Below are positions 1 through 64,000 of a DNA stretch of 64,000 bases, piece by piece. Location of the stretch: NCBI GenBank assembly GCA_023231475.1, contig JALJEE010002282.1:110833-174832 (forward strand), read 5' to 3'. Numbering within the stretch: position 1 is the first letter of the stretch; each line of letters begins with the position of its first letter. Made by a program: the position numbers and the translations under genes. A model generated the notes under the pieces. It did not search any database. It was given only the letters and a program-made list of their open reading frames with translations, and was not told the DNA's origin. Source of the stretch: Seison nebaliae (taxonomy: Eukaryota > Rotifera > Pararotatoria > Seisonacea > Seisonidae).

Positions 1-3000
1 TCTTCTTATCGGTTCCTCTTATCGGAAGTTGAGAGACCGAATATCGCCATAGGTAAAATTGAAGGGATCGATGCAGATGTGGAGGCTGAAGAACGACAAT
101 TAATCGAGACAACTCGACATCGATTCTCTCCGGAAATGTTTATGAATAAATTGAAATACAGTTTAATTTCGGTTCGTGGGAAATTTTATAAAAATAACGA
201 AATTTATTCCGTTCCGAAAATTGTGGGAAATAACAATAATTCTATATCGAATGAAGTGGCTATCGTGGGATTAAGAAGGAGACAAAGACATCGTTCTCTA
301 TCATCAATTTTCCATCTCAATCCAACAACCGGATTATTATCATTAAAAGAATCGATCGATCGTGAAATTGATGGAGATGAGATTCAGTTAAAAATCAATG
401 TTTTCGATGGTCTCTATCATGCTTATACCATTTGTACGATAGTGATAGTTGATGAGAATGATAATTCTCCAAAATTTCAAATATTAACACAAATCGAACA
501 ATCGACATCGGATCAATCGAAACGAGATAATAATGAAGATAATCAATTAACTATTCCAATTAATGTTAATGAATTGGCACCTCATGGAACATTTCTGACA
601 CGATTCCATTTGACTGATGAGGATAGTGAGGAGAGAGGTCAAACGATTTGTTGCGATATCGAATCTGATGTTCCCAATATCGTTCAATTGAGAATGTTAC
701 CAGATGCATCGATCGCTCTTATTACGAATTTGTCACCATTACCAATTCGTATGAATTCCACATACGATAAACAGAAACGATCAACTTCGCTTACAAACGA
801 TTATTATTATTATGGACGAGATAATGAAGATGAGATGAAATCGAATGGCCCAAATGAAAACGAGGAAATTTCTTTTGTTAATATCAGATTAACGGCGGAA
901 GATAATGCACCAAAATCAACGAGAAAGAGAACGGTGCAAAAGTTTCGTCTTCGAATTAAAGACGAAAATAATCATCGAGTTCAATTTAAGGGAGCTCAAG
1001 ATCAATTTATATTTTACGTGCAAGAAACGAATGAGAAAAACGGTAACCGTTTGAAAAATGTGGAGAATGCTCTCGGTAAATTGGAAGCGATCGATTTGAA
1101 AGATTTACCAGCAAATCGTCGTGTTGTTTATAAACTTTCATCAATTCTCTCTCAGAAAGATCGTCTTCCTTTATCATTCTCATTATTCCGAACATATTCA
1201 TCGGAATGTTATGATTCATATTCGTCTACTTTCCTTCATGACCTTCAATCGAACAAATATTTCAATAATTATTTCCTTACACCTCATCTCACTTTCAGTC
1301 ATAAGAGAAATCTATTGATAATGAAGAGTGAAGTGGATCGTGAAGAGATGGTGAGTGATATAAAGAAATTATTTCTCTTATATTTGAATACGATTGAATC
1401 GTTTCGAAATAGTCGAAAGAATAAGAATAAATTGGAATTATTGACGACTATTCTCGTCGAATCATTTTTTAAATCAAGTGAAATATCGAAACTTCTCAAA
1501 TTGACATCTCAATCTGTCATTTTAGGAAAGACGAGTAATATTCGCTCGATCTTATTACCGAGAATTGTATGGAAAGATCTCACTCCAACAATTCCCATAC
1601 TCGTTCGTGCATTGGATAGTAAATCATTTATTATGGAAGCGGAAATTATCGTGAGAGTAGTAGTGACTGATATTAATGATGTGGCTCCGAAATTCTTAAC
1701 AAATCAAACATTCTTCGAAGTCATTCCTGGTTATCAAGGTTATGTTGGTTCGATAAACGCGGTCGATAAAGATTCGGGAAATTTCCTTACGTACTATCTG
1801 GTGGATGTTGAACGAATTAATAATACGACGGAAACGGATGAAAGTCTTGTGAGATCACCAAGAAAGAAGAAGAAGAATTCACGTCGAACCATCAGAAAGA
1901 CGATGGATATCGATGTGGTAGAAGGAAGCAAATCATCCGATGTGAAAAAGGAAAAAATTTTCCAATCCGATTATTTCGATTATTTTAGTGTGGTGGCCAA
2001 CAACGGGCAAATATATACTACGTCCAGTCTCCTTTTAGGAAATGAAGAATTCCGTTTATCTATCGCCGTTACTGATGGAACTTTCACCACCACAACATCA
2101 GCCACTATTTACGTTCTTAATCATACGATGGCGAGTGATTGGCGTGCACCATCGTCAATGAATAATCGCCATGATTTCCAGAATTCTTATGATCCAAATT
2201 CGATGTATCATCGAAATCGATTAACGAAGAACGCCTTCAAACAATATTGGTTAATGAAATTGAATGATATTTTATCAAAACCGAAAATTGTTTATGGTGT
2301 GGGAGCGAGTCTTTTTATTCTATTGATCATCGCTATCATAATAACGGCGCTTGTTCGTCGATTTAAGAAACGACAAGTTCATCGTTCCGATAGAAGAGGA
2401 ACGAGATCGAATAATTCGAAATTAGACAAACATCATGATAAAGCGTCATATTCTCCCCTACTTGTACATCCGACAACATTTAGGAATTCAAATACTGAAT
2501 CGGAAACATTCTCCGACGACGTGACGCATTCGAATGAGAGGAAATTAGTCGATAAATTATTTGCAATTGATGAGAATTCAACAATTTGTACTTCACCTAC
2601 TCATTCAGGCAATTCGTACAGTTAGACGAGATTTTTTCATTTAATTTTTTCAATTTATTCTTATTAGACGGCAAATCAACCATTCAACGATTGAATGATA
2701 TCAGGAAATCAGATATCAATCGTCAAAGTGTGGAAAGTGGATCTTATGATGATCCGAATGATTCGCTCAATAGTGCCACTGTTCGCACAGGTCTCAGTAA
2801 CAACGGAAATTATGATATGGGCTCAGATAATTCAGAACCGACATGGCCCTTCGCCTACTCGACATTATCAACGACAGTGAAACCAAGTTACTGTCGAAAC
2901 GAAGTGAACAATTCAGGAATGTTCAAATCTCAAAATGATCTAACTACTCCAATCAATAAGATATATCGATATCAACAAAGGCAATCACCCAACAAACTCA

Positions 3001-3065
3001 TCAATCATTCACCTATGATAGTAACAAACGGACACACCATAAATGATAATGTCGATTATGTATAG
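1..3065 (+). CDS. Cadherin/protocadherin-type adhesion receptor, 3' part
   Basis: The frame is open from base 1, so the 5' end lies outside the window. Exons: <1-2620 and 2668-3065, about 1005 residues seen; the 47-bp intron (gttaga...ttag) restores frame past a stop at 2623. Cadherin calcium motifs are clear: DENDNSPKF (about 443-470) and DINDVAPKF (about 1668-1694), plus LKESIDRE-type linkers. One membrane helix lies at about 2288-2357 (VYGVGASLFILLIIAIIITA), followed by a roughly 215-residue basic then Ser/Asn-rich cytoplasmic tail ending VDYV. The family mediates calcium-dependent cell adhesion; no catenin-binding domain is recognisable, so a protocadherin-like role is likelier than a classical one. 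Several repeats are degenerate and carry Lys/Arg-rich inserts. The subfamily is not identifiable. Confidence 0.88.
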
Positions 3066-4789
3066 CGCGGATGATTTCTGTTTATCACACCTCATTTTAT
3101 ATTTTCCAAACTCAATACTCTTCAGTCATTATACCTCACACGTATTTGTATAGTTATTTAACGTTTCCATCGCTTTAATCTCATTCAACTCTCGCTCGAT
3201 GGTTGACCGATTAATCGCCAATAATTCATATGAAATTCTCCAAATGAATCTTGTGCATCTGATTTTACCAATTTTTAAATCATTCTTTTAAATAAATCGA
3301 TCTGGTTTTCCTTTCTCTTCGCAATACCATCCTAAACTCAATGATATATACAAAATGTTAAAAACCAAATAATAATTGAATTGGAAAAATAATAATTATA
3401 ATTTCACGTTGATTCTATCAGTATTAAAAGTAATTACACCTATTATCTCAGACATAATAAGCAGAGCAAATTACTATGACTATTTATAACAAGTTCATCT
3501 TTTATTCTTCTCGACTATCAGAGGAACTTTCTGACGATTTTATTTTACTAATCCTTTCGTTACTAAACTCTTTTTTGTCCTGTTTCTATCATTTCGTTAA
3601 TAACCGGCATCTTCATTGATCAATAGGAGATCGATTAACGTTCGTTGTCGTTCTTCCCAATGACAAGAAAAATGGATTCAAAAAAATTGCAAGTCGATTT
3701 AATTCAGAAATTCGCTTAAGGTACTTATTCCAAAATTCAAAGTTGAACTGACCGGGTCTGTTGGTAATTTTATCAGTTATTATTTCTAACAATTCTTCTC
3801 ATTTTCAGATTGTTGATAATTTGGAGAAAATCCGTCTTTCAAGTTGTTTTTCTAGCATCAATTCCGATTTTTCAGGAATGGCGAGACGTGATGACCTTTA
3901 GATTTCAAGCATTTTTCAAACATCACTCATTGAGGTGGATGAAGAAGGGATGAAAGCTAGATCAGCAATGAGAGTCAATTATAGATATGTATGTCCCGTT
4001 ATGGTGATAAAATTTTATGAAATGATTTGTGATCGTCCTTTCATTACTTTTTTTTCCTGAGAGACTCAATATGATACTTTTTGCCGGATATTTTGCAAAT
4101 CCGCAAAAAGTTATTAAATGAGATTTTTGTTTAAGGATTTCCTTTTGTAGAGTTTAATTGAAATCTTAAAAATTTATTTTGTAAATTTCATTTAAATTCT
4201 TTCAACTTTACATCTCTAAATGTAAAGAGCTTTGTTATTTTCAATTTGAATTTCATCCGAAATAAAAGTTAATCGACATATAACAATGTACTAAAACCAT
4301 TGGTAAACTTGTTGTTTATCAGTTCACAATTCAAATTTATTTCTTACAATACCATTAGATATTCTTGAGATGACATAAAAGGAACTAAATTAGTCAAAAA
4401 AATTAACAGCAGGAAGTCAAAGGAACTTGAATATAAAACCACGAGACAATAAATCATGGAAACATTCCATCATAACGGTTATAGTTCCAGTTGAAAAATT
4501 CATCAATTTCAAAGAACTGATAATATAAAAAATATGTTGGACAACAAATGTTTTAACATGGTTTTATGTGTGAATTAATTGAATCATGGTGATTCAATCG
4601 TAATAAATTTCGATTTATATAAAATTCAATTTCTAAATGAAAATATTTTTATTGGTCACCTGCAATTTATAGTTTAAATTGCCATTCTTTCATTTTATGG
4701 AAATTATTCATTATCTAATCATTATCTATTTTTCTAAATCATTATTTTTATTCCAAAATTATTTAATATCAGATAGAGACAATTGTATT
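3066..4789. other. Intergenic, AT-rich
   Basis: About 1.7 kb between the cadherin stop and the small secreted-protein gene. It should hold the cadherin 3' UTR (an AATAAA-like aaataaatcg lies near 3289-3298). I see no ORF with coding character on either strand, and no tRNA or clear repeat. Confidence 0.5.
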
Positions 4790-5121
4790 ATGCAGATAAT
4801 TTTAACTTTATTTCTTTTATCATTCAACTGGAGTTAATTTTATATGATCATTTAAAAAGTTAAATCAACTTTAAATTAGGTCTATCTTATCCATTTTATG
4901 GTTCTGGAAATATCGGAAATTTCCAATTTAATGGTGGACAATCTCAAGGATATAAGACAAACGATAACGAAGATGTCCAAACACAAGGTGTTTCAGTGAA
5001 AAGTGAGAATGGAGGAGGATATGGTGCAATTTCTTTGACGCAAAGTCAAACTGGTAAAATTCATGAATATTATCCAAAACCTGTTTATTGGCCGAATGAT
5101 TATGATAATTTTTATTATTAA
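4790..5121 (+). CDS. Small secreted Gly/Tyr-rich protein, 94 aa
   Basis: Two exons, 4790-4832 and 4880-5121, joined across a 47-bp intron (gttaat...ttag) in phase 1; the 285-nt sum is an exact 95 codons. Residues 1-14 (MQIILTLFLLSFNW) form a signal peptide, so the product should be secreted. The mature part is Gly/Ser/Gln/Tyr-rich and ends with a Tyr/Asp-rich tail (NDYDNFYY). No cysteines follow the signal peptide, which argues against a disulphide-rich toxin or antimicrobial peptide. A cuticle, silk-like or extracellular matrix role is possible from composition only; I do not recognise a family. An upstream ATG at 4637 (MKIFLLVTC) was considered but its phase does not fit the second exon. 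Confidence 0.62.
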
Positions 5122-5275
5122 TAAATTGAAGAAAATTTTTAGAGTCTCTTTCTTCCGAATTGTTCAATTGGAAATTAATTTTTAATTTTCTTGAAATGTC
5201 AAACTTTTCACTTTAGTTCTCGTTTCGTTTTTTTCTTCTAGTAATTCTTCTAGCTGTCCAGTGGAATATAGAACG

Positions 5276-7077
5276 ATGATCTATATCGTTCTAATGCTGG
5301 TAGTTATTCTACTGATTGGTTCGCTTAATATATTTAGTTTCTCACGTCCACCAAATGTCTATTATAAACCGTGCTCGAGATTCGTTCGAAATCTTCTCAT
5401 TAATACTCCGATAACTCATCAAATGTTCATAAAAATTTCATTGATTCCTTCATTCATTTCCATAACATAGATATTATCCACCGTTGTTATGGGGTAAAAA
5501 TATGTTTCTCCAACACATCGTATACGGATGTTTCTTCCAACGTTACAAAATGACAAGCCTCTCCGGCCAAAAAGGAAGTCTCAAATTACCAGATGGAGCA
5601 TTAGTCTATTTTCATTTGTATGAGACACAGAATAAATTCACCTGTTCATATTTATTAATTATGATATTATATTTTTTTCTTCAGATAATTACAACGGAGA
5701 AGAACCGCAAGATGTTGACGTAACTTTACTAATTTGTCCTGGTTTAGCATCTAACAGTAATACAGCTCATGTTAATTCGTTAGCGAGATATGCTAAAGAT
5801 AATGGTATGCGAGTTGTTAACAAAAATTTCTCAATATTCATATTAAATAAAATTTTTATTTATTTAGTTCGTTTTAGATCATTTGGGAACTGGCCTCAAT
5901 GCAATTGTCACACCTCGAGTTTATAATTATGGTGACACTCTGGAATTGGTCGCTCTTACTAAATATATCAAGTTGGACAATTTCCTTGAACAATTTTTTA
6001 AAATTTATTTTACAATTTATCAATTTTCAAATTTAGGGGTAAATATTTAAACACTCATTTATTTGCTGTTGGATTATCGATGGGAGCGAACATGTTGTTA
6101 CGAGCTGTTGGTTTAATGAGCGAGAAATCTCAGACGGAATTTTTTGAAGCTGTCATCTCAATCTGTCAAGGATATGATATAAATAAGTTAAAGAGTATTA
6201 AATGAACATCTGTTAAACTATTATTGATCAGATGTATCGGATATATGTTGAGTTGGGAAAATGGTAGGTATTTACTTGCCATGAAAACGGGATCGTTTCA
6301 AAAAAGAATTCTAACTCGTCATCAAGACGTACTGTTAACGGATGCGGAACTGAAGAAACACAAGTTGAATGTCGAGGAAATAATGAATTCGACGACATTA
6401 TTAGATTTCGATGAAGCATACACAAGGTCATCTATTAAAATGAGAGAGAATTGAAATTTGAAATTTTCCAATTAGAAAAGTTAAAGGATTTCCATCAGTC
6501 AGATCGTTCTACGAATGGTCCAGTTGCGTCAATAGTATGTACGACGTTAAATTTCCAATATGACTCACAATTAAGAAAATTCTGATATAGATTAAAATTC
6601 CGGTTTTGTGCGTAAATTCAGAAGATGACGAATTAGTTCCCAGATACATTTTCGATATTCCAATTAGATTAACAGGTTCTCATAACCATATTTTTAGTAG
6701 AGAGTCACTCCCTATAGATGTTAACGAGAAAGCTTTATTTATAACTACCACTCATGGTGGTCATCTGTGCTATTTTGAAAATGGATTCATTTTACCCGAT
6801 AAAGTGGCTTGGTGTGAAAGATTAGTAGTCCAATACAGTCAAGCGGTTATCGGCATTAAATATTCAGCAGTAAACAAAAGTGGAGAATTGAGCCGGTTAG
6901 TGAACTCTCGAAATTTTGTTGAACATATGTTAATTAATATAATTTAGAATTGATACAGAACATCTTCAAATTGTACCAGGTTCAAGAAGTCAATGTAAAG
7001 CTAAAATCGGTTCAAAATCATCAAAAGATTTATCAGAAGCCATATCTGAATTGACATTAAAAGTAAAGTTAGAATAA
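5276..7077 (+). CDS. ABHD2: ABHD2-type alpha/beta hydrolase (monoacylglycerol lipase)
   Basis: Nine exons: 5276-5424, 5471-5643, 5685-5815, 5868-5971, 6037-6186, 6232-6426, 6476-6545, 6591-6895, 6948-7077; 1407 nt, 468 aa. Residues 2-20 are a signal-anchor helix, then the family landmarks appear in order: PPLLWGK, LICPGLAS, LDHLGTG, nucleophile elbow GLSMG (Ser200), VLCVNSEDDELV (Asp336/337) and THGGHLCYFE (His382). All three catalytic residues are therefore present. Vertebrate ABHD2 is about 425 aa; the extra length is mostly a C-terminal tail. The family sits in endoplasmic reticulum or plasma membrane and hydrolyses acylglycerols. Seven of the eight introns start GTT. The start at 5276 gives the membrane anchor directly; a GTG 15 bp upstream is not needed. 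Confidence 0.93.
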
Positions 7078-7629
7078 CGAAAATATTACTAGAAATATTC
7101 AACAGACGAAATTTTGGCAATTATGAATTAAAATTTAAATATTCTCCTCATTTCCGTTTGATGATTTTATAAAATTGAAAGAAATTTAATTCACATTTGG
7201 TAATTTTATAAAATTAAAAGAATAAATTAATTAAAAAGAAATTTAATATCCATTTAATTATTATATAAAATAGAGAAAAATTTTAATTTCCGTTTGACCT
7301 TTTAAATAAAATTGGAAGAAGTTTAGTTTCTATTTCAAGCGACAGAGTTTTAAATACCTTTGAAAGATAAAATTATGGGGATATGCTTGAAATTTCGTTT
7401 TGTCCTTTAAATGGATTATTAAAATGAAAAAGGAAAGAGAATTAATCTAAATTTTACTAAATTCTCAATAAGAGGACGATAATATATCGATTGGAGAGAG
7501 TACAAACGAATGAGTATTGATGTTAAAAAGTGTTAATAGAAATATATAGACGAAAATTTGATGAAGGAAAGACATTTGAATGAATGAGAAAAAACATCAT
7601 TATTCACGTCATTTCTAAAATCGACATCT
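7078..7629. other. Intergenic with degenerate tandem repeat
   Basis: No gene seen. Between about 7135 and 7335 a unit of roughly 60 bp recurs three to four times with divergence; each copy has a form of 'tttccgtttgat' followed by 'attttataaaatt(g/a)aaag' and 'aaatttaat'. It looks like an old local duplication. Confidence 0.4.
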
Positions 7630-8454
7630 ATGAAAACCGGACTTATGATTCAGAAAGATGATACGTTGAATTGTGGTGAGTGCAAACGAAGTTTCCCCTT
7701 GCGAGATATAACTCTCTTCTTTCAACATAAAATCGAACAATGCCAAGAGAACAGTCCCGTCGACGAAGATATCGAGGATACGGTGAAGAGTTGTATTTTG
7801 GCTTGTTCGAAATGTGAAAAAAAATTCCGTGACGCTCGTCGTTTATTGGAACATATTGAGTATCATCACCATCAAAATATTTTTATTGATATATGTTGTC
7901 CCGAGAAGACGAAACATAGTCCGTCGACATTATGTTGTGGGAAAATTGAAATAGATGACGAAGAAAATTCGAATGATATTAGTCAAACGAGTAATGGAAT
8001 AAGTTTGATAGAGAAGAATCAGTTGAAGATGAATGAGAAAGATGTGAAACAGAATATTAAACGATTCCAATGTGATAAATGTGAATATGAAGCATTCCAA
8101 CGGATCCATCTCAGGAAACATATTTCAACGAAACATACGAATTGTTTTACTAAATTATGTTTCTTCCAATTATCATTTCTTTTCAGCCAAACCTTACAAA
8201 TGTACCAATTGTCCTTATTCGACGGTAGAGAAGAGTCATTTACGTGTTCATTATCGTATACATACAGGTATAGATCATTCTTTCTTTCTCCTTCTACAGT
8301 CCATCTATAGGTGAACGTCCATTTAAATGCAATTATTGTCAATATCGAAGCGCTCAAAATGGAGCACTGAAAGTTCATTTTTACCTTAATTCATTTCAAT
8401 CATTCTTTCTCCATTCAGAGTCATGTTAAACGGAAACATAAGGAAAAATTTTGA
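7630..8454 (+). CDS. C2H2 zinc-finger protein, 230 aa
   Basis: Four exons: 7630-8143, 8187-8267, 8311-8372, 8419-8454 (the last only 36 nt); 693 nt. Residues 15-40 hold a degenerate Cys pair with a distant His, about 58-80 a C2H2 finger, 147-169 a finger, then two tandem fingers at about 174-197 and 202-225. The TGERPF linker between the last two is the classic DNA-binding linker, and the final finger is completed only after splicing (ALKSHVKRKH). Such proteins bind DNA in the nucleus, here probably as a regulator. The terminal fingers recall REST/ZFP64-like proteins, but this is too short to name. No repression domain is visible. Confidence 0.82.
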
Positions 8455-8756
8455 AACCAGTTCTCTTCCTTCCTTCTTTCTTCTTCTAAATATTTTCCTT
8501 TTACAAGATTCATTCTACAATTAATTTTTAATTTTAGTTTCACCAATAAAGCGACATGTACAACATTACTTCTTAATTTATAAGATGATTAAAACAAAAT
8601 ATTTTATTAAATATGTTTATTAAAAATATTAAGGATGAAAATTTTATTTTTTCGTTTTTCTACAAATAAAATTTTTAATTTCTCATAATTTCACTCGAAT
8701 TTTAATAAAAAAACGGCAATTTCTAATAAATATGTCTGATAAATCATAAAAAGTTC

Positions 8757-11327
8757 TTATTCCATCCATGGCGAATAATCGAATGGTTTCATTCTTGCAC
8801 AACGTATCACTTTGTGTCTGTTCATTAAATAGTTGAGTTTAAAAAGAATCAGTGAGGGGACTACTAACCCCGAGTCAGGAAGACGAAATGCTTTGGGTTG
8901 AATTTCTCTCATATTTTCTATGACATCACATAAAATCCTCGATAAGGATGTTTGTCTGATCGATGTCAATTGATCTAAATAATTTTAAAATTAAAAATTT
9001 CAAAAATTCAAAAATTGAACTTCGGGAAAATGCTCCAGGGTGTATAGTCGGCGAATTTTCGTACCAATAACGATCTCCTCTTTTTAAGCGATCGAATTGT
9101 TCGGCCAACAGACAACCAAATGTTATTCCAACGATACCATTCTTTCTCGGTTTCTCACCAAAACCACCAGTAACCAGATCGATATCATTAACATTTCTAC
9201 ATTAATCCATTTCACAGATGATGAATAATAAAAGAGTATATCCAACTTAAACAACGACTTCCATTTACTGATGGTTTCAGACGAAATTGTTACAAAATTA
9301 TTCTGCTTCAAGTCATCAAATGAATTTATAGTTTCCGTACGACCAAATATCATTTTCATACATCTCTTCCTCCAAAACACATAAGATTGAGCTCCAAAAT
9401 CTCTTGTTCTCAATATGTCTAAAGAAGTTAAATCTTGTGCACTTGTAACTTTTCCATCTGAAAAATAGAAAATAAAGAATTAAGTGAATTTTTTAAAATT
9501 TAAATTAAACTTTGATCTGTTCGTTGAAATAAACGTGAATGAATAGCAATTGGAACTTCGTTATTCATTCGAGATGCAGCATCAGCAATCATACCATGAG
9601 TATATCCGGAAATGCCACCACCATTCTTTTCACTAGAATGAAAAATTTAGATATAAATAAATTAATGTGAAAGATGAACTCGAATAATCCTTCCGAATTA
9701 AAATAATTCGCTCTCAATTCCTCAGTTTTCAATATTTTATATTTATCGTCTCTTATTGAAATTGTGTCACGAATTTGTGCATGACCAAAACGAAAAGCCA
9801 AATTAAATTCGACGGCTAATCTTGGATCAATATTCGAATCATAACCACTGAAGAATCCGTTATCCAAATAAGATTTTTGTGATGTCTCTTTCGCCTCCCA
9901 ATCGGACAAATGACGGAAACTGTATAAATTGAAACTTTCCATCAACTCGTCTCCGATAGCGACAGAAAGATATTCGTTATAAATGACATGTTGAAATTCC
10001 GATATGGCGATATGTCGTGCTTCCTATCGTTCTAATGGTTAGAATGATAAAATGAGTACAGTTAACGGAAACTTCAAATATTCGTTCGTCTTCCCAAGAA
10101 GGATTTATTGCTGATAAAATTCGAGCACGTTCGTTATGTAATCTCATGAAAATTGTATGAGTTATCATCAATAATTTATTCTCGTTGACACGAGGATCTC
10201 CCGCACGGAAACATTTCACTTTAGAATTGAAAGGACAATTGATTGAATTTGGAAGAAAATCTAATTGACGAAATTGATCACCATTCGTCACTTCCAATAA
10301 GCCTAAAATAATTTTCAATAAATTTGAATTATCTCTCATAAAATCAACCGTTCTTAAACGATCTCAACAAAGCCATTTCTTCCCTAGAATTACCATAGAC
10401 TGTTGAAAGATCTATCCAAGAATTCGGTCCATTAATCGGTGTACGAAAACCAGGACATTCGTCCGATGTTGTGAAAGTTTTCTTTCTCGTTTGTTTTAGA
10501 CATTCAGTGATGTTACTCAACCATTTATCATCCTCACTAATCGAAATACTTTGACACATACCTTCTTGTCTCTTCGAACAAGGACATGCTAAAAATGAAA
10601 AAATTTCCACAAATATTATGAAATAAAAATCATTGTATAAATTCCTGAACATAATTTAAGTTCATCATCCGAAAAATTCGTTTAAATTTCAAATTATTAA
10701 ATTATTGTATATTATATTGTTATATTTGTTAAATTAAATTGCGAATTTATTGTTGAAAATTATTAATACGAACATGCTGATTCACTACCGCTAGCTTGTG
10801 TGAGATCGTGACTAAGAAATTGTCCAAAAACCATATGAAAATGATTAACTATTTTACTTTTAGTTAAGACTGTGGGACGATTGGGATTTGGAGGAACGTT
10901 GAATGACTCTAAAGTTATTTTCCTGATATTGGGTAAGTCACCACCATTCTCAGACTTTTTATGCTCAGTCGATCTACCTGGAATATACATGTGGAAAATG
11001 ATTATAATGTCAAAGTAGAATGAAAAAAACTTGACTCATAATTAACTTTGGCTAGTCGTAACATCGGCGATTTTCTTACTCCCCACCATTTATGATTAAT
11101 ATTATTGCACACACCTAATAGAGTACGAAACTTCGATCGAGTGGAACATTCGGAAGTTGCCGAAATAGCATCTCCAAGATCGTAATCACATGGTTCCGTA
11201 TTTCTGTTAGAAAAAACGGATTTTGAAAATTGAAAAAATTATTTATTTTTAACTCAGTTCTCAAATCAATTGCGAATAGTTGAGAGAGATTGATGAAAAG
11301 GAATATAGAAAATCTAAGAATTTCCAT
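8757..11327 (-). CDS. Secreted animal haem peroxidase (chorion peroxidase-like)
   Basis: Ten exons in transcript order: 11254-11327, 11031-11203, 10774-10977, 10349-10588, 10073-10302, 9680-10023, 9511-9632, 9247-9457, 9021-9196, 8757-8974; 1992 nt, 663 aa. Residues 1-20 are a signal peptide. Landmarks: RTLLGVCNN, GQFLSHDL with distal His139, WIDLSTVYGN, DPRVNE (Arg268 and Glu271, matching Arg239/Glu242 of myeloperoxidase), FRFGHA with proximal His388, and LKRGDRYWYEN. The Asp preceding the distal His in most family members, one of the residues that bonds covalently to haem, is Ser138 here. The family oxidises substrates with hydrogen peroxide and can crosslink eggshell or cuticle proteins. 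All nine introns start GTT; the largest is 185 bp. Confidence 0.93.
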
Positions 11328-11586
11328 ATCATCAAATATTTATGAGGGAGAATATGCCTCGTAGTATTCCATGATGAAAGGAAGATGTTTGGGGAGAACA
11401 TTAACTAAATACTTTCACAATTCCATTAATTCCTGATGGTTCCATTGGGTGAAATCTGCTAAGTAAATAAATGAATATTACAGCCTACGCTTCATGACTA
11501 CCATATCTTTGCTTTGATCATCTTTACTTCAATCATCCATTCCAATTCAATAACATCAACACCGTTACCATGGAGACGATAGAAAA
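11328..11586. promoter_or_regulatory. Divergent promoter, peroxidase / IFT22
   Basis: 259 bp separate the two start codons, so both 5' UTRs and promoters must lie here or overlap. No canonical TATA box stands out. Confidence 0.4.
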
Positions 11587-12337
11587 ATGTCTGGTTCTCT
11601 GAAAATCTGTGTTCTAGGTCCAAAAGAAGTTCCATTTTTTTCATCAATTCATTTTAGATAATTTTTGTCTTGAACAGAGTGGCAAAACGACCTTATCAAA
11701 TTTTCTGTATAATGACGAAGTGAACATCTCTCAGAACTATATTAAAACAGAAGGTGTTCGAATATTGGACATCCATCAGAGATATTCGGAAATACAAAGT
11801 ACTCCACTTCACATTAACATTTGGGATTGTAGTGGGAATAGTCCGAAGTGCTCTCATTTTATTCACTCTCCTCTTCTCTCTATTTGCCAATTGATCAGAT
11901 ATCAACGAGTATGGAATACATTCAAAAAGAATTGTAACGGAATTGTTTTCGTTTATAATCCCGAAAATTCCACTCATGGTCAAGCGATGGATGATTAGTT
12001 CGATTTGATATCTATTCCATCTTTTCCCCTTTCTCTTTCTCTTTTTCATTTTAGTTATCGATATTTCGTCGAGAATAATAAAACGAATTCCCCCGAAATT
12101 TTAGTCGTCGCATATCGGAAAGAAGGGAAAATTAATGCCGCAACAAAACTATGTTAATTCTCTTTTAATTTTTCTTTCTAATTTTCAAAAATTTTCTCCT
12201 GTAATTTCTATTAATTTTCAGCGAATAAATTTGCCAAGACCCAAATCACCAGTATCGATTTGAATGATCGAATATCGATCAATGAATTTAAAGAAGCTTT
12301 CGTTTATTTTCTTGAAAAGATAGTGGAGAGGAAATAA
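11587..12337 (+). CDS. IFT22: IFT22/RABL5 small GTPase-like, intraflagellar transport
   Basis: Five exons: 11587-11628, 11678-11847, 11899-11997, 12055-12152, 12222-12337; 525 nt, 174 aa (human protein 185). The P-loop GPKESGKT (residues 11-18) is built across the first intron. EGVRILD (39-45) and IWDCSGN (62-68, the WDxxG element) match IFT22, as does GIVFVYNPE. No NKxD guanine-specificity motif is visible, which is also true of vertebrate IFT22. It is a subunit of the IFT-B complex that carries cargo along cilia; in an arthropod that means sensory neuron cilia or sperm. Its stop lies 35 bp from the stop of the convergent PDZ gene. Confidence 0.88.
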
Positions 12338-12372
12338 ATAGATTACATGATCGATTAATTTATTAATATTAA

Positions 12373-14589
12373 TTACTGTTTAATATCGATCGTTTGAAGA
12401 CCGATCATTTTCAGGAAAGTTTTCTTAAATGAATTATTCTTCTTCGTCTTCTTCTTATTTTCTCGTTTGGGTTTTTCTGGTTTCAGTTCTTCTAACTCAA
12501 TTCCATCAGCCAATGTATCATCTTCCGAATCATGTGGCACGGGCGTTATATTTGAAGCGTCGGTGCGAAATGATTTCACATCCCAAATCACATTCTTCCC
12601 ACCAGATCGTACTGATGGTTCTGTTAAATCCTCTGAAATTCTTATAGTAGGATGAGCCTCCTCGAATGTCTGATGCGGTTTAAATGGATCTTCTGGAACT
12701 AGAACTGATCCAACACGTTCTCTTTTCTCACTCTTACTCAACGAGTTTCGAACTTTCGGTTTTGTTTGTTCGATCGAATTCATTTTGAATGCATTTTCAT
12801 TCTTTTTCGTTTTCTCTTTTATAATTGCATTGTTTGCCTGATAGAGATGATAATTCATATTATCGTTTTGTTGAGATAAAGATCGTTGATAGATAGTGAC
12901 TGTTGGGTTACTATTAATTCTGACATGATAGTCATCTTTTCTTTTCTTCTCACTTTCAATATCATTTAATGGAATTGGAGAAAGTTTCCCTTCTCCATCG
13001 TTAGAGAATGATGTATTATCATAAGATCTCTTAATATTATCCATCGTTGGAATATCTACCGATTTCATTTTTGATTCCATACTCTTCTTAATCAAAATCT
13101 TACTATCACGCTTCATATGTATCGATGAGTCATGGGAAGAACTCGAATAATCTTCTTCTTCTTCACTATCAACCGTCTCAATTGACGTTTGTTCCATAGG
13201 AGACTACGAATAAAAAAGAATTAACAACAAATCAAAATTATTTGAAAATAAAGAAAAGAAGAACTTGGTTATCAAAAAATTTAGCTGGTAAAATTTTGGG
13301 AATGCTTCCAGCGAACGATGACTTTAATATTTGTTCGTGCTTTTCAATTTCTTTCCGAAGTTCAATCTCATTTTGCTCTTTCTCTTCCTGTAATTTTTTC
13401 GTTTCATTATATTTCCTGATTCCTTCTTCTGCCAATTTTTGAGCTTCCTGTTCTTCCAATATCAGTCTAGCTAATCTCCTCTCCTTCTCTAACTTAATCT
13501 GTTCCAATCGTAATTGTTCGTTCTCTATTTCTTCTTTCTCCTTTTCAATATGGTGCAATTCTCCCGGCAACATAATCTTCATATTTTTCGATGTTTCATT
13601 TGTCAATTCGATAGGTAATTCTGATGATCTATTATTCTCTTCAATTTCACTACTTTCTAACTGCCATGGATTATTTCCATTGATTGGAGAATAATCGATA
13701 TGTTCAACTGATTCAATGAATCGAACTTGATGTTGAGTCGATTTATTCAATGGTTCTCTCTCAATTACTTCAACTCGTTCCATAGTCGGTTGACGAGAGA
13801 TTTGAATGACTTCTTCAATTTCATATTTTTCTTCATAAACATCTTCAACTAATTCGTCTTTTGGATAATAATTGGTTTCCAATACGGTTTCCTCTGATTT
13901 AATATCTTCATTTTCCGAAATTATTTTTACAGATTCTATTTCCGTTTCTAGCACAGGCAATTCGTTTGAAATAGTTTTTCTAATGAAATCTTTTGGCATC
14001 GGATTTCTGAAATAATTTATTAATAATTATTTAAAATTTTCATTCAAATTATCCTTTTTCTGATAGTGAATTGAAGGATAACTTCTGATGAGAATTGATA
14101 GATTTGGAGAAATAACTAAAACGAGGTGGAGTTTCTGCACTCTTCGAATTATCTTTCATATCCTCGTCATTAACTATTGAATGGAAATTAATAAAAATTT
14201 CTTTTAAACGACAGATGAACCATCATCTTGTAGAATGTATTTAATGACGACGGTACAATTATATAATTTCCGTAAATAATCCCAAACTGCCGTTCCTCTC
14301 ATTCCATTCAATTGTTGTCCATTCACTGATACGAGAAAATCTCCCACTCTTCAAAAAATGATTTTTTATTCGAAATAATTTTAAGACAATTTTTAAACTT
14401 CATGTGACCACTAGAGGCAATAATTCCATAATTCCTAGCACGAATAATCTGATAGAGATCATAAGTCTCATTAAATTCGACCTAAATATTCCATCATTAA
14501 ATATCTAATTCGATAAAAAAAAAGTGAACTGATATACCTAATCCATAAGATGTCGATTCGTATTCCACTACTCTCACTTTATCTTCCAT
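12373..14589 (-). CDS. PDZ-domain scaffold protein, 644 aa
   Basis: Six exons: 14530-14589, 14399-14481, 14221-14348, 14083-14173, 13265-14006, 12373-13203; 1935 nt. Residues 1-90 form one PDZ domain: strand VRVVEYE, the carboxylate loop as GLGIS (residues 16-20) and VGDFLVSVNGQ. A long charged region follows, with a coiled coil of EKERRLARLILEEQEAQK type at about residues 270-345, then a low-complexity Ser/Asp-rich part and a very basic C-terminus (KKKTKKNNSFKKTFLK). PDZ domains bind protein C-termini, so this is likely a cortical or junctional scaffold. I do not recognise the family. The GLGIS reading requires the second of two possible donors (14529), which is also the one that keeps frame. 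Confidence 0.78.
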
Positions 14590-14897
14590 TAGAACTGTTA
14601 TCAATTTTAATAAGTCGTCTCTTATCTTATCACTCACTTCCTCCTCCACTTATTAATCGTCGTATGGTGTGAGAGTTGTGAAGGTAGAATAGTAGATAAA
14701 CGTGTGGAAATAATGAATAAACTTCAATTTTTTTCTGTTCTAAAGAATTTTAATTCTCTATTTGTCAGTGGGTAAATAACAATGAATTATTTCCAGGCTG
14801 AAGGTCGTCAACTTTTCATCAACTTCAAATTCTTTTTATTTAACGAAACTTTCAACTCACAACCACATTGAAAGTTGATGAAGGAAATAGATAATAA
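14590..14897. other. Intergenic spacer, same-strand genes
   Basis: 308 bp between the PDZ gene start and the upstream 253-aa ORF. It must hold the PDZ gene promoter; nothing else is recognisable. Confidence 0.4.
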
Positions 14898-15659
14898 TTA
14901 TTCATCTTCATAACATTTACGAGCGTCGACAGGTGTCGGAACAAAAAATGGTAAAAATTCTTTTCTCGAATTCGACGCGGAAGAATTAGTGAATGGCTGA
15001 GAGGAACATACTGATGTAACAGATAAATTTGAATTCGATGAATTTTTCGTGGGCAAACCGACACAAGATGTTCGTTTTGATGTGACGTTCAATGGCAGAT
15101 TGGATTGATGTGATGGAATTGTAGTTCGATTCAATTTATTGAAAACATGATCCTGATCATCATCATCCAAATTACCGTTCTGATCAGGATATGGTGTTGT
15201 CTGATAATTATTGTTTATAATCGTTGCATTTGAATCGATTTCCGTTCGATTATTATTTAATGTCCCTAAATAACCATATCGTTGCTGATGTTTCATATCA
15301 GGTAATTGATATTTTTTATCATAAACGTTCGTTGGTGGCGGTGGCACTTCGTCCACCATTCGAGCAGTCGATGGAGGTTTTCCCATGATCAGTTTACGAA
15401 AACCTTTTTGTAATAGATTTCCATTGGGACTACTCAATTCCTCATAATTTGATTCGAATAATTTTATCATTTCTTCAGTTCGTTGTAACGCCGCCAAATT
15501 CTCCATTTTCCTTCGAGATGAAACCGCTAATTTCTTCACAATCGATTCCGGTATATTCTCTATCTCAATCATTTCTCTCACCATATCATCCAACGACAAT
15601 TTTTCATTTATTACATTTTGTTCATTCTCCTTAAATTCACTTTTTATCACTTTATCCAT
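14898..15659 (-). CDS. Unrecognised protein, 253 aa, single exon
   Basis: An uninterrupted ORF of 254 codons beginning MDKVIKSEF, preceded by an A/T-only leader. Residues about 20-75 are predicted helical, with LSLDDMVREMIEIE and a Lys/Arg-rich AVSSRRKMENLAALQRT. A short conserved-looking stretch LLQKGFRKLIMGKPPSTARM is followed by a proline run (EVPPPP). The C-terminal half is Asn/Ser/Thr-rich and probably disordered. It has no signal peptide or membrane helix, so it is likely cytoplasmic or nuclear. It lies 80 bp upstream of the CPOX stop and 308 bp above the PDZ gene on the same strand. It could be an adaptor, but no family is assigned. Coding status rests on length and composition. Confidence 0.7.
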   Translation of the reverse strand: MDKVIKSEFKENEQNVINEKLSLDDMVREMIEIENIPESIVKKLAVSSRRKMENLAALQRTEEMIKLFESNYEELSSPNGNLLQKGFRKLIMGKPPSTARMVDEVPPPPTNVYDKKYQLPDMKHQQRYGYLGTLNNNRTEIDSNATIINNNYQTTPYPDQNGNLDDDDQDHVFNKLNRTTIPSHQSNLPLNVTSKRTSCVGLPTKNSSNSNLSVTSVCSSQPFTNSSASNSRKEFLPFFVPTPVDARKCYEDE

Positions 15660-15739
15660 AATAAAAAAAAAAATTTTATTTAAAAAAATTTTATTTAAAA
15701 AAATTTTTTTTATTTCACATAAATAAAGTTCAAATCATT

Positions 15740-17134
15740 TCAGCTTAATTCTTCAAATGGAATCCAATCTCTCGGATTATTTAACACCTCTTGAATCTTC
15801 TTCTCATCAAATCTCAATTTATGTTTATACGTCCATTTCTACATAATCATATTATCAGTCATTTATATTGGTATCAAAACTAAGAAGAACTAACAGCAAC
15901 AGCAGGCATTGAAACTAGAATACTTTCGATTTGAGCGTTTGGTGTATGTAAACCGAACTTCGTTCCACGATCATGAATCAAATTAAACTCGACATATCTC
16001 AAATTAAAAATTATAAATAATTCATTTCAACAATCTCTAACTTCCCCCGTCGAAACAATTGCCAATCACGTTCTTTCAATCCATATCCATCAAAACGATG
16101 TCGATCTACTATCGGGAAATAACTCTCCTTAATCGAATCACCACACATCTAAAACAATTATCATCAAAACGGTCAAACGAGTGATTAAAAGTAATAAAAT
16201 TTAATAGAAATAGAACTTTGACGAATCTGAAACATTTTTCGGAATCGTCATTTTCATTAAGATCATCAAAAAATATTCCGCCAATTCCACGATGTTCATT
16301 ACGATGTTTATTAAAGAAATATGTATCACACCATTTTTTAAATTTCTCGTAATAACGATCGTCGGCATAACCACAAGTCTTCTTTAAAACTTTATGAAAA
16401 TGAATGCAATCCTGAAAATCATTTAATATTTAAAATGGATTTAAAATAACTTTCTCATTCAAAAAATATGGTGTCATATCCGTCCCTCCACCGAACCACC
16501 AATGTTTCTTTCCGTCACTTTGTTCCAATTCGAAATATCGATAATTGAAATGAAGGGTCGGAACATAAGGATTTCTCTATGAATGATTGAAGAAATTTGA
16601 TTGATGGTAGATGAAAAATAACTGGATGAATGACTGAACTAATTCCTGTGGCGAAGAATTTTGATGGTTCATCCAAAATATCAGATCGTCGTGATTTAAT
16701 TTGACGGACAGCTTCTTTCGGTAATATTCCTTGTATAACTGATACATTCACTCCACCACGTTCCCAAGTTTGACCATCTTCAATTACACAAGTTACACCA
16801 CCACCACCCTCATCGATTTGTCGTTGCCATTCGTCGACGACGAAAAATTTCTCATCTTCATATTCCTCCATTTTATTACATATCTCTCGTTGTAATTGGA
16901 GAATATATTTCTGCATTTTATATTTCATTGACGACTTGTCATATTTCATAATCATCGAATCGCCGTGCATAAAATGAGCATATGGTACGGAACCATAAGT
17001 GGTGGTCGATTGACTTTTAGCATGAACAACACTGGTAGTGGTGGCAATCGCTGTCACTCCACCACTACAATTAAAAAATTGATTTTAAATAAGAGGAATA
17101 AAATTAACATTAATATCTTCCAACAATATTTCAT
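15740..17134 (-). CDS. CPOX: Coproporphyrinogen III oxidase (oxygen-dependent)
   Basis: Seven exons: 17109-17134 (26 nt), 16623-17064, 16451-16576, 16217-16411, 16042-16148, 15895-15997, 15740-15838; 1098 nt, 365 aa. It converts coproporphyrinogen III to protoporphyrinogen IX by oxidative decarboxylation, an oxygen-dependent late step of haem synthesis, in the mitochondrial intermembrane space. Conserved stretches are all present: [59 protein letters not shown] and the C-terminal NPRDW. The first 40 residues are hydrophobic then Ser/Thr-rich, consistent with a targeting sequence; the 26-nt first exon provides the ATG and fits in phase 2. All six introns start GTT. Confidence 0.94.
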
Positions 17135-17262
17135 GATAAGCTTTCGATCAACTTCAATCAATTCGAATGAGAAATTTAAATTTGAAAATTTATTCTGAAA
17201 TTTTATAGAGAATTGAGAAAGATTGGATGATGGAAAATAAAATGGTATTTAGAAAATAATTG
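17135..17262. promoter_or_regulatory. Divergent CPOX / METTL9 promoter
   Basis: 128 bp between the two start codons, going opposite ways. Both transcription starts and 5' UTRs must fit here or overlap, so a shared bidirectional promoter is likely. A possible TATA-like 'tttaaatttg' is present but not diagnostic. Confidence 0.5.
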
Positions 17263-18471
17263 ATGGAGAATTATAAATTTCGTTCATCACTCGCACGAAC
17301 TTATTATGAGAAGACAATTCGAGATAATGAATTGAATTTAACAGATCGATCGACAGTATATCTTCTCTGCTCAATTCTCTCATTTTTCTTATCTTGTTAG
17401 TATTATGAGTTGAATGGAGATGGATGTCTGGAGAAGATGATGACGAAAAGAAACTTCTGCCAATCTCCTCACATTCTCCAACTCAACGAAGATGAAGAGA
17501 CAATGGAATTTTTGGAAAGGAGTAAACAATTGTCATATTCATTCTTTACACAATTCTACTATTCTTTCGTCTCATCCGTTCTCTACTTCTTCAAGACGAA
17601 AACGGACATTCTCGGCCTCTTAAATTGCGGACGAATGTTCGTTCTTTCCAAGAAGAATTTCCAGCAACTTCTTCCACGTTCACAATTCCATCAAATTTTA
17701 GATTTGGGTTCCAACTAATTATTTGCTATTAGGAAATTATTCAAAATTATTCTTTTTTTTTTAGGGTCCGGTAATGGAGACGTTACTATTAAATTAAAAC
17801 AATTTACTAATAATCAAATTGATGTCACTGAAATTTCGACGACAATGAAGTCGAGATTGACAGAAAAAAATTTTAAGTTTCTATTCATTCAATTCAATCT
17901 CACATTCATTCTTCATTCAAGTGTTCTCGATATTGATTTCTATCAAATCGATATCTCAAATTTTCTACATATGACAAATGATTGTGGAAAGAATTTATTC
18001 AAATATTCTCTTGTGACTTGTTTGAATTTGTTGGATCGAATAGAAAAACCGAAAAAGTTATTGGACGAAATCGTTTTATTTTTACTCGAACGTGACGATT
18101 CGAGGAAGATTGGTGGAATTCTTCTCATTGCTCTCGTATTGCCATATGAACCATTTGTGGAATTTCCAATAAGTGAGGACAAAAAAATCGAACGATTACC
18201 AGTGGAAAGTGGAAGTAATGATATTGAGATGAATATTGTCAATTTCATCGAGTTTATTAATGACAGATATAAAAATTTAAATGATAGATATGAAGAGTTT
18301 AAGAGGAATTATGGAGGAGTGGAGAATGAATATTCTCTTGAAAGAATGCATTATCAATTAGTAGTTAAACGAGTCGCTCGAACTCCTTATTATAGTGAAG
18401 GTGATTTACACCAATCCTATTATCGTCTTTCAGACTATCTATTCGTCTGTGAGTTGAGACCACTTGAATAA
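17263..18471 (+). CDS. METTL9: METTL9 (DREV) protein-histidine methyltransferase
   Basis: Four exons: 17263-17355, 17401-17707, 17765-17876, 17922-18471; 1062 nt, 353 aa. The family methylates histidine in HxH motifs (1-methylhistidine) using S-adenosylmethionine and resides in the secretory pathway or mitochondria. Family marks: QFYYSFVSSVLYFF, LDLGSGNGDVT (the SAM loop, about 131-141, rebuilt across an intron), CLNLLDRI, LLIALVLPYEPFVE and RTPYYSEGD. Intron 3 is 45 bp without a stop, so an unspliced reading also stays open; homology favours splicing (NFNVLDIDF). The N-terminal start at 17263 is the first ATG giving this frame. Confidence 0.9.
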
Positions 18472-18639
18472 ATTGATTGATCTCATCTAACGCTGTTAGC
18501 GGCAGATTTCCAATTAAATTCTTTTTCCTGCAATTGACGCATCATTCATTCATTCATTCATTCACCGACTGGAAATGATGGAAAATGAAATGGCATTTCT
18601 TCTTTTATTTACGAAAATAAAATTATCATAAAAAATATC

Positions 18640-19141
18640 ATGTCTTCTTTTTCGCGTAAAAGGAAATATTCTTCCATCAAATCCATTAGTAATAATCTCA
18701 ATAAGAAGAATGGATTATCTATAACAGATTCAAATTTCAATTCAGGCAAATCCACCATCAACGGTCTCTTTGATGATCTTCGCAAATGTATTCCGACGTT
18801 TCCCTATGAGAAACGTCTGTCCAAAATTGATACGTTACATATCGCTTATTCGTACATCTCATTACTCAAATCGATGATGGAGGAGTCGAATGAAGGTAAT
18901 CCAATAATTTTCATCCAGAAATCGGCCTCATCCGATCCTTCAACGTTATTCCATGCTGATTGGGCATCCAACGGTTAACATTCCATAAAACTTAATGAAA
19001 TTGAATTTGAATTAAATAGATTTGTTATCAAGAATTTGCTGGTTAAATTGGTCGTCGTTAGGATTGTCATCTGGAGACGCTAATTATTATTCCACCCAAT
19101 TCAATAATTATCTTTCTCATTTTAAACGGAATATGAAATGA
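18640..19141 (+). CDS. bHLH transcription factor, PTF1A/Fer-like
   Basis: Exons 18640-18688, 18746-18973, 19020-19141 (399 nt, 132 aa); if the first intron (57 bp, no stop) is retained the product is 151 aa. The helix-loop-helix is strong: INGLFDDLRKCIPTFPYEKR followed by LSKIDTLHIAYSYISLLK, as in PTF1A/Fer/Twist-class proteins. The last exon, missed if one stops at 18978, adds SRICWLNWSSLG and a Tyr/Asn-rich end. What precedes helix 1 is SRKRKYSSIKSIS, lacking the ERxR core that contacts the E-box, whichever way the first intron is treated. Either a better first exon exists that I cannot find in the 168 bp above, or this is a dimerisation-only HLH protein. Only the first donor (gtaata) departs from GTT. 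Confidence 0.75.
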
Positions 19142-19397
19142 TTTCCATTAAAATATCAGATCAAATTTGAGATAATGACTCAATTTGTTTTGAAAAAAAG
19201 ATGTTTTCAGTCATTTAAAGCTTTGTATGAAGATTTACAGAGGAAATTTAATTTTTAATAAAAATATTTATTTATCAATTTTTTTTAATTCAAATCTTAA
19301 GCTTAAGATATCCTGCTTCTTCTGTTGTATTGAAATAAATTTCATTTTCTATTTTTATATCGAACTTGAATTTTTAACGAACTACTATTGAATAACA

Positions 19398-19658
19398 ATG
19401 TTAGCTCGCACATCCACTGCCTTAGTTAAGCGATCTGTCATGCATGTTGCCAAACGACAATTGCATGTAGATCAGGCTGGTCAGCCATTCAAAGTTCATA
19501 TTTTCCATAATTACTTTTCTAACTTCATTTCTCTTTTTTAGAATATGCCATTTGGTCGAGGTTCTCCTCTCACCTTCACTCTCGGTATCAGCCTGTTTTT
19601 CTCGTCTGGATTTTGTATTCCTTTCCTGATGGCGAGATATACGATGATGAACAAGTAA
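19398..19658 (+). CDS. COX7C: Cytochrome c oxidase subunit 7C
   Basis: Two exons, 19398-19493 and 19542-19658; 213 nt, 70 aa. An N-terminal presequence rich in Arg/Ser/Thr (MLARTSTALVKR) is followed by NMPFGRGSPLTFTLGISLFF, FCIPFLMARY and a basic end, the pattern of subunit VIIc with one inner-membrane helix. It is a structural subunit of mitochondrial complex IV. The family is about 63 aa. The donor is AAA|gttcat in phase 0. Confidence 0.85.
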
Positions 19659-20304
19659 AGTTATCGGCGGAGATTTCAAGAGAAAAACTTAATGGAATTT
19701 CAAAATTATTTCTTCATATTTCTCTTTCTATTTGATTAGTAAAAGTTCCTCAGAATTCTTCTATTTCTATTTCTGTTTACAATTTACATTATTTCCTACC
19801 CAAATTTTCAAATTCTAATTTCACTCTTCAAAGATTGACACCATATTATTTCGTGTTAATTTAGTTTAGGTGTAAGAGAAGATACAGACGTGAAAAGACA
19901 CGTATAATTTGTGTTAAACCAAAAAACAATTTGATTAGGGGAGAGGATATATTGGAAAAATATTGTTTCTTTTGAATTGGAGAAAAATTTGCTTTGAAAC
20001 ATTTTTCTTGTGACTTTTCTCTTCTTATAATGATGTTGTTTTTTTCACGATTTTCGATTGAAATTCAAATGAAAATTAATTCGCTACACTCGACATGGAT
20101 GAGAAGGGGAAGTGTTGAAGAGGTGACTCTCATAGCGAATGATTAATAGACGTCATTAATAAGTGGAATTAGGAGGAAGGAAAGAAGTATTATCGATTTA
20201 GATGAAAGAATTTTCTAAAAATTATTATGTATCTACTAATTAGTTTAATTGAATTCAGAATTAGATGAGAAGGAGGAATGGAACATAATGAAGAAATTGA
20301 GTTG

Positions 20305-20340
20305 AGTGTGTATGTGTGTGTGTTGTGTGTGTTGTGTGTA
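20305..20340. repeat. (TG)n-rich microsatellite
   Basis: Imperfect gtgtgtatgtgtgtgtgttg-type tract in noncoding DNA. Confidence 0.85.
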
Positions 20341-21451
20341 TGGTTGGTGGAGAAAGTGCTTCATTTTGCACATTCATTCTCCGTATCAGAACATTAATGT
20401 CAAATGAAACTTAATCCGAAATTTCATTGAATAAACTGGAAAAAGGTTCGTCGTCTTCGTTGTCATATTGGTGTATGTTGGGGATGAGTGGAGATGAAGA
20501 CGGGAAGGTTAAAGAATTAATTTGTTAGAGACGAAACATATCGATTAATAAGGACAAACTCATTGAAGAACTAGTACAGGAGAATTGATTAAGAAACATG
20601 GGAAGTGATGATGATGATGATGAATTGAATGAGAAGGAATTTCTGTGCACATACAGGTGCACATAACATCGAATTGACGTTCCGTTTTGTTGGGAGGGAA
20701 TAGTAGGATGGAAATAATTAATAGAGACTGAAGAAATCATTGAAGAGAAAACTGTTTAACAAGAAGAGATGATCATGATAAATATATGTAAGTAATCATA
20801 AGGAAATGTAATAGGAATGGTAATATTGGGGAATGTCGTAACTGGTCCTTTTTGCTGACAATGTTGATTGTTAATATTTCATTTTTCCGCATAATTAATA
20901 ACTAACATTGGGAATTCGTTCGAGCACGCTAAAATAATCATTGAAGAAGATAACATTACTTTACGGTTGTTCTAGTATTTTAATGAAAATAATTTCGTTC
21001 ATATGAAACGATCTTATCAAATTCTAATTATTTCTTCTTACGTTAGTCTTATTGAACTGGTGACTGATAAGAAGCAGTTGAATCAGTTCTTCATTCGATA
21101 ACATTCTTATGGATGTACGTAATCGGATGTCGAGACTGGAAAGCACGAGAGAAGACGAATGGAATATTTGATTCAGTTTGTCATTCCCTATCAATTCTAG
21201 TTAAAAGGAAGAAGTCATTCTCCATTTTCTTATCATATCACATCGACGAATGAAGTTGAGAGGTTTTTTTTATTAATACAGAACCGAATAGATATTATAA
21301 GTGAGTAATCGAATGAAATTAATCTCATCACGAAATTGTTATTGTGCGAAAAAGGAGAAGAATCTTCTGAGAGACACTCATTTCAATTTATTAATATTCC
21401 GTCTTTTTTTCTCTTCATCCTTCCTCACTTCTAGTGCATCACGAATATGAT

Positions 21452-21453
<2 letters not shown>

Positions 21454-21488
<35 letters not shown>

Positions 21489-21495
21489 CAACAAC
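21454..21495. repeat. (AAT)n(AAC)n microsatellite
   Basis: About ten AAT units merging into four AAC units, noncoding. Confidence 0.9.
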
Positions 21496-22353
21496 ATCCG
21501 TACCATCCTCAAATATAAACAACAGGAATATTAACATTCAATATAACTTTATTAATCTCCTCCCCACGGTATCTAGCTGTTGGAAGAAATTATTTGAAAA
21601 ATTCTTTCTCCACATATAGATCTATCCACTCCACTTACTTCCCATCACACATGTAATCTTCACTAGTTTATTCTCCAATTATTTCCACAGACGACCATTT
21701 GTGAAGGAATAAGAAAGTGCACGAATTGGAGCAGTCTTCCTAATGAATTGTTAATTATTTAGAAAACAAATTTACATGTCCCCCCTCATAAGAAAAGATA
21801 AATTATTATGATTATGTAAGCAATTTAGGAGGAGTGAAGTGTATAGCTAAATAAATTAGCTTATTCAATAATCTGTGGCTTCATTTCCTCGCCCAAATTC
21901 AACCATCCTCACCCAACATGAATAAATTGATTCACTAATTCATCTCGTTATAGTTATCACAACGATTCACACAACAATAATAATAAGTTCCATTGACCAC
22001 CATATTAATTCCTTCAAAGATAAATTGATAATTTAAAAAAAATTGAATTGATGTAAAATGATATTGTCATCCACTCCTTTCTGTTTATCATCATTATCTA
22101 TTGATTTGACAATGACAGGTTGTTATCTTGTTAATAGAATAATTTCCTTATAAATACGATAAGATGATCTCATTTCTTGTTAATTTACCTTCTCCTCTAT
22201 AAAGGTTTCATGAGATGTTTCTTACGTTACATTACATTTCTTATATCCTTACATTCCATTTAATGTCAATTCCGTTTCATTAGTTACCATTATTTCTAAT
22301 AAATCTACCTTTTCTTTTACTGTGCATATTCTGTGCAGATGAGGAAGGCGGAG

Positions 22354-22372
22354 GATATATATATATATATAT
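22354..22372. repeat. (AT)n microsatellite
   Basis: Roughly nine AT units, 265 bp upstream of the neurensin-like start. Confidence 0.85.
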
Positions 22373-22636
22373 TTGAAAATTATTGACGATATCAATTTCT
22401 ATTCTTCTACCTTATTCTAGAACGAACGTCTGTTAAATTGACCAAAAATATTTTGACACTTAACCTTCCCCCTTAAACTGGAAAAACATTCGTCAAGACA
22501 TTCGAGAACTATTTGAAATCTCCAAAAACTTTCCATATCAACTAGAAATAAATCAATCTTCTCTTATCATCACCCACACACCACTTGAATTATTTATGTA
22601 ACATAAGACGAGACTTCCTTCTTTCCATTCGTCGAA

Positions 22637-23611
22637 ATGACATCAACATCTTTCGAGAATGACGATGAAATTAACTCGGTCAATTGTAATCCATTGGCAA
22701 AGAAATCGAAGTTTACTCTACTTCGCCAATTCATCCTCTATCTATTCATCTTTGGCATTGTGTTGGGTGTGGTCTTCTTCCTTCTCGGATATCTGCTTCC
22801 AATAAAAGTCGAATATTATCATATTGACATGAACAAAAATGGAAAGTCGGAACATCAAATCTCGGAAATTCTAACAGAATTAAATAAGAATAATCGAAAT
22901 AACTTCCTCGCCAATACCCTGAGTTTAGGACACAATGATGATATGGACGAGAACAAAGATACACAACTCGCTCGATTGTTACGAGAATCGAATCGTTTTT
23001 CTAAATCGAACGGGAAGATTTCTGTTAGAAAATTTAATTTTTTTTAATTTATCATTCATGATTTCTAAAGATTCATGACATTTCTGCCATTCAATATAAT
23101 AAGAAAGTTCGAAGTTTTCGTATGGTTGGATGGTTATTGTTTATCGTTTCAACGATCGGCGCTTTCGCCATGATAATCGTGGGGAAGGTATATGCTCGTA
23201 AATTGGAGAAACCGGAAGAGTTCGCTAATAATTTCCCGTCTTGCACTAATGCAAATACAAAAGCATCAATTATATCCGATCAATCATTATTATGTTCCTC
23301 TACACAGACGTTTATATTTCTCTCATGGAAACTTAAAATTTTCAACAAATTACTTTTTCAGGTCAAGTATGAAATCGAGTGATCCCAACATTGAGGCATT
23401 AAAACGAACAACATTAAATGCTATTTTCGAAGGAAATTCAATTGCGACGCCAGTACAACCCCAACAATCTGATGGTGATGGTCAACGACATTCGACTCTT
23501 TCCATGAGAATTCCGGAAAAGAAACAATTAATTCCAGTAGAGCCATGGCGACATTCATTAGGCGCCGAAAAGATGGATAATAGAGTTTGGGAAAGTTTAT
23601 ATAAGAATTAA
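22637..23611 (+). CDS. Two-helix membrane protein, neurensin-like
   Basis: Exons 22637-23023, 23071-23219, 23362-23611; 786 nt, 261 aa. Hydrophobic helix 1 (about residues 33-56) ends LGYLLPIKVEYY and helix 2 (about 147-170) is GWLLFIVSTIGAFAMIIVGK. The pattern of a G-rich helix ending in LxPxKxE, a hydrophilic loop and a second helix followed by a basic stretch recalls vertebrate neurensins, small vesicle proteins of neurons. The loop here is longer (about 90 residues). The second donor could be 23220 (gttcgc) or 21 bp later (gtcttg); both keep frame and differ by seven residues. Its stop codon lies 2 bp from that of the convergent protease gene. Confidence 0.72.
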
Positions 23612-23613
23612 AA

Positions 23614-24679
23614 TTAAACATTTAATTTTCTATTAATCCATTGAATATACGGACTAACTTTCGCATAAACACCACCATCCGAACATTTATAACCCCAGTT
23701 CACTATACCAATCATCTCCCATCTCGCCACTAAACTGTAACGATTTTTACAGATCAAACTCGCTCCAGAATCTCCTACAAACAGGAAAAAAATTTCAAAT
23801 AATTTTAATGAGAATTAAAAAACCGTTACATGAATCACCGAAATCACTGTTGTTCCCACCACCACAAAATTCCAAGGAATGTTGAAAATTATAAAATTTT
23901 CCTGCACATTCACTTTGTCTGTACAAGTTTAACTGAACTTCGTGCGGTCGATCAGGAAATTGTAAATCTAAAATTTTTATTGAAATTTCAAAAAATTTCT
24001 CTAACTATAAAAACGACTAAACTATTTGTGTAACCCCAACCAGGTTGCATGCAAATACGGTTGTTTTGACGTCTTGCTACAGCTACGGAAGCGCCATTCG
24101 GTAAACATGGTGGTCTGATGATATAACCGAAATTTTTGATTTTTCTCTAAAAATTTAATTTTTTAAAATTAAATTTTTATTTTTAAAAACTTTCAATTTC
24201 ACTAATACAATGTCGTTGAAATGTTTATACGGATTGTGACCGTCTGGTATATGGAATGAATCGACTTCTTCTCCATTTTCATAAAATGGTCCGATTGTTT
24301 CCGATAAATTATCGACGTTCATATAAACTCGATAATCACTCAAATTCCATTTTGGGTCATAAGAAAAACAATGTCCTGCCGTTATAAAATGTTGATCAGT
24401 GATGATGGTACCAGTACAATGTGTAACATTATTCATTTTTATTAGAACCTTAATAATTTTATTAAAGAATAATTGGAAATTTGAAAAGAAAACCATCCAC
24501 GGATAAACTTTACCGGATATTTCATTACCATTAATCACACGTGAAGTAGCTACATAATTCTGTACTCCACAAAACTTCTGATATTGATAAACGGTTTTAT
24601 AGACGTTAAATCGGAAACAATCAATATTTAGAAGGAGAATAATAAACAAGAAGGTGATAGAGGGAAGATTGGACTTCAT
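23614..24679 (-). CDS. Secreted trypsin-like S1 serine protease
   Basis: Five exons: 24494-24679, 24191-24448, 24023-24146, 23824-23967, 23614-23774; 873 nt, 290 aa. A signal peptide (SITFLFIILLLNIDC) is followed by a short propeptide, RVINGNE at the activation site, TAGHC (His88), NDIVLVKL (Asp141) and DSCNGDSGA (Ser240), so the triad is complete. Asp234 sits where trypsin has its specificity Asp189, predicting cleavage after Lys/Arg. The usual GDSGG is GDSGA here. The canonical DSCNGDSG is recovered only by using the donor AACG|gttttt; the nearer GTAACG donor would create a stop. It starts at the Met of MKSNL because that opens the signal peptide; a longer open frame upstream adds 31 residues without a signal. 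Confidence 0.9.
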
Positions 24680-24928
24680 GTCGCACCGAAATAGTTGAGA
24701 GTTTTCTGCTCCACAAATATCTCCTTCCTCCTCACAACATGAAATCGAATGTATGGGAAGAACACCATACATATGAATAATATGAAAAGGATTCGTTTTT
24801 TATTCGATATTTTATTAAAGACTAACTAAAAATAACTTTACAATTTCATATAAACATTACTGAAAAAATTAATGAAATTTCGAATAAAATTAATATCAAA
24901 AAATTATTCCGAATCAGTATTTCTTTTT

Positions 24929-25981
24929 TCAAATACTTTTTTTATTAATACATTCATCATCACCATTATCATTACCATTATTATTATTATTATTATCATC
25001 ATCATTACCATTATTATCATTATCATCATTATTATCATTATCATCATTATTATCATCAACATCATCATCACTCGACGATTCTTCATTCTCTTCCACTTCA
25101 CTATCAATCTCATGTTTTAAAATTTTATCAGTCTCATTTTTTTTCATGTCCTTTGTCGTCGCTTTAGTTATGGGACTGTAACACATTTCCAGTTTGACCA
25201 TTTTGTCAGGAATTTCAACTGCTTCAACTCTCGAACGTTTCGTTGAAAATGTGAGATGGTCAGTATTCTTTATGATATAATAATATCGATTGTTCGTCGA
25301 ACAAATCAATTTGCCAAAACTGATTTTCTTCTTATAAATTCCCAACATATTATTGAAATAAATGAAAGGATTGAATAAAGTTCTTGTATAATATTCCTTC
25401 TGTTTCACATCGTGCACTTCATCTTTCGAACGGAAATGTCGACGACCAATATGGAAATAACAATCACTCTTATATCGATAAGTGATTTGACATTGTTTAC
25501 ATTGGAATCGATAAACATCCATTATCATTCGTCGCTTCTTTACAAAATAATCGACATTCTTCGATTCCAATAATTGCTTGTAATCTTCGAAACATTCATT
25601 ATTTTCATAATTATTCAAATAAGTCTCTTCCATTTTCTCACTTTGGATGATTGTCCGATCTTGGAATTCCAACTTATGAATTGGAAATTGCAAAATTCGT
25701 TGTACGAAATGATATTTTTTCGTTTCATGCATTAAACCTTGTGGGAGAATTGCAGGTCGAGTTTGATGTTGTTCAAATTGGAGAATCATCCGACGGAATA
25801 CTGGCTCCAATTGATTGGCTGTCATGAACACTAAATCTTTTACATATTCCAAATGTTGCTCATTCGTCTTCACTATCGGTACGGCGTCTTCAATCAATTT
25901 CAATGTTACACCGGCACAAATCGACACAGCATAACAATCGGCGACACTTCGAACAAATTGAAGAGCATCAAATTCCGGCAT
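24929..25981 (-). CDS. Zinc-finger protein with acidic Asp/Asn tail, 350 aa
   Basis: Single exon. Residues 1-110 are largely helical and unrecognised. One C2H2 finger (FQCKQCQITYRYKSDCYF with HIGRRH) lies at about 158-181. Residues about 290-340 are almost entirely Asp, Asn and Glu, encoded by GAT/AAT-rich DNA, and the protein ends KKSI. A lone finger and a basic patch (TKRSRVE) suggest a nuclear protein. The acidic tail resembles histone-binding or activation regions in general character only. It lies 250 bp upstream of the protease start on the same strand. Confidence 0.75.
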   Translation of the reverse strand: MPEFDALQFVRSVADCYAVSICAGVTLKLIEDAVPIVKTNEQHLEYVKDLVFMTANQLEPVFRRMILQFEQHQTRPAILPQGLMHETKKYHFVQRILQFPIHKLEFQDRTIIQSEKMEETYLNNYENNECFEDYKQLLESKNVDYFVKKRRMIMDVYRFQCKQCQITYRYKSDCYFHIGRRHFRSKDEVHDVKQKEYYTRTLFNPFIYFNNMLGIYKKKISFGKLICSTNNRYYYIIKNTDHLTFSTKRSRVEAVEIPDKMVKLEMCYSPITKATTKDMKKNETDKILKHEIDSEVEENEESSSDDDVDDNNDDNDNNDDNDNNGNDDDNNNNNNGNDNGDDECINKKSI

Positions 25982-26534
25982 GTTTCGTCTTTGAAAAAAT
26001 TTGGTTGAAATTAATCTCTCTAATTTTCTCTGTTGAAAACTTATATAGTCGAAGAAATTTTTAAAAATAAACGTGCGATCTCCTTCTGCAATACTGAAAT
26101 ATTCACTTTCGTAAACTTTCTGACATTTAAAAAGAATTTGAACAGAATCTGTATTTAATCATAAATCCCACTCACTACATGTCAACAAAATATAATCTTC
26201 CAATTCAAATATGTAAACTTCACTAGATAAATCTGTAAATGTTGATATCGAAAATGTGGATGAAATGCAATCTAAAAAAACTCGCGGTTTTTCAAAATTT
26301 GAACGAAATGCAAAATTCTTCTTTTAACCAATCATTTTGGATTCTATTCCTTTTGAATAACAAAAAAATATCTTAATAAAAATATTATAAATTTTAAGTT
26401 TCATTAAATATTTTAATAGAATTTTAAAAAATTATCGTTTTATCGAATTAATTTTATCCCTAATTTAAATACAATCTCAATGTAAGAATTAGAAATGTTG
26501 TCATTAATATTCCCAATTCATCACGTGCTTTCAT
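25982..26534. other. Intergenic
   Basis: AT-rich; holds the 5' side of the zinc-finger gene and the tRNA-Ser upstream region. No gene or repeat seen. Confidence 0.4.
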
Positions 26535-26616
26535 GACGAGGTGGCCGAGTGGTTAAGGCGTTGGACTGCTAATCCAATGGGCTCTGCCCGCGTGGGTTCG
26601 AATCCCATCCTCGTCG
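26535..26616 (+). tRNA. trnS-GCU: tRNA-Ser (anticodon GCT)
   Basis: 82-nt gene. The acceptor GACGAGG pairs with CCTCGTC, with discriminator G. The A box is TGGCCGAGTGG, and the anticodon arm is TTGGA-CTGCTAA-TCCAA with anticodon GCT at 26568-26570. A long variable arm is as expected for serine, and the B box is GGTTCGAATCC. No intron. It decodes AGC/AGU codons. Confidence 0.97.
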
Positions 26617-26623
26617 AATATCA

Positions 26624-26629
26624 TTTTTT
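26624..26629 (+). terminator. Pol III T-run after tRNA-Ser
   Basis: TTTTTT eight bases past the tRNA end, the usual RNA polymerase III stop. Confidence 0.85.
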
Positions 26630-27007
26630 CTTGTAATTTCATAGTAAAATTCAGATTTTTCATTTGAATTAATTGAGAAAAAATATCTATTGGTTCTGCT
26701 TTTTATTAACACTTTAAAGTTTTTTTCTGCTAGTTCACACAGCGTTATTTCTGGAAATTTACTTTTGCTATAATATTTCTTGATAAATTTAATTTGTTTT
26801 TTCGAAATTTTAGGCTTATTGTGCACGTTTTACTTTTACGAGTATTTTTAAAAATATTTAATTTCTTCATATCTTCCGTTAAATCTACTTACAATAATAT
26901 AGCAAACATTGTTTTCCAATAGAAATTATTTTCTTTATTCATTTCCTCAAATTTTTTTCTCTTCATAGAAATTTTATTCTTTTCGAAATCGAACACTTTT
27001 AGAAGAA
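26630..27007. other. Intergenic
   Basis: AT-rich spacer containing the PARP promoter. No gene seen; an antisense ORF running into the tRNA is not credible. Confidence 0.4.
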
Positions 27008-28705
27008 ATGGGAATAGCAAAAGGAAGAACGCAAGGTTCGACGTCGATGAAGAAGAAAGTTTATGAGAGTCTCGATTTGAAAGATGAAAGATTTAAGAAA
27101 CTAACAAAAAAATTAGTTGATGTTGCATTTGATAAGACAAAATATCGAGTGTATACTGAAGACGATTCGAAAGGTGATCGGACGATATTCAAGGCAGTTC
27201 TCAATAAAGTTATTTTTTTATTATTATATTTTTGTCTTAAATTATTATTTAAATTAGACGAGTAAAAACGAAAATAATCTTTGCACAATCCAATTGTTGG
27301 AAGATAATGAAGAAAATTATTATTTTGGTCATCGATGGGGCAGAGAAGATGCGAGAGGTAGAACTTCATTTATTAAATTCGAGAAGAAATTGGCAGCAGC
27401 GAAAAAACATTTTTTCAGCAAGTTATTTTTTTCTATTTCATTTATTTGTTCAATTTCTTAAAATTAGATTAAATGAATTGACGAAGAATGAGTCGTTGAA
27501 GGATGTGAAGGATAATCCAGGTAAATATTATGTGATCGATATCGATATGGATTCGTTGATGGTACCGGAGGAAAATAAAACCGTTTCTGTTCCTGAAAGT
27601 AAATTACCTGAAGAAATTCAAGATTTGATGAAAACGATCTGTAACATTGGACCGTTTACGAAAGTGATGAAAAAGAACAAATTAAATCGAGAACTATTAT
27701 CATTGGGAATGTTGAGTGAAGAACAAATCTTGAAAGGATATCAAGTATTGAAGAAAATCGGTAATAAATTATCGCAAAATAATAGCGATTCCTTCGTAAC
27801 ATTAACATCTGCTTTCTACTCGTACATTCCTCATTATTTTTCAACTAGTCGACCGATCATCATTGATAATCAGAAGAAATTGAAAGTGGAAACGGATTTA
27901 TTAAAAGTTCTTTACGACTACAATTGTGTTGATAGAATGTTGAAGAAAGATGTGACTGGTGTCTTTAATCCAATTCAACGGAATTATGAACAGATCGGAT
28001 GTAAAATTAAGGTGGTTGATGATGAATCGGATGTTTATGAAGTTTATTCTTTTTTTTTCTTATTCTAATTTTAATCTGTTCGTGAAGATTTTGCAAAATT
28101 ATTTAGAATTAAATCATTCACATATCCATTCAGATTATCGAATGGAACTAGAAGAGATTTATGAAATCGATAGAAATGAAGAATTCGTTTCAAAAGGAAA
28201 TCTCCAATTATTATGGCACGGCTCTAAATTGAGTAATATTGCGAGTATTTTAGGAAATGGATTAACACTCCCTCCGGAAGAAGTCTCCAATTTCGGTTCG
28301 ATGTTCGATAGCGGAATTTATTTCGCTGATGTTTCCAGTAAGAGTGCCAATTACAGTATGGATGAAGACGATATCGGTTTCTTAATACTCGCTCAAGTGT
28401 CATTGGGAAAAGTATATGAAACATATGGACCTGATAATAATGCCAGTAGCACAGTGGAGAAAAATAAATGTGATTCTTTACGAGCTATTGGGAAACTATC
28501 ACCAAATAAATCGAGTCATTCTAAAATTATATTTGGTAAGACTGAAGTAACAGTTCCAATTGGTAAATGTGAGGAAATTACACAGGCTGATGATTGTATA
28601 TTAAGACATAATGAATATGTTGTTTACGATGAGAGTCAAGTATGTATTCGTTTTTTGATGAAAGTGAAATACATTAACAATACCGTTACAACATCTGAAG
28701 AATGA
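27008..28705 (+). CDS. Poly(ADP-ribose) polymerase with WGR domain (PARP2/3 class)
   Basis: Exons 27008-27208, 27258-27421, 27468-28041, 28088-28705; 1557 nt, 518 aa. Order: a short basic N-terminus, WGR domain (GHRWGREDARGR, about residues 90-101), helical regulatory domain, then the catalytic domain. The H-Y-E triad is intact: LWHGS (His357), GIYFAD (Tyr391) and NEYVVYD (Glu489). It uses NAD to add ADP-ribose to proteins at DNA breaks in the nucleus. It lacks the zinc fingers and BRCT of PARP1, so it belongs with PARP2 or PARP3; Glu489 predicts polymer-forming chemistry. All three introns start GTT and are 46-49 bp. Confidence 0.94.
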
Positions 28706-29204
28706 TATTGTTGAATTGAATAATGATTTATCAATTTTTTAAAATTTCATTTGATCCAAAATCAAATTCGTTCTTAAATTCAAATTTTTCTTTCTTTTTT
28801 TTTTGTGGTTTTCAATTTTCTTATGTCATTTGACAATATCCGTTTTTTGAATATTTTTCTAAAATTTTTTTATTATTGTCTATTGACAATGTCCGTTTTT
28901 TGAATATTTTTCTAAAATTTTTTTATTATTGTCTTTTATGTCCTATTGTCCATTCGTGTTTTGTTTGTGAAAGAATAAAAAATTCTTAATATGTATATAT
29001 GTGGAAATGGAGACAAAGAACTGGAAAAAACTTAATCGGATAAATTGAATGGAAGATTAAAATAATTTTAATAATCAAAAAAAAAGAATAATTTATTTCA
29101 TAATTTTTCAATTTTTTCCAAAATTTTTCCCTTCGAATAATGAGAATGTAATTGATCCAGATTTGACCTAACAAAGAGAATGATGAAATTTGATGAGAAT
29201 GAAA
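28706..29204. other. Spacer between convergent PARP and IARS1
   Basis: Holds both 3' ends and a 53-bp tandem duplication (separate entry). No gene seen. Confidence 0.5.
28831..28934. repeat. 53-bp direct tandem duplication
   Basis: Two adjacent copies begin 'tgacaatatccg' (28831) and 'tgacaatgtccg' (28884); apart from that a/g change they are essentially identical through the T-rich core to 'tattattgtct'. The near-identity implies a recent event. Confidence 0.85.
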
Positions 29205-32200
29205 TTAAGAAAATACTACTTTGACAGTATCCTTAATAATTTGACGATTATTGATGTCTTCTTTGGTAAATTGTTTATTTATACCGTGGACTATGAAATC
29301 ATATGTTTTCTCGATGACATCATTCAAATAATCGTCATCGGTTGAATATTTCACAATAATATCATCAGTAGATGTCAATTTTGCCTATTGGAAGAAAAGT
29401 GAAAATAAAGTTGTAAAATATGAAAATTTACTGCCAATCTCAATTTTTGAATTCGATTAATAATTTCTTTAGCGACACCTTCGAGAATTGAAGTTTCATC
29501 TTGACTGATATCGAGTAATACGATAACATTATTTTGTACTTTAGCAACTAATTGACCGAATTCTAAAAGGAGAACAATAAAAGAATTTTCCTTTAGTGTT
29601 TCATCAAGTGTTTCCCCTAACCAGAACATTGGTGGCAATTATAGAATATTCGAATATCTTCCAATAACAATCGATAAATTTCTTTGTCAGAAATTATCAG
29701 ATCGAAATGTCCATCATTTTGAAGTTGACGAATTTGTTCATCTGTCATCTTCTCGATGAGTGGAGTGAATTCTTTCAATTTCTGCTTGATTTTACTACCT
29801 AATACTTTGTAATCAGCTTTGGCATTTAATGTTATTTTATATTTATTCTGATTAGTTGTCACTTTTAATTGACGGATATTTAATTCGCTTTTAATTGCTG
29901 ATACAATTTGAGAATAATAAGGAACATTCCATTTGATAGAGAATATATCCTCCAAAATTACAACCATTTGACTCAAAGGATACTACGAAATTAATTAATT
30001 AATTCGATAATTAGAAGTAATAATGAAACTTTGAGAGGTAAATTATTATTATCTCGAAGATATCGTCCACATTCGATAATAGTTTGCATAGTAGACACAG
30101 ATCTCTCAATTTTCAAATTGAAATATTTCTTACTAAAAGAAAAATTGAAGATATGATAAAAGAAAGTGAACTCTAATTTCGGAATTAATAGATAATGAAT
30201 CGAATCCACATTTAACGATTTCTCAGTTATAAATTTGCGAAGTATCTGATAAATGTGTTCGGTAAGGAATGGAATAAATGGTGCCAATAATCGACACAAT
30301 GTCAATAAGACGTCGAATAACGAATGAATGGAACAGAGTGCTTCATATTTTCCATCTTCTCCCTGAAAAAATAAAAATTGAGAATTGGATTATTTTTTGA
30401 TAGATTAAAATTTCCAACTTTAATTCGTTTTCTCGAAAGACGAACATACCAATTACATAAAATATCGATCACTTTCACTAATGACGGTGTTACCATATAT
30501 AATTTATATGCTGAAAATAAATGACATGTGAAGGAATTTGGAGAGGAAAACAAAAAAAAAAAAACCGTTCATTTTCTCCGTAACGTCAGCTAAGAGTGAT
30601 TGGACGTAAGATAATATCCAAACATCCAAAAAATTTTCCGTTCGATATTCATTTTTATGATCATATTGATAAATCACTTTATCTTCCTATTGTCATTAAG
30701 AAATGAAATTGACTGGAAATGAAACGGAAAAAAAAACTTTTTCTAATCGTTGAATATTTTGAATGAGGAATCTGAGTGAACTATACATGGGAATGAAAAC
30801 ATCTTTCAAGACGTCTTGAACTCCTTTTTGCTGGAATTTCAATGCATCTCCATGTGCTGCTGGTGAAGTGATCAAATATAATCGAATTGCATCAGCTCCG
30901 AAATTATTCACAACTTTGATGGGATCAGGAAAATTTTGTTTACTCTTCGACATTTTCTCTCCTTTCTCGTTCAAAACGATTCCATTACAAACGAGATTTT
31001 TGAATGGTGCCGTATCATAAATTGCCGTTGAGATGATTATGAGAGTATAGAACCATCCACGTGTCTGATCGATTCCTTCGGCAATGAAATTTGCAGGAAA
31101 TGTTTGTTCAAATAATTCTTTTTGTTCGAAAGGAAAATGTTTTTGAGCGAATGGCATCGAACCTGATTCGAACCAACAATCGAAAACTTCAGGAATTCGT
31201 TTCAATTTTCCTTTTCCTAATTTAGATGGAATTGTTATATGATCAATTTTATCAGAATGTAAATCTGTGATATTCTTCTCTCCAGATAATTCTTCCAATT
31301 GTTTAATGGAACCGATACAAACGACTTCTTCACCATCATCTGATATCCATATGGGAATTGGATTACCCCAATATCGATTTCTGGAGAAAGCCCAATCTCT
31401 CGCATTCTTCAACCAATTGCCGAAACGTTTCTCTTTAACAAAATCAGGAACCCAATATGTTTCACTCGTATTTTTCAATAATCGATCAATCAACAATTCC
31501 ACACGAATGAACCAACTTTTGACCGCCTTGTATAAAAGAGGAGTATTCGATCTCCAACAAAATGGATAGTCATGTACACATTCTTCAATCTTAAATACTC
31601 GTCCTTCTCCTTTTAAATAACGAAGAATTTTCTTATCAGCTTCTTTCACATATTCACCTTTGAAATGAGAAACTTCATGAGTGAAACATCCTTTCTCATC
31701 TACTGGACAAATGACATCGCCCTCTTTACAAATGATATTATATAAGAGACAAACTCGATGATCATCTTCTCCAAAAAATGGTGCTTGATGTACAATACCA
31801 GTACCACTATCATCAGTCACATATGAATCACAATTAATTCTAAATGCTCTTTCTTTCATCTTTTCATAAAAATAATTAAATAAAGGTTTATATTTCTTTC
31901 CTTCCAAATCTTTCCCAATCATCTTCTTCACAATTTCATAATCATCTTCATCTTTGAACATTTCACTAACTCGATTCTCCATTATAATATATTTCTTTGT
32001 CGTTTTCTTATCTTGAATGAGAATATATGTCGATGTGGGATTGAGACAAAGAGCCAAATTTGACGGTAATGTCCACGGAGTTGTTGTCCAAGCAACTAAT
32101 TCCACATCCATTTCCTCCATTAATGGAAATGTGATAATAACAGCTGGATCTCTAACTTTCCGATAATTTTGTTGTGCTTCAAAATTCGATAAAGGAGTTG

Positions 32201-32762
32201 AACATCCAGTTGAGTAGGGAACAACTTTCACTCCTTGATATACGAGTCCTTTATTGAAGAGTTGTTGAAATGTCCACCATACACTCTCCATAAACCATGG
32301 ATACATGGTCTTGTAATCATTACGGAAATCGATCCATCGTCCTACTCGTGTAATAATCGTCTCCCATTCACCACTATATCGATCCACAATCTTTCGACAT
32401 TCATCATTATATTTATCGATTCCCATCTTCTTCACATCCTTCGAACTTTTTATTCCCAATTTCTTATCAATCTCATATTCGACTGGAACGCCATGACAAT
32501 CCCAACCGAATCTCCTCTCCACATTATGACCGGTTTGATAGGCCCAACGACAAACCGTATCTTTGATCGTACCAGCAAGTATGTGTCCATAATGGGGCAG
32601 TCCAGTGGCGAATGGAGGACCATCATAAAACGAAAATTCTTTCCTGCCTTTCGATAATTCACATGACGTCTCAAATGCTCGAATCTTCTTCCAATATTCC
32701 AATATATTCTCCTCCTCTTTCGGGAAACTGATTTGAGGTGGAAGATTTACATTCTCTGACAT
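29205..32762 (-). CDS. IARS1: Isoleucyl-tRNA synthetase, cytoplasmic
   Basis: Eight exons: 30738-32762, 30566-30686, 30419-30510, 30172-30362, 30030-30132, 29622-29982, 29432-29562, 29205-29384; 3204 nt, 1067 aa, close to yeast IleRS and shorter than human (1262). It charges tRNA-Ile with isoleucine. The class I signatures are HYGH (57-60) in GPPFATGLPHYGH and KMSKS (about 602-606). The editing domain (GTGIVHQAPFFGEDD) and anticodon-binding region (LLAPFIPFLTEHIYQ) are both present, as is the C-terminal EIINRIQKLR. No mitochondrial presequence is visible. The introns sit in the 3' third only; one is 39 bp, the shortest I placed. Confidence 0.96.
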
Positions 32763-33273
32763 TCTTATTTTAATCTCAAAAAATTTATTTTAAAATTTAT
32801 TTCTTGACAAAATAAAACTTGATAAAAATTAAAAGACACAAAAAAGAAGAATAATAAAGATAATTTCAAATTACATAATAAATTTATAAAAGAAATAAAA
32901 TTTCTCATTTATATTCTATTTTAAGTTCTATTAAGTGGTTTTGACAGAAATTTTGATGAAATCAAAAGAAATTCTTACCATCCGTCACGTTGCTGAACAT
33001 AATTGAATGGAAATGTTGAAATATTATATTTTTAGAAATTAAAGAATCCATTTGAAATTTTCAATTAAAATTTTAAGCTTACATCTCATAGTTTCAGCCT
33101 CATAAAAAACTCACTATAATATTGATAAAAGCTTTAAAATGAAATTTAAAATAATTTGAAAGTTTTCTTATTAGATGACGATGACATTTCAGTTCTATAA
33201 ATTTGATTGCAGTAGAAATTAATTAAATTAATATTTCTTCTTATTTATATAGATCAGACGAGAATCGAGGAAG
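32763..33273. promoter_or_regulatory. Divergent IARS1 / ATP5PB intergenic region
   Basis: 511 bp between oppositely oriented start codons of two housekeeping genes; both promoters must lie here. No distinct box can be assigned. Confidence 0.4.
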
Positions 33274-34113
33274 ATGTTAAGACTAACTACGCCTTCAAAA
33301 TTAGTGATCAATAATCTTTTCAAAAATGGAGTTAATTCCATTTCCTCCACCACAACAGTATCAGCAAATGAGAAAACGGTGAAATTATATCCACATGAAG
33401 ATGCACAACGTGATTTGGTGAATTATCCCCGTCCCAGAATTCAGGAACATATGAATAAAGTGAGAATGGCATTCATTCCTGATAGTTGGTTTAAAGCACT
33501 TGAACCTAAACTTGGAATTACTGGACCATACACTTTACTCGCAGGATTATCCACATATCTCTTATCGAAAGAATATTTCGTTTATTGGGTAGATACTGGA
33601 GAGCATTTGGGATTTGTTTTGTTTCTCATGTTCTTCCATTATCGATATGGAGCGAAAGCTTATGAATTTTTCGATAATACTTTAAAAACGGAAGATGAGA
33701 AATATAAGAAATTTATAGATGATAATACAAAGTCGTTGAGAGAGAGTAACACAGAATTAGATATCGTCATTAATGCACCAGAAGTAGTTAAATTGATTAA
33801 GGAAGTTAAGGCGGAGAATGTTGAAATGCAATTGGAACGTGATTATCGTCAACGACTATTAACCGCGTATAAAGACGTGAAGAAACGATTAGACTATCAA
33901 TTAGCTGTTGATGAGACGAAGAAAAGTTTCGAAAAAGATCATATGATCAATTGGATTATTAATAATGTGAAAAATTCGATAAAAGCAAAAGAAGTTTAAA
34001 TTGAAATTTCTTTTTTGAAATTTTTTTAATTTTATAATTTATTTTCTTTCATTTTACAGGAAGAGAAATTAATTAATGATTGTATCGCAACTTTGAAGAC
34101 ATTACGTGTTTAA
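33274..34113 (+). CDS. ATP5PB: Mitochondrial ATP synthase subunit b
   Basis: Exons 33274-33993 and 34060-34113; 774 nt, 257 aa. An N-terminal mitochondrial presequence is followed by PERPRxQE-like RDLVNYPRPRIQEHMNK, FIPDSWFKALEPKLGITGPY, two hydrophobic helices (about residues 88-125) and a long amphipathic helical stator arm. The last exon (54 nt) supplies EKLINDCIATLKTL, matching the conserved end; without splicing the protein stops two codons after the donor. It is the peripheral stalk of complex V. Confidence 0.92.
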
Positions 34114-35138
34114 GAGAATCATCATTACTTGGAAAACATTTTGGAAAGATGAATTTAATTGTCATAAATCATTAATTTTTAGTTTCTTAATAAAAAACTC
34201 TCTTAATCAAAATCTTTTGCACTTCAAGAAATTTTAATAAATTTCTTTTATAACTAATTTTTTTCGTTTGAACTTTTTCTTCAAATTTCTCGACAGAAAT
34301 TTTTATAAATTAAATATTTAGATACCGTCTTGTGGGGCAAAATGAGACACTTCGTAGTAGGCTTCTTTTTATTAGCCCTAAATCATTTTCCCAATCTGTA
34401 AATTTCTTTTAAAATAGTTTTATAGGTTTAAAAAAATAAGTAGTTTCAAAATATCCATTCATTTTTATCGAATTTTAAATAAGAAAAAAGTTGCAGCCAT
34501 TTTAAAATATTTTTGATTATGATGTTGATCAACTAACAGTAAGCTTATTTGATCAAAAAAAATTCAATTTGTTCTCATTTAAAGATGTATCAAAAATTAT
34601 TGAAAATCTCCATAGAAGCTTACTAGTTCATTATTTAGAGTCTGTCAAATTTTTAGAAAGTTAAATTGCTAAAAAAAATTAATTACAAATGAAGTGGTTG
34701 GGGCAATAAGAATTCTCTCTCAAAAATAATCGGTTAGCACATATCATACCACGTTTTAGATGTCGAATACTACCAAAATTGGGAATCTTTTCTGTAGACA
34801 CTTCTTGCGAACTGAATCAATATATTCTAAATTATCAATAACTTCACGGCTCGATTGAAAGAAGCAACTATTCATATTTTCAATCTCATGTAGTAATAGA
34901 GATGGATTTTTACATATCGGAATCTGGAATGATATATTTTCATCATTATCTCTCGTTCCTATATATAATAAAATATAAATAAAAATAATGTTGAAATTTT
35001 ATAAGAGTATGTATATGTATGTATAAGAGATGTATTTAAAAATTTTTTAAGAGAAGATATAATTTTATTAATGTCGTGAATGAACTTTACAATAAGTTAA
35101 GATGAAAATGGAGGAGTTTTGCGTTAGAAGAAATGAGA
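34114..35138. other. Intergenic, possible transposon trace
   Basis: About 1 kb without a supported gene. A 'gtggggcaaaatgagacac' stretch at about 34332-34350 and 'ggttggggcaataag' at about 34696 look like fragments of an old element, but no terminal repeats or ORF can be shown. Confidence 0.35.
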
Positions 35139-36124
35139 TTAAATAAGAATTGCGTTAGTATTCGAAGACGATTGTTTCGTTGATTCGACACTTTTATTTC
35201 GATTCTTCTTCTTCAAAGGACTCAAAGGAGATTTCTTCTTTTTCTTCAGTGGAGTCTTTCCATTTCGATTCTCTCCAAGTAAATGTTCGGTGGATCGAGC
35301 ATTGCCATGTTCTAAAGAGATTTTATTCATTTTATTATTATTGAGGAGTTGAGGCGTTTGTTGATATAAACCGTTGAATTTACCGATATCAACTGAATTG
35401 TTAATTTCTTGGTAAATGTGTGAGGTAGTTGGAAATTGATTTGGATTAATTGATGTGATATATTGTTGTTGTTGTTGTTGCTGTGATTGAAGTTGATGAT
35501 GTTGTTGTTGTTGTTGTTGGTTAATTTCCATTGGAACGGTTTGAATTAATTGTAAATGAGTTCGATCTGAATTTTCCGATTGTTCATTTGATGCAGATGA
35601 CGGAGTTGCCAATACGATAAAATGACCATGTTGTTTTGATTGTAGATCATTTGTCATTTCTTTGTTTTGTTGAATTGTTGAGGTGGTAAATGGGAAATCT
35701 TTCATTTTTTTCGATGCAGCAGTTGATGAGGTGGAAGAAGATGATAAGAGACAACTTTCATCAGTCAATAATCCAGATTCACCACTCGCTCCACTATGAG
35801 TATCTCCACCAGTCGAATGAAATTCTTCATTTCTGTCGATGGTAGAAGTTTGAATATTGATCGTTTTCTGCTGATTAACTGGTACTCGGAAGAGTGTTGC
35901 TAAATTATTATGATTCTGATTATTTTGGAATTGTTCAGTAGGAACGAACAATTGTTGTTGATAAATGGATGCTGATGGAACGATCATCATTTTCGTTCCA
36001 TCATTATTCGATGGAATTGCAATGGCATTCAATGGTCCATTACTCTGACTATGAACGATGAGACCTAAAGTATTACTATTATTATTATTCTTATTAAATT
36101 GAGAGTTTTCATTACTCATATAAA

Positions 36125-36176
<52 letters not shown>

Positions 36177-39026
36177 GAGTGGAAGTTGATGAAATTGAAA
36201 GTTTGACGGTTCTGTGAGAATGTCAATTGACTGATTTGCCATTTGTGACGAATAATCATTTAAAGCCAATCTCTTCGTAGTCGTGTTACGAGTCTTTGAA
36301 TCAAAATCTCGATTACTATTATTCGATGATTCACATGTTGATGGATTAGATGATTGTGTTCGATTTTCTGATGATTTACTCACTGCCATTACATCATAAA
36401 TGAAATTCAAACAGAAACAATTCGATCGATTACTATTCGACCTCGATTTATTACCCAATCGTTTTTGTCGAATAAATAAGAACAATAACATTATTATTAA
36501 TAAACTACACGTTGCTAACAACGTTACTATCACACTAATCATTAATCGTGATGATGTTATTCGTGCTGTTCCATTATTTTTCTTTCCATCATCATTTATT
36601 CCTATATCATGACGATAATTTTTCAATAAACTTTTATCTTGTAATAAAGACGAATGTAATTGTTTCGAATTGCGAGAAATGGTCAAATTCAAATTTGATA
36701 ATTTTTTCAATTTCAAAATTCCTGCCGTTAACCGTTTATTCATTTCTCCATATTTCACTCTTTCTCTCCCAGACGAACTAGTTACAGTAATAAAATTTGG
36801 ATTTATTGTTGACGTCTTCACATTCTTCGATCGAATTCTCATCGTTCTTATTGTTGTTGTTTGTGATACTGATGATAATTTCGTTGTCGTTGTCGTTGTT
36901 ATTGTTGTTGTTGTTCTTCTTCCATCATTCTTCTTCATTTTTCTTTTATTAAAAATTTTATTTTTTTTTTGAATAATTCTCAATCGCTCCTTATGGTTGT
37001 TGAGCGGAACGTAATTTCCATCGAAACAAATCGATTTCTCTCCGTCCAATTCAGCCCATTTCCATTTACCAAAAAACGGTTTTCTCACCGAATCACAATT
37101 CAATTCCGGATTGATTGATAATACTGGTAATCCGACTTTATTTGGCGGATATGAACACTTCCAAATCGACAATTCATTTTTTGCTAATTTCAATAAATTT
37201 GCACGTTCTTCTTTTTCTACCGCTAAATGATTCTTCTTTTTCAAATCGAATAAATTCCTAAATTTTGAAAAACGATTTTTCAAATTAAACGGTTTCTTCT
37301 CATTCTTTTTCGTTCGTTCTCCACTTTCATTCAATTTCCCATCTTTCAATTGTCTTATCCATTTTTTAGCAAATTTTCTGAACAATTTCAAAGAATCACA
37401 ATCGCACGAGAATAAATTATTGGAGAAACGAAATCGTTTGATTTGAATCGTTTTCTCCTCCATATTCTCTGGTAAGAGATTGATGAATGAATTTGAAATT
37501 CCACAAATCTCATTTCCACTGATATCTAAATCTAATCCGATAACTTTTTTCGATAATTTTGGTAATGTTCTCAATTGATTTGAATCCAATTTTAAATTTT
37601 TTAATTTTTTCAAACGAACAAAATCCAAATTTTCCGTTTTCACTTCACTGTTTATAGAATTCAGATTGAGATTAATCACATCTCGAACACTTTCTATTAA
37701 TAATTCTATATTCGCTTTCGTGTATTGGGCCGAAACGTTTTGTACATTATTAGTAAGAATTATTGATTTTAAATCGATATTTTCATCCAAATCGATCGAT
37801 AACAATCGTCGGAATCGATTTGATCTAAGATCGATATTAGTCAATTCATTTCTAGCGAGATTGAGATGTTGTAATTTGTTCAATCCGATATACTTCCTCG
37901 AATGTCCGTTGAAAGAAGAAATACGATTTCCTGTCAACGATAATCGTTGAAGATTCTTCGCCAATTTCAACCAATTAATAAAATCGAGAGAAATAATTTG
38001 ATTGAAATCTAAAGATAATTCTGTCAACACGTCGAATCCTTTCAATTGTTCATCAATAATGAAATCGTTTTCATTCTGCGATTTAGTTGGAAGATTTGAT
38101 GGATAATAAGGAAATTGTTGAAGGAATTTTTCTGTCAATTTGTTATTATTCAATTTCAACACTTTCAACGTCTTCATTAAACCTTCAAACGCATTAATTG
38201 ATAATGTTGTCAATTTATTGTAAGACAAATCGAGAATTTCTAAGGAGGAGAAATGATTGAATGTTCCATCATCAATTCGTTCGATATGGTTTCTGGATAA
38301 ATCGATTTCTTTCAAATAATTAAATTTCGAATTTATTCCGAACATATTCTCTTTCAATTGTCTCATATAATTGGAAGATAAATCTAATTTCATTAAACTT
38401 TCATTGAGTCCGAGGAAGAATTGTGTCGATTCTAATAATTCGATAGTGATATTCATATTCTTCATCATTAGAAATTCTAATTTTGATAAGGATTCGAATG
38501 GTTTGTTTGGTAGAATCGATTTACCGAAATTCAATTGTCCTTCATCAATTCCCAAATTGAAACCGACTAAAGATAAACTTCTTAAATTAAAAAGATTTTT
38601 GAAGATCGAGGGAGGTAATTTGGGTTTGTGCAGGTGATTTTTTGTTGATTGGACACGGAATGAATTCTCATCTGAATGACTCAATTTCAATGAGAGTAAT
38701 TGAAGATTATTTGTCAGTTCAATGAATGCTGATGGATGGATGTAAGAGAGAAATTGATTATTCTCAACATAAAGTTTCCTGACTTTCAATCCGGAGAAAT
38801 CATTGACACCGATCGATTGAATAAGATTATCATTGAGAACTAATTCATCATAAATGACGCGTTGTTTCCTGAACGTTGGTACTTGACGTAATTGTCTATG
38901 AGAACAATAGATATAAGATTCACCTTCGGTTTTCACACCACACGTACAATTCGTTACGCAACAAGAATAATTTTGAATGAGAATTATGAAGAAGATGAAA
39001 TAGAATTGAGATTGGAAAGAAATCAT
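35139..39026 (-). CDS. Leucine-rich-repeat transmembrane receptor, 1295 aa
   Basis: One uninterrupted exon. Residues 1-22 are a signal peptide; a Cys-rich LRR N-cap (CCVTNCTCG...YCSH) follows. About 14-16 leucine-rich repeats run to about residue 520 (for example LRSLSLVGFNLG, LEILDLSYNKLT, LQHLNLARNELTNIDL). An LRR C-cap (FSCDCD to WKCSYPP) covers about 535-625, then a Lys/Thr-rich stalk. The membrane helix (ISVIVTLLATCSLLIIMLLF) lies at about 828-850. The 440-residue cytoplasmic tail has poly-Asn at about 951-968, Gln-rich runs at about 1168-1190 and a basic end. This architecture fits neuronal or epithelial adhesion and guidance receptors; there is no TIR, kinase or GPCR domain. No subfamily is assigned. 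Confidence 0.9.
36124..36176. repeat. (ATT)n coding microsatellite (poly-Asn)
   Basis: About 17 uninterrupted ATT units read as AAT (Asn) on the minus strand within the LRR receptor tail; length variation here would change the protein without breaking frame. Confidence 0.95.
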
Positions 39027-42000
39027 TTTCTCTCGAACAATTTTTGTTTCTTGTCACGAAATTTTCTTTACTTACAAATTGTGTCAGTTAAAAGAAGAGA
39101 ATCTCATGGTAAGTTATCACCAGATGTTCCATATAAATATGGAATGTATAAAATGTGAGAATGTGCTTCTATTCGGTTTTATGAGAAAGCTTTTCCACTT
39201 TCTGGTAAAATGTGGATAAATCTGTGAGAAACAAAAGAATCAGAGAAGAATTAATATTAGAGAAGGATGGAGAATGTTCATGTTGAATCAATTGGGAAAC
39301 ATTGAGAATAATCCATAAATTAGAAGGAATTATAATAAATATTTGTTTTTCTTCCATCTCTGATGTTCATTTGACTTGAATGAAAAGTTGGAATTAGATT
39401 CCATTTGGAAGAAATGAGATGAGAAAAAAGTTGAAATTGAATCTCATTTAAATGATGCAGCGATTAGAATAAACAAAAGGAAAGATTTTTTTCGAATTTG
39501 ACAATTAGATAAATAAAGAAACAATGAGACGAAGGTATTATTTGTTCAATATGAGAATGAAGGTAATGATGATGTCGGTGAAAGATGAGTGAATCCATTC
39601 AACTGATTCTTATCTTGCTTATTAAGAAATGAAAGAAAAGAATTGACTTGAAGTGATGGGAAGAATGATGATGAATTAACATCATCTCTTATCGCCTTTC
39701 CGTCATCTTTAAGCGCTGAGAAAACATTCGTTACCGACCCGACGGAAAGAGGAATTATTAGAACGACGAGAATAATCAGTTCTCTTCACGAATGGAGAAG
39801 AAAGAAAAGAGAATATTTTCGTGGAGAAGAATAATTGAGAGAGAAAAGAATAAAGTTAAAATGTCGGTAACGCCAATCCGGCTATCCGTTTTTACACCTT
39901 TCCTATAATTAGGGATGGAAGAAAATGTCGGAAATCAACATCGCCGAAATATTAATGATGAAGACACGACACCATCATGACATGATTGCGTCTCGTGCAA
40001 AATCAGATATACAAGAAATCCAACGGACTGTCAATCAAAACAAATAATTAACACTGAATCCGATTAGCTTCCTTGACGAGTGCAACAAGAACAAGAGCAA
40101 CTGACCAATGTCCATTGTAGTTTTATTTAATAGAATTCAATAAATTTTTCGTTGATGGAAAGATCATATAAAACGGATAATTATTTTTCTCAATTTTTCT
40201 TTAATATCTTTCACATCAGTCACGCATCAGAAACTTCATAAATCGATTAGTACATCCCTTTGACTTTTCCTCTAACTAGTTAGTTACTTAGCAGCTGAGC
40301 TAGTTAGGGACAAATGTGGAAAGATTGCAAATTTCCCCACTCATCACCAATTGTTTGTCGAGTTGACTGTGTTTAGAGGTGAGAGACATGAATGAAGAGA
40401 ATCCTTATAAACTGAAAATGAACTAAAAGTAAACCGAATTCAACATCAGTCAAGTCTCATCTATTGTTCTACTATTTATCGACGACTTAACAGCCGCAAT
40501 GATGTGCTAAATTAATCAGAAATTCTTGCATATATGAATTAGTAAACACCATTTCTCCTAATTTCACACTCATATATGAAGGCGCCAACAAATGATAAGC
40601 TGTCCATTGACCAGTTCATTCTCTAACTCACATGGCAACCAGAAACGGCAATAACATTAGAAATCTCCGAAAATTGATCATTTTCAGTTTCATAAATAAA
40701 GGACATCGTCTTACATTCTAGTTCAACATTATTTGACCAGTCCCTCAACATCATTATCGTTTGATGTGACTTGTGTATAGTTAAAGTGAATATGATTTCC
40801 GTTCTCCAATAATTTAATCGGCATGATATTTATGTGAGAAATGGAAAGTAAATGTGGAGACGAAATTTAATTTGGAGACGGAAATAAAAACTGTTTATAA
40901 ATAGGACTATTGAAAGAAAGGAAGAAACGTCTGTCGCACAATTTGTTAAAGGAACTGCCTCGGGTCGAACCGAAAATTAATCTTGTCAATACTTTCTTGG
41001 AGACACTTTAATTGCCTATTAGGTCAATTTAATCAATTGAAGAGGAGGAATTGATTGGAAACGAAAGATGGTAGAAAAGCAATTGTGGAGAAGCAAAGAA
41101 TAATGTTTGCAGAAAATCTTTCCATCTAATCAATTTTCCACTTGGATGAACGACACATACACACTTGTCTATTGGAATTTTAGGTGTCGACAGTATCATT
41201 TACTCACGTTCATCTTATCTAACAGATTAATTACGCGATGATATCTTTATCAGATAATTTAATAATGATGTAATCGATTAAGTATCGATAACTCATCATG
41301 CCTCTAATTCCATCAATTTCTTCCACATCTGTTACTTCTAATGGAATGGAAAAGTTTCGACAGGTATATTTCTCCGGAAAATTCTCTGAAATCCATTTTC
41401 GAATTAGTTTAAATAATTCGGAAAGTTCGAATGTGAAAAAAGATGCAAATATCAATGGAATAAGTTTCGTGAATTGTTTATAGGAAAAGAAGAATGATTT
41501 ACATAATAGAAATGAATATTAAAGAATTGACTCTTTCACTGAGAATGAGTTAATACGATTTGAATAGTTTTCTTGATAAGAATCTAATCTTTCAAACTCT
41601 GTTTTGACATAGTCTTTCCAGTTGTTGAAATAACGTTCTTAGGAAAACATTCCAAATAGAATTAGTATGGTAAATCCTTCGTCAATAAATATGCATAAAT
41701 TAATTTGTATATACAAAACATATTGGACATTTGATTAGGAAGATAAATTTTCACGATCCGGTCAACAGGAAACATTAACTCGTTTATATTATCCTCATTA
41801 GCATAAGTCGAGTTTGACCTGATTGAGGAGGAAAATTGAAAAAGAGTTTTGAAGTGGCGAAGAAGATAAATAATTGTTGGACTTCGGTCAAAGCCAAATG
41901 AAAAATTATGAGAATCATTTTTTGGTCAATCTCGATCGATTTAAATAAAAAAGATTTGATAGACACGTGTGGAGCAGGTTAGCACGATGGTAAGGTGCAA

Positions 42001-45000
42001 AGAAATTTCGAATTTTATCTTTCAACCACATCTAATCACCTTGCTTAATCTTAGAATAAATAAGTGGTAATTAAACCGTTCCACATTCAATCATTAGCAT
42101 GGATGTGAAGATAATTGGACGTTTTCGATTCTCTGATAATCTCTTCTTGTTTACTTTGGATGGATGTGAAGAGAAAAGTTTCAATAAAGAAAAAATGGTA
42201 TGAGAATTTTATGAATTTCATCTTTCTAATGATGAATGTTGTTGAAAGCTAATAAATAAGAAGAAGAATATTTGATAAGGATGAGGAATATGATTGATCG
42301 ATGAAGAAGAGTTAAGTTGACGCGCTGAATAATTGAAATGGTCTCTTCCCTTTAATTCTTTTTGACAGATGCATAACGATAAGATAACGAGTTACTGAAA
42401 TGGTAGAAGTGTTCGATGTCACGGATAGTGGTCATTTATTCAATCGACAATTTCGCACTTTGTCTTAACACCCAACGGGAGAGAATTAATGGATGGAGAA
42501 TGCACGGATGATGTAAGAGAAAATGAGCAGAAAATTTTCAGAAATTCAACCAATACATACGTGTTAATGAACTCTTGGAAGAATGATTTTGGTCGAATGC
42601 ATTAGAGTTATGTATCCATTTCACACATCTCTCCAAATGGTAAATAAACAAGACGATTGTTAATAAACGAACGAATGTTTTATCTTCAAGTGTTTTGCCG
42701 TGTCGATTTGAGGAGGAGGAGGATAATGGAGGATGGTGGTGGTGAAGACCAAAGGCCAATAAAAGAAAATTTGAGACGAGAAGAATGATGGTGAAAGAAC
42801 GAGTCAGTAAATCGATAGATTTTGAAGTAAAAATAATAAAATTATGAGAATGACTTTTCTCCAAATCGATCGATTGGAAATTATCAAAGAAAATAATTGA
42901 AGTTCTATTGGGGGAAAAGGAACAATTAATTCATCATTAGACTTTGGGCAATTTTCCTTAATTTCTCCCATCAGCACCTCAACTACATCTGGTAAGCATT
43001 TGGGCCGACAATGCTTCTGTCAAACGATGGAAGAAACTTTCCTTCTAATTGTCCAAATAACGTAACGATGGTTTGTTGATGGTTATGCGATGATAATAAC
43101 GACGGTGATGAGATGTGATGTACGAGGAGATTTGATGAACATTTCGAACGAATTAATATAAAACAGATTTATGTTGGCGGACGGTTTAAGGGATTGCTGT
43201 GAGAAGAACATAAAAAAGATGATTGTTAAATATAAAAGAAATTTGGTGAAATGTTATAATGAATTATGGAATGATGTATCGAAATAAATCGTTCAAATGA
43301 GCTGTGCACAAACACACACATGTACCAGTCTGATTAGAGATAAGCTTCATTTAAGTAGGTCAGATAATAATATAAATGACGAATGGAAACATGCAATCGC
43401 ACCTTGTCTCATTTATTTTATGGAAACATTTTTATGCAGGAATAATAACAGGACAACATGCGGCTTCTTCGGAGATATCTTATATTTGCTAACATGCAAC
43501 TGACCAGTTTCCGGAGATACATCATAATTGTTTATTTTTTACCTACACGACCAATTAATTTAACACATCAACCAATTTTATTCTCTCATTCGCGCTCTAC
43601 GTGAATCGAAAATTGAGAAAAAGATGGATCTAATGATATTGAACGGAAATTGTACATACTATATGGTTGCGGCGAAGTAGGAGAGAATAATTAAAAATAT
43701 TTTCAATTTGAAAACAAAAAAATCTGTTGATAAAAATTCCGTTTTATTTCTGAAGAAAACCGTTCTGATGGAACAGTGTGAGAAATGTGCACGGTTGGAA
43801 TTTCCATGGAGAGATTCGTTGGCGAAAACGAGTAGAAGATAATTCCCCTTAGAGTTCCCTTAATGAAATTATTGGAATAGCGCAGATTATTTCAAGCGCA
43901 TTGTACCGATTCCCCTAAGGTGTCGTTTTAGATTACGAATAGACAATTGAGAATGTTGAATGATTTTGAAGAGTATGTCAATGAGAGATTGAACTCGTAC
44001 TCGAGAAGCGAAGAGAAACATTCATTAAATTTACTTTCATTCACCTTCTATTTGGGCAACACCCTAGTTATTCAAATTGAAGTTAGTGAACATATTCTCT
44101 TATTTACCAGATGGAGACAATTTACTCAATACTTCCGTATATCTATTTCATCACAAATGTTACGGAACGATCTCTAAATTATGTAATTAGAAAAAAAGAA
44201 AGAATCCACTGTTTATTACATATGAATTAATGATACCAAATTTTCCGCTTTTATAATCATAAATAAACTTTCTTGTCTTACTCATCTACTTCCTCAAGTT
44301 TGGGTGGTTGGGGGGTAAAAATTGAAAGTATTTCAATAAACGAGAATTGACGAAAGAAAGACATGAAAAATTGAAGTGAACGAGATGTGTCGAGGGAGAA
44401 GAAAGAAAGTAAGATAAGATTTTCATTGAAACTTTATATCTTTTATTAACAGTATAAGATACATCGAAGGCGACTAGATATTGGGGACCCACCCCACCGA
44501 AACAAACGATATAACCTTCGTGATTCATGTGCTATTGTCTTAGGAAGTGGTGGAACTAAATCAATCGTTTATCCTTTAGTAAATAAAAAAGATGAAGTTT
44601 CGGAATATAAGACCATCAAAAAAAGGGGAGATGTGATGGTTATTTCATTCTTACTATCCTATCGATATTTTAATCCCACTCATCAAATATTGCAGCGGCA
44701 GATAATTCCACTTCGAATTTATCCGATTAATTCTAATGCATTCTTCATCTACTTTATTTTTCCTCCAAATAAAATAAATCAATTTCCCATCGGACTCGGA
44801 CGAAAGATGGCCACAATTTCACTAAGAAGAAAATTGGTGGAATCATTAAATTCTAATAATTATCTATTTATCGTTGTGAGGAATTCTGAAGGTTAAGAAG
44901 TGGGAATTAGAAAGGAATAAAGTTTCTCCACTCCATTGTTCTTAAAGGGACGAGAATTTTGGGAATAAGTTACTGATGGGAAATCGAAGTAGTTAAGGGA

Positions 45001-46591
45001 ATTCAAAGATTTCCTTCCAATTTTATATATTTCCGTCTCTGAATGTCGAGTTGATGGATTGTCTTCTACCAGTCCATATTATTGAGCGAAATGATAAATT
45101 AGTATTTAACGTTCGTCACCTTTCCGTTTGGCGGTCAAACTTCAGTATACGGAAGTCTCTTGACGATAATATAGAAAAACCGCAAATGACTCGCCACTAT
45201 AAAAAAAATAAGTCTACCATTTTCGTTCGAATAGTCCACCTGCTTATTTTATTCTTAATGTTGTTCTTTCTCATCATTCATTGACATGTTTACAATTCGT
45301 CACTGTCAATTATCTGACATATATTTGGATAAAGTACATCGATTTCTGGTAGATGATTGATCGCGATACTATCCATCAATAGAACTTTATTGAAATTATG
45401 ATTCGCATCAATCCATCTTTTCAAATAAAATTCTCTTATCAATACACTAATCCTTTCAATCCATCGACGATAAAAGAGATTATTATTATTATTATTCCCA
45501 CTCATTCACCATACAATCATATCACGACTATCCATTGTAAGGTTTTATCAATCTGTACCATTGTCCCGGGTAGATTTATTGATTCTTTTAATTGTATTTC
45601 GTCGATTCATACAAATCATTAATTATAGTTTTTCTTTCAACTATAAATGAATAGGAAGAAGAATATTTGAATTAAAATATTTCCTTAGGCAAATCCGCTT
45701 CAAACTAGCGGTAAGCTTAGCATGCTTATGCAATTGTTCGGTATTTCTAATCGCTATCTAATAACATGTTGCAGTGAGGTGTCACTAATGAGAAGAGACG
45801 ACGATTTTCTTCTTATCTAGTTAGTGTGAGTCATCGAGAAATCGAATGAAGAAGAAAAGAAGCAAATATTAAACGGACGAAAAACCGGAAATAACAAGTC
45901 ATAGTATTAGTCAAACGAATGATGACTTGATGATGAATTAATGATTATTTTTATCTTTCGTTCAACAATTATAATGATAGGAAAGAATTTAAGAGAATTC
46001 CGTTAGAAATTCATCTCATTTATGATGTAATATTTGATAGTTTGAGGAAATAGATTGGGGAACGAATAAAAAATATTCTCCAACTTTTCATATCAATAAC
46101 TGATAACGTCATTTTAAAGTAATTAATGGTAGAAAGGACAAATCATTTAGTATCTCGGATTTAGATAAAGAAATCAGTTTCCTATTTGGGAGGGGCGGAA
46201 GGGAGAAAAGATGAAATTTTGTAAACAAACCACAATTTCCTTTCGCTCTCAATATTTTTTACTTTTTTTCTGAAAAGGAACATAAAACTTATACGAAATA
46301 AAAATGGAATTGACCATTTCTTCTGGTTTAATGTGAAAGTCAAAGGGAAAAGGAAAAACTGTTGTAAATCAACACCCAATTATCTGGTGAATTGAGTTGT
46401 GTAGAATAATCATCGATTTTTCCGTATTCTAAATGAGGAATGGCTATTTTCTGGAAGGAATTCTCTTTCGGTGAGAACGAGTAAACGATTCTACTTCATC
46501 TGGAAATGATGAGCGGATCATATTGCAAACAGTTCATTTCCAGATGGGTATCGAATAGTAGATGAAATGACAATAACAATAAGCAGACACG

Positions 46592-46626
46592 ATTCCTTTC
46601 CTTTCCTTTCCATTCCATTCCATTCC
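46592..46626. repeat. (TTTCC)n/(CATTC)n microsatellite
   Basis: Pentamer tract that switches from cctttcctttcc to cattccattc halfway along. Confidence 0.85.
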
Positions 46627-49600
46627 TTTTTTTGATTACATAAAATTGATAGAAAGGAGAATGGACGATGATATTAAATAATCGATTTGTGCATTCTAGA
46701 TTCCATACATTTTACATCGTTTAATGGACGGCGAAGATATTCATATATCATTTCCGGATGAATCCAATACAATTCCAATATTCAATTGTTTGGATGTTAA
46801 TATGAAATGTTTCTATTCTGATGGTCTGATATAGAAGAGTCTCGTTAGATAAACACTGAATGCATAAGAAATTATTCCTCTCTTAATATAAACAACTAGG
46901 AAAAAATTATTTTATGAGGAAAAACGAAGAAAAAGAATTTAATAAAATCTTCTCATAAAATCTTCTTTCATAAAATCTAGGTGGCGTGGAGTATGCTCAG
47001 TTATTGATGATTCTATATATCTTACAGTTAGCTCATCTCCCAAAGGAAATGACATCATGATTACCAATTCTTCAATTCCATGGATAATCATCATAGTCAG
47101 ATATGTGGGCGGGTAGAGATTGAAATTTGATGACGATCTGCTTCTAATCAACTTCTTTTCTTCTCATTATTTTATTGGCATCATTCTCATCTTCTTTGTC
47201 GTCGCACAGTCAAAAGAAGAATTACCGATGTCCTGTTTGACCGATCTGATCATTCCCCTGCGAATCGGCGACTGCTGTCATTCATTTGGAAAGGAACTTC
47301 TTTCATTTCCCCAATTCCCCGAATGAATTAGATTATTCTGATTTTTTTCTTCTCAATTTATGAAAGTTGAACGGTTTGGCGGTTAGCTAAAGTACGTGGT
47401 ACTCCAAAAGAACTTTAGAACTTCTTTTTAGTAACATGTCGAATTTGATACATAAATATCTCACCATTATTTGACAAGTGAAAAATGTTTATGAAAATCT
47501 TGGAGATGATGTTGTTGATACTATAAGGAAAACAATATGGTTCGATGAATAAAATATTCAATAAGCATTGAACTAAAAAATTAATAATATATCGTGCAAA
47601 AAAAGTGATGGATCTTCTTCTCCAATATAAATTAAAATGGATAAATTCTAGAGAGATTCCATAAACGAATATATGTGACCGTAAATTATTGCTTCCGCTC
47701 TCGTGATGTCCAGGTGTGAGAATTGTATGGTTTACGAATATCTCTAGGAAATCAATTCATATTCTTGCCAAATGAATTGAGAGATTAATAAAAATAAAAT
47801 GAAAATACAATTCTCATTCATTCTCCAAATCTCGAGAAACAGTGGCACGAATTAATAGAATAATTTTATGATTCCTCTCCTAAATTAAAAATATCAACTT
47901 CCAAATTTCGAGAAGAGAAATATCGTTAAAAAATTTACTGAAAAAATTTCATAAAAAATCCACAGAAGAAAGCCATAAAAAAATCGTCAGAAAATAATCT
48001 TCATAAAAATCCTCAGAAAATTTATCACAAGTAGTAATGTAATTTATCGAGTAAAATATCATAAAAAGCATTTTGGAAAAGATTTTGATGAGAATGTTAA
48101 AAAAGTTAGTTGGGAAATGAAAACCTCAACAGATTTTTTACGATTACTCAATTTTACATCGATCATCTACTTCATACCATGAGGTATGATAGAAGAGAAT
48201 GACATGGAAAGAATTTGTTGTCGCTCTATGAGTCGTATAGGGAATTAGAGAAATATTGAAGGAAATGAAAGTCGAAAGGAATTGGCATTTCCATTAAACT
48301 TCCTTTTCGTCATTTAATCAGTATCTTAACTAAAGTCCTTTTTCCTTCTTGTTCCACTTTCTCTTTTAGTATTTCCTTTTCGTCTTTGCTGGAACATAAA
48401 ATTCGATTTCGGAATAAGAAGAAGGTTAGGAATAGAAAGAATTTTTGTTTTCGAAGAAAAACTGAATTGACGAACTGAATTTACAATAATTGAAATTTTC
48501 ATGAACGAGAAACCGGGAAGGAATTCTTTGTAGTTTGACCTTCTGCCAATCTAATGTGACTATTCTGTTTAGCCGATAGAAAAGTTCATAAATGACATCG
48601 ATTGGAACTAATTGTTCCGAAGGATTAGATGATCAATAAAAGGAATAAAAATGAGATGTGAAAATGAAGTGAATGAAAGAATTGAATTAAATTGATATTC
48701 AAGGTTACATCTCCAAAATCAATGAGAGAGAGAATATGAGAGAGAAGTTAATATTTTTACTTTTACCACTAAAGTTTCCCACATGTTTGCAATACTCATT
48801 TGAGAAAAATAAAATTTTTATTATTGTCCGTGACTCTATCGACGTGAAGTCATAAAAGAACGTCGATAATAATATGTCATCGAATGAATAGGCATCGAGT
48901 CAACTTTCAATTGCATAATTTCTTATATAAATTCATGGCAATTTTCCGAGGAACCAGAAGTTGAAGGCCGGAAACATGTTGGACGAGTAAACATTTGAAA
49001 ACACGACGTGCATTCGTAATTTGATTAATCACGTGAAGTGAATGGAAAGTAAATAAAACTACAAATAAGAATAGAAATTTCTCTGATTCCCAAATGATTA
49101 ACGACCACTAACAATAAGCCTAATAAGCTTAGTTTAACTTATAACTTAAGATGGAAATTTTCCTTATTTTCCAAGCTACGTTTCTTTGAATCTGATAAGC
49201 TGTCAATATATTTCTCCTTATATTCGTTTTCCTGCTTTCTTTAAATTCTAAAAAAAACAATTCTCAGTTTCAGAATCGAATGAAGTGCTCTTCAACTTCG
49301 AATGAAGTTAAGCGTGGTGAGCGAACGATGAGGAGTTTTCTTTTTTTCGTTCGATAAAGGTGAAGTAGTTTCTCTTTCGAATATTCGACGACGAATATCC
49401 TTCTCTTATCTTCATTGATCGAGTCAGTTGCTTCAATTTTCATTAAGTAAATTTTGAGAAGAAAAGGACTTACTTATTCTTAAGGCCTCAAATCATCGTC
49501 ATTAAAGGAGACTGTATTGCTGTTGAAAGCGAATGAATTGATTTTGTACGATTGAAGAGCAGGTTAAATAAATTCATTTCGCGTAATAGAAGGAAGGAAT

Positions 49601-52600
49601 GGATATGTATATACTTCTTTTCTATTGTACTTTATTTGATGAGATTGTAATTTTTTTTTTACTCAAAACGATTTCCTTCTTAAGGAAATTAATCGATTTC
49701 GATTAAGAACTTCTTGCGACGGAGACAAGAGATATCTCAACAAATCTAATAATTTCATAAAACGTATCTGAAATAAATCTGCTCAATCTCTCCTGATAAT
49801 GGAAGTAGAAGGACAATAAAAGAGATTTTACAAGATTGATTGTGGAGAGGAATATTTTTCGATTCCTGCATAATGGAATCGAAAAATACTTTATTGAAAC
49901 AGATTGTAACGATATAAAAAATTCGCTTAAAAATCTTTCTTCATTTATCATCTGCCAAACCAAAAAATAGATACCACATTCCTACTTTTCTGTGGGAATA
50001 CAATTATGAGAATGCACAAAAATTAGTCATCTTTTCTGTTGGGAAGAAAATGTGCGTTCTGACAAGTACATGAATGTAATTAAATACATTAAAATTGAAG
50101 GATAAGATGATGATGAAGGTCTTGACAATTTGATGAAAAAGTAGAAATGGAAAGATGAAACCACCGCTACTATATTGGTAACCAAGCATTATAATTACCT
50201 TGTTTATTGTTTACAATATCATCGAATGCCGACGATACTTGAGATGAGAGACGATATTATCGCTATTTCAAACGAAACGGCTAAATGACTGGTCTGCAGT
50301 AGTAAATAGCCATTAAAGTGAACGTGTTTCTAATTACTGAAAGAGAATGATGTTGTTCATGAGAAATTTATTTTCTTCACAAACTCCGATTTGGGAAATG
50401 ATCCGGTTATATGAATTACCTTTACGGATCGATAACAGTAATGAATCGTTCTAGATTGTGTTAATGATCCGTAGACGCATCATTCTTGTCCCATAAAAAT
50501 TGCTCTAATGAGATTATTCAAAAGAATGGAACATCGGTGAAAAAATATGGTTAGAAAAGTGAAGATGACTCGATTTCCAATGGAATTCCATAAGTGAACT
50601 CTCAATTCGTTTGGAAGAGTAAACAGTAAATGATGGTAAGTCGATTGGGAGGATGTTGAAATAATACATGTAATAATATTGTGAGTAATAATAACAATAA
50701 CAGAATGAAATATGAAATAAAAGTGACTTGGGAGAAAATCAGGCAGAAGTACTTACTTATTCAAGGTTTGAGCAGCCAGCAGCTAAATAGTCTGGGAAGG
50801 AATGAGTCATTATTATACATGTTCTTCTAATACATTATCATTCGAATAATTTGCCTTAAGAACCATAATGAATGATCCTTATGATAATCATGAAATGCAT
50901 ATGTTTCGCTCCTTTCCCTCTTATTATGAAAGAAAAATTAATATTTTATTTATCGAATAAAACATGTATTTATATGTATTACTTTTCAAAAAATTGTGCA
51001 ATAAAAATTTTGGATGAAAATGATAAATCGGAGAAGAAGATCGAGAATGAATGATAAGAAAAAGTAGAAAAAATTTGATTCGGACCGGAGGAGAACGAAA
51101 TCAATTCTGCTTTATCTTTACTTTGAATTTTCTGCTTGGTTGATAAATCCGTTTTTATTCGTCTTCGTTCTCCTAATTATATTTCAGTATCATCTTCTTT
51201 CTGTAATTTGACAAACACTTCTATTTCTGCCCCTACCATAGAACAATGATGAGTTGGGAAAGGAATAAATAGATGGAATATTGATCACTAATCAACATCA
51301 ATCACTTACCGGAAAGTAAGAAAGATAATTGTAATCATCAATTCATTCTCAATTCGACGGAAATTCTATAATCAATGACATCAACTTCATCATCAACTGA
51401 AGTTCGTGAAGATGGAAGGAAGAAACATTGGAAGTGAATCGTTATTATCTTCTCCTATTTAGTGTTGAACAGTTCGACTCTTCAAGTCATCTTTGACAAC
51501 GACATCATTGTCGTCAAGTAAGAAGGGGGGAAGCTCATTGGGAAATTGTTTATGATCGAAGTTCGAAGGTTGAAATTCGATATCATTCTACATAATCATT
51601 AGGAAAAATGACATAACCGGAAATGAAACGAAATTGAATAAGATGTTTTGACTTCCTTTCTGTTTGAAAATGTTTTATTATTCTTCCTGATTCGCTCACT
51701 ATTTAACATCACTCTATTTTATAAACGGAATTTGAATTATACGTTTCTCTTTGACTACGACGAATATCATTCGAGAATGATTGAAGTTTTCAGTTCTTAT
51801 AAAATTCAGATCATTTCTTTGTTTGAAACAATGGAATGATTTCCATCAAAGCTCCTTTCCTATGGTATTATTTCTTTTGGATTTAAATAATTCCTTTTTT
51901 TTCGGATTCCTCTTCTATTTATTGAGGAGAAAATTTGCGATTCGTGATATGGAATGCATAAAAATAGAATGTAACGGAATATTTATTAATTTGTAACGAG
52001 TAAAACAAAAGAAATTATTCAACACTTCATAAATCATTATTTAATCTCTTCATCATTCACGAGAACAATTGTACCAGAATTTGAGAGGTTTCCAAAAATT
52101 CAGTTGAGATACAAAGAAGTTCGTTTAATAGGAACGTAATAAATTACGAAATTATTAATAAATAATAAGAATTCCCAAAAATAGATAAATGGATGATGGA
52201 ACATCAAAACTCATTCGACGTCTCTTCTCACCATCAGAGAATGTTTCATATAGAATCGATTGTAGAATATGGAGTAACGATAAGTGGAATAAATAAATCG
52301 ATTAAAAAATAATTCATTCATATTAAATCGATATTATTTTATCGTCCAAAAAAACTTCGAGAATATGACTAAAGGGAATAAAGGAAACTCATACCGTTCT
52401 CCATACATAAAGGAAGGACAGGAAACTATTTATCATTGAGAATTTATTCATTCTTGTGGATCTCATCAATTTTCACACATCTGTCGACATCTACAACAAT
52501 TTCTTCATTGTTAAATGGCAGTAGAATTGTGAGAATATCATGATAGCGTATGCGAGAAAGAATAATAGAAATTAGTAACATAAAAAAAGTGAAGGAAAAA

Positions 52601-55600
52601 TGAGAAACAATTTAGGAATTCCAAAGCATTCCATTTCATTGAAACATTATCGCCTCATCATTTGTGTGGGGTGTGGGGGAGAAGGGCGAAGGGATATTAT
52701 TTTCCATTCACCTCCAGGACTAACGAAAGCTAATTATCTACTTCAATTATTCCGGCGTATAATATCCTTAAAATGCTAACTCATTTATCTGGAATGGAGA
52801 TGGGAAAAATTCGCCATATCCAATTTTCTTCTTTCCAACAATTTTATGAGATTTACTTATGAATAATGTCTTTTGTCTTAATCGAATTATATAATTTCAT
52901 GTTAGTGACATCTTCTTTTGTCCAATTTCATTCTTTCATTCATAATTATGAAGAGAACGGGACTTACGAATAATTAATAATTCAGAATAGTAATCGTATT
53001 AAAAAAATTTCGTAAAACAAAAATATTGTGGTCATTTTCTCATCCGTCGTACGCATTCGTCTCGTCTCGTGTGATGAATAATCACGTAATTACAAGCAGC
53101 ACAATGTTATGGAATCAGCAGGAGATCTACAAAATTACATGTCCATTGATACTCGTCATTATTCCACTCACACTCATTATTAGTTGACTTATTAAATTTG
53201 ACATTTTCTCACAACCCGATCGGGTGGATGAGACGGAAGTCTCATAAAAATTTGAAAATTTTTTAGAAAAACGTAATTATAATAATAATTCATTTCTAGA
53301 AGTTCCATCGTCTTACAGATGATCCATCATCAATACCATAAATCGCGATATTAGTATGATTATCGATTAAATTAGTGGGAGCACATTGAATGAGAATTTC
53401 GAGAAAGGAAAAGAATGTTCATTGGCAGTCTTCAGATTGGAATGATTTGTATATGAAGTTGATAGAGATTAATGGAATAAGAATGACAAATCGACACCTG
53501 TCATCTCTTATCGGCCACTGTCCGCTTGATCTTTATGTTACGTGATGTAGATGATTACTATTCATTTATTGTTCTATTAAGAAGCACGAAGAAAATGTAA
53601 ATTTGGAAGAGATGTGTCTGTATGTCATTATTGGAGAACAGCTTCTGATATTAGTTCGATTTATGACGAGAAAGAACAAGAACAACAAGAACATCGTCAA
53701 ATGAAGATGAGTTAAGGAATAGGAGAATAATGAGTAACGGTACCATTAAAAGTGGTATAGCTACTTTGAAATTGACCGAAAAAAAGAAAATTTATTTAAC
53801 TACTTTCCTATCAGTTAACATCTGCTGGTAATGATAGTTGATTTTCTTGATGTCTTTACGACATCCAATTGTAGTTGATTCACTAAATTTTCATCAACTT
53901 ATTTACATTGTAGCCATAAATCAAAAGAGGGAATTGTATTGACAAATTCCATATGTGGTTGGTGATAATATTGTGATGGGAAGATTAGTTGAAATTAATA
54001 ATTTAAATAATTATTGTAGTGTTTTGATGGAATCGTTTTCTGTCGTTCACCATCTGAGATGATATTGATGTTATTATTTTTATTTGTTTTTCATACTATA
54101 TCGGTGGCATTCATGAGTGTTAGAATGTCTATTCTTAGTTTGTAATTGTTCGTTGTCTGTTGCCATCGGACAGTCGGGGGAACTAATGGATATTTTTATT
54201 GTAAAATAATTTTATGGTTATATCGAAAGGTCAATCGATGGAATTGAAAAAAGAAAATGGAAGAATAAAAATAGATGTTGTTGCGAATTGTAACTAAAAA
54301 ATCGTGATGATGTTAAAGAGATGTAGATCGAAAGAGTAATTCTCTTATTGACATTGCCTCCAATCGATTGTGGAGTTGTTAAGAGAATTTGCAGTGAAAG
54401 GAAAAAATGGAAATCTATAAGAAAGATCTATAAAACTTCTTATTTGGAGGCTATTGTCTCGAGGAGATGAATAATCATAAAAATTTTTTCCATTTTATTT
54501 ATGGACATTGGTCATCCGAAAATGGCATCGTTCCGCCACTCTATAATTAGAATAATGTTTGATATTCACTAACATTCGATTAGTCTGAATGGAGAATTGT
54601 CATCACCTTCATACAATTACCATAATTATTCGCACTCGACATGAACAGAAAGAAAATGTGCAAAGAAATTTCCTATAATTCTCATCATCCGTTCAATTTC
54701 AACATTTCCGTTACTTATTATATTCAAGAAGAGAAAATTAATTATTGTTATTATTATTATATATAAAATTATTTCATATTTCACACACCGAATTGGAAGC
54801 GATTGAAGTTGATCAATTTATTGATGGGAAGGAATAATATCGCGAGAACGAAGTGTCGATTATGTCACAGCTTATCTTGTTGCCATGACAATGGTCAGTT
54901 GACTTCCGACAATTCGGACAAACGAAGACTATTAATATTTACGTTCCATCTCTACAAGTACCATCATCGTGGAAATGGTACTTCACTTCGATTGCATCAG
55001 TTGTTGTGCAAATAGATTTTCGTAAACGAGAATCATCTCTGAAACAAATGAGACATATTCAATTGAGTGAAATTAATTAAAGAAAAAGAAAAAGAAAAAG
55101 AAGAATTTTTTCGAGTAAAGATAAAATTATGATAAATTTCAAGTCGAGTTTCGACCAGTTTCTTCGAGACTTCCAGTTGACTGATGATGAAGAATGTACA
55201 TAGGAAAACAGTGTGATGTTTATACAAACAAAACAAGAATATGAATTATGCTGCTGGCCATTCCTCCTTCAGGAATCCTTTCAAGATTCCATTTACTCTC
55301 ACATTTTTAAAGTTTCCGTCACAAAGTTTTCTTTTCGTCGAATTGAGAGATGGGAAACGTTCCTTCAATAATTGAATGATTCGTTATAAAAAGAAATGGT
55401 GAAGTGACAAATCATCGAGCAAGAACGATAAGCGAGGAAATGGATATTTATCAGATGAGTGTTTTTAAAACCTCACAGATGATTCTTGTCGAACAATCGA
55501 ACAATTTCCATTATTTGTTGGTGCTTGATTACCATTGAACAAAAGGTGATCGAATCATGGTGATCGAATAATGAATAAGAATAATGGAATAAATTTCGTT

Positions 55601-55660
55601 GCAATTATAGAAAGAAAATAAGGAACATTTCATATACTCGAGAAATTGTTAAGGCGTGAA

Positions 55661-55683
55661 TAGATGATGATGATGATGATGAC
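55661..55683. repeat. (GAT)n microsatellite
   Basis: Seven GAT units, noncoding. Confidence 0.85.
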
Positions 55684-57992
55684 CATGGATATATTGTTCA
55701 AATACTTTCATTAATTCAATACCTCTCACCATCAGAAATTATTTCGCCTTTTTTTTATGAAACGAATAATAGTCGTTTGGGATATTGGGAAAGAAAGAAA
55801 AATTTTATCTGAAAGAAGATTGACGGAAAAATGAAGAATGAAAATATATGACAACATTATGTCGAACGAATGAACGCATAATGATGATAATGATTTACAA
55901 ATTGACATATCACAGTACGGTGTTTTTGCATGAGAAGTGAGTGAATGTCATCTTACATGATCATATACGGAAATTGAGATAAATGTGCATGAATGTTGTT
56001 TAGTTAAACATTAGGAGAAGCAGTTGAAAAAAGAATGTTGATGAGAATTGTTCGTTCTTTCTTTTTTTTTTTGAGAAATTTACCAGAAGATTTCATTATA
56101 TATCAATAATAAGAACAACAACTATTCATCCATCGAATTGCATCGAATGAGAAACTTATAATAATTTTCGTTCGATCATTCACAAATAAAGGAAAAAAAA
56201 CCATGAAATTGATGTTGTTCATTAATTTCCTTTATTATAACGGATGAATGATACAATGATTTGTGCTTTAGGCAAAAGCAATTCGTGCAATCTTCTCCTT
56301 TCTTATTACATAATTAATTTATGATATTCTTATGAGAAATTGTGAAAACGAGGAACATTAAGTGAGAGAGGAGACCTTCCAAGTGGGAAAACCACAAAAT
56401 TTTTAAGAGTTCTAACAGCTGCAATTTACTGAATCATCTCTCATTTGGAGAATAGAGATACATCAACATAATTGTCGGCTGATATTCCGCCAGCTGTAAC
56501 TGAGTGATAATGTAACAACATATTTTCCACTAAATAAATCGTAATAAATTACTGTTTATGTAAAGAAGAAGAAGAGACGAGTTGGATAAAATATGAGCTA
56601 AAGAAAAGAAGTTCTTATGGAGTACCGACCTAATTAAGTTGAAGCGAAATAACGGAAACAAACATTGACGATGATAATGAACGATAACTGAATTTGTTCA
56701 TGTTTATTTGAAATTATGAGGTCATATCTACAATAACTTATTATCGGAAGTAATGAGGAGGATGAACGAACGAGTAATTCGATGTCTGATAACCTTAGGA
56801 AGAAGGAATAATCATTAAATTACTTATCTGTCTGATTCCCTCATGGAAATATGTGAAACGATTTCCTTAACAAGAAAAAAATCGATTTTTTCTTGCAGGA
56901 AATTATTGGGAGGATAAATGAAATGTTAAAAGTATAGAGTTGTTGAGAGGTAAACTTTAGCTTATCAGAAATCATTTACATCGAAATTATTCTATTGACT
57001 ATTAAGTCATATTATTCTAATTGTAATTTAGCCTGTCAATACGGTGGTTAATGATATGGGGGCGGGGGGTGAGAGAAGAAAAGGAGTGGAAATGATTTCC
57101 TTTTACATTCTTTTTTATTATTATTAATTTTCAATCTATTCTAGTCAGCATTAACTTACAACATCTTCCGGATTTACGTAAAATTCTTATTTTTCTTAAG
57201 AATAAAATAGAAGAAGGGACTGATGATAAGGAAATGTCAGTTACAGAAAGAATCTAATATACAGAAATGGATTTATTATTCTTCTTCTTTCCATGTACTA
57301 TTATATCGTAGTCAAACATTCGTCAAATTTGAGTGGAGTCGTGTGTATGTGGGGGGGTAGATTGGTGAAAGACACTTTATGAGAATAAGTATAATCGTTC
57401 CCGAGTCACAATAATGGTATATTGTTTATTCATATGACTAATTCATCTACCAAACGATCACTTCTGCTTATTCTGCCTTTCTTTCCGTCAGGTTGTTCGC
57501 TATTCTTCTTTTTTCATCCACCAAATCGATTTTCTATTCTCATCACAACACTGAATGATGTAAGTTGGAATATTGTCGATAAGTCTCACAATCATTAGAA
57601 TAATAACTCGAATGTACATATGTCCATTGAATGAATTAGCTACTGGATTCAATTGGAATCGTGATTGTAATAACTACATGGAATTCTTCTTCTATTTCTT
57701 CCTCTCATCCACTTCTCCTTTTTCCTCCCCTAACAATTTATTTGGATCTTACACATCCTTACATATCTATCTGTACGAAATTTATTTTCAACCAGAAGTA
57801 TGTAAAGACACTAATTCACATAACGATAATAATTTACAGTTTATCATCCGAATGAATCGTTTGAGATTAAACGGAATTTTTCTTACAGAAGAAATTTATC
57901 ATAAATCAATTCGTAAACTAATCAACACGATGTCTCCCAAGATTGACCTTTCCAATTAGATTTGGAAGTAAATTCTGGAATTCATTTGACGA

Positions 57993-58296
57993 CTAATTTC
58001 TGATTATTACATTTTCTATTGTCTCTCTGGACGAGGGAAGAAGATTGCATAATAAATCTTCAACGATCATATTTGGAAAGCAATTTAGACATTTCTTATA
58101 ATAATATACAGTAACTAGGTCAACATCCTGATCTGCTACGTGATAATAAAAACATCTTTTAGATAATTTCTTCCAAAATGGAATATCCAATTGAAACTGC
58201 CAATTAGAACAATTATTATTTTCATCATCATCATCATCATCGAAAATAAGAAATTTAGAAAGAAAAGAAATTTCCTTTCCTTCCCCTTTTATTTAT
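57993..58296 (-). other. Possible terminal exon or gene remnant, minus strand
   Basis: On the minus strand about 100 codons stay open from near 58296 to a TAG at 57993, without an early ATG. The reading includes six Asp, then CSNWQFQLDIPFWKKLSKR and ends RETIENVIIRN, with mixed composition more like protein than AT-rich noise. If it is an exon its upstream partner is not visible. It may equally be chance or a decayed gene. Confidence 0.25.
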
Positions 58297-58581
58297 TCCT
58301 CGAATTTGATATTTTATTTTATTTTTGGTCAATTTTTTTTTTCTAGATAGACCAGTAGATCGTCTATCCTTTTAACCATTGAAATAAATGAGAAATTAAA
58401 ATTATGAGATACACCAAAAAAAACGGACAGCTGAAAAAGAAAATGATTTAAAAGAACTGAATAAGGGTTTCCAAAATAAAAAATAAAGAAAAAGAGAGAG
58501 TTTGATGAGAAGAAATGGTGATATTAAAAATTATTAATTAAATTCAATCGATCGTTAATTTGGGTAATATCATGAAATTTA

Positions 58582-58836
58582 TTAATCAATCTTCATGAAT
58601 GTTTGGAAAGAAACTTTGCCTTCATTGTCGAAAGAATAGTTGGATGGTGTAATTCCACCTTGACGCATTTCTTCGACGGTCAATTTACCGTTTCGATTAA
58701 CATCAGCTTCTTGGAATGTCATAGCTGACATATGTTGTCTTCGATGTTCGGCTAAAGCTTCTTTGGGAATACCAGGTATTCCGGGAATAGTTGTAATATG
58801 ATCCATTTCGTTCTTGCTACTAGTTCTAGAGGACAT
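58582..58836 (-). CDS. Small EF-hand calcium-binding protein, 84 aa
   Basis: Single complete ORF starting MSSRTSSKNEMD. One full EF-hand loop is present at about residues 45-56 (DVNRNGKLTVEE; oxygen ligands at positions 1, 3, 5 and 12 present). A second, degenerate hand follows (FDNEGKVSFQTFMK, lacking the final acidic ligand in register). A Pro/Gly repeat (TTIPGIPGIPKEA) precedes. It has no signal peptide, so it is cytosolic or nuclear. It resembles a truncated calmodulin-fold half; partner unknown. Confidence 0.8.
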   Translation of the reverse strand: MSSRTSSKNEMDHITTIPGIPGIPKEALAEHRRQHMSAMTFQEADVNRNGKLTVEEMRQGGITPSNYSFDNEGKVSFQTFMKID

Positions 58837-59201
58837 GTTTCTTTTCGTTGGTGATATTAAAAAAGAAATGAGACAGAAGAGAAACTATAATACGAATGGA
58901 CAAATGTGAACAATGTTAATTTATTGAGGATGATGGAAATATTGTTGAGTAAATTAAACAAATATTTATATAGAAACTAGTTCTCCAAATACTGATAAAT
59001 GGACAGAGGAAGGAAACACATAAGATGAAAGACAATAAAACTTATTTGAAAAATAAAATCGATTAAGAACATTAATGAAAATGAAGGAAATTCAATAATG
59101 AAACCATTTGGGATTGACGTCATCCAAATCCCGGAGATACATAATGAAATTTGTTACACAAATGAAATTATGAAGTCGTTGAAGAAGTTAATATTTCGAA
59201 T
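58837..59201. other. Intergenic spacer
   Basis: 365 bp between EF-hand gene start and METTL5 stop, both on the minus strand; nothing else recognised. Confidence 0.4.
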
Positions 59202-60308
59202 TCAATTAATTTCTTTCTTCTTCATTCGTCGACGTTGTCGTAAAAGTCGAATGAGATCAACTTCGATATTCTTCATGTTCTTTTGTCTCTTCACATCATC
59301 TCCATCATTATCATCATTCTTACCATGATAACGTGAGGAACGACGTCCGATCTTCTCAATAGGAAATCGCACTTTTCCGCATACATCGATACGAACACAT
59401 TCGTCCGATTGACATTGTCGTTCACATGATCTAGACAAAAACTACAAATTGTATAATTACGATGATTTTTCATTTCCTTTCTATTTATATGAGTAGAGGT
59501 GATCTCAACAATTGATCGACCTTCTTTCACATCGAACAACAAAAGAAGTCGATATAGCTCGCCACTCTTTCAATGAAATCTGACGACGCAACAAGACAAT
59601 CATTACCGTCTTTTCATTTCGTTCGTTCATTAAAAACTCTTACTAAACTTCCTCATTTCCTGACTTATGTAGCGAGTAGATCGTATCACTAAATTTCATA
59701 CTCATCTGTAAGAATTTGAGATCGATACCTGATTCATTCGTTTCTAAATACAATTATCGATGAATCATCATGAATTATGAGCAAAATTAAACTTTTCTGA
59801 TAAGTAGATGTACCGAATGGTGGATTCATTACACAAATATCAAACTGGAAATCATTTCGAATCACTTTCTCCAAATTTTCCACATTACAACAAATCAGAT
59901 CTAATTGGAAATATTCATCCAAATTCTCCTTGTAATTTCGTCGACAAACTAACAGTGCGTCAATGTCAATATCGACACCTAAACAATATCTAATTATTTC
60001 TTAAAAATTAATTTCTCTAATTTAAACTAACTCCGTTTCCATCGTCATGGAAACGGCAGACGCCAAAATTCCAGTGCCGATACCCAAATCCAAATGACAA
60101 TCGACATTTTCTCTCTCGTTTTTCCTCGGAAAATTATTTAAAACATATGAAGCGATTTCAACTAATTTTGAAATATTTTTAATTAATTAAAATATATAAT
60201 CGAGTAACCCGCTAATGAAGGTGGAGTGTAATGTTGTTCTAAATGTTGTTTAGGTTTATCGAACTTCTCTAACTCTTCACACACTTCCTCTATCTCATAC
60301 TTTTTCAT
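59202..60308 (-). CDS. METTL5: METTL5, 18S rRNA N6-adenosine methyltransferase
   Basis: Five exons: 60209-60308, 60032-60161, 59793-59989, 59649-59728, 59202-59441; 747 nt, 248 aa (human 209). With TRMT112 the family puts m6A on one 18S rRNA adenosine. Marks: KPKQHLEQHYTPPSLA at the N-terminus, SAM loop DLGIGTG (58-64), GVDIDIDAL, catalytic NPPFG (132-136), IYSLHKS and the C-terminal IEVDLIRLL. The human loop between the last two strands is replaced by a longer, charged insert (HGKNDDNDGDDVKRQK). The last intron (207 bp) is much longer than the rest, and an alternative small exon inside it (near 59500-59575) was considered but fits neither phase nor family. Confidence 0.86.
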
Positions 60309-60508
60309 GCTGCATCAAAACTTAAAATTTGAAAAAGAATTGAATTCATAAAAACTTTAAATTTATTCATGAAATTTTATGATAAGCTCAATCTGTTCGT
60401 AAAATATGAGATTTCTTCTATCAATTTAATCAACTGCATAAGATCTGCATGAATAACTATGGTTATGCATTATATTATATGTAGTAAAATTAAGAAAATT
60501 TACGGATC

Positions 60509-61342
60509 TTACATTGTCGTGCGACCCATTGAAGGGCGACCGGTAGGCATACCGTATGGTCTGGTTTGACCACCTAAAGATACAGCCGTCTGTCCACCAA
60601 AAGCAAATGGTCCTCCGAATGGTCTACCAGTTTGTCCCCCATAAGGTCTACCAGTTTGTCCTCCATAAGGTCTACCAGTTTGTCCTCCATAAGGTCTGCC
60701 AGTTTGTCCTCCATACATTCTACTTGCAGGTCTAGTTTGTCCACCAAAAGGTCGACCAGTTTGTCCACCGAAGGGTCTACCAGTTGGTCTAAATTGACCA
60801 CCAGTTTGTCCACCGAATGGTCTACCAGTTGGTCTAAATTGACTACCAATTGGTCTCCCAAACGGTGCACCAGAAGGTCTGAATTGACCACCATTTTGTC
60901 CTCCAAAGGGTGCACCAGAAGGTCTGAATTGACCGCCATTTTGTCTTCCGAAAGGTGCACCAGAAGGTCTAAACTGACCACCGTTAGGTCTTGCAAAAGG
61001 TCTGTTTGACGCTAAAACTTGACCTCCATTTTGTCCACCGAATTGAGGTCGGAACCCATTACCAAATTGTCCTCCATAACTTGGAGTCGTTCTCATAGTT
61101 CTTTGGCCATTTAATAATTGTTGGAATTGGGAAAGCATACTTGGATTGCTTTGTAATTGATTCAACAGCCCCATTAAATCTAATGACTGTTGTGGTCGTT
61201 GATATTGCGATGGAGGTGGGGGACGACGTCCATAAGGAAAATTGCCATTAAAATCCTGACTATATCCTCCACCGAATTGTGAAGGATAGTTTTGGGCAAA
61301 AATAACCCCGACAATTGATAAAAGTATTATTCGGTTCAGCAT
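60509..61342 (-). CDS. Secreted Gly/Gln/Arg/Pro tandem-repeat protein, 277 aa
   Basis: Single exon with a clear signal peptide (MLNRIILLSIVGVIFAQ). Residues 17-85 are Gln/Pro-rich; the rest is built from repeats: four 16-17-residue units of the form GGQFRPSGAPFGRQN, then 8-residue units GGQTGRPY or GGQTGRPF, four to six of them in a row. DNA of adjacent units is nearly identical, so the array is young or homogenised. It has no cysteines. Composition suggests a structural extracellular protein (cuticle, glue, silk or eggshell) by analogy with other Gly-rich arthropod proteins; no named family. Several other frames stay open across the array merely because of the repeat. Confidence 0.85.
   Translation of the reverse strand: MLNRIILLSIVGVIFAQNYPSQFGGGYSQDFNGNFPYGRRPPPPSQYQRPQQSLDLMGLLNQLQSNPSMLSQFQQLLNGQRTMRTTPSYGGQFGNGFRPQFGGQNGGQVLASNRPFARPNGGQFRPSGAPFGRQNGGQFRPSGAPFGGQNGGQFRPSGAPFGRPIGSQFRPTGRPFGGQTGGQFRPTGRPFGGQTGRPFGGQTRPASRMYGGQTGRPYGGQTGRPYGGQTGRPYGGQTGRPFGGPFAFGGQTAVSLGGQTRPYGMPTGRPSMGRTTM
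60609..60720. repeat. 24-bp coding tandem array
   Basis: On the plus strand 'ggtctaccagtttgtcctcc' plus 'ataa' recurs at 24-bp spacing, encoding the GGQTGRPY units of the repeat protein. Confidence 0.9.
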
Positions 61343-61879
61343 GTTAATATTCTTAAATGTTACTCAATTATCTCGAGTTTTATACCCGAATATTGTTTTT
61401 CAGCATCTTCGTGTTAAACCTCTTTCAAATATATTCAAAACTTAAAAAATACTTTTTTTTATTAGTCGTTATTTACAGTTGTGTACGTCCAGGAGAAGTT
61501 TCTTCTTATATTTGATCTTTTGTGCAACTTCTGATATTCAGATCTCTCTTAATCATACATATTTTGCTAATATTAAACTTTTAAATCTTTCTTGAAACTC
61601 TTTCCGTAAAAACAACTTTCTACAACTTACATTAAGTTAAAATTCATAAGTTTATATTATAATAAATTTAACAAACGTAAAAGTTTTTTGAAATTTACAT
61701 ATACGAAATGTTTATTTATCCGATTACTTATTAGTAAATGATTATCATCATTTTTGTCATTACCCCTATTTTGTTCATTCTAGTTCTAGTTCTAGTTTTC
61801 ATTGTTCTAGTCATAAGATTTCCCTTAAATTTATTGTACCCATGAATATATAAATAACACTTTAAAGCACTTAGAATGT
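61343..61879. other. Intergenic
   Basis: Promoter side of the repeat-protein gene and upstream of tRNA-Pro. A short ttctag(ttctag)n tract occurs near 61779-61798. No gene seen. Confidence 0.4.
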
Positions 61880-61951
61880 GGCTTGATGGTCTAGTGGTAT
61901 GATTTTCGCTTTGGGTGCGAGAGGTCCCGGGTTCAATCCCCGGTCAAGCCC
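61880..61951 (+). tRNA. trnP-UGG: tRNA-Pro (anticodon TGG)
   Basis: 72-nt gene. The acceptor GGCTTGA pairs with TCAAGCC, with discriminator C. The D arm is GTCTAGTGGTATGAT, the anticodon arm TTCGC-TTTGGGT-GCGAG with anticodon TGG, and the T arm CCGGGTTCAATCCC(C)GG. It decodes CCA. No intron. Confidence 0.97.
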
Positions 61952-61956
61952 AAAAG

Positions 61957-61960
61957 TTTT
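61957..61960 (+). terminator. Pol III T4 after tRNA-Pro
   Basis: TTTT six bases past the tRNA end, the minimal pol III stop. Confidence 0.65.
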
Positions 61961-62103
61961 ATTCTGATAACAACGGAACTGTATATTTTTTCCAAAATTC
62001 GAAAATATTTTTCGCTAAGAAATGAATATTTGGAAATATTTTTTTTTATTGAGGATGAATCCCAGTTTGTTCAATTTTGAATGAATTCAAATAAAAAAAG
62101 GAA

Positions 62104-62442
62104 TTAAGACTTGAAATAATATGATGGCCCCGAGATACATATGTATGGAGAAAGAATATCGAGAACATGGTTATCGATTGAAAAATTAGATATTAAGGAT
62201 TCAGCATCTTCCACTGTGTTGAGAAGTGGAATCTCGTAATAGTAGCAGAAAAAGTAGACAGGATTCGTAAACAGCTCACACTGTTCGTAAGTCGGATATC
62301 GGAAGTCAGATAATTTTATGTTTTGGATGAGAGCAATAAACCTTTGCCCAACAAAAGAGGAAGAGCAGGAAGCCCGGTAATCGAGAACATAAAGGCACGA
62401 TGTTAATAATCTCATTATATCTTTATTCTTCATTAAATTCAT
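62104..62442 (-). CDS. Candidate small protein, 112 aa, unrecognised
   Basis: An open frame of 113 codons; an internal Met (MKNKDIMRLLTS) near 62430 is a possible start. The part FRYPTYEQCELFTN and the end VLDILSPYICISGPSYYFK look protein-like with balanced composition, but there is no known domain. It lies head-to-head with the five-exon gene on the other strand, 55 bp from that gene's first visible exon. It could be the last exon of a larger minus-strand gene, or chance. Confidence 0.35.
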   Translation of the reverse strand: MNLMKNKDIMRLLTSCLYVLDYRASCSSSFVGQRFIALIQNIKLSDFRYPTYEQCELFTNPVYFFCYYYEIPLLNTVEDAESLISNFSIDNHVLDILSPYICISGPSYYFKS

Positions 62443-62497
62443 TTATCAGGATCAATGTTCTATTTTACCAATACGTAAATCTAAATAAAACATGCAG

Positions 62498-63397
62498 TAG
62501 CAGAAACTTCACCTTCTGTGAATGAAAATAACGCAACAAATATTCAACACTATATTAATTCACCGAATATCGACCCAGGATATTCATTATATTCTGTCGA
62601 TAAGTCGTTTGTGGAAGAAGTTTCCATCTATGAACTATTTTTTTGTTAACCAAACATTCTTACAGGTACTTTATGAAGTTTATAACAATGATGATGAAAT
62701 TGAAATGTCGTACAAGAAAGACCTACGAGATAGCATCCTAGTTTATGGCGGTAAGAACGGTAAAACATTCCAAAAACATAGTCATGAAAATAGGTGGATA
62801 ATAATGTTTAATTTCTGTTCTGTTCATGAAATTATATTATTTCTTTTCAATAAAATGGTAGTTGGCAGAATAAGCTGCAGGTACACTCGTACACATCTAG
62901 TATTGAAACTTTGTACTATCTATGCCATTTTGGTTGCGCTTGCCAAAACGGTTCTGATAAATTAACTATATTTTTGAGCGATATCAATATCCATTGTTTA
63001 TTTTATTAAAACTTGTGATATAATATTAAATCAGTTTCACATTGCAATAACTTCACCCAAATGAAAGAAGTGAAGAAGTATTACATTTATTATATGGAAA
63101 ATCAGTTAACAAATATTCCGTGCAATCGAACTTATTCTCATCAATCAATTATTAATGACAAGTATGGAATTCAATTCTTTCGAGATAAATCTCTAGTTTT
63201 ACTTCTCTCCTCCTTACATTTCATGTTTGGATTCTTTCTAGTTCAAATTGAAGGGCAATGAGAAAAATTTCGTAATGTATTTCTCCAAAGGTGAAGTACT
63301 CGATATATTGGATAACTTGGACTCAAACTATCCTAAATGGAGTGAAGATTTAGTTGAAGGAAAAGTTGTAAAATTTGAATTAGGGTTAAACTATTAA
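62498..63397 (+). CDS. Unrecognised five-exon gene, 5' end not found
   Basis: Exons 62498-62619, 62666-62793, 62862-62950, 63035-63195, 63242-63397. Four introns of 46, 68, 84 and 46 bp have GT-AG ends and concordant phases (0, 2, 1, 0); the exons join into 218 codons ending in TAA, although each is in a different raw frame. That makes chance unlikely. Readable parts: YSLYSVDKSFVEE, KKDLRDSILVYGGKNG, YYLCHFGCACQNG with a CxxxCxC cluster, and VMYFSKGEVLDILDNL. The first exon enters in phase 1 after 'catgcag' and contains no start, so at least one exon lies upstream. There is no membrane helix. I do not recognise a family. Confidence 0.6.
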
Positions 63398-64000
63398 ATT
63401 GATGTTTTCTGCTCAATATTTAATTGATCTAACTAATTAGGCAAACAAGTTCTATACTGCAGGTTGAGAATAATGGCATTTTAATGTATTGTTCCTTTCA
63501 CTATTCATACCGGAGAGTAAAATGTGCAAGTTATTTTCATTAATAATTTTAAAAAAAAGAAAAATTTTATTTTTAGTTTCAGGTGCTTTTCTGAATCTGT
63601 CATTTAATGGAGATTTGGAATGTATTGGTTAAACCCTATAAGTTTCATGATTAACATAATTTATGGTGATTATAATAATTGGCGACTACAAAAATTTTTT
63701 GGTGAAATAATTTATTTTCATTATAAACGAATTATTCGCAAATATATATTTGAGTTTTTCTTTCGAAATATGATGTAATTTCATCATTTTTATATTCTTT
63801 TAAATTATTACTTAATTATTAAATTCATTTCATCATCAATGGTGCATCTCAATAATTTTATATACTCCTCGTCAAAACTTTAAATACTATCATTTTGCAT
63901 TGGAAATTGAAAATTCAGGTTTATTTTTGTCAAAACTTTAAAAACAGACATAAATTGTATAAAATTAATGGTCATAAACGTTTCCTTTCTTTTCTAAAAC
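63398..64000. other. 3' flank, AT-rich
   Basis: No coding signal seen to the window end. Confidence 0.4.

Follow-up and report, generated by a model that had tools for sequence, protein, structure and literature searches.

The 5' end of U1 snRNA, for which the Rfam consensus begins AUACUUACCUG, is regarded as nearly invariant across eukaryotes. In the laboratory suppressor U1 of Zhuang and Weiner (dating from 1986), a change in a U1 base reportedly compensates a change in the donor at one mutated site. The donors of Entamoeba are GTTTGT, with T at +3. This is the base that will be described below for Seison nebaliae, yet this protist is reported to splice with no U1 snRNA at all (PMC13292270). 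Giardia is stated to have a U1 that retains ACUUAC (PMC3510501). A lineage-wide shift at a single donor position is known from yeasts, where A/U switches at +4 track METTL16 and ACUUACC is invariant among the U1 candidates found (PMC10581693). Among animals, Fritillaria borealis has also undergone a genome-wide change of intron ends; its two U1 versions are described as having identical 5' ends, and a duplication of U2AF together with m6A changes has been proposed (PMC13326754). Human variant U1 snRNAs are likewise encoded by paralogous genes with sequence changes beside the canonical U1, whose expression predominates, and the relevant sections of PMC13172311 describe no genome-wide donor shift. 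The nearest published exception appears to be the diplonemid S. specki, a protist whose genome contains one canonical and one altered U1; as far as the source describes it, the latter carries a C stretch, complements the canonical donor logo to a similar extent and matches no shifted consensus base (PMC12621601). A literature search found no published animal case of a U1 re-matched to a shifted donor consensus.

Seison nebaliae, a tiny marine rotifer, shares with the canonical metazoan system U2-type GT-AG introns, the U1 fold, the Sm site and a U1 5' end lying opposite the donor; it differs in having A at position 6 in three of its four U1 genes and T at donor position +3. Unlike the suppressor U1, the change is natural and concerns most introns examined, and, unlike the human variants, the altered genes are three out of four and match the commonest donor.

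Composition of the Donor Sites

Introns were placed with a donor-blind gene finder, in which the donor is scored only as GT, on 261,833 bp comprising the window (i.e., the whole 64-kb stretch analysed), contig C796 and 10 kb each of contigs C647 and C208. The base at +3 was T in 153 of the 180 introns (13 A, 9 C, 5 G) and in 122/135 (about 90%) of those no longer than 66 nt, hereafter called short. As a background, T follows 39.7% of the 22,791 GT sites in the same 261,833 bp, under which the probability of at least 122/135 is 7e-35. Within the window alone, 36 of 43 introns carried T at +3, as did 30 of the 35 short ones, the remaining five having A. The original prediction had counted about 61 of 68 introns in the window; these were partly re-placed, the independent finder giving 43, and the predominance of T at +3 holds in the new placements. 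The GTT donor bias is thus confirmed and extends past the window into other contigs. Twelve further loci (33,005 bp) yielded two introns, both GTT, which are too few to count.

At +5 the short introns have 17% G and 42% A, in agreement with the predicted absence of a clear G. The exon end, described in the original prediction as lacking the usual AG preference, is not neutral: A occupies -1 in 59% and -2 in 55% of the short introns, G at -1 reaching 20%. The purine at +3 of U2-type donors (GTRAGT) is replaced by T in 122/135 short and 25/28 protein-mapped introns. Apart from GT itself, no donor signal is as strong as this T, which must therefore be selected. A generally T-rich intron start was rejected as its cause, T being just 38% at +4 and 28% at +5. 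U12-type introns were set aside as improbable, the donor consensus being GTT followed by A or T at +4 rather than RTATCC.

Three deposited proteins (IARS1, TNPO1 and CUL1) place 28 introns, with T at +3 in 25 and A in 3. All 28 have GT-AG ends and are removed in frame, with one GT-AG solution per gene, and the same introns are obtained with or without the GT-AG requirement. The product of the window's IARS1 gene, named in the original prediction, matches the deposited SNEBB_004598 at 100% identity and 100% coverage, and the mapping of that protein corrects two errors of the finder, namely the merging of introns 1–3 into one 375-nt intron and a 3-nt shift of the last one. Six of the eight IARS1 donors are GTT and two GTA (Table 1). 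The junctions named in the protease, coproporphyrinogen oxidase (CPOX) and zinc-finger genes are GTT donors in the donor-blind placements as well; for IFT22, a P-loop exon reading GPKE followed by GTT is visible in the translated frames, and the finder made no prediction there.

Table 1. Introns of the window and their donors (a slash marks the exon end, or the position of the intron in the protein motif).
Feature	Positions	Strand	Donor	Length (nt)	Evidence
IARS1 intron 1	30687..30737	-	aaa/GTTTTT	51	deposited protein mapping, one GT-AG solution
IARS1 intron 2	30511..30565	-	acg/GTTTTT	55	deposited protein mapping
IARS1 intron 3	30363..30418	-	aaa/GTTGGA	56	deposited protein mapping
IARS1 intron 4	30133..30171	-	aga/GTTCAC	39	deposited protein mapping and donor-blind finder
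IARS1 intron 5	29983..30029	-	aaa/GTTTCA	47	deposited protein mapping and donor-blind finder
IARS1 intron 6	29563..29621	-	ctg/GTTAGG	59	deposited protein mapping and donor-blind finder
IARS1 intron 7 (A at +3)	29385..29431	-	gca/GTAAAT	47	deposited protein mapping and donor-blind finder
IARS1 intron 8 (A at +3)	29168..29219	-	aaa/GTAGTA	52	deposited protein mapping; finder 3 nt off
CPOX intron after IHP	16577..16622	-	cca/GTTATT	46	donor-blind finder and translation
Serine protease intron inside DSCNG/DSG	23775..23823	-	acg/GTTTTT	49	donor-blind finder and translation
Zinc-finger gene intron	8373..8418	+	aaa/GTTCAT	46	donor-blind finder and translation
Haem peroxidase gene intron (one of 10 predicted)	9633..9679	-	cga/GTTCAT	47	donor-blind finder; Pfam An_peroxidase on adjacent exon
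PARP2-like gene, three introns	27209..28087	+	GTTATT (27209-27257), GTTATT (27422-27467), GTTTAT (28042-28087)		donor-blind finder; protein aligns to PARP2 chains

U1 snRNA Genes

Searches of the 36-Mb assembly, which protein matches assign to Seison nebaliae, disclosed four U1 genes; they included a pattern search. The four genes are all of them above the gathering score of 69.5 of the Rfam RF00003 covariance model (112.9, 112.4, 108.0 and 97.4 bits); the pattern search of the assembly gave no further U1-like starts. The 5' end is AUACUAACCUG in two genes, AUACUAACUUG in one and the standard AUACUUACCUG in the remaining one, U1a. Three of the four thus begin with AUACUAACYUG. In these A6 genes A has replaced the U that faces donor +3, at position 6, and pairs with U at +3. 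A second change in one of them, C9 to U, pairs with the A common at -1 (A6U9). The recognition sequence is ACUUACC in one gene and ACUAACC or ACUAACU in the other three.

Compensatory substitutions have preserved the U1 fold among the paralogues: in the four-helix structure, taken from the same alignment on which it was tested, 92% of the cells are paired and 16 of 41 pairs have changed on both sides, a value reached by none of 500 shuffles. In all four genes a Sm-site-like AAUUUNU (AATTT) precedes the last stem-loop at the same place. The U1A-binding loop is AUUGCAC in the three A6 genes, and the 3' box after these genes resembles the one found with U2a, U2b and U5; in U1a the loop is AGAGCAC and the box has four mismatches (background frequency 0.064). 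U1a and U1b are located on one contig, C208.

As regards the upstream regions, a shared 10-base element of the snRNA genes scored no better than shuffles. The element TCACACTTTC, subsequently picked by eye, is present with at most one mismatch in U1a, U1d, U2a and U5, with two in U2c and with three or four in U1b and U1c, the upstream sequence of U2b being too short; as it is far off in U1b and U1c, it was not used as support for the A6 genes. That an element common to U1d, U2a and U5 is found in U1a and is absent from U1b and U1c counts against a co-evolution of U1 and donors, as does the retention of the canonical 5' end by one gene.

Pairing between U1 and the Donors

Out of 27 possible single changes of U1, U to A at position 6 and C to U at position 9 rank first and second by Watson–Crick pairs gained. 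The canonical U1 forms on average 4.07 such pairs with the donors versus 3.66 with exonic decoy GTs, the A6 form 4.93 versus 3.80, and the A6U9 form 5.31 versus 3.90. When G-U pairs are counted, the canonical U1 does no better on donors than on decoys (4.42 and 4.56); this way of counting also places G at position 6 just above A and moves the change at position 9 to third, which counts against the co-evolution of U1 and donors. Duplex energies computed with RNAduplex make the canonical U1 the single best partner in 5 of 135 cases, and the means are -2.43 (A6) and -3.16 (A6U9) against -1.79 kcal/mol, the pairing past GUU being weak. A clearly better fit to the canonical U1 is not seen among the 13 short introns lacking T at +3, one of which has G at +5 and four of which have G at -1. 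The comparison of U1 with donor positions +3 to +6, suggested as a check in the original prediction, gives A opposite +3 in three genes and U in one, and points to the altered U1 pairing that had been proposed.

Other Components of the Spliceosome

The single U6 match keeps the ACAGAGA box, so that its sequence lends no support to the alternative of a greater weight on U6. The U5 loop and the finger of U1-C are ordinary in sequence. The proteins were sought by domain search and limited to U1-C, LUC7 and the METTL16-family domain: LUC7 matches are confined to one locus, and the METTL16-family domain is present, a result that is not decisive, the family matching in bacteria too. No U11 snRNA was found at E 0.001, nor did the control genomes give a match.

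Discussion

The best reading of these data is that U1 and the donor consensus have co-evolved. Judging from the sequences, the 5' splice-site code has probably been re-addressed in the Seison nebaliae lineage, the A at position 6 in three of four U1 genes compensating the GUU donors of about 90% of the introns examined. This base would allow U1 to pair with GUU at the intron start, and the U at position 9 of one gene could pair with A at -1. The variant RNAs would be expressed and be the first to bind GUU donors, the hand-over to U6 and U5 presumably following as in other animals, and the very short introns may help to define weakly paired donors. The fourth, canonical-end U1 may have been kept for those donors that are still GTA/GTG, or for a different function. 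A more tentative idea is that several U1 snRNPs might have different addresses, the A6 forms (one of them reading A at -1) being directed to the GTT introns, about 90% of the total, and the ancestral form to the GTA/GTG minority or to a separate task.

It is very improbable that the bias is an artefact of introns misplaced in A+T-rich DNA or of an assembly mixing several organisms. The sequence is indeed about 68% A+T, T follows GT at 39.7% of sites, some placements of the finder are wrong, GT begins just 38 of 163 introns when any donor dinucleotide is allowed, and the animals pooled for the published assembly are described as carrying two mitochondrial haplotypes (PMC8351084). Nevertheless, mapping of the three proteins yields identical introns with or without the GT-AG rule, six decoy donor dinucleotides give 5–54% T at +3, and an EM seeded with GTRAGT still converges on T (71/74); the bias is also seen when the acceptor preference is removed (34/39). 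Moreover, U1a and U1b share contig C208, in which 9 of 12 predicted donors, some from low-scoring models, are GTT.

Donors might also have drifted to GTT without U1. Pairing with U1 would then be of little importance, U6, the acceptor or proteins would determine recognition, and minor or dead copies would be all that the A6 genes represent. The weak pairing beyond +1 to +3, the existence of a canonical-end gene, the human U1 paralogues with altered 5' ends (PMC13172311) and the splicing without U1 reported in Entamoeba (PMC13292270) are in line with this possibility, which we consider unlikely: the T at +3 is under selection, the A6 genes retain the compensated fold, the 3' box and the U1A loop, the gene with the divergent loop and box is the canonical-end one, and drift does not predict a U1 change at exactly the base opposite +3. 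Still less credible is that another changed factor, e.g., a U1-associated protein, a U6 modification or Prp8, favours GTT, the A6 change having followed passively or serving another purpose. Yeast donor preference is described as tracking METTL16 with unchanged U1 and U6 sequences (PMC10581693), and the protein search covered three families; yet the U1-C finger, the single LUC7 locus, the METTL16-family domain and the U6 box are as reported above, and the U1 change by itself predicts the +3 base.

If several U1 snRNPs with different addresses are indeed in use, they would represent a natural re-coding of donors across an animal genome via compensatory U1 evolution, in which the U1 paralogues share out the work. 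At a density of 180 per 261,833 bp, the 36-Mb assembly would have about 25,000 donors. Gene prediction set up for GTRAGT donors could fail on the Seison lineage. A natural animal case would make it testable how many donors and one snRNA can change together and whether a duplicated U1 acted as the bridge; the bounds on the code, i.e., the hand-over to U6, the U1-C contacts and the disappearance of the modified U from position 6, would become testable as well.

Donor Sites of Seison Introns

The window occupies C29:110833-174832 of an assembly that amounts to 36,032,870 bases in 846 contigs. Introns were predicted with a purpose-written gene finder, made up of a coding Markov model plus introns, on 261,833 bp, i.e., the window, the 177,833 bases of contig C796, and 10 kb each of contigs C647 and C208. 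When no preference beyond GT and AG was imposed, the first pass placed T at +3 in 34/39 introns. EM training ended with T in 79/83 introns when started from this pass and in 71/74 when seeded with the ordinary GTRAGT motif; the retrained flat setting gave 101/123, 72/81, and 51/55 under three intron penalties. With acceptor and length learned and the donor scored as GT only, position +3 of 180 introns was occupied by T (153), A (13), C (9), or G (5), over a background in which 39.7% of the 22,791 GT sites of the same DNA continue with T.

The predicted lengths in the window and C796 fall into two groups, with 135/180 introns no longer than 66 nt (the shortest 39 nt) and 39/180 longer than 130 nt. 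The dominance of T at +3 is weaker in the long group (27/39), where placement errors are also likelier; in the 67–130 nt class, T was found in 4/6. The original observation that donors read GTT is confirmed throughout the 0.26 Mb (of 36 Mb) covered here, with T at +3 in 122/135 short introns.

When any dinucleotide was allowed as donor, GT was the commonest (38/163 introns), followed by TT (32) and AT (20), and 36 of the 38 GT introns were GTT. The bias was confined to GT among the donor dinucleotides compared: T followed GT in 118/132 introns (0.89), and the fraction was 0.05 for GC, 0.19 for GG, 0.28 for GA, 0.43 for CT, 0.45 for TT, and 0.54 for AT. Since the decoys TT and AT still yield 128 and 115 "introns", the finder by itself sets borders loosely.

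Deposited gene models offer an independent view of the donors. The IARS1 protein built by hand from the window agrees with SNEBB_004598 (annotated as a hypothetical protein of Seison nebaliae) in every one of its 1082 residues, and genes predicted on C796 correspond to SNEBB_005121 (transportin, 89% over 100%) and SNEBB_005120 (cullin-1, 92% over 100%); IARS1, CUL1, TNPO1, and a PARP2-like prediction can each be aligned with chains of the respective protein whose structure is solved. Mapped onto the DNA, the deposited IARS1, TNPO1, and CUL1 proteins define 8, 10, and 10 introns, respectively, whose lengths are identical whether GT-AG is demanded or the intron ends are left free, the former mapping having a single solution per gene. 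T occupies +3 in 25 of these 28 introns and A in the other 3. The finder's models disagree with the deposited ones at several exons; in CUL1, an intron left as coding, visible as an insert relative to human cullin-1, is a further GTT intron in the deposited model.

In other animals, +3 is a purine. In the 135 short introns of Seison, the intron side reads T (90%) at +3, A (39%) or T (38%) at +4, A (42%) or G (17%) at +5, and T (55%) at +6, and the exon side reads A at −3 (47%), A at −2 (55%), and A (59%) or G (20%) at −1. Hence, outside GT itself, no position is as strongly marked as +3, and the exon ends in AA rather than AG.

U1 Genes and Their Fit to the Donors

The Rfam U1 model disclosed at least four loci among the 41 of 293 candidates scored, all above the gathering score. 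A U1-start pattern (up to three mismatches) retrieved the same four loci with none and three others with three, its reversed control giving 15 matches. Position 6 of U1 lies opposite donor +3, and position 9 opposite −1. The Rfam consensus 5' end is that of U1a; U1b, U1c, and U1d carry A instead of U at position 6 (A6), and U1d also U instead of C at position 9 (A6U9). The four genes share 62–67% pairwise identity and are therefore paralogues, not alleles.

Location of the U1 genes and of other features
Feature	Location	Strand	Remarks
U1a	C208:6576-6739	+	5' end AUACUUACCUG
U1b	C208:8280-8439	-	5' end AUACUAACCUG
U1c	C647:4426-4585	-	5' end AUACUAACCUG
U1d	C762:47440-47598	-	5' end AUACUAACUUG
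Third U2 match (U2c)	C796:78598-78799		78.7 bits
Weaker zf-U1 domain	C621:20526-20615		33.6 bits, within 397-codon open frame
tRNA-Ser (gct)	window 26534-26617	+
Single-exon open frame	window 35139-39053	-	1304 codons; leucine-rich repeats, long Asn and Gln runs
Gene with Gly/Arg/Pro-rich repeat	window 60509-61363	-	repeat also keeps two other frames open over long stretches
tRNA-Pro (tgg)	window 61880-61951	+

Both sides are changed in 16/41 U1 pairs, a number reached by 0/500 shuffles of the four-gene alignment and favoured by the structure having been drawn from that same alignment; slid partners gave 1 to 6. The 3' box AATTAATTAAACTTT, taken from U1b as reference, recurs with 1–3 mismatches downstream of U1c, U1d, U2a, U2b, and U5 (background frequency ≤0.009 each) and with 4 downstream of U1a (0.064), and is absent downstream of U2c (7 mismatches) and U6 (5 mismatches). 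The U1A loop AUUGCAC is kept in the A6 genes. U1a, which alone retains the canonical 5' end, has AGAGCAC at that place and matches the 3' box less well than the A6 genes; it may have a special role.

Over nine positions of the 135 donors, the mean number of Watson-Crick pairs is 4.07 for canonical U1, 4.93 for A6, and 5.31 for A6U9, and at 4,466 exonic GTs it is 3.66, 3.80, and 3.90, respectively. Among the 27 single U1 changes, the largest gains come from U6A (0.859) and C9U (0.385), exactly the two found in the Seison genes; two random picks would be the top two with a chance of 1/351, as a rough guide only. If G-U pairs are included, U6G (0.852) narrowly exceeds U6A (0.830) and C9U drops to third place (0.585), and the fit of canonical U1 is no better at donors (4.42) than at decoys (4.56). 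The best duplex energy belongs to A6U9 alone at 94 donors, to A6 alone at 28, and to canonical U1 alone at 5, with 8 ties. The 13 short introns lacking T at +3 show no clearly better fit to the canonical end. The altered U1 pairing inferred earlier is supported by the complementary base in three of the four U1 genes.

Other Components of the Spliceosome

Since only the best candidates were scored in the snRNA and domain searches, counts are lower bounds. At least one U6 (with ACAGAGA), at least one U5 (loop GCCUUUUAC), and at least three U2 matches were found, all the latter with GUGUAGUA. The weaker one, U2c, keeps this branch-site region, but several of its pairs are broken and no 3' box follows it; it is possibly a pseudogene or a variant U2. 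LUC7 gave at least three matches at a single locus, the METTL16-family domain at least one, and zf-U1 at least one strong match, whose frame reads, over 21 residues, like that of other animals, plus a weaker one, perhaps another U1-type zinc-finger splicing protein; zf-U1 also matched 1/14 control genomes. On this evidence, the visible change sits in the U1 RNA.

Proposed Mechanism and Significance

In an A6-type U1, C8, A7, and A6 would pair with GUU, and U1d could add U9 pairing with A at −1. Because pairing outside these positions is weak, recognition would probably lean on intron definition across 39–66 nt. The next steps would then fall to U6 and U5, whose contacts with donor and exon are unaltered in sequence, just as they do elsewhere among animals. 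The canonical-end U1 may serve GTA/GTG donors.

The literature comparison draws on PMC10581693, PMC13326754, PMC12621601, PMC13292270, PMC3510501, PMC13172311, PMC10599564, PMC10125929, PMC8624252, and PMC8351084. In the available portions of the last, the Seison genome paper, introns are mentioned twice and splicing once, where the subject is the length of genes and the prediction of homeobox genes rather than the sequence of donors. Neither GTT donors in rotifers nor an animal U1 5' end changed together with the donors of its genome was found described in the accessible portions of the open-licence literature, which does not prove absence. The principle of U1-donor pairing is already known; its natural re-addressing in an animal is, as far as the literature searches reach, new.
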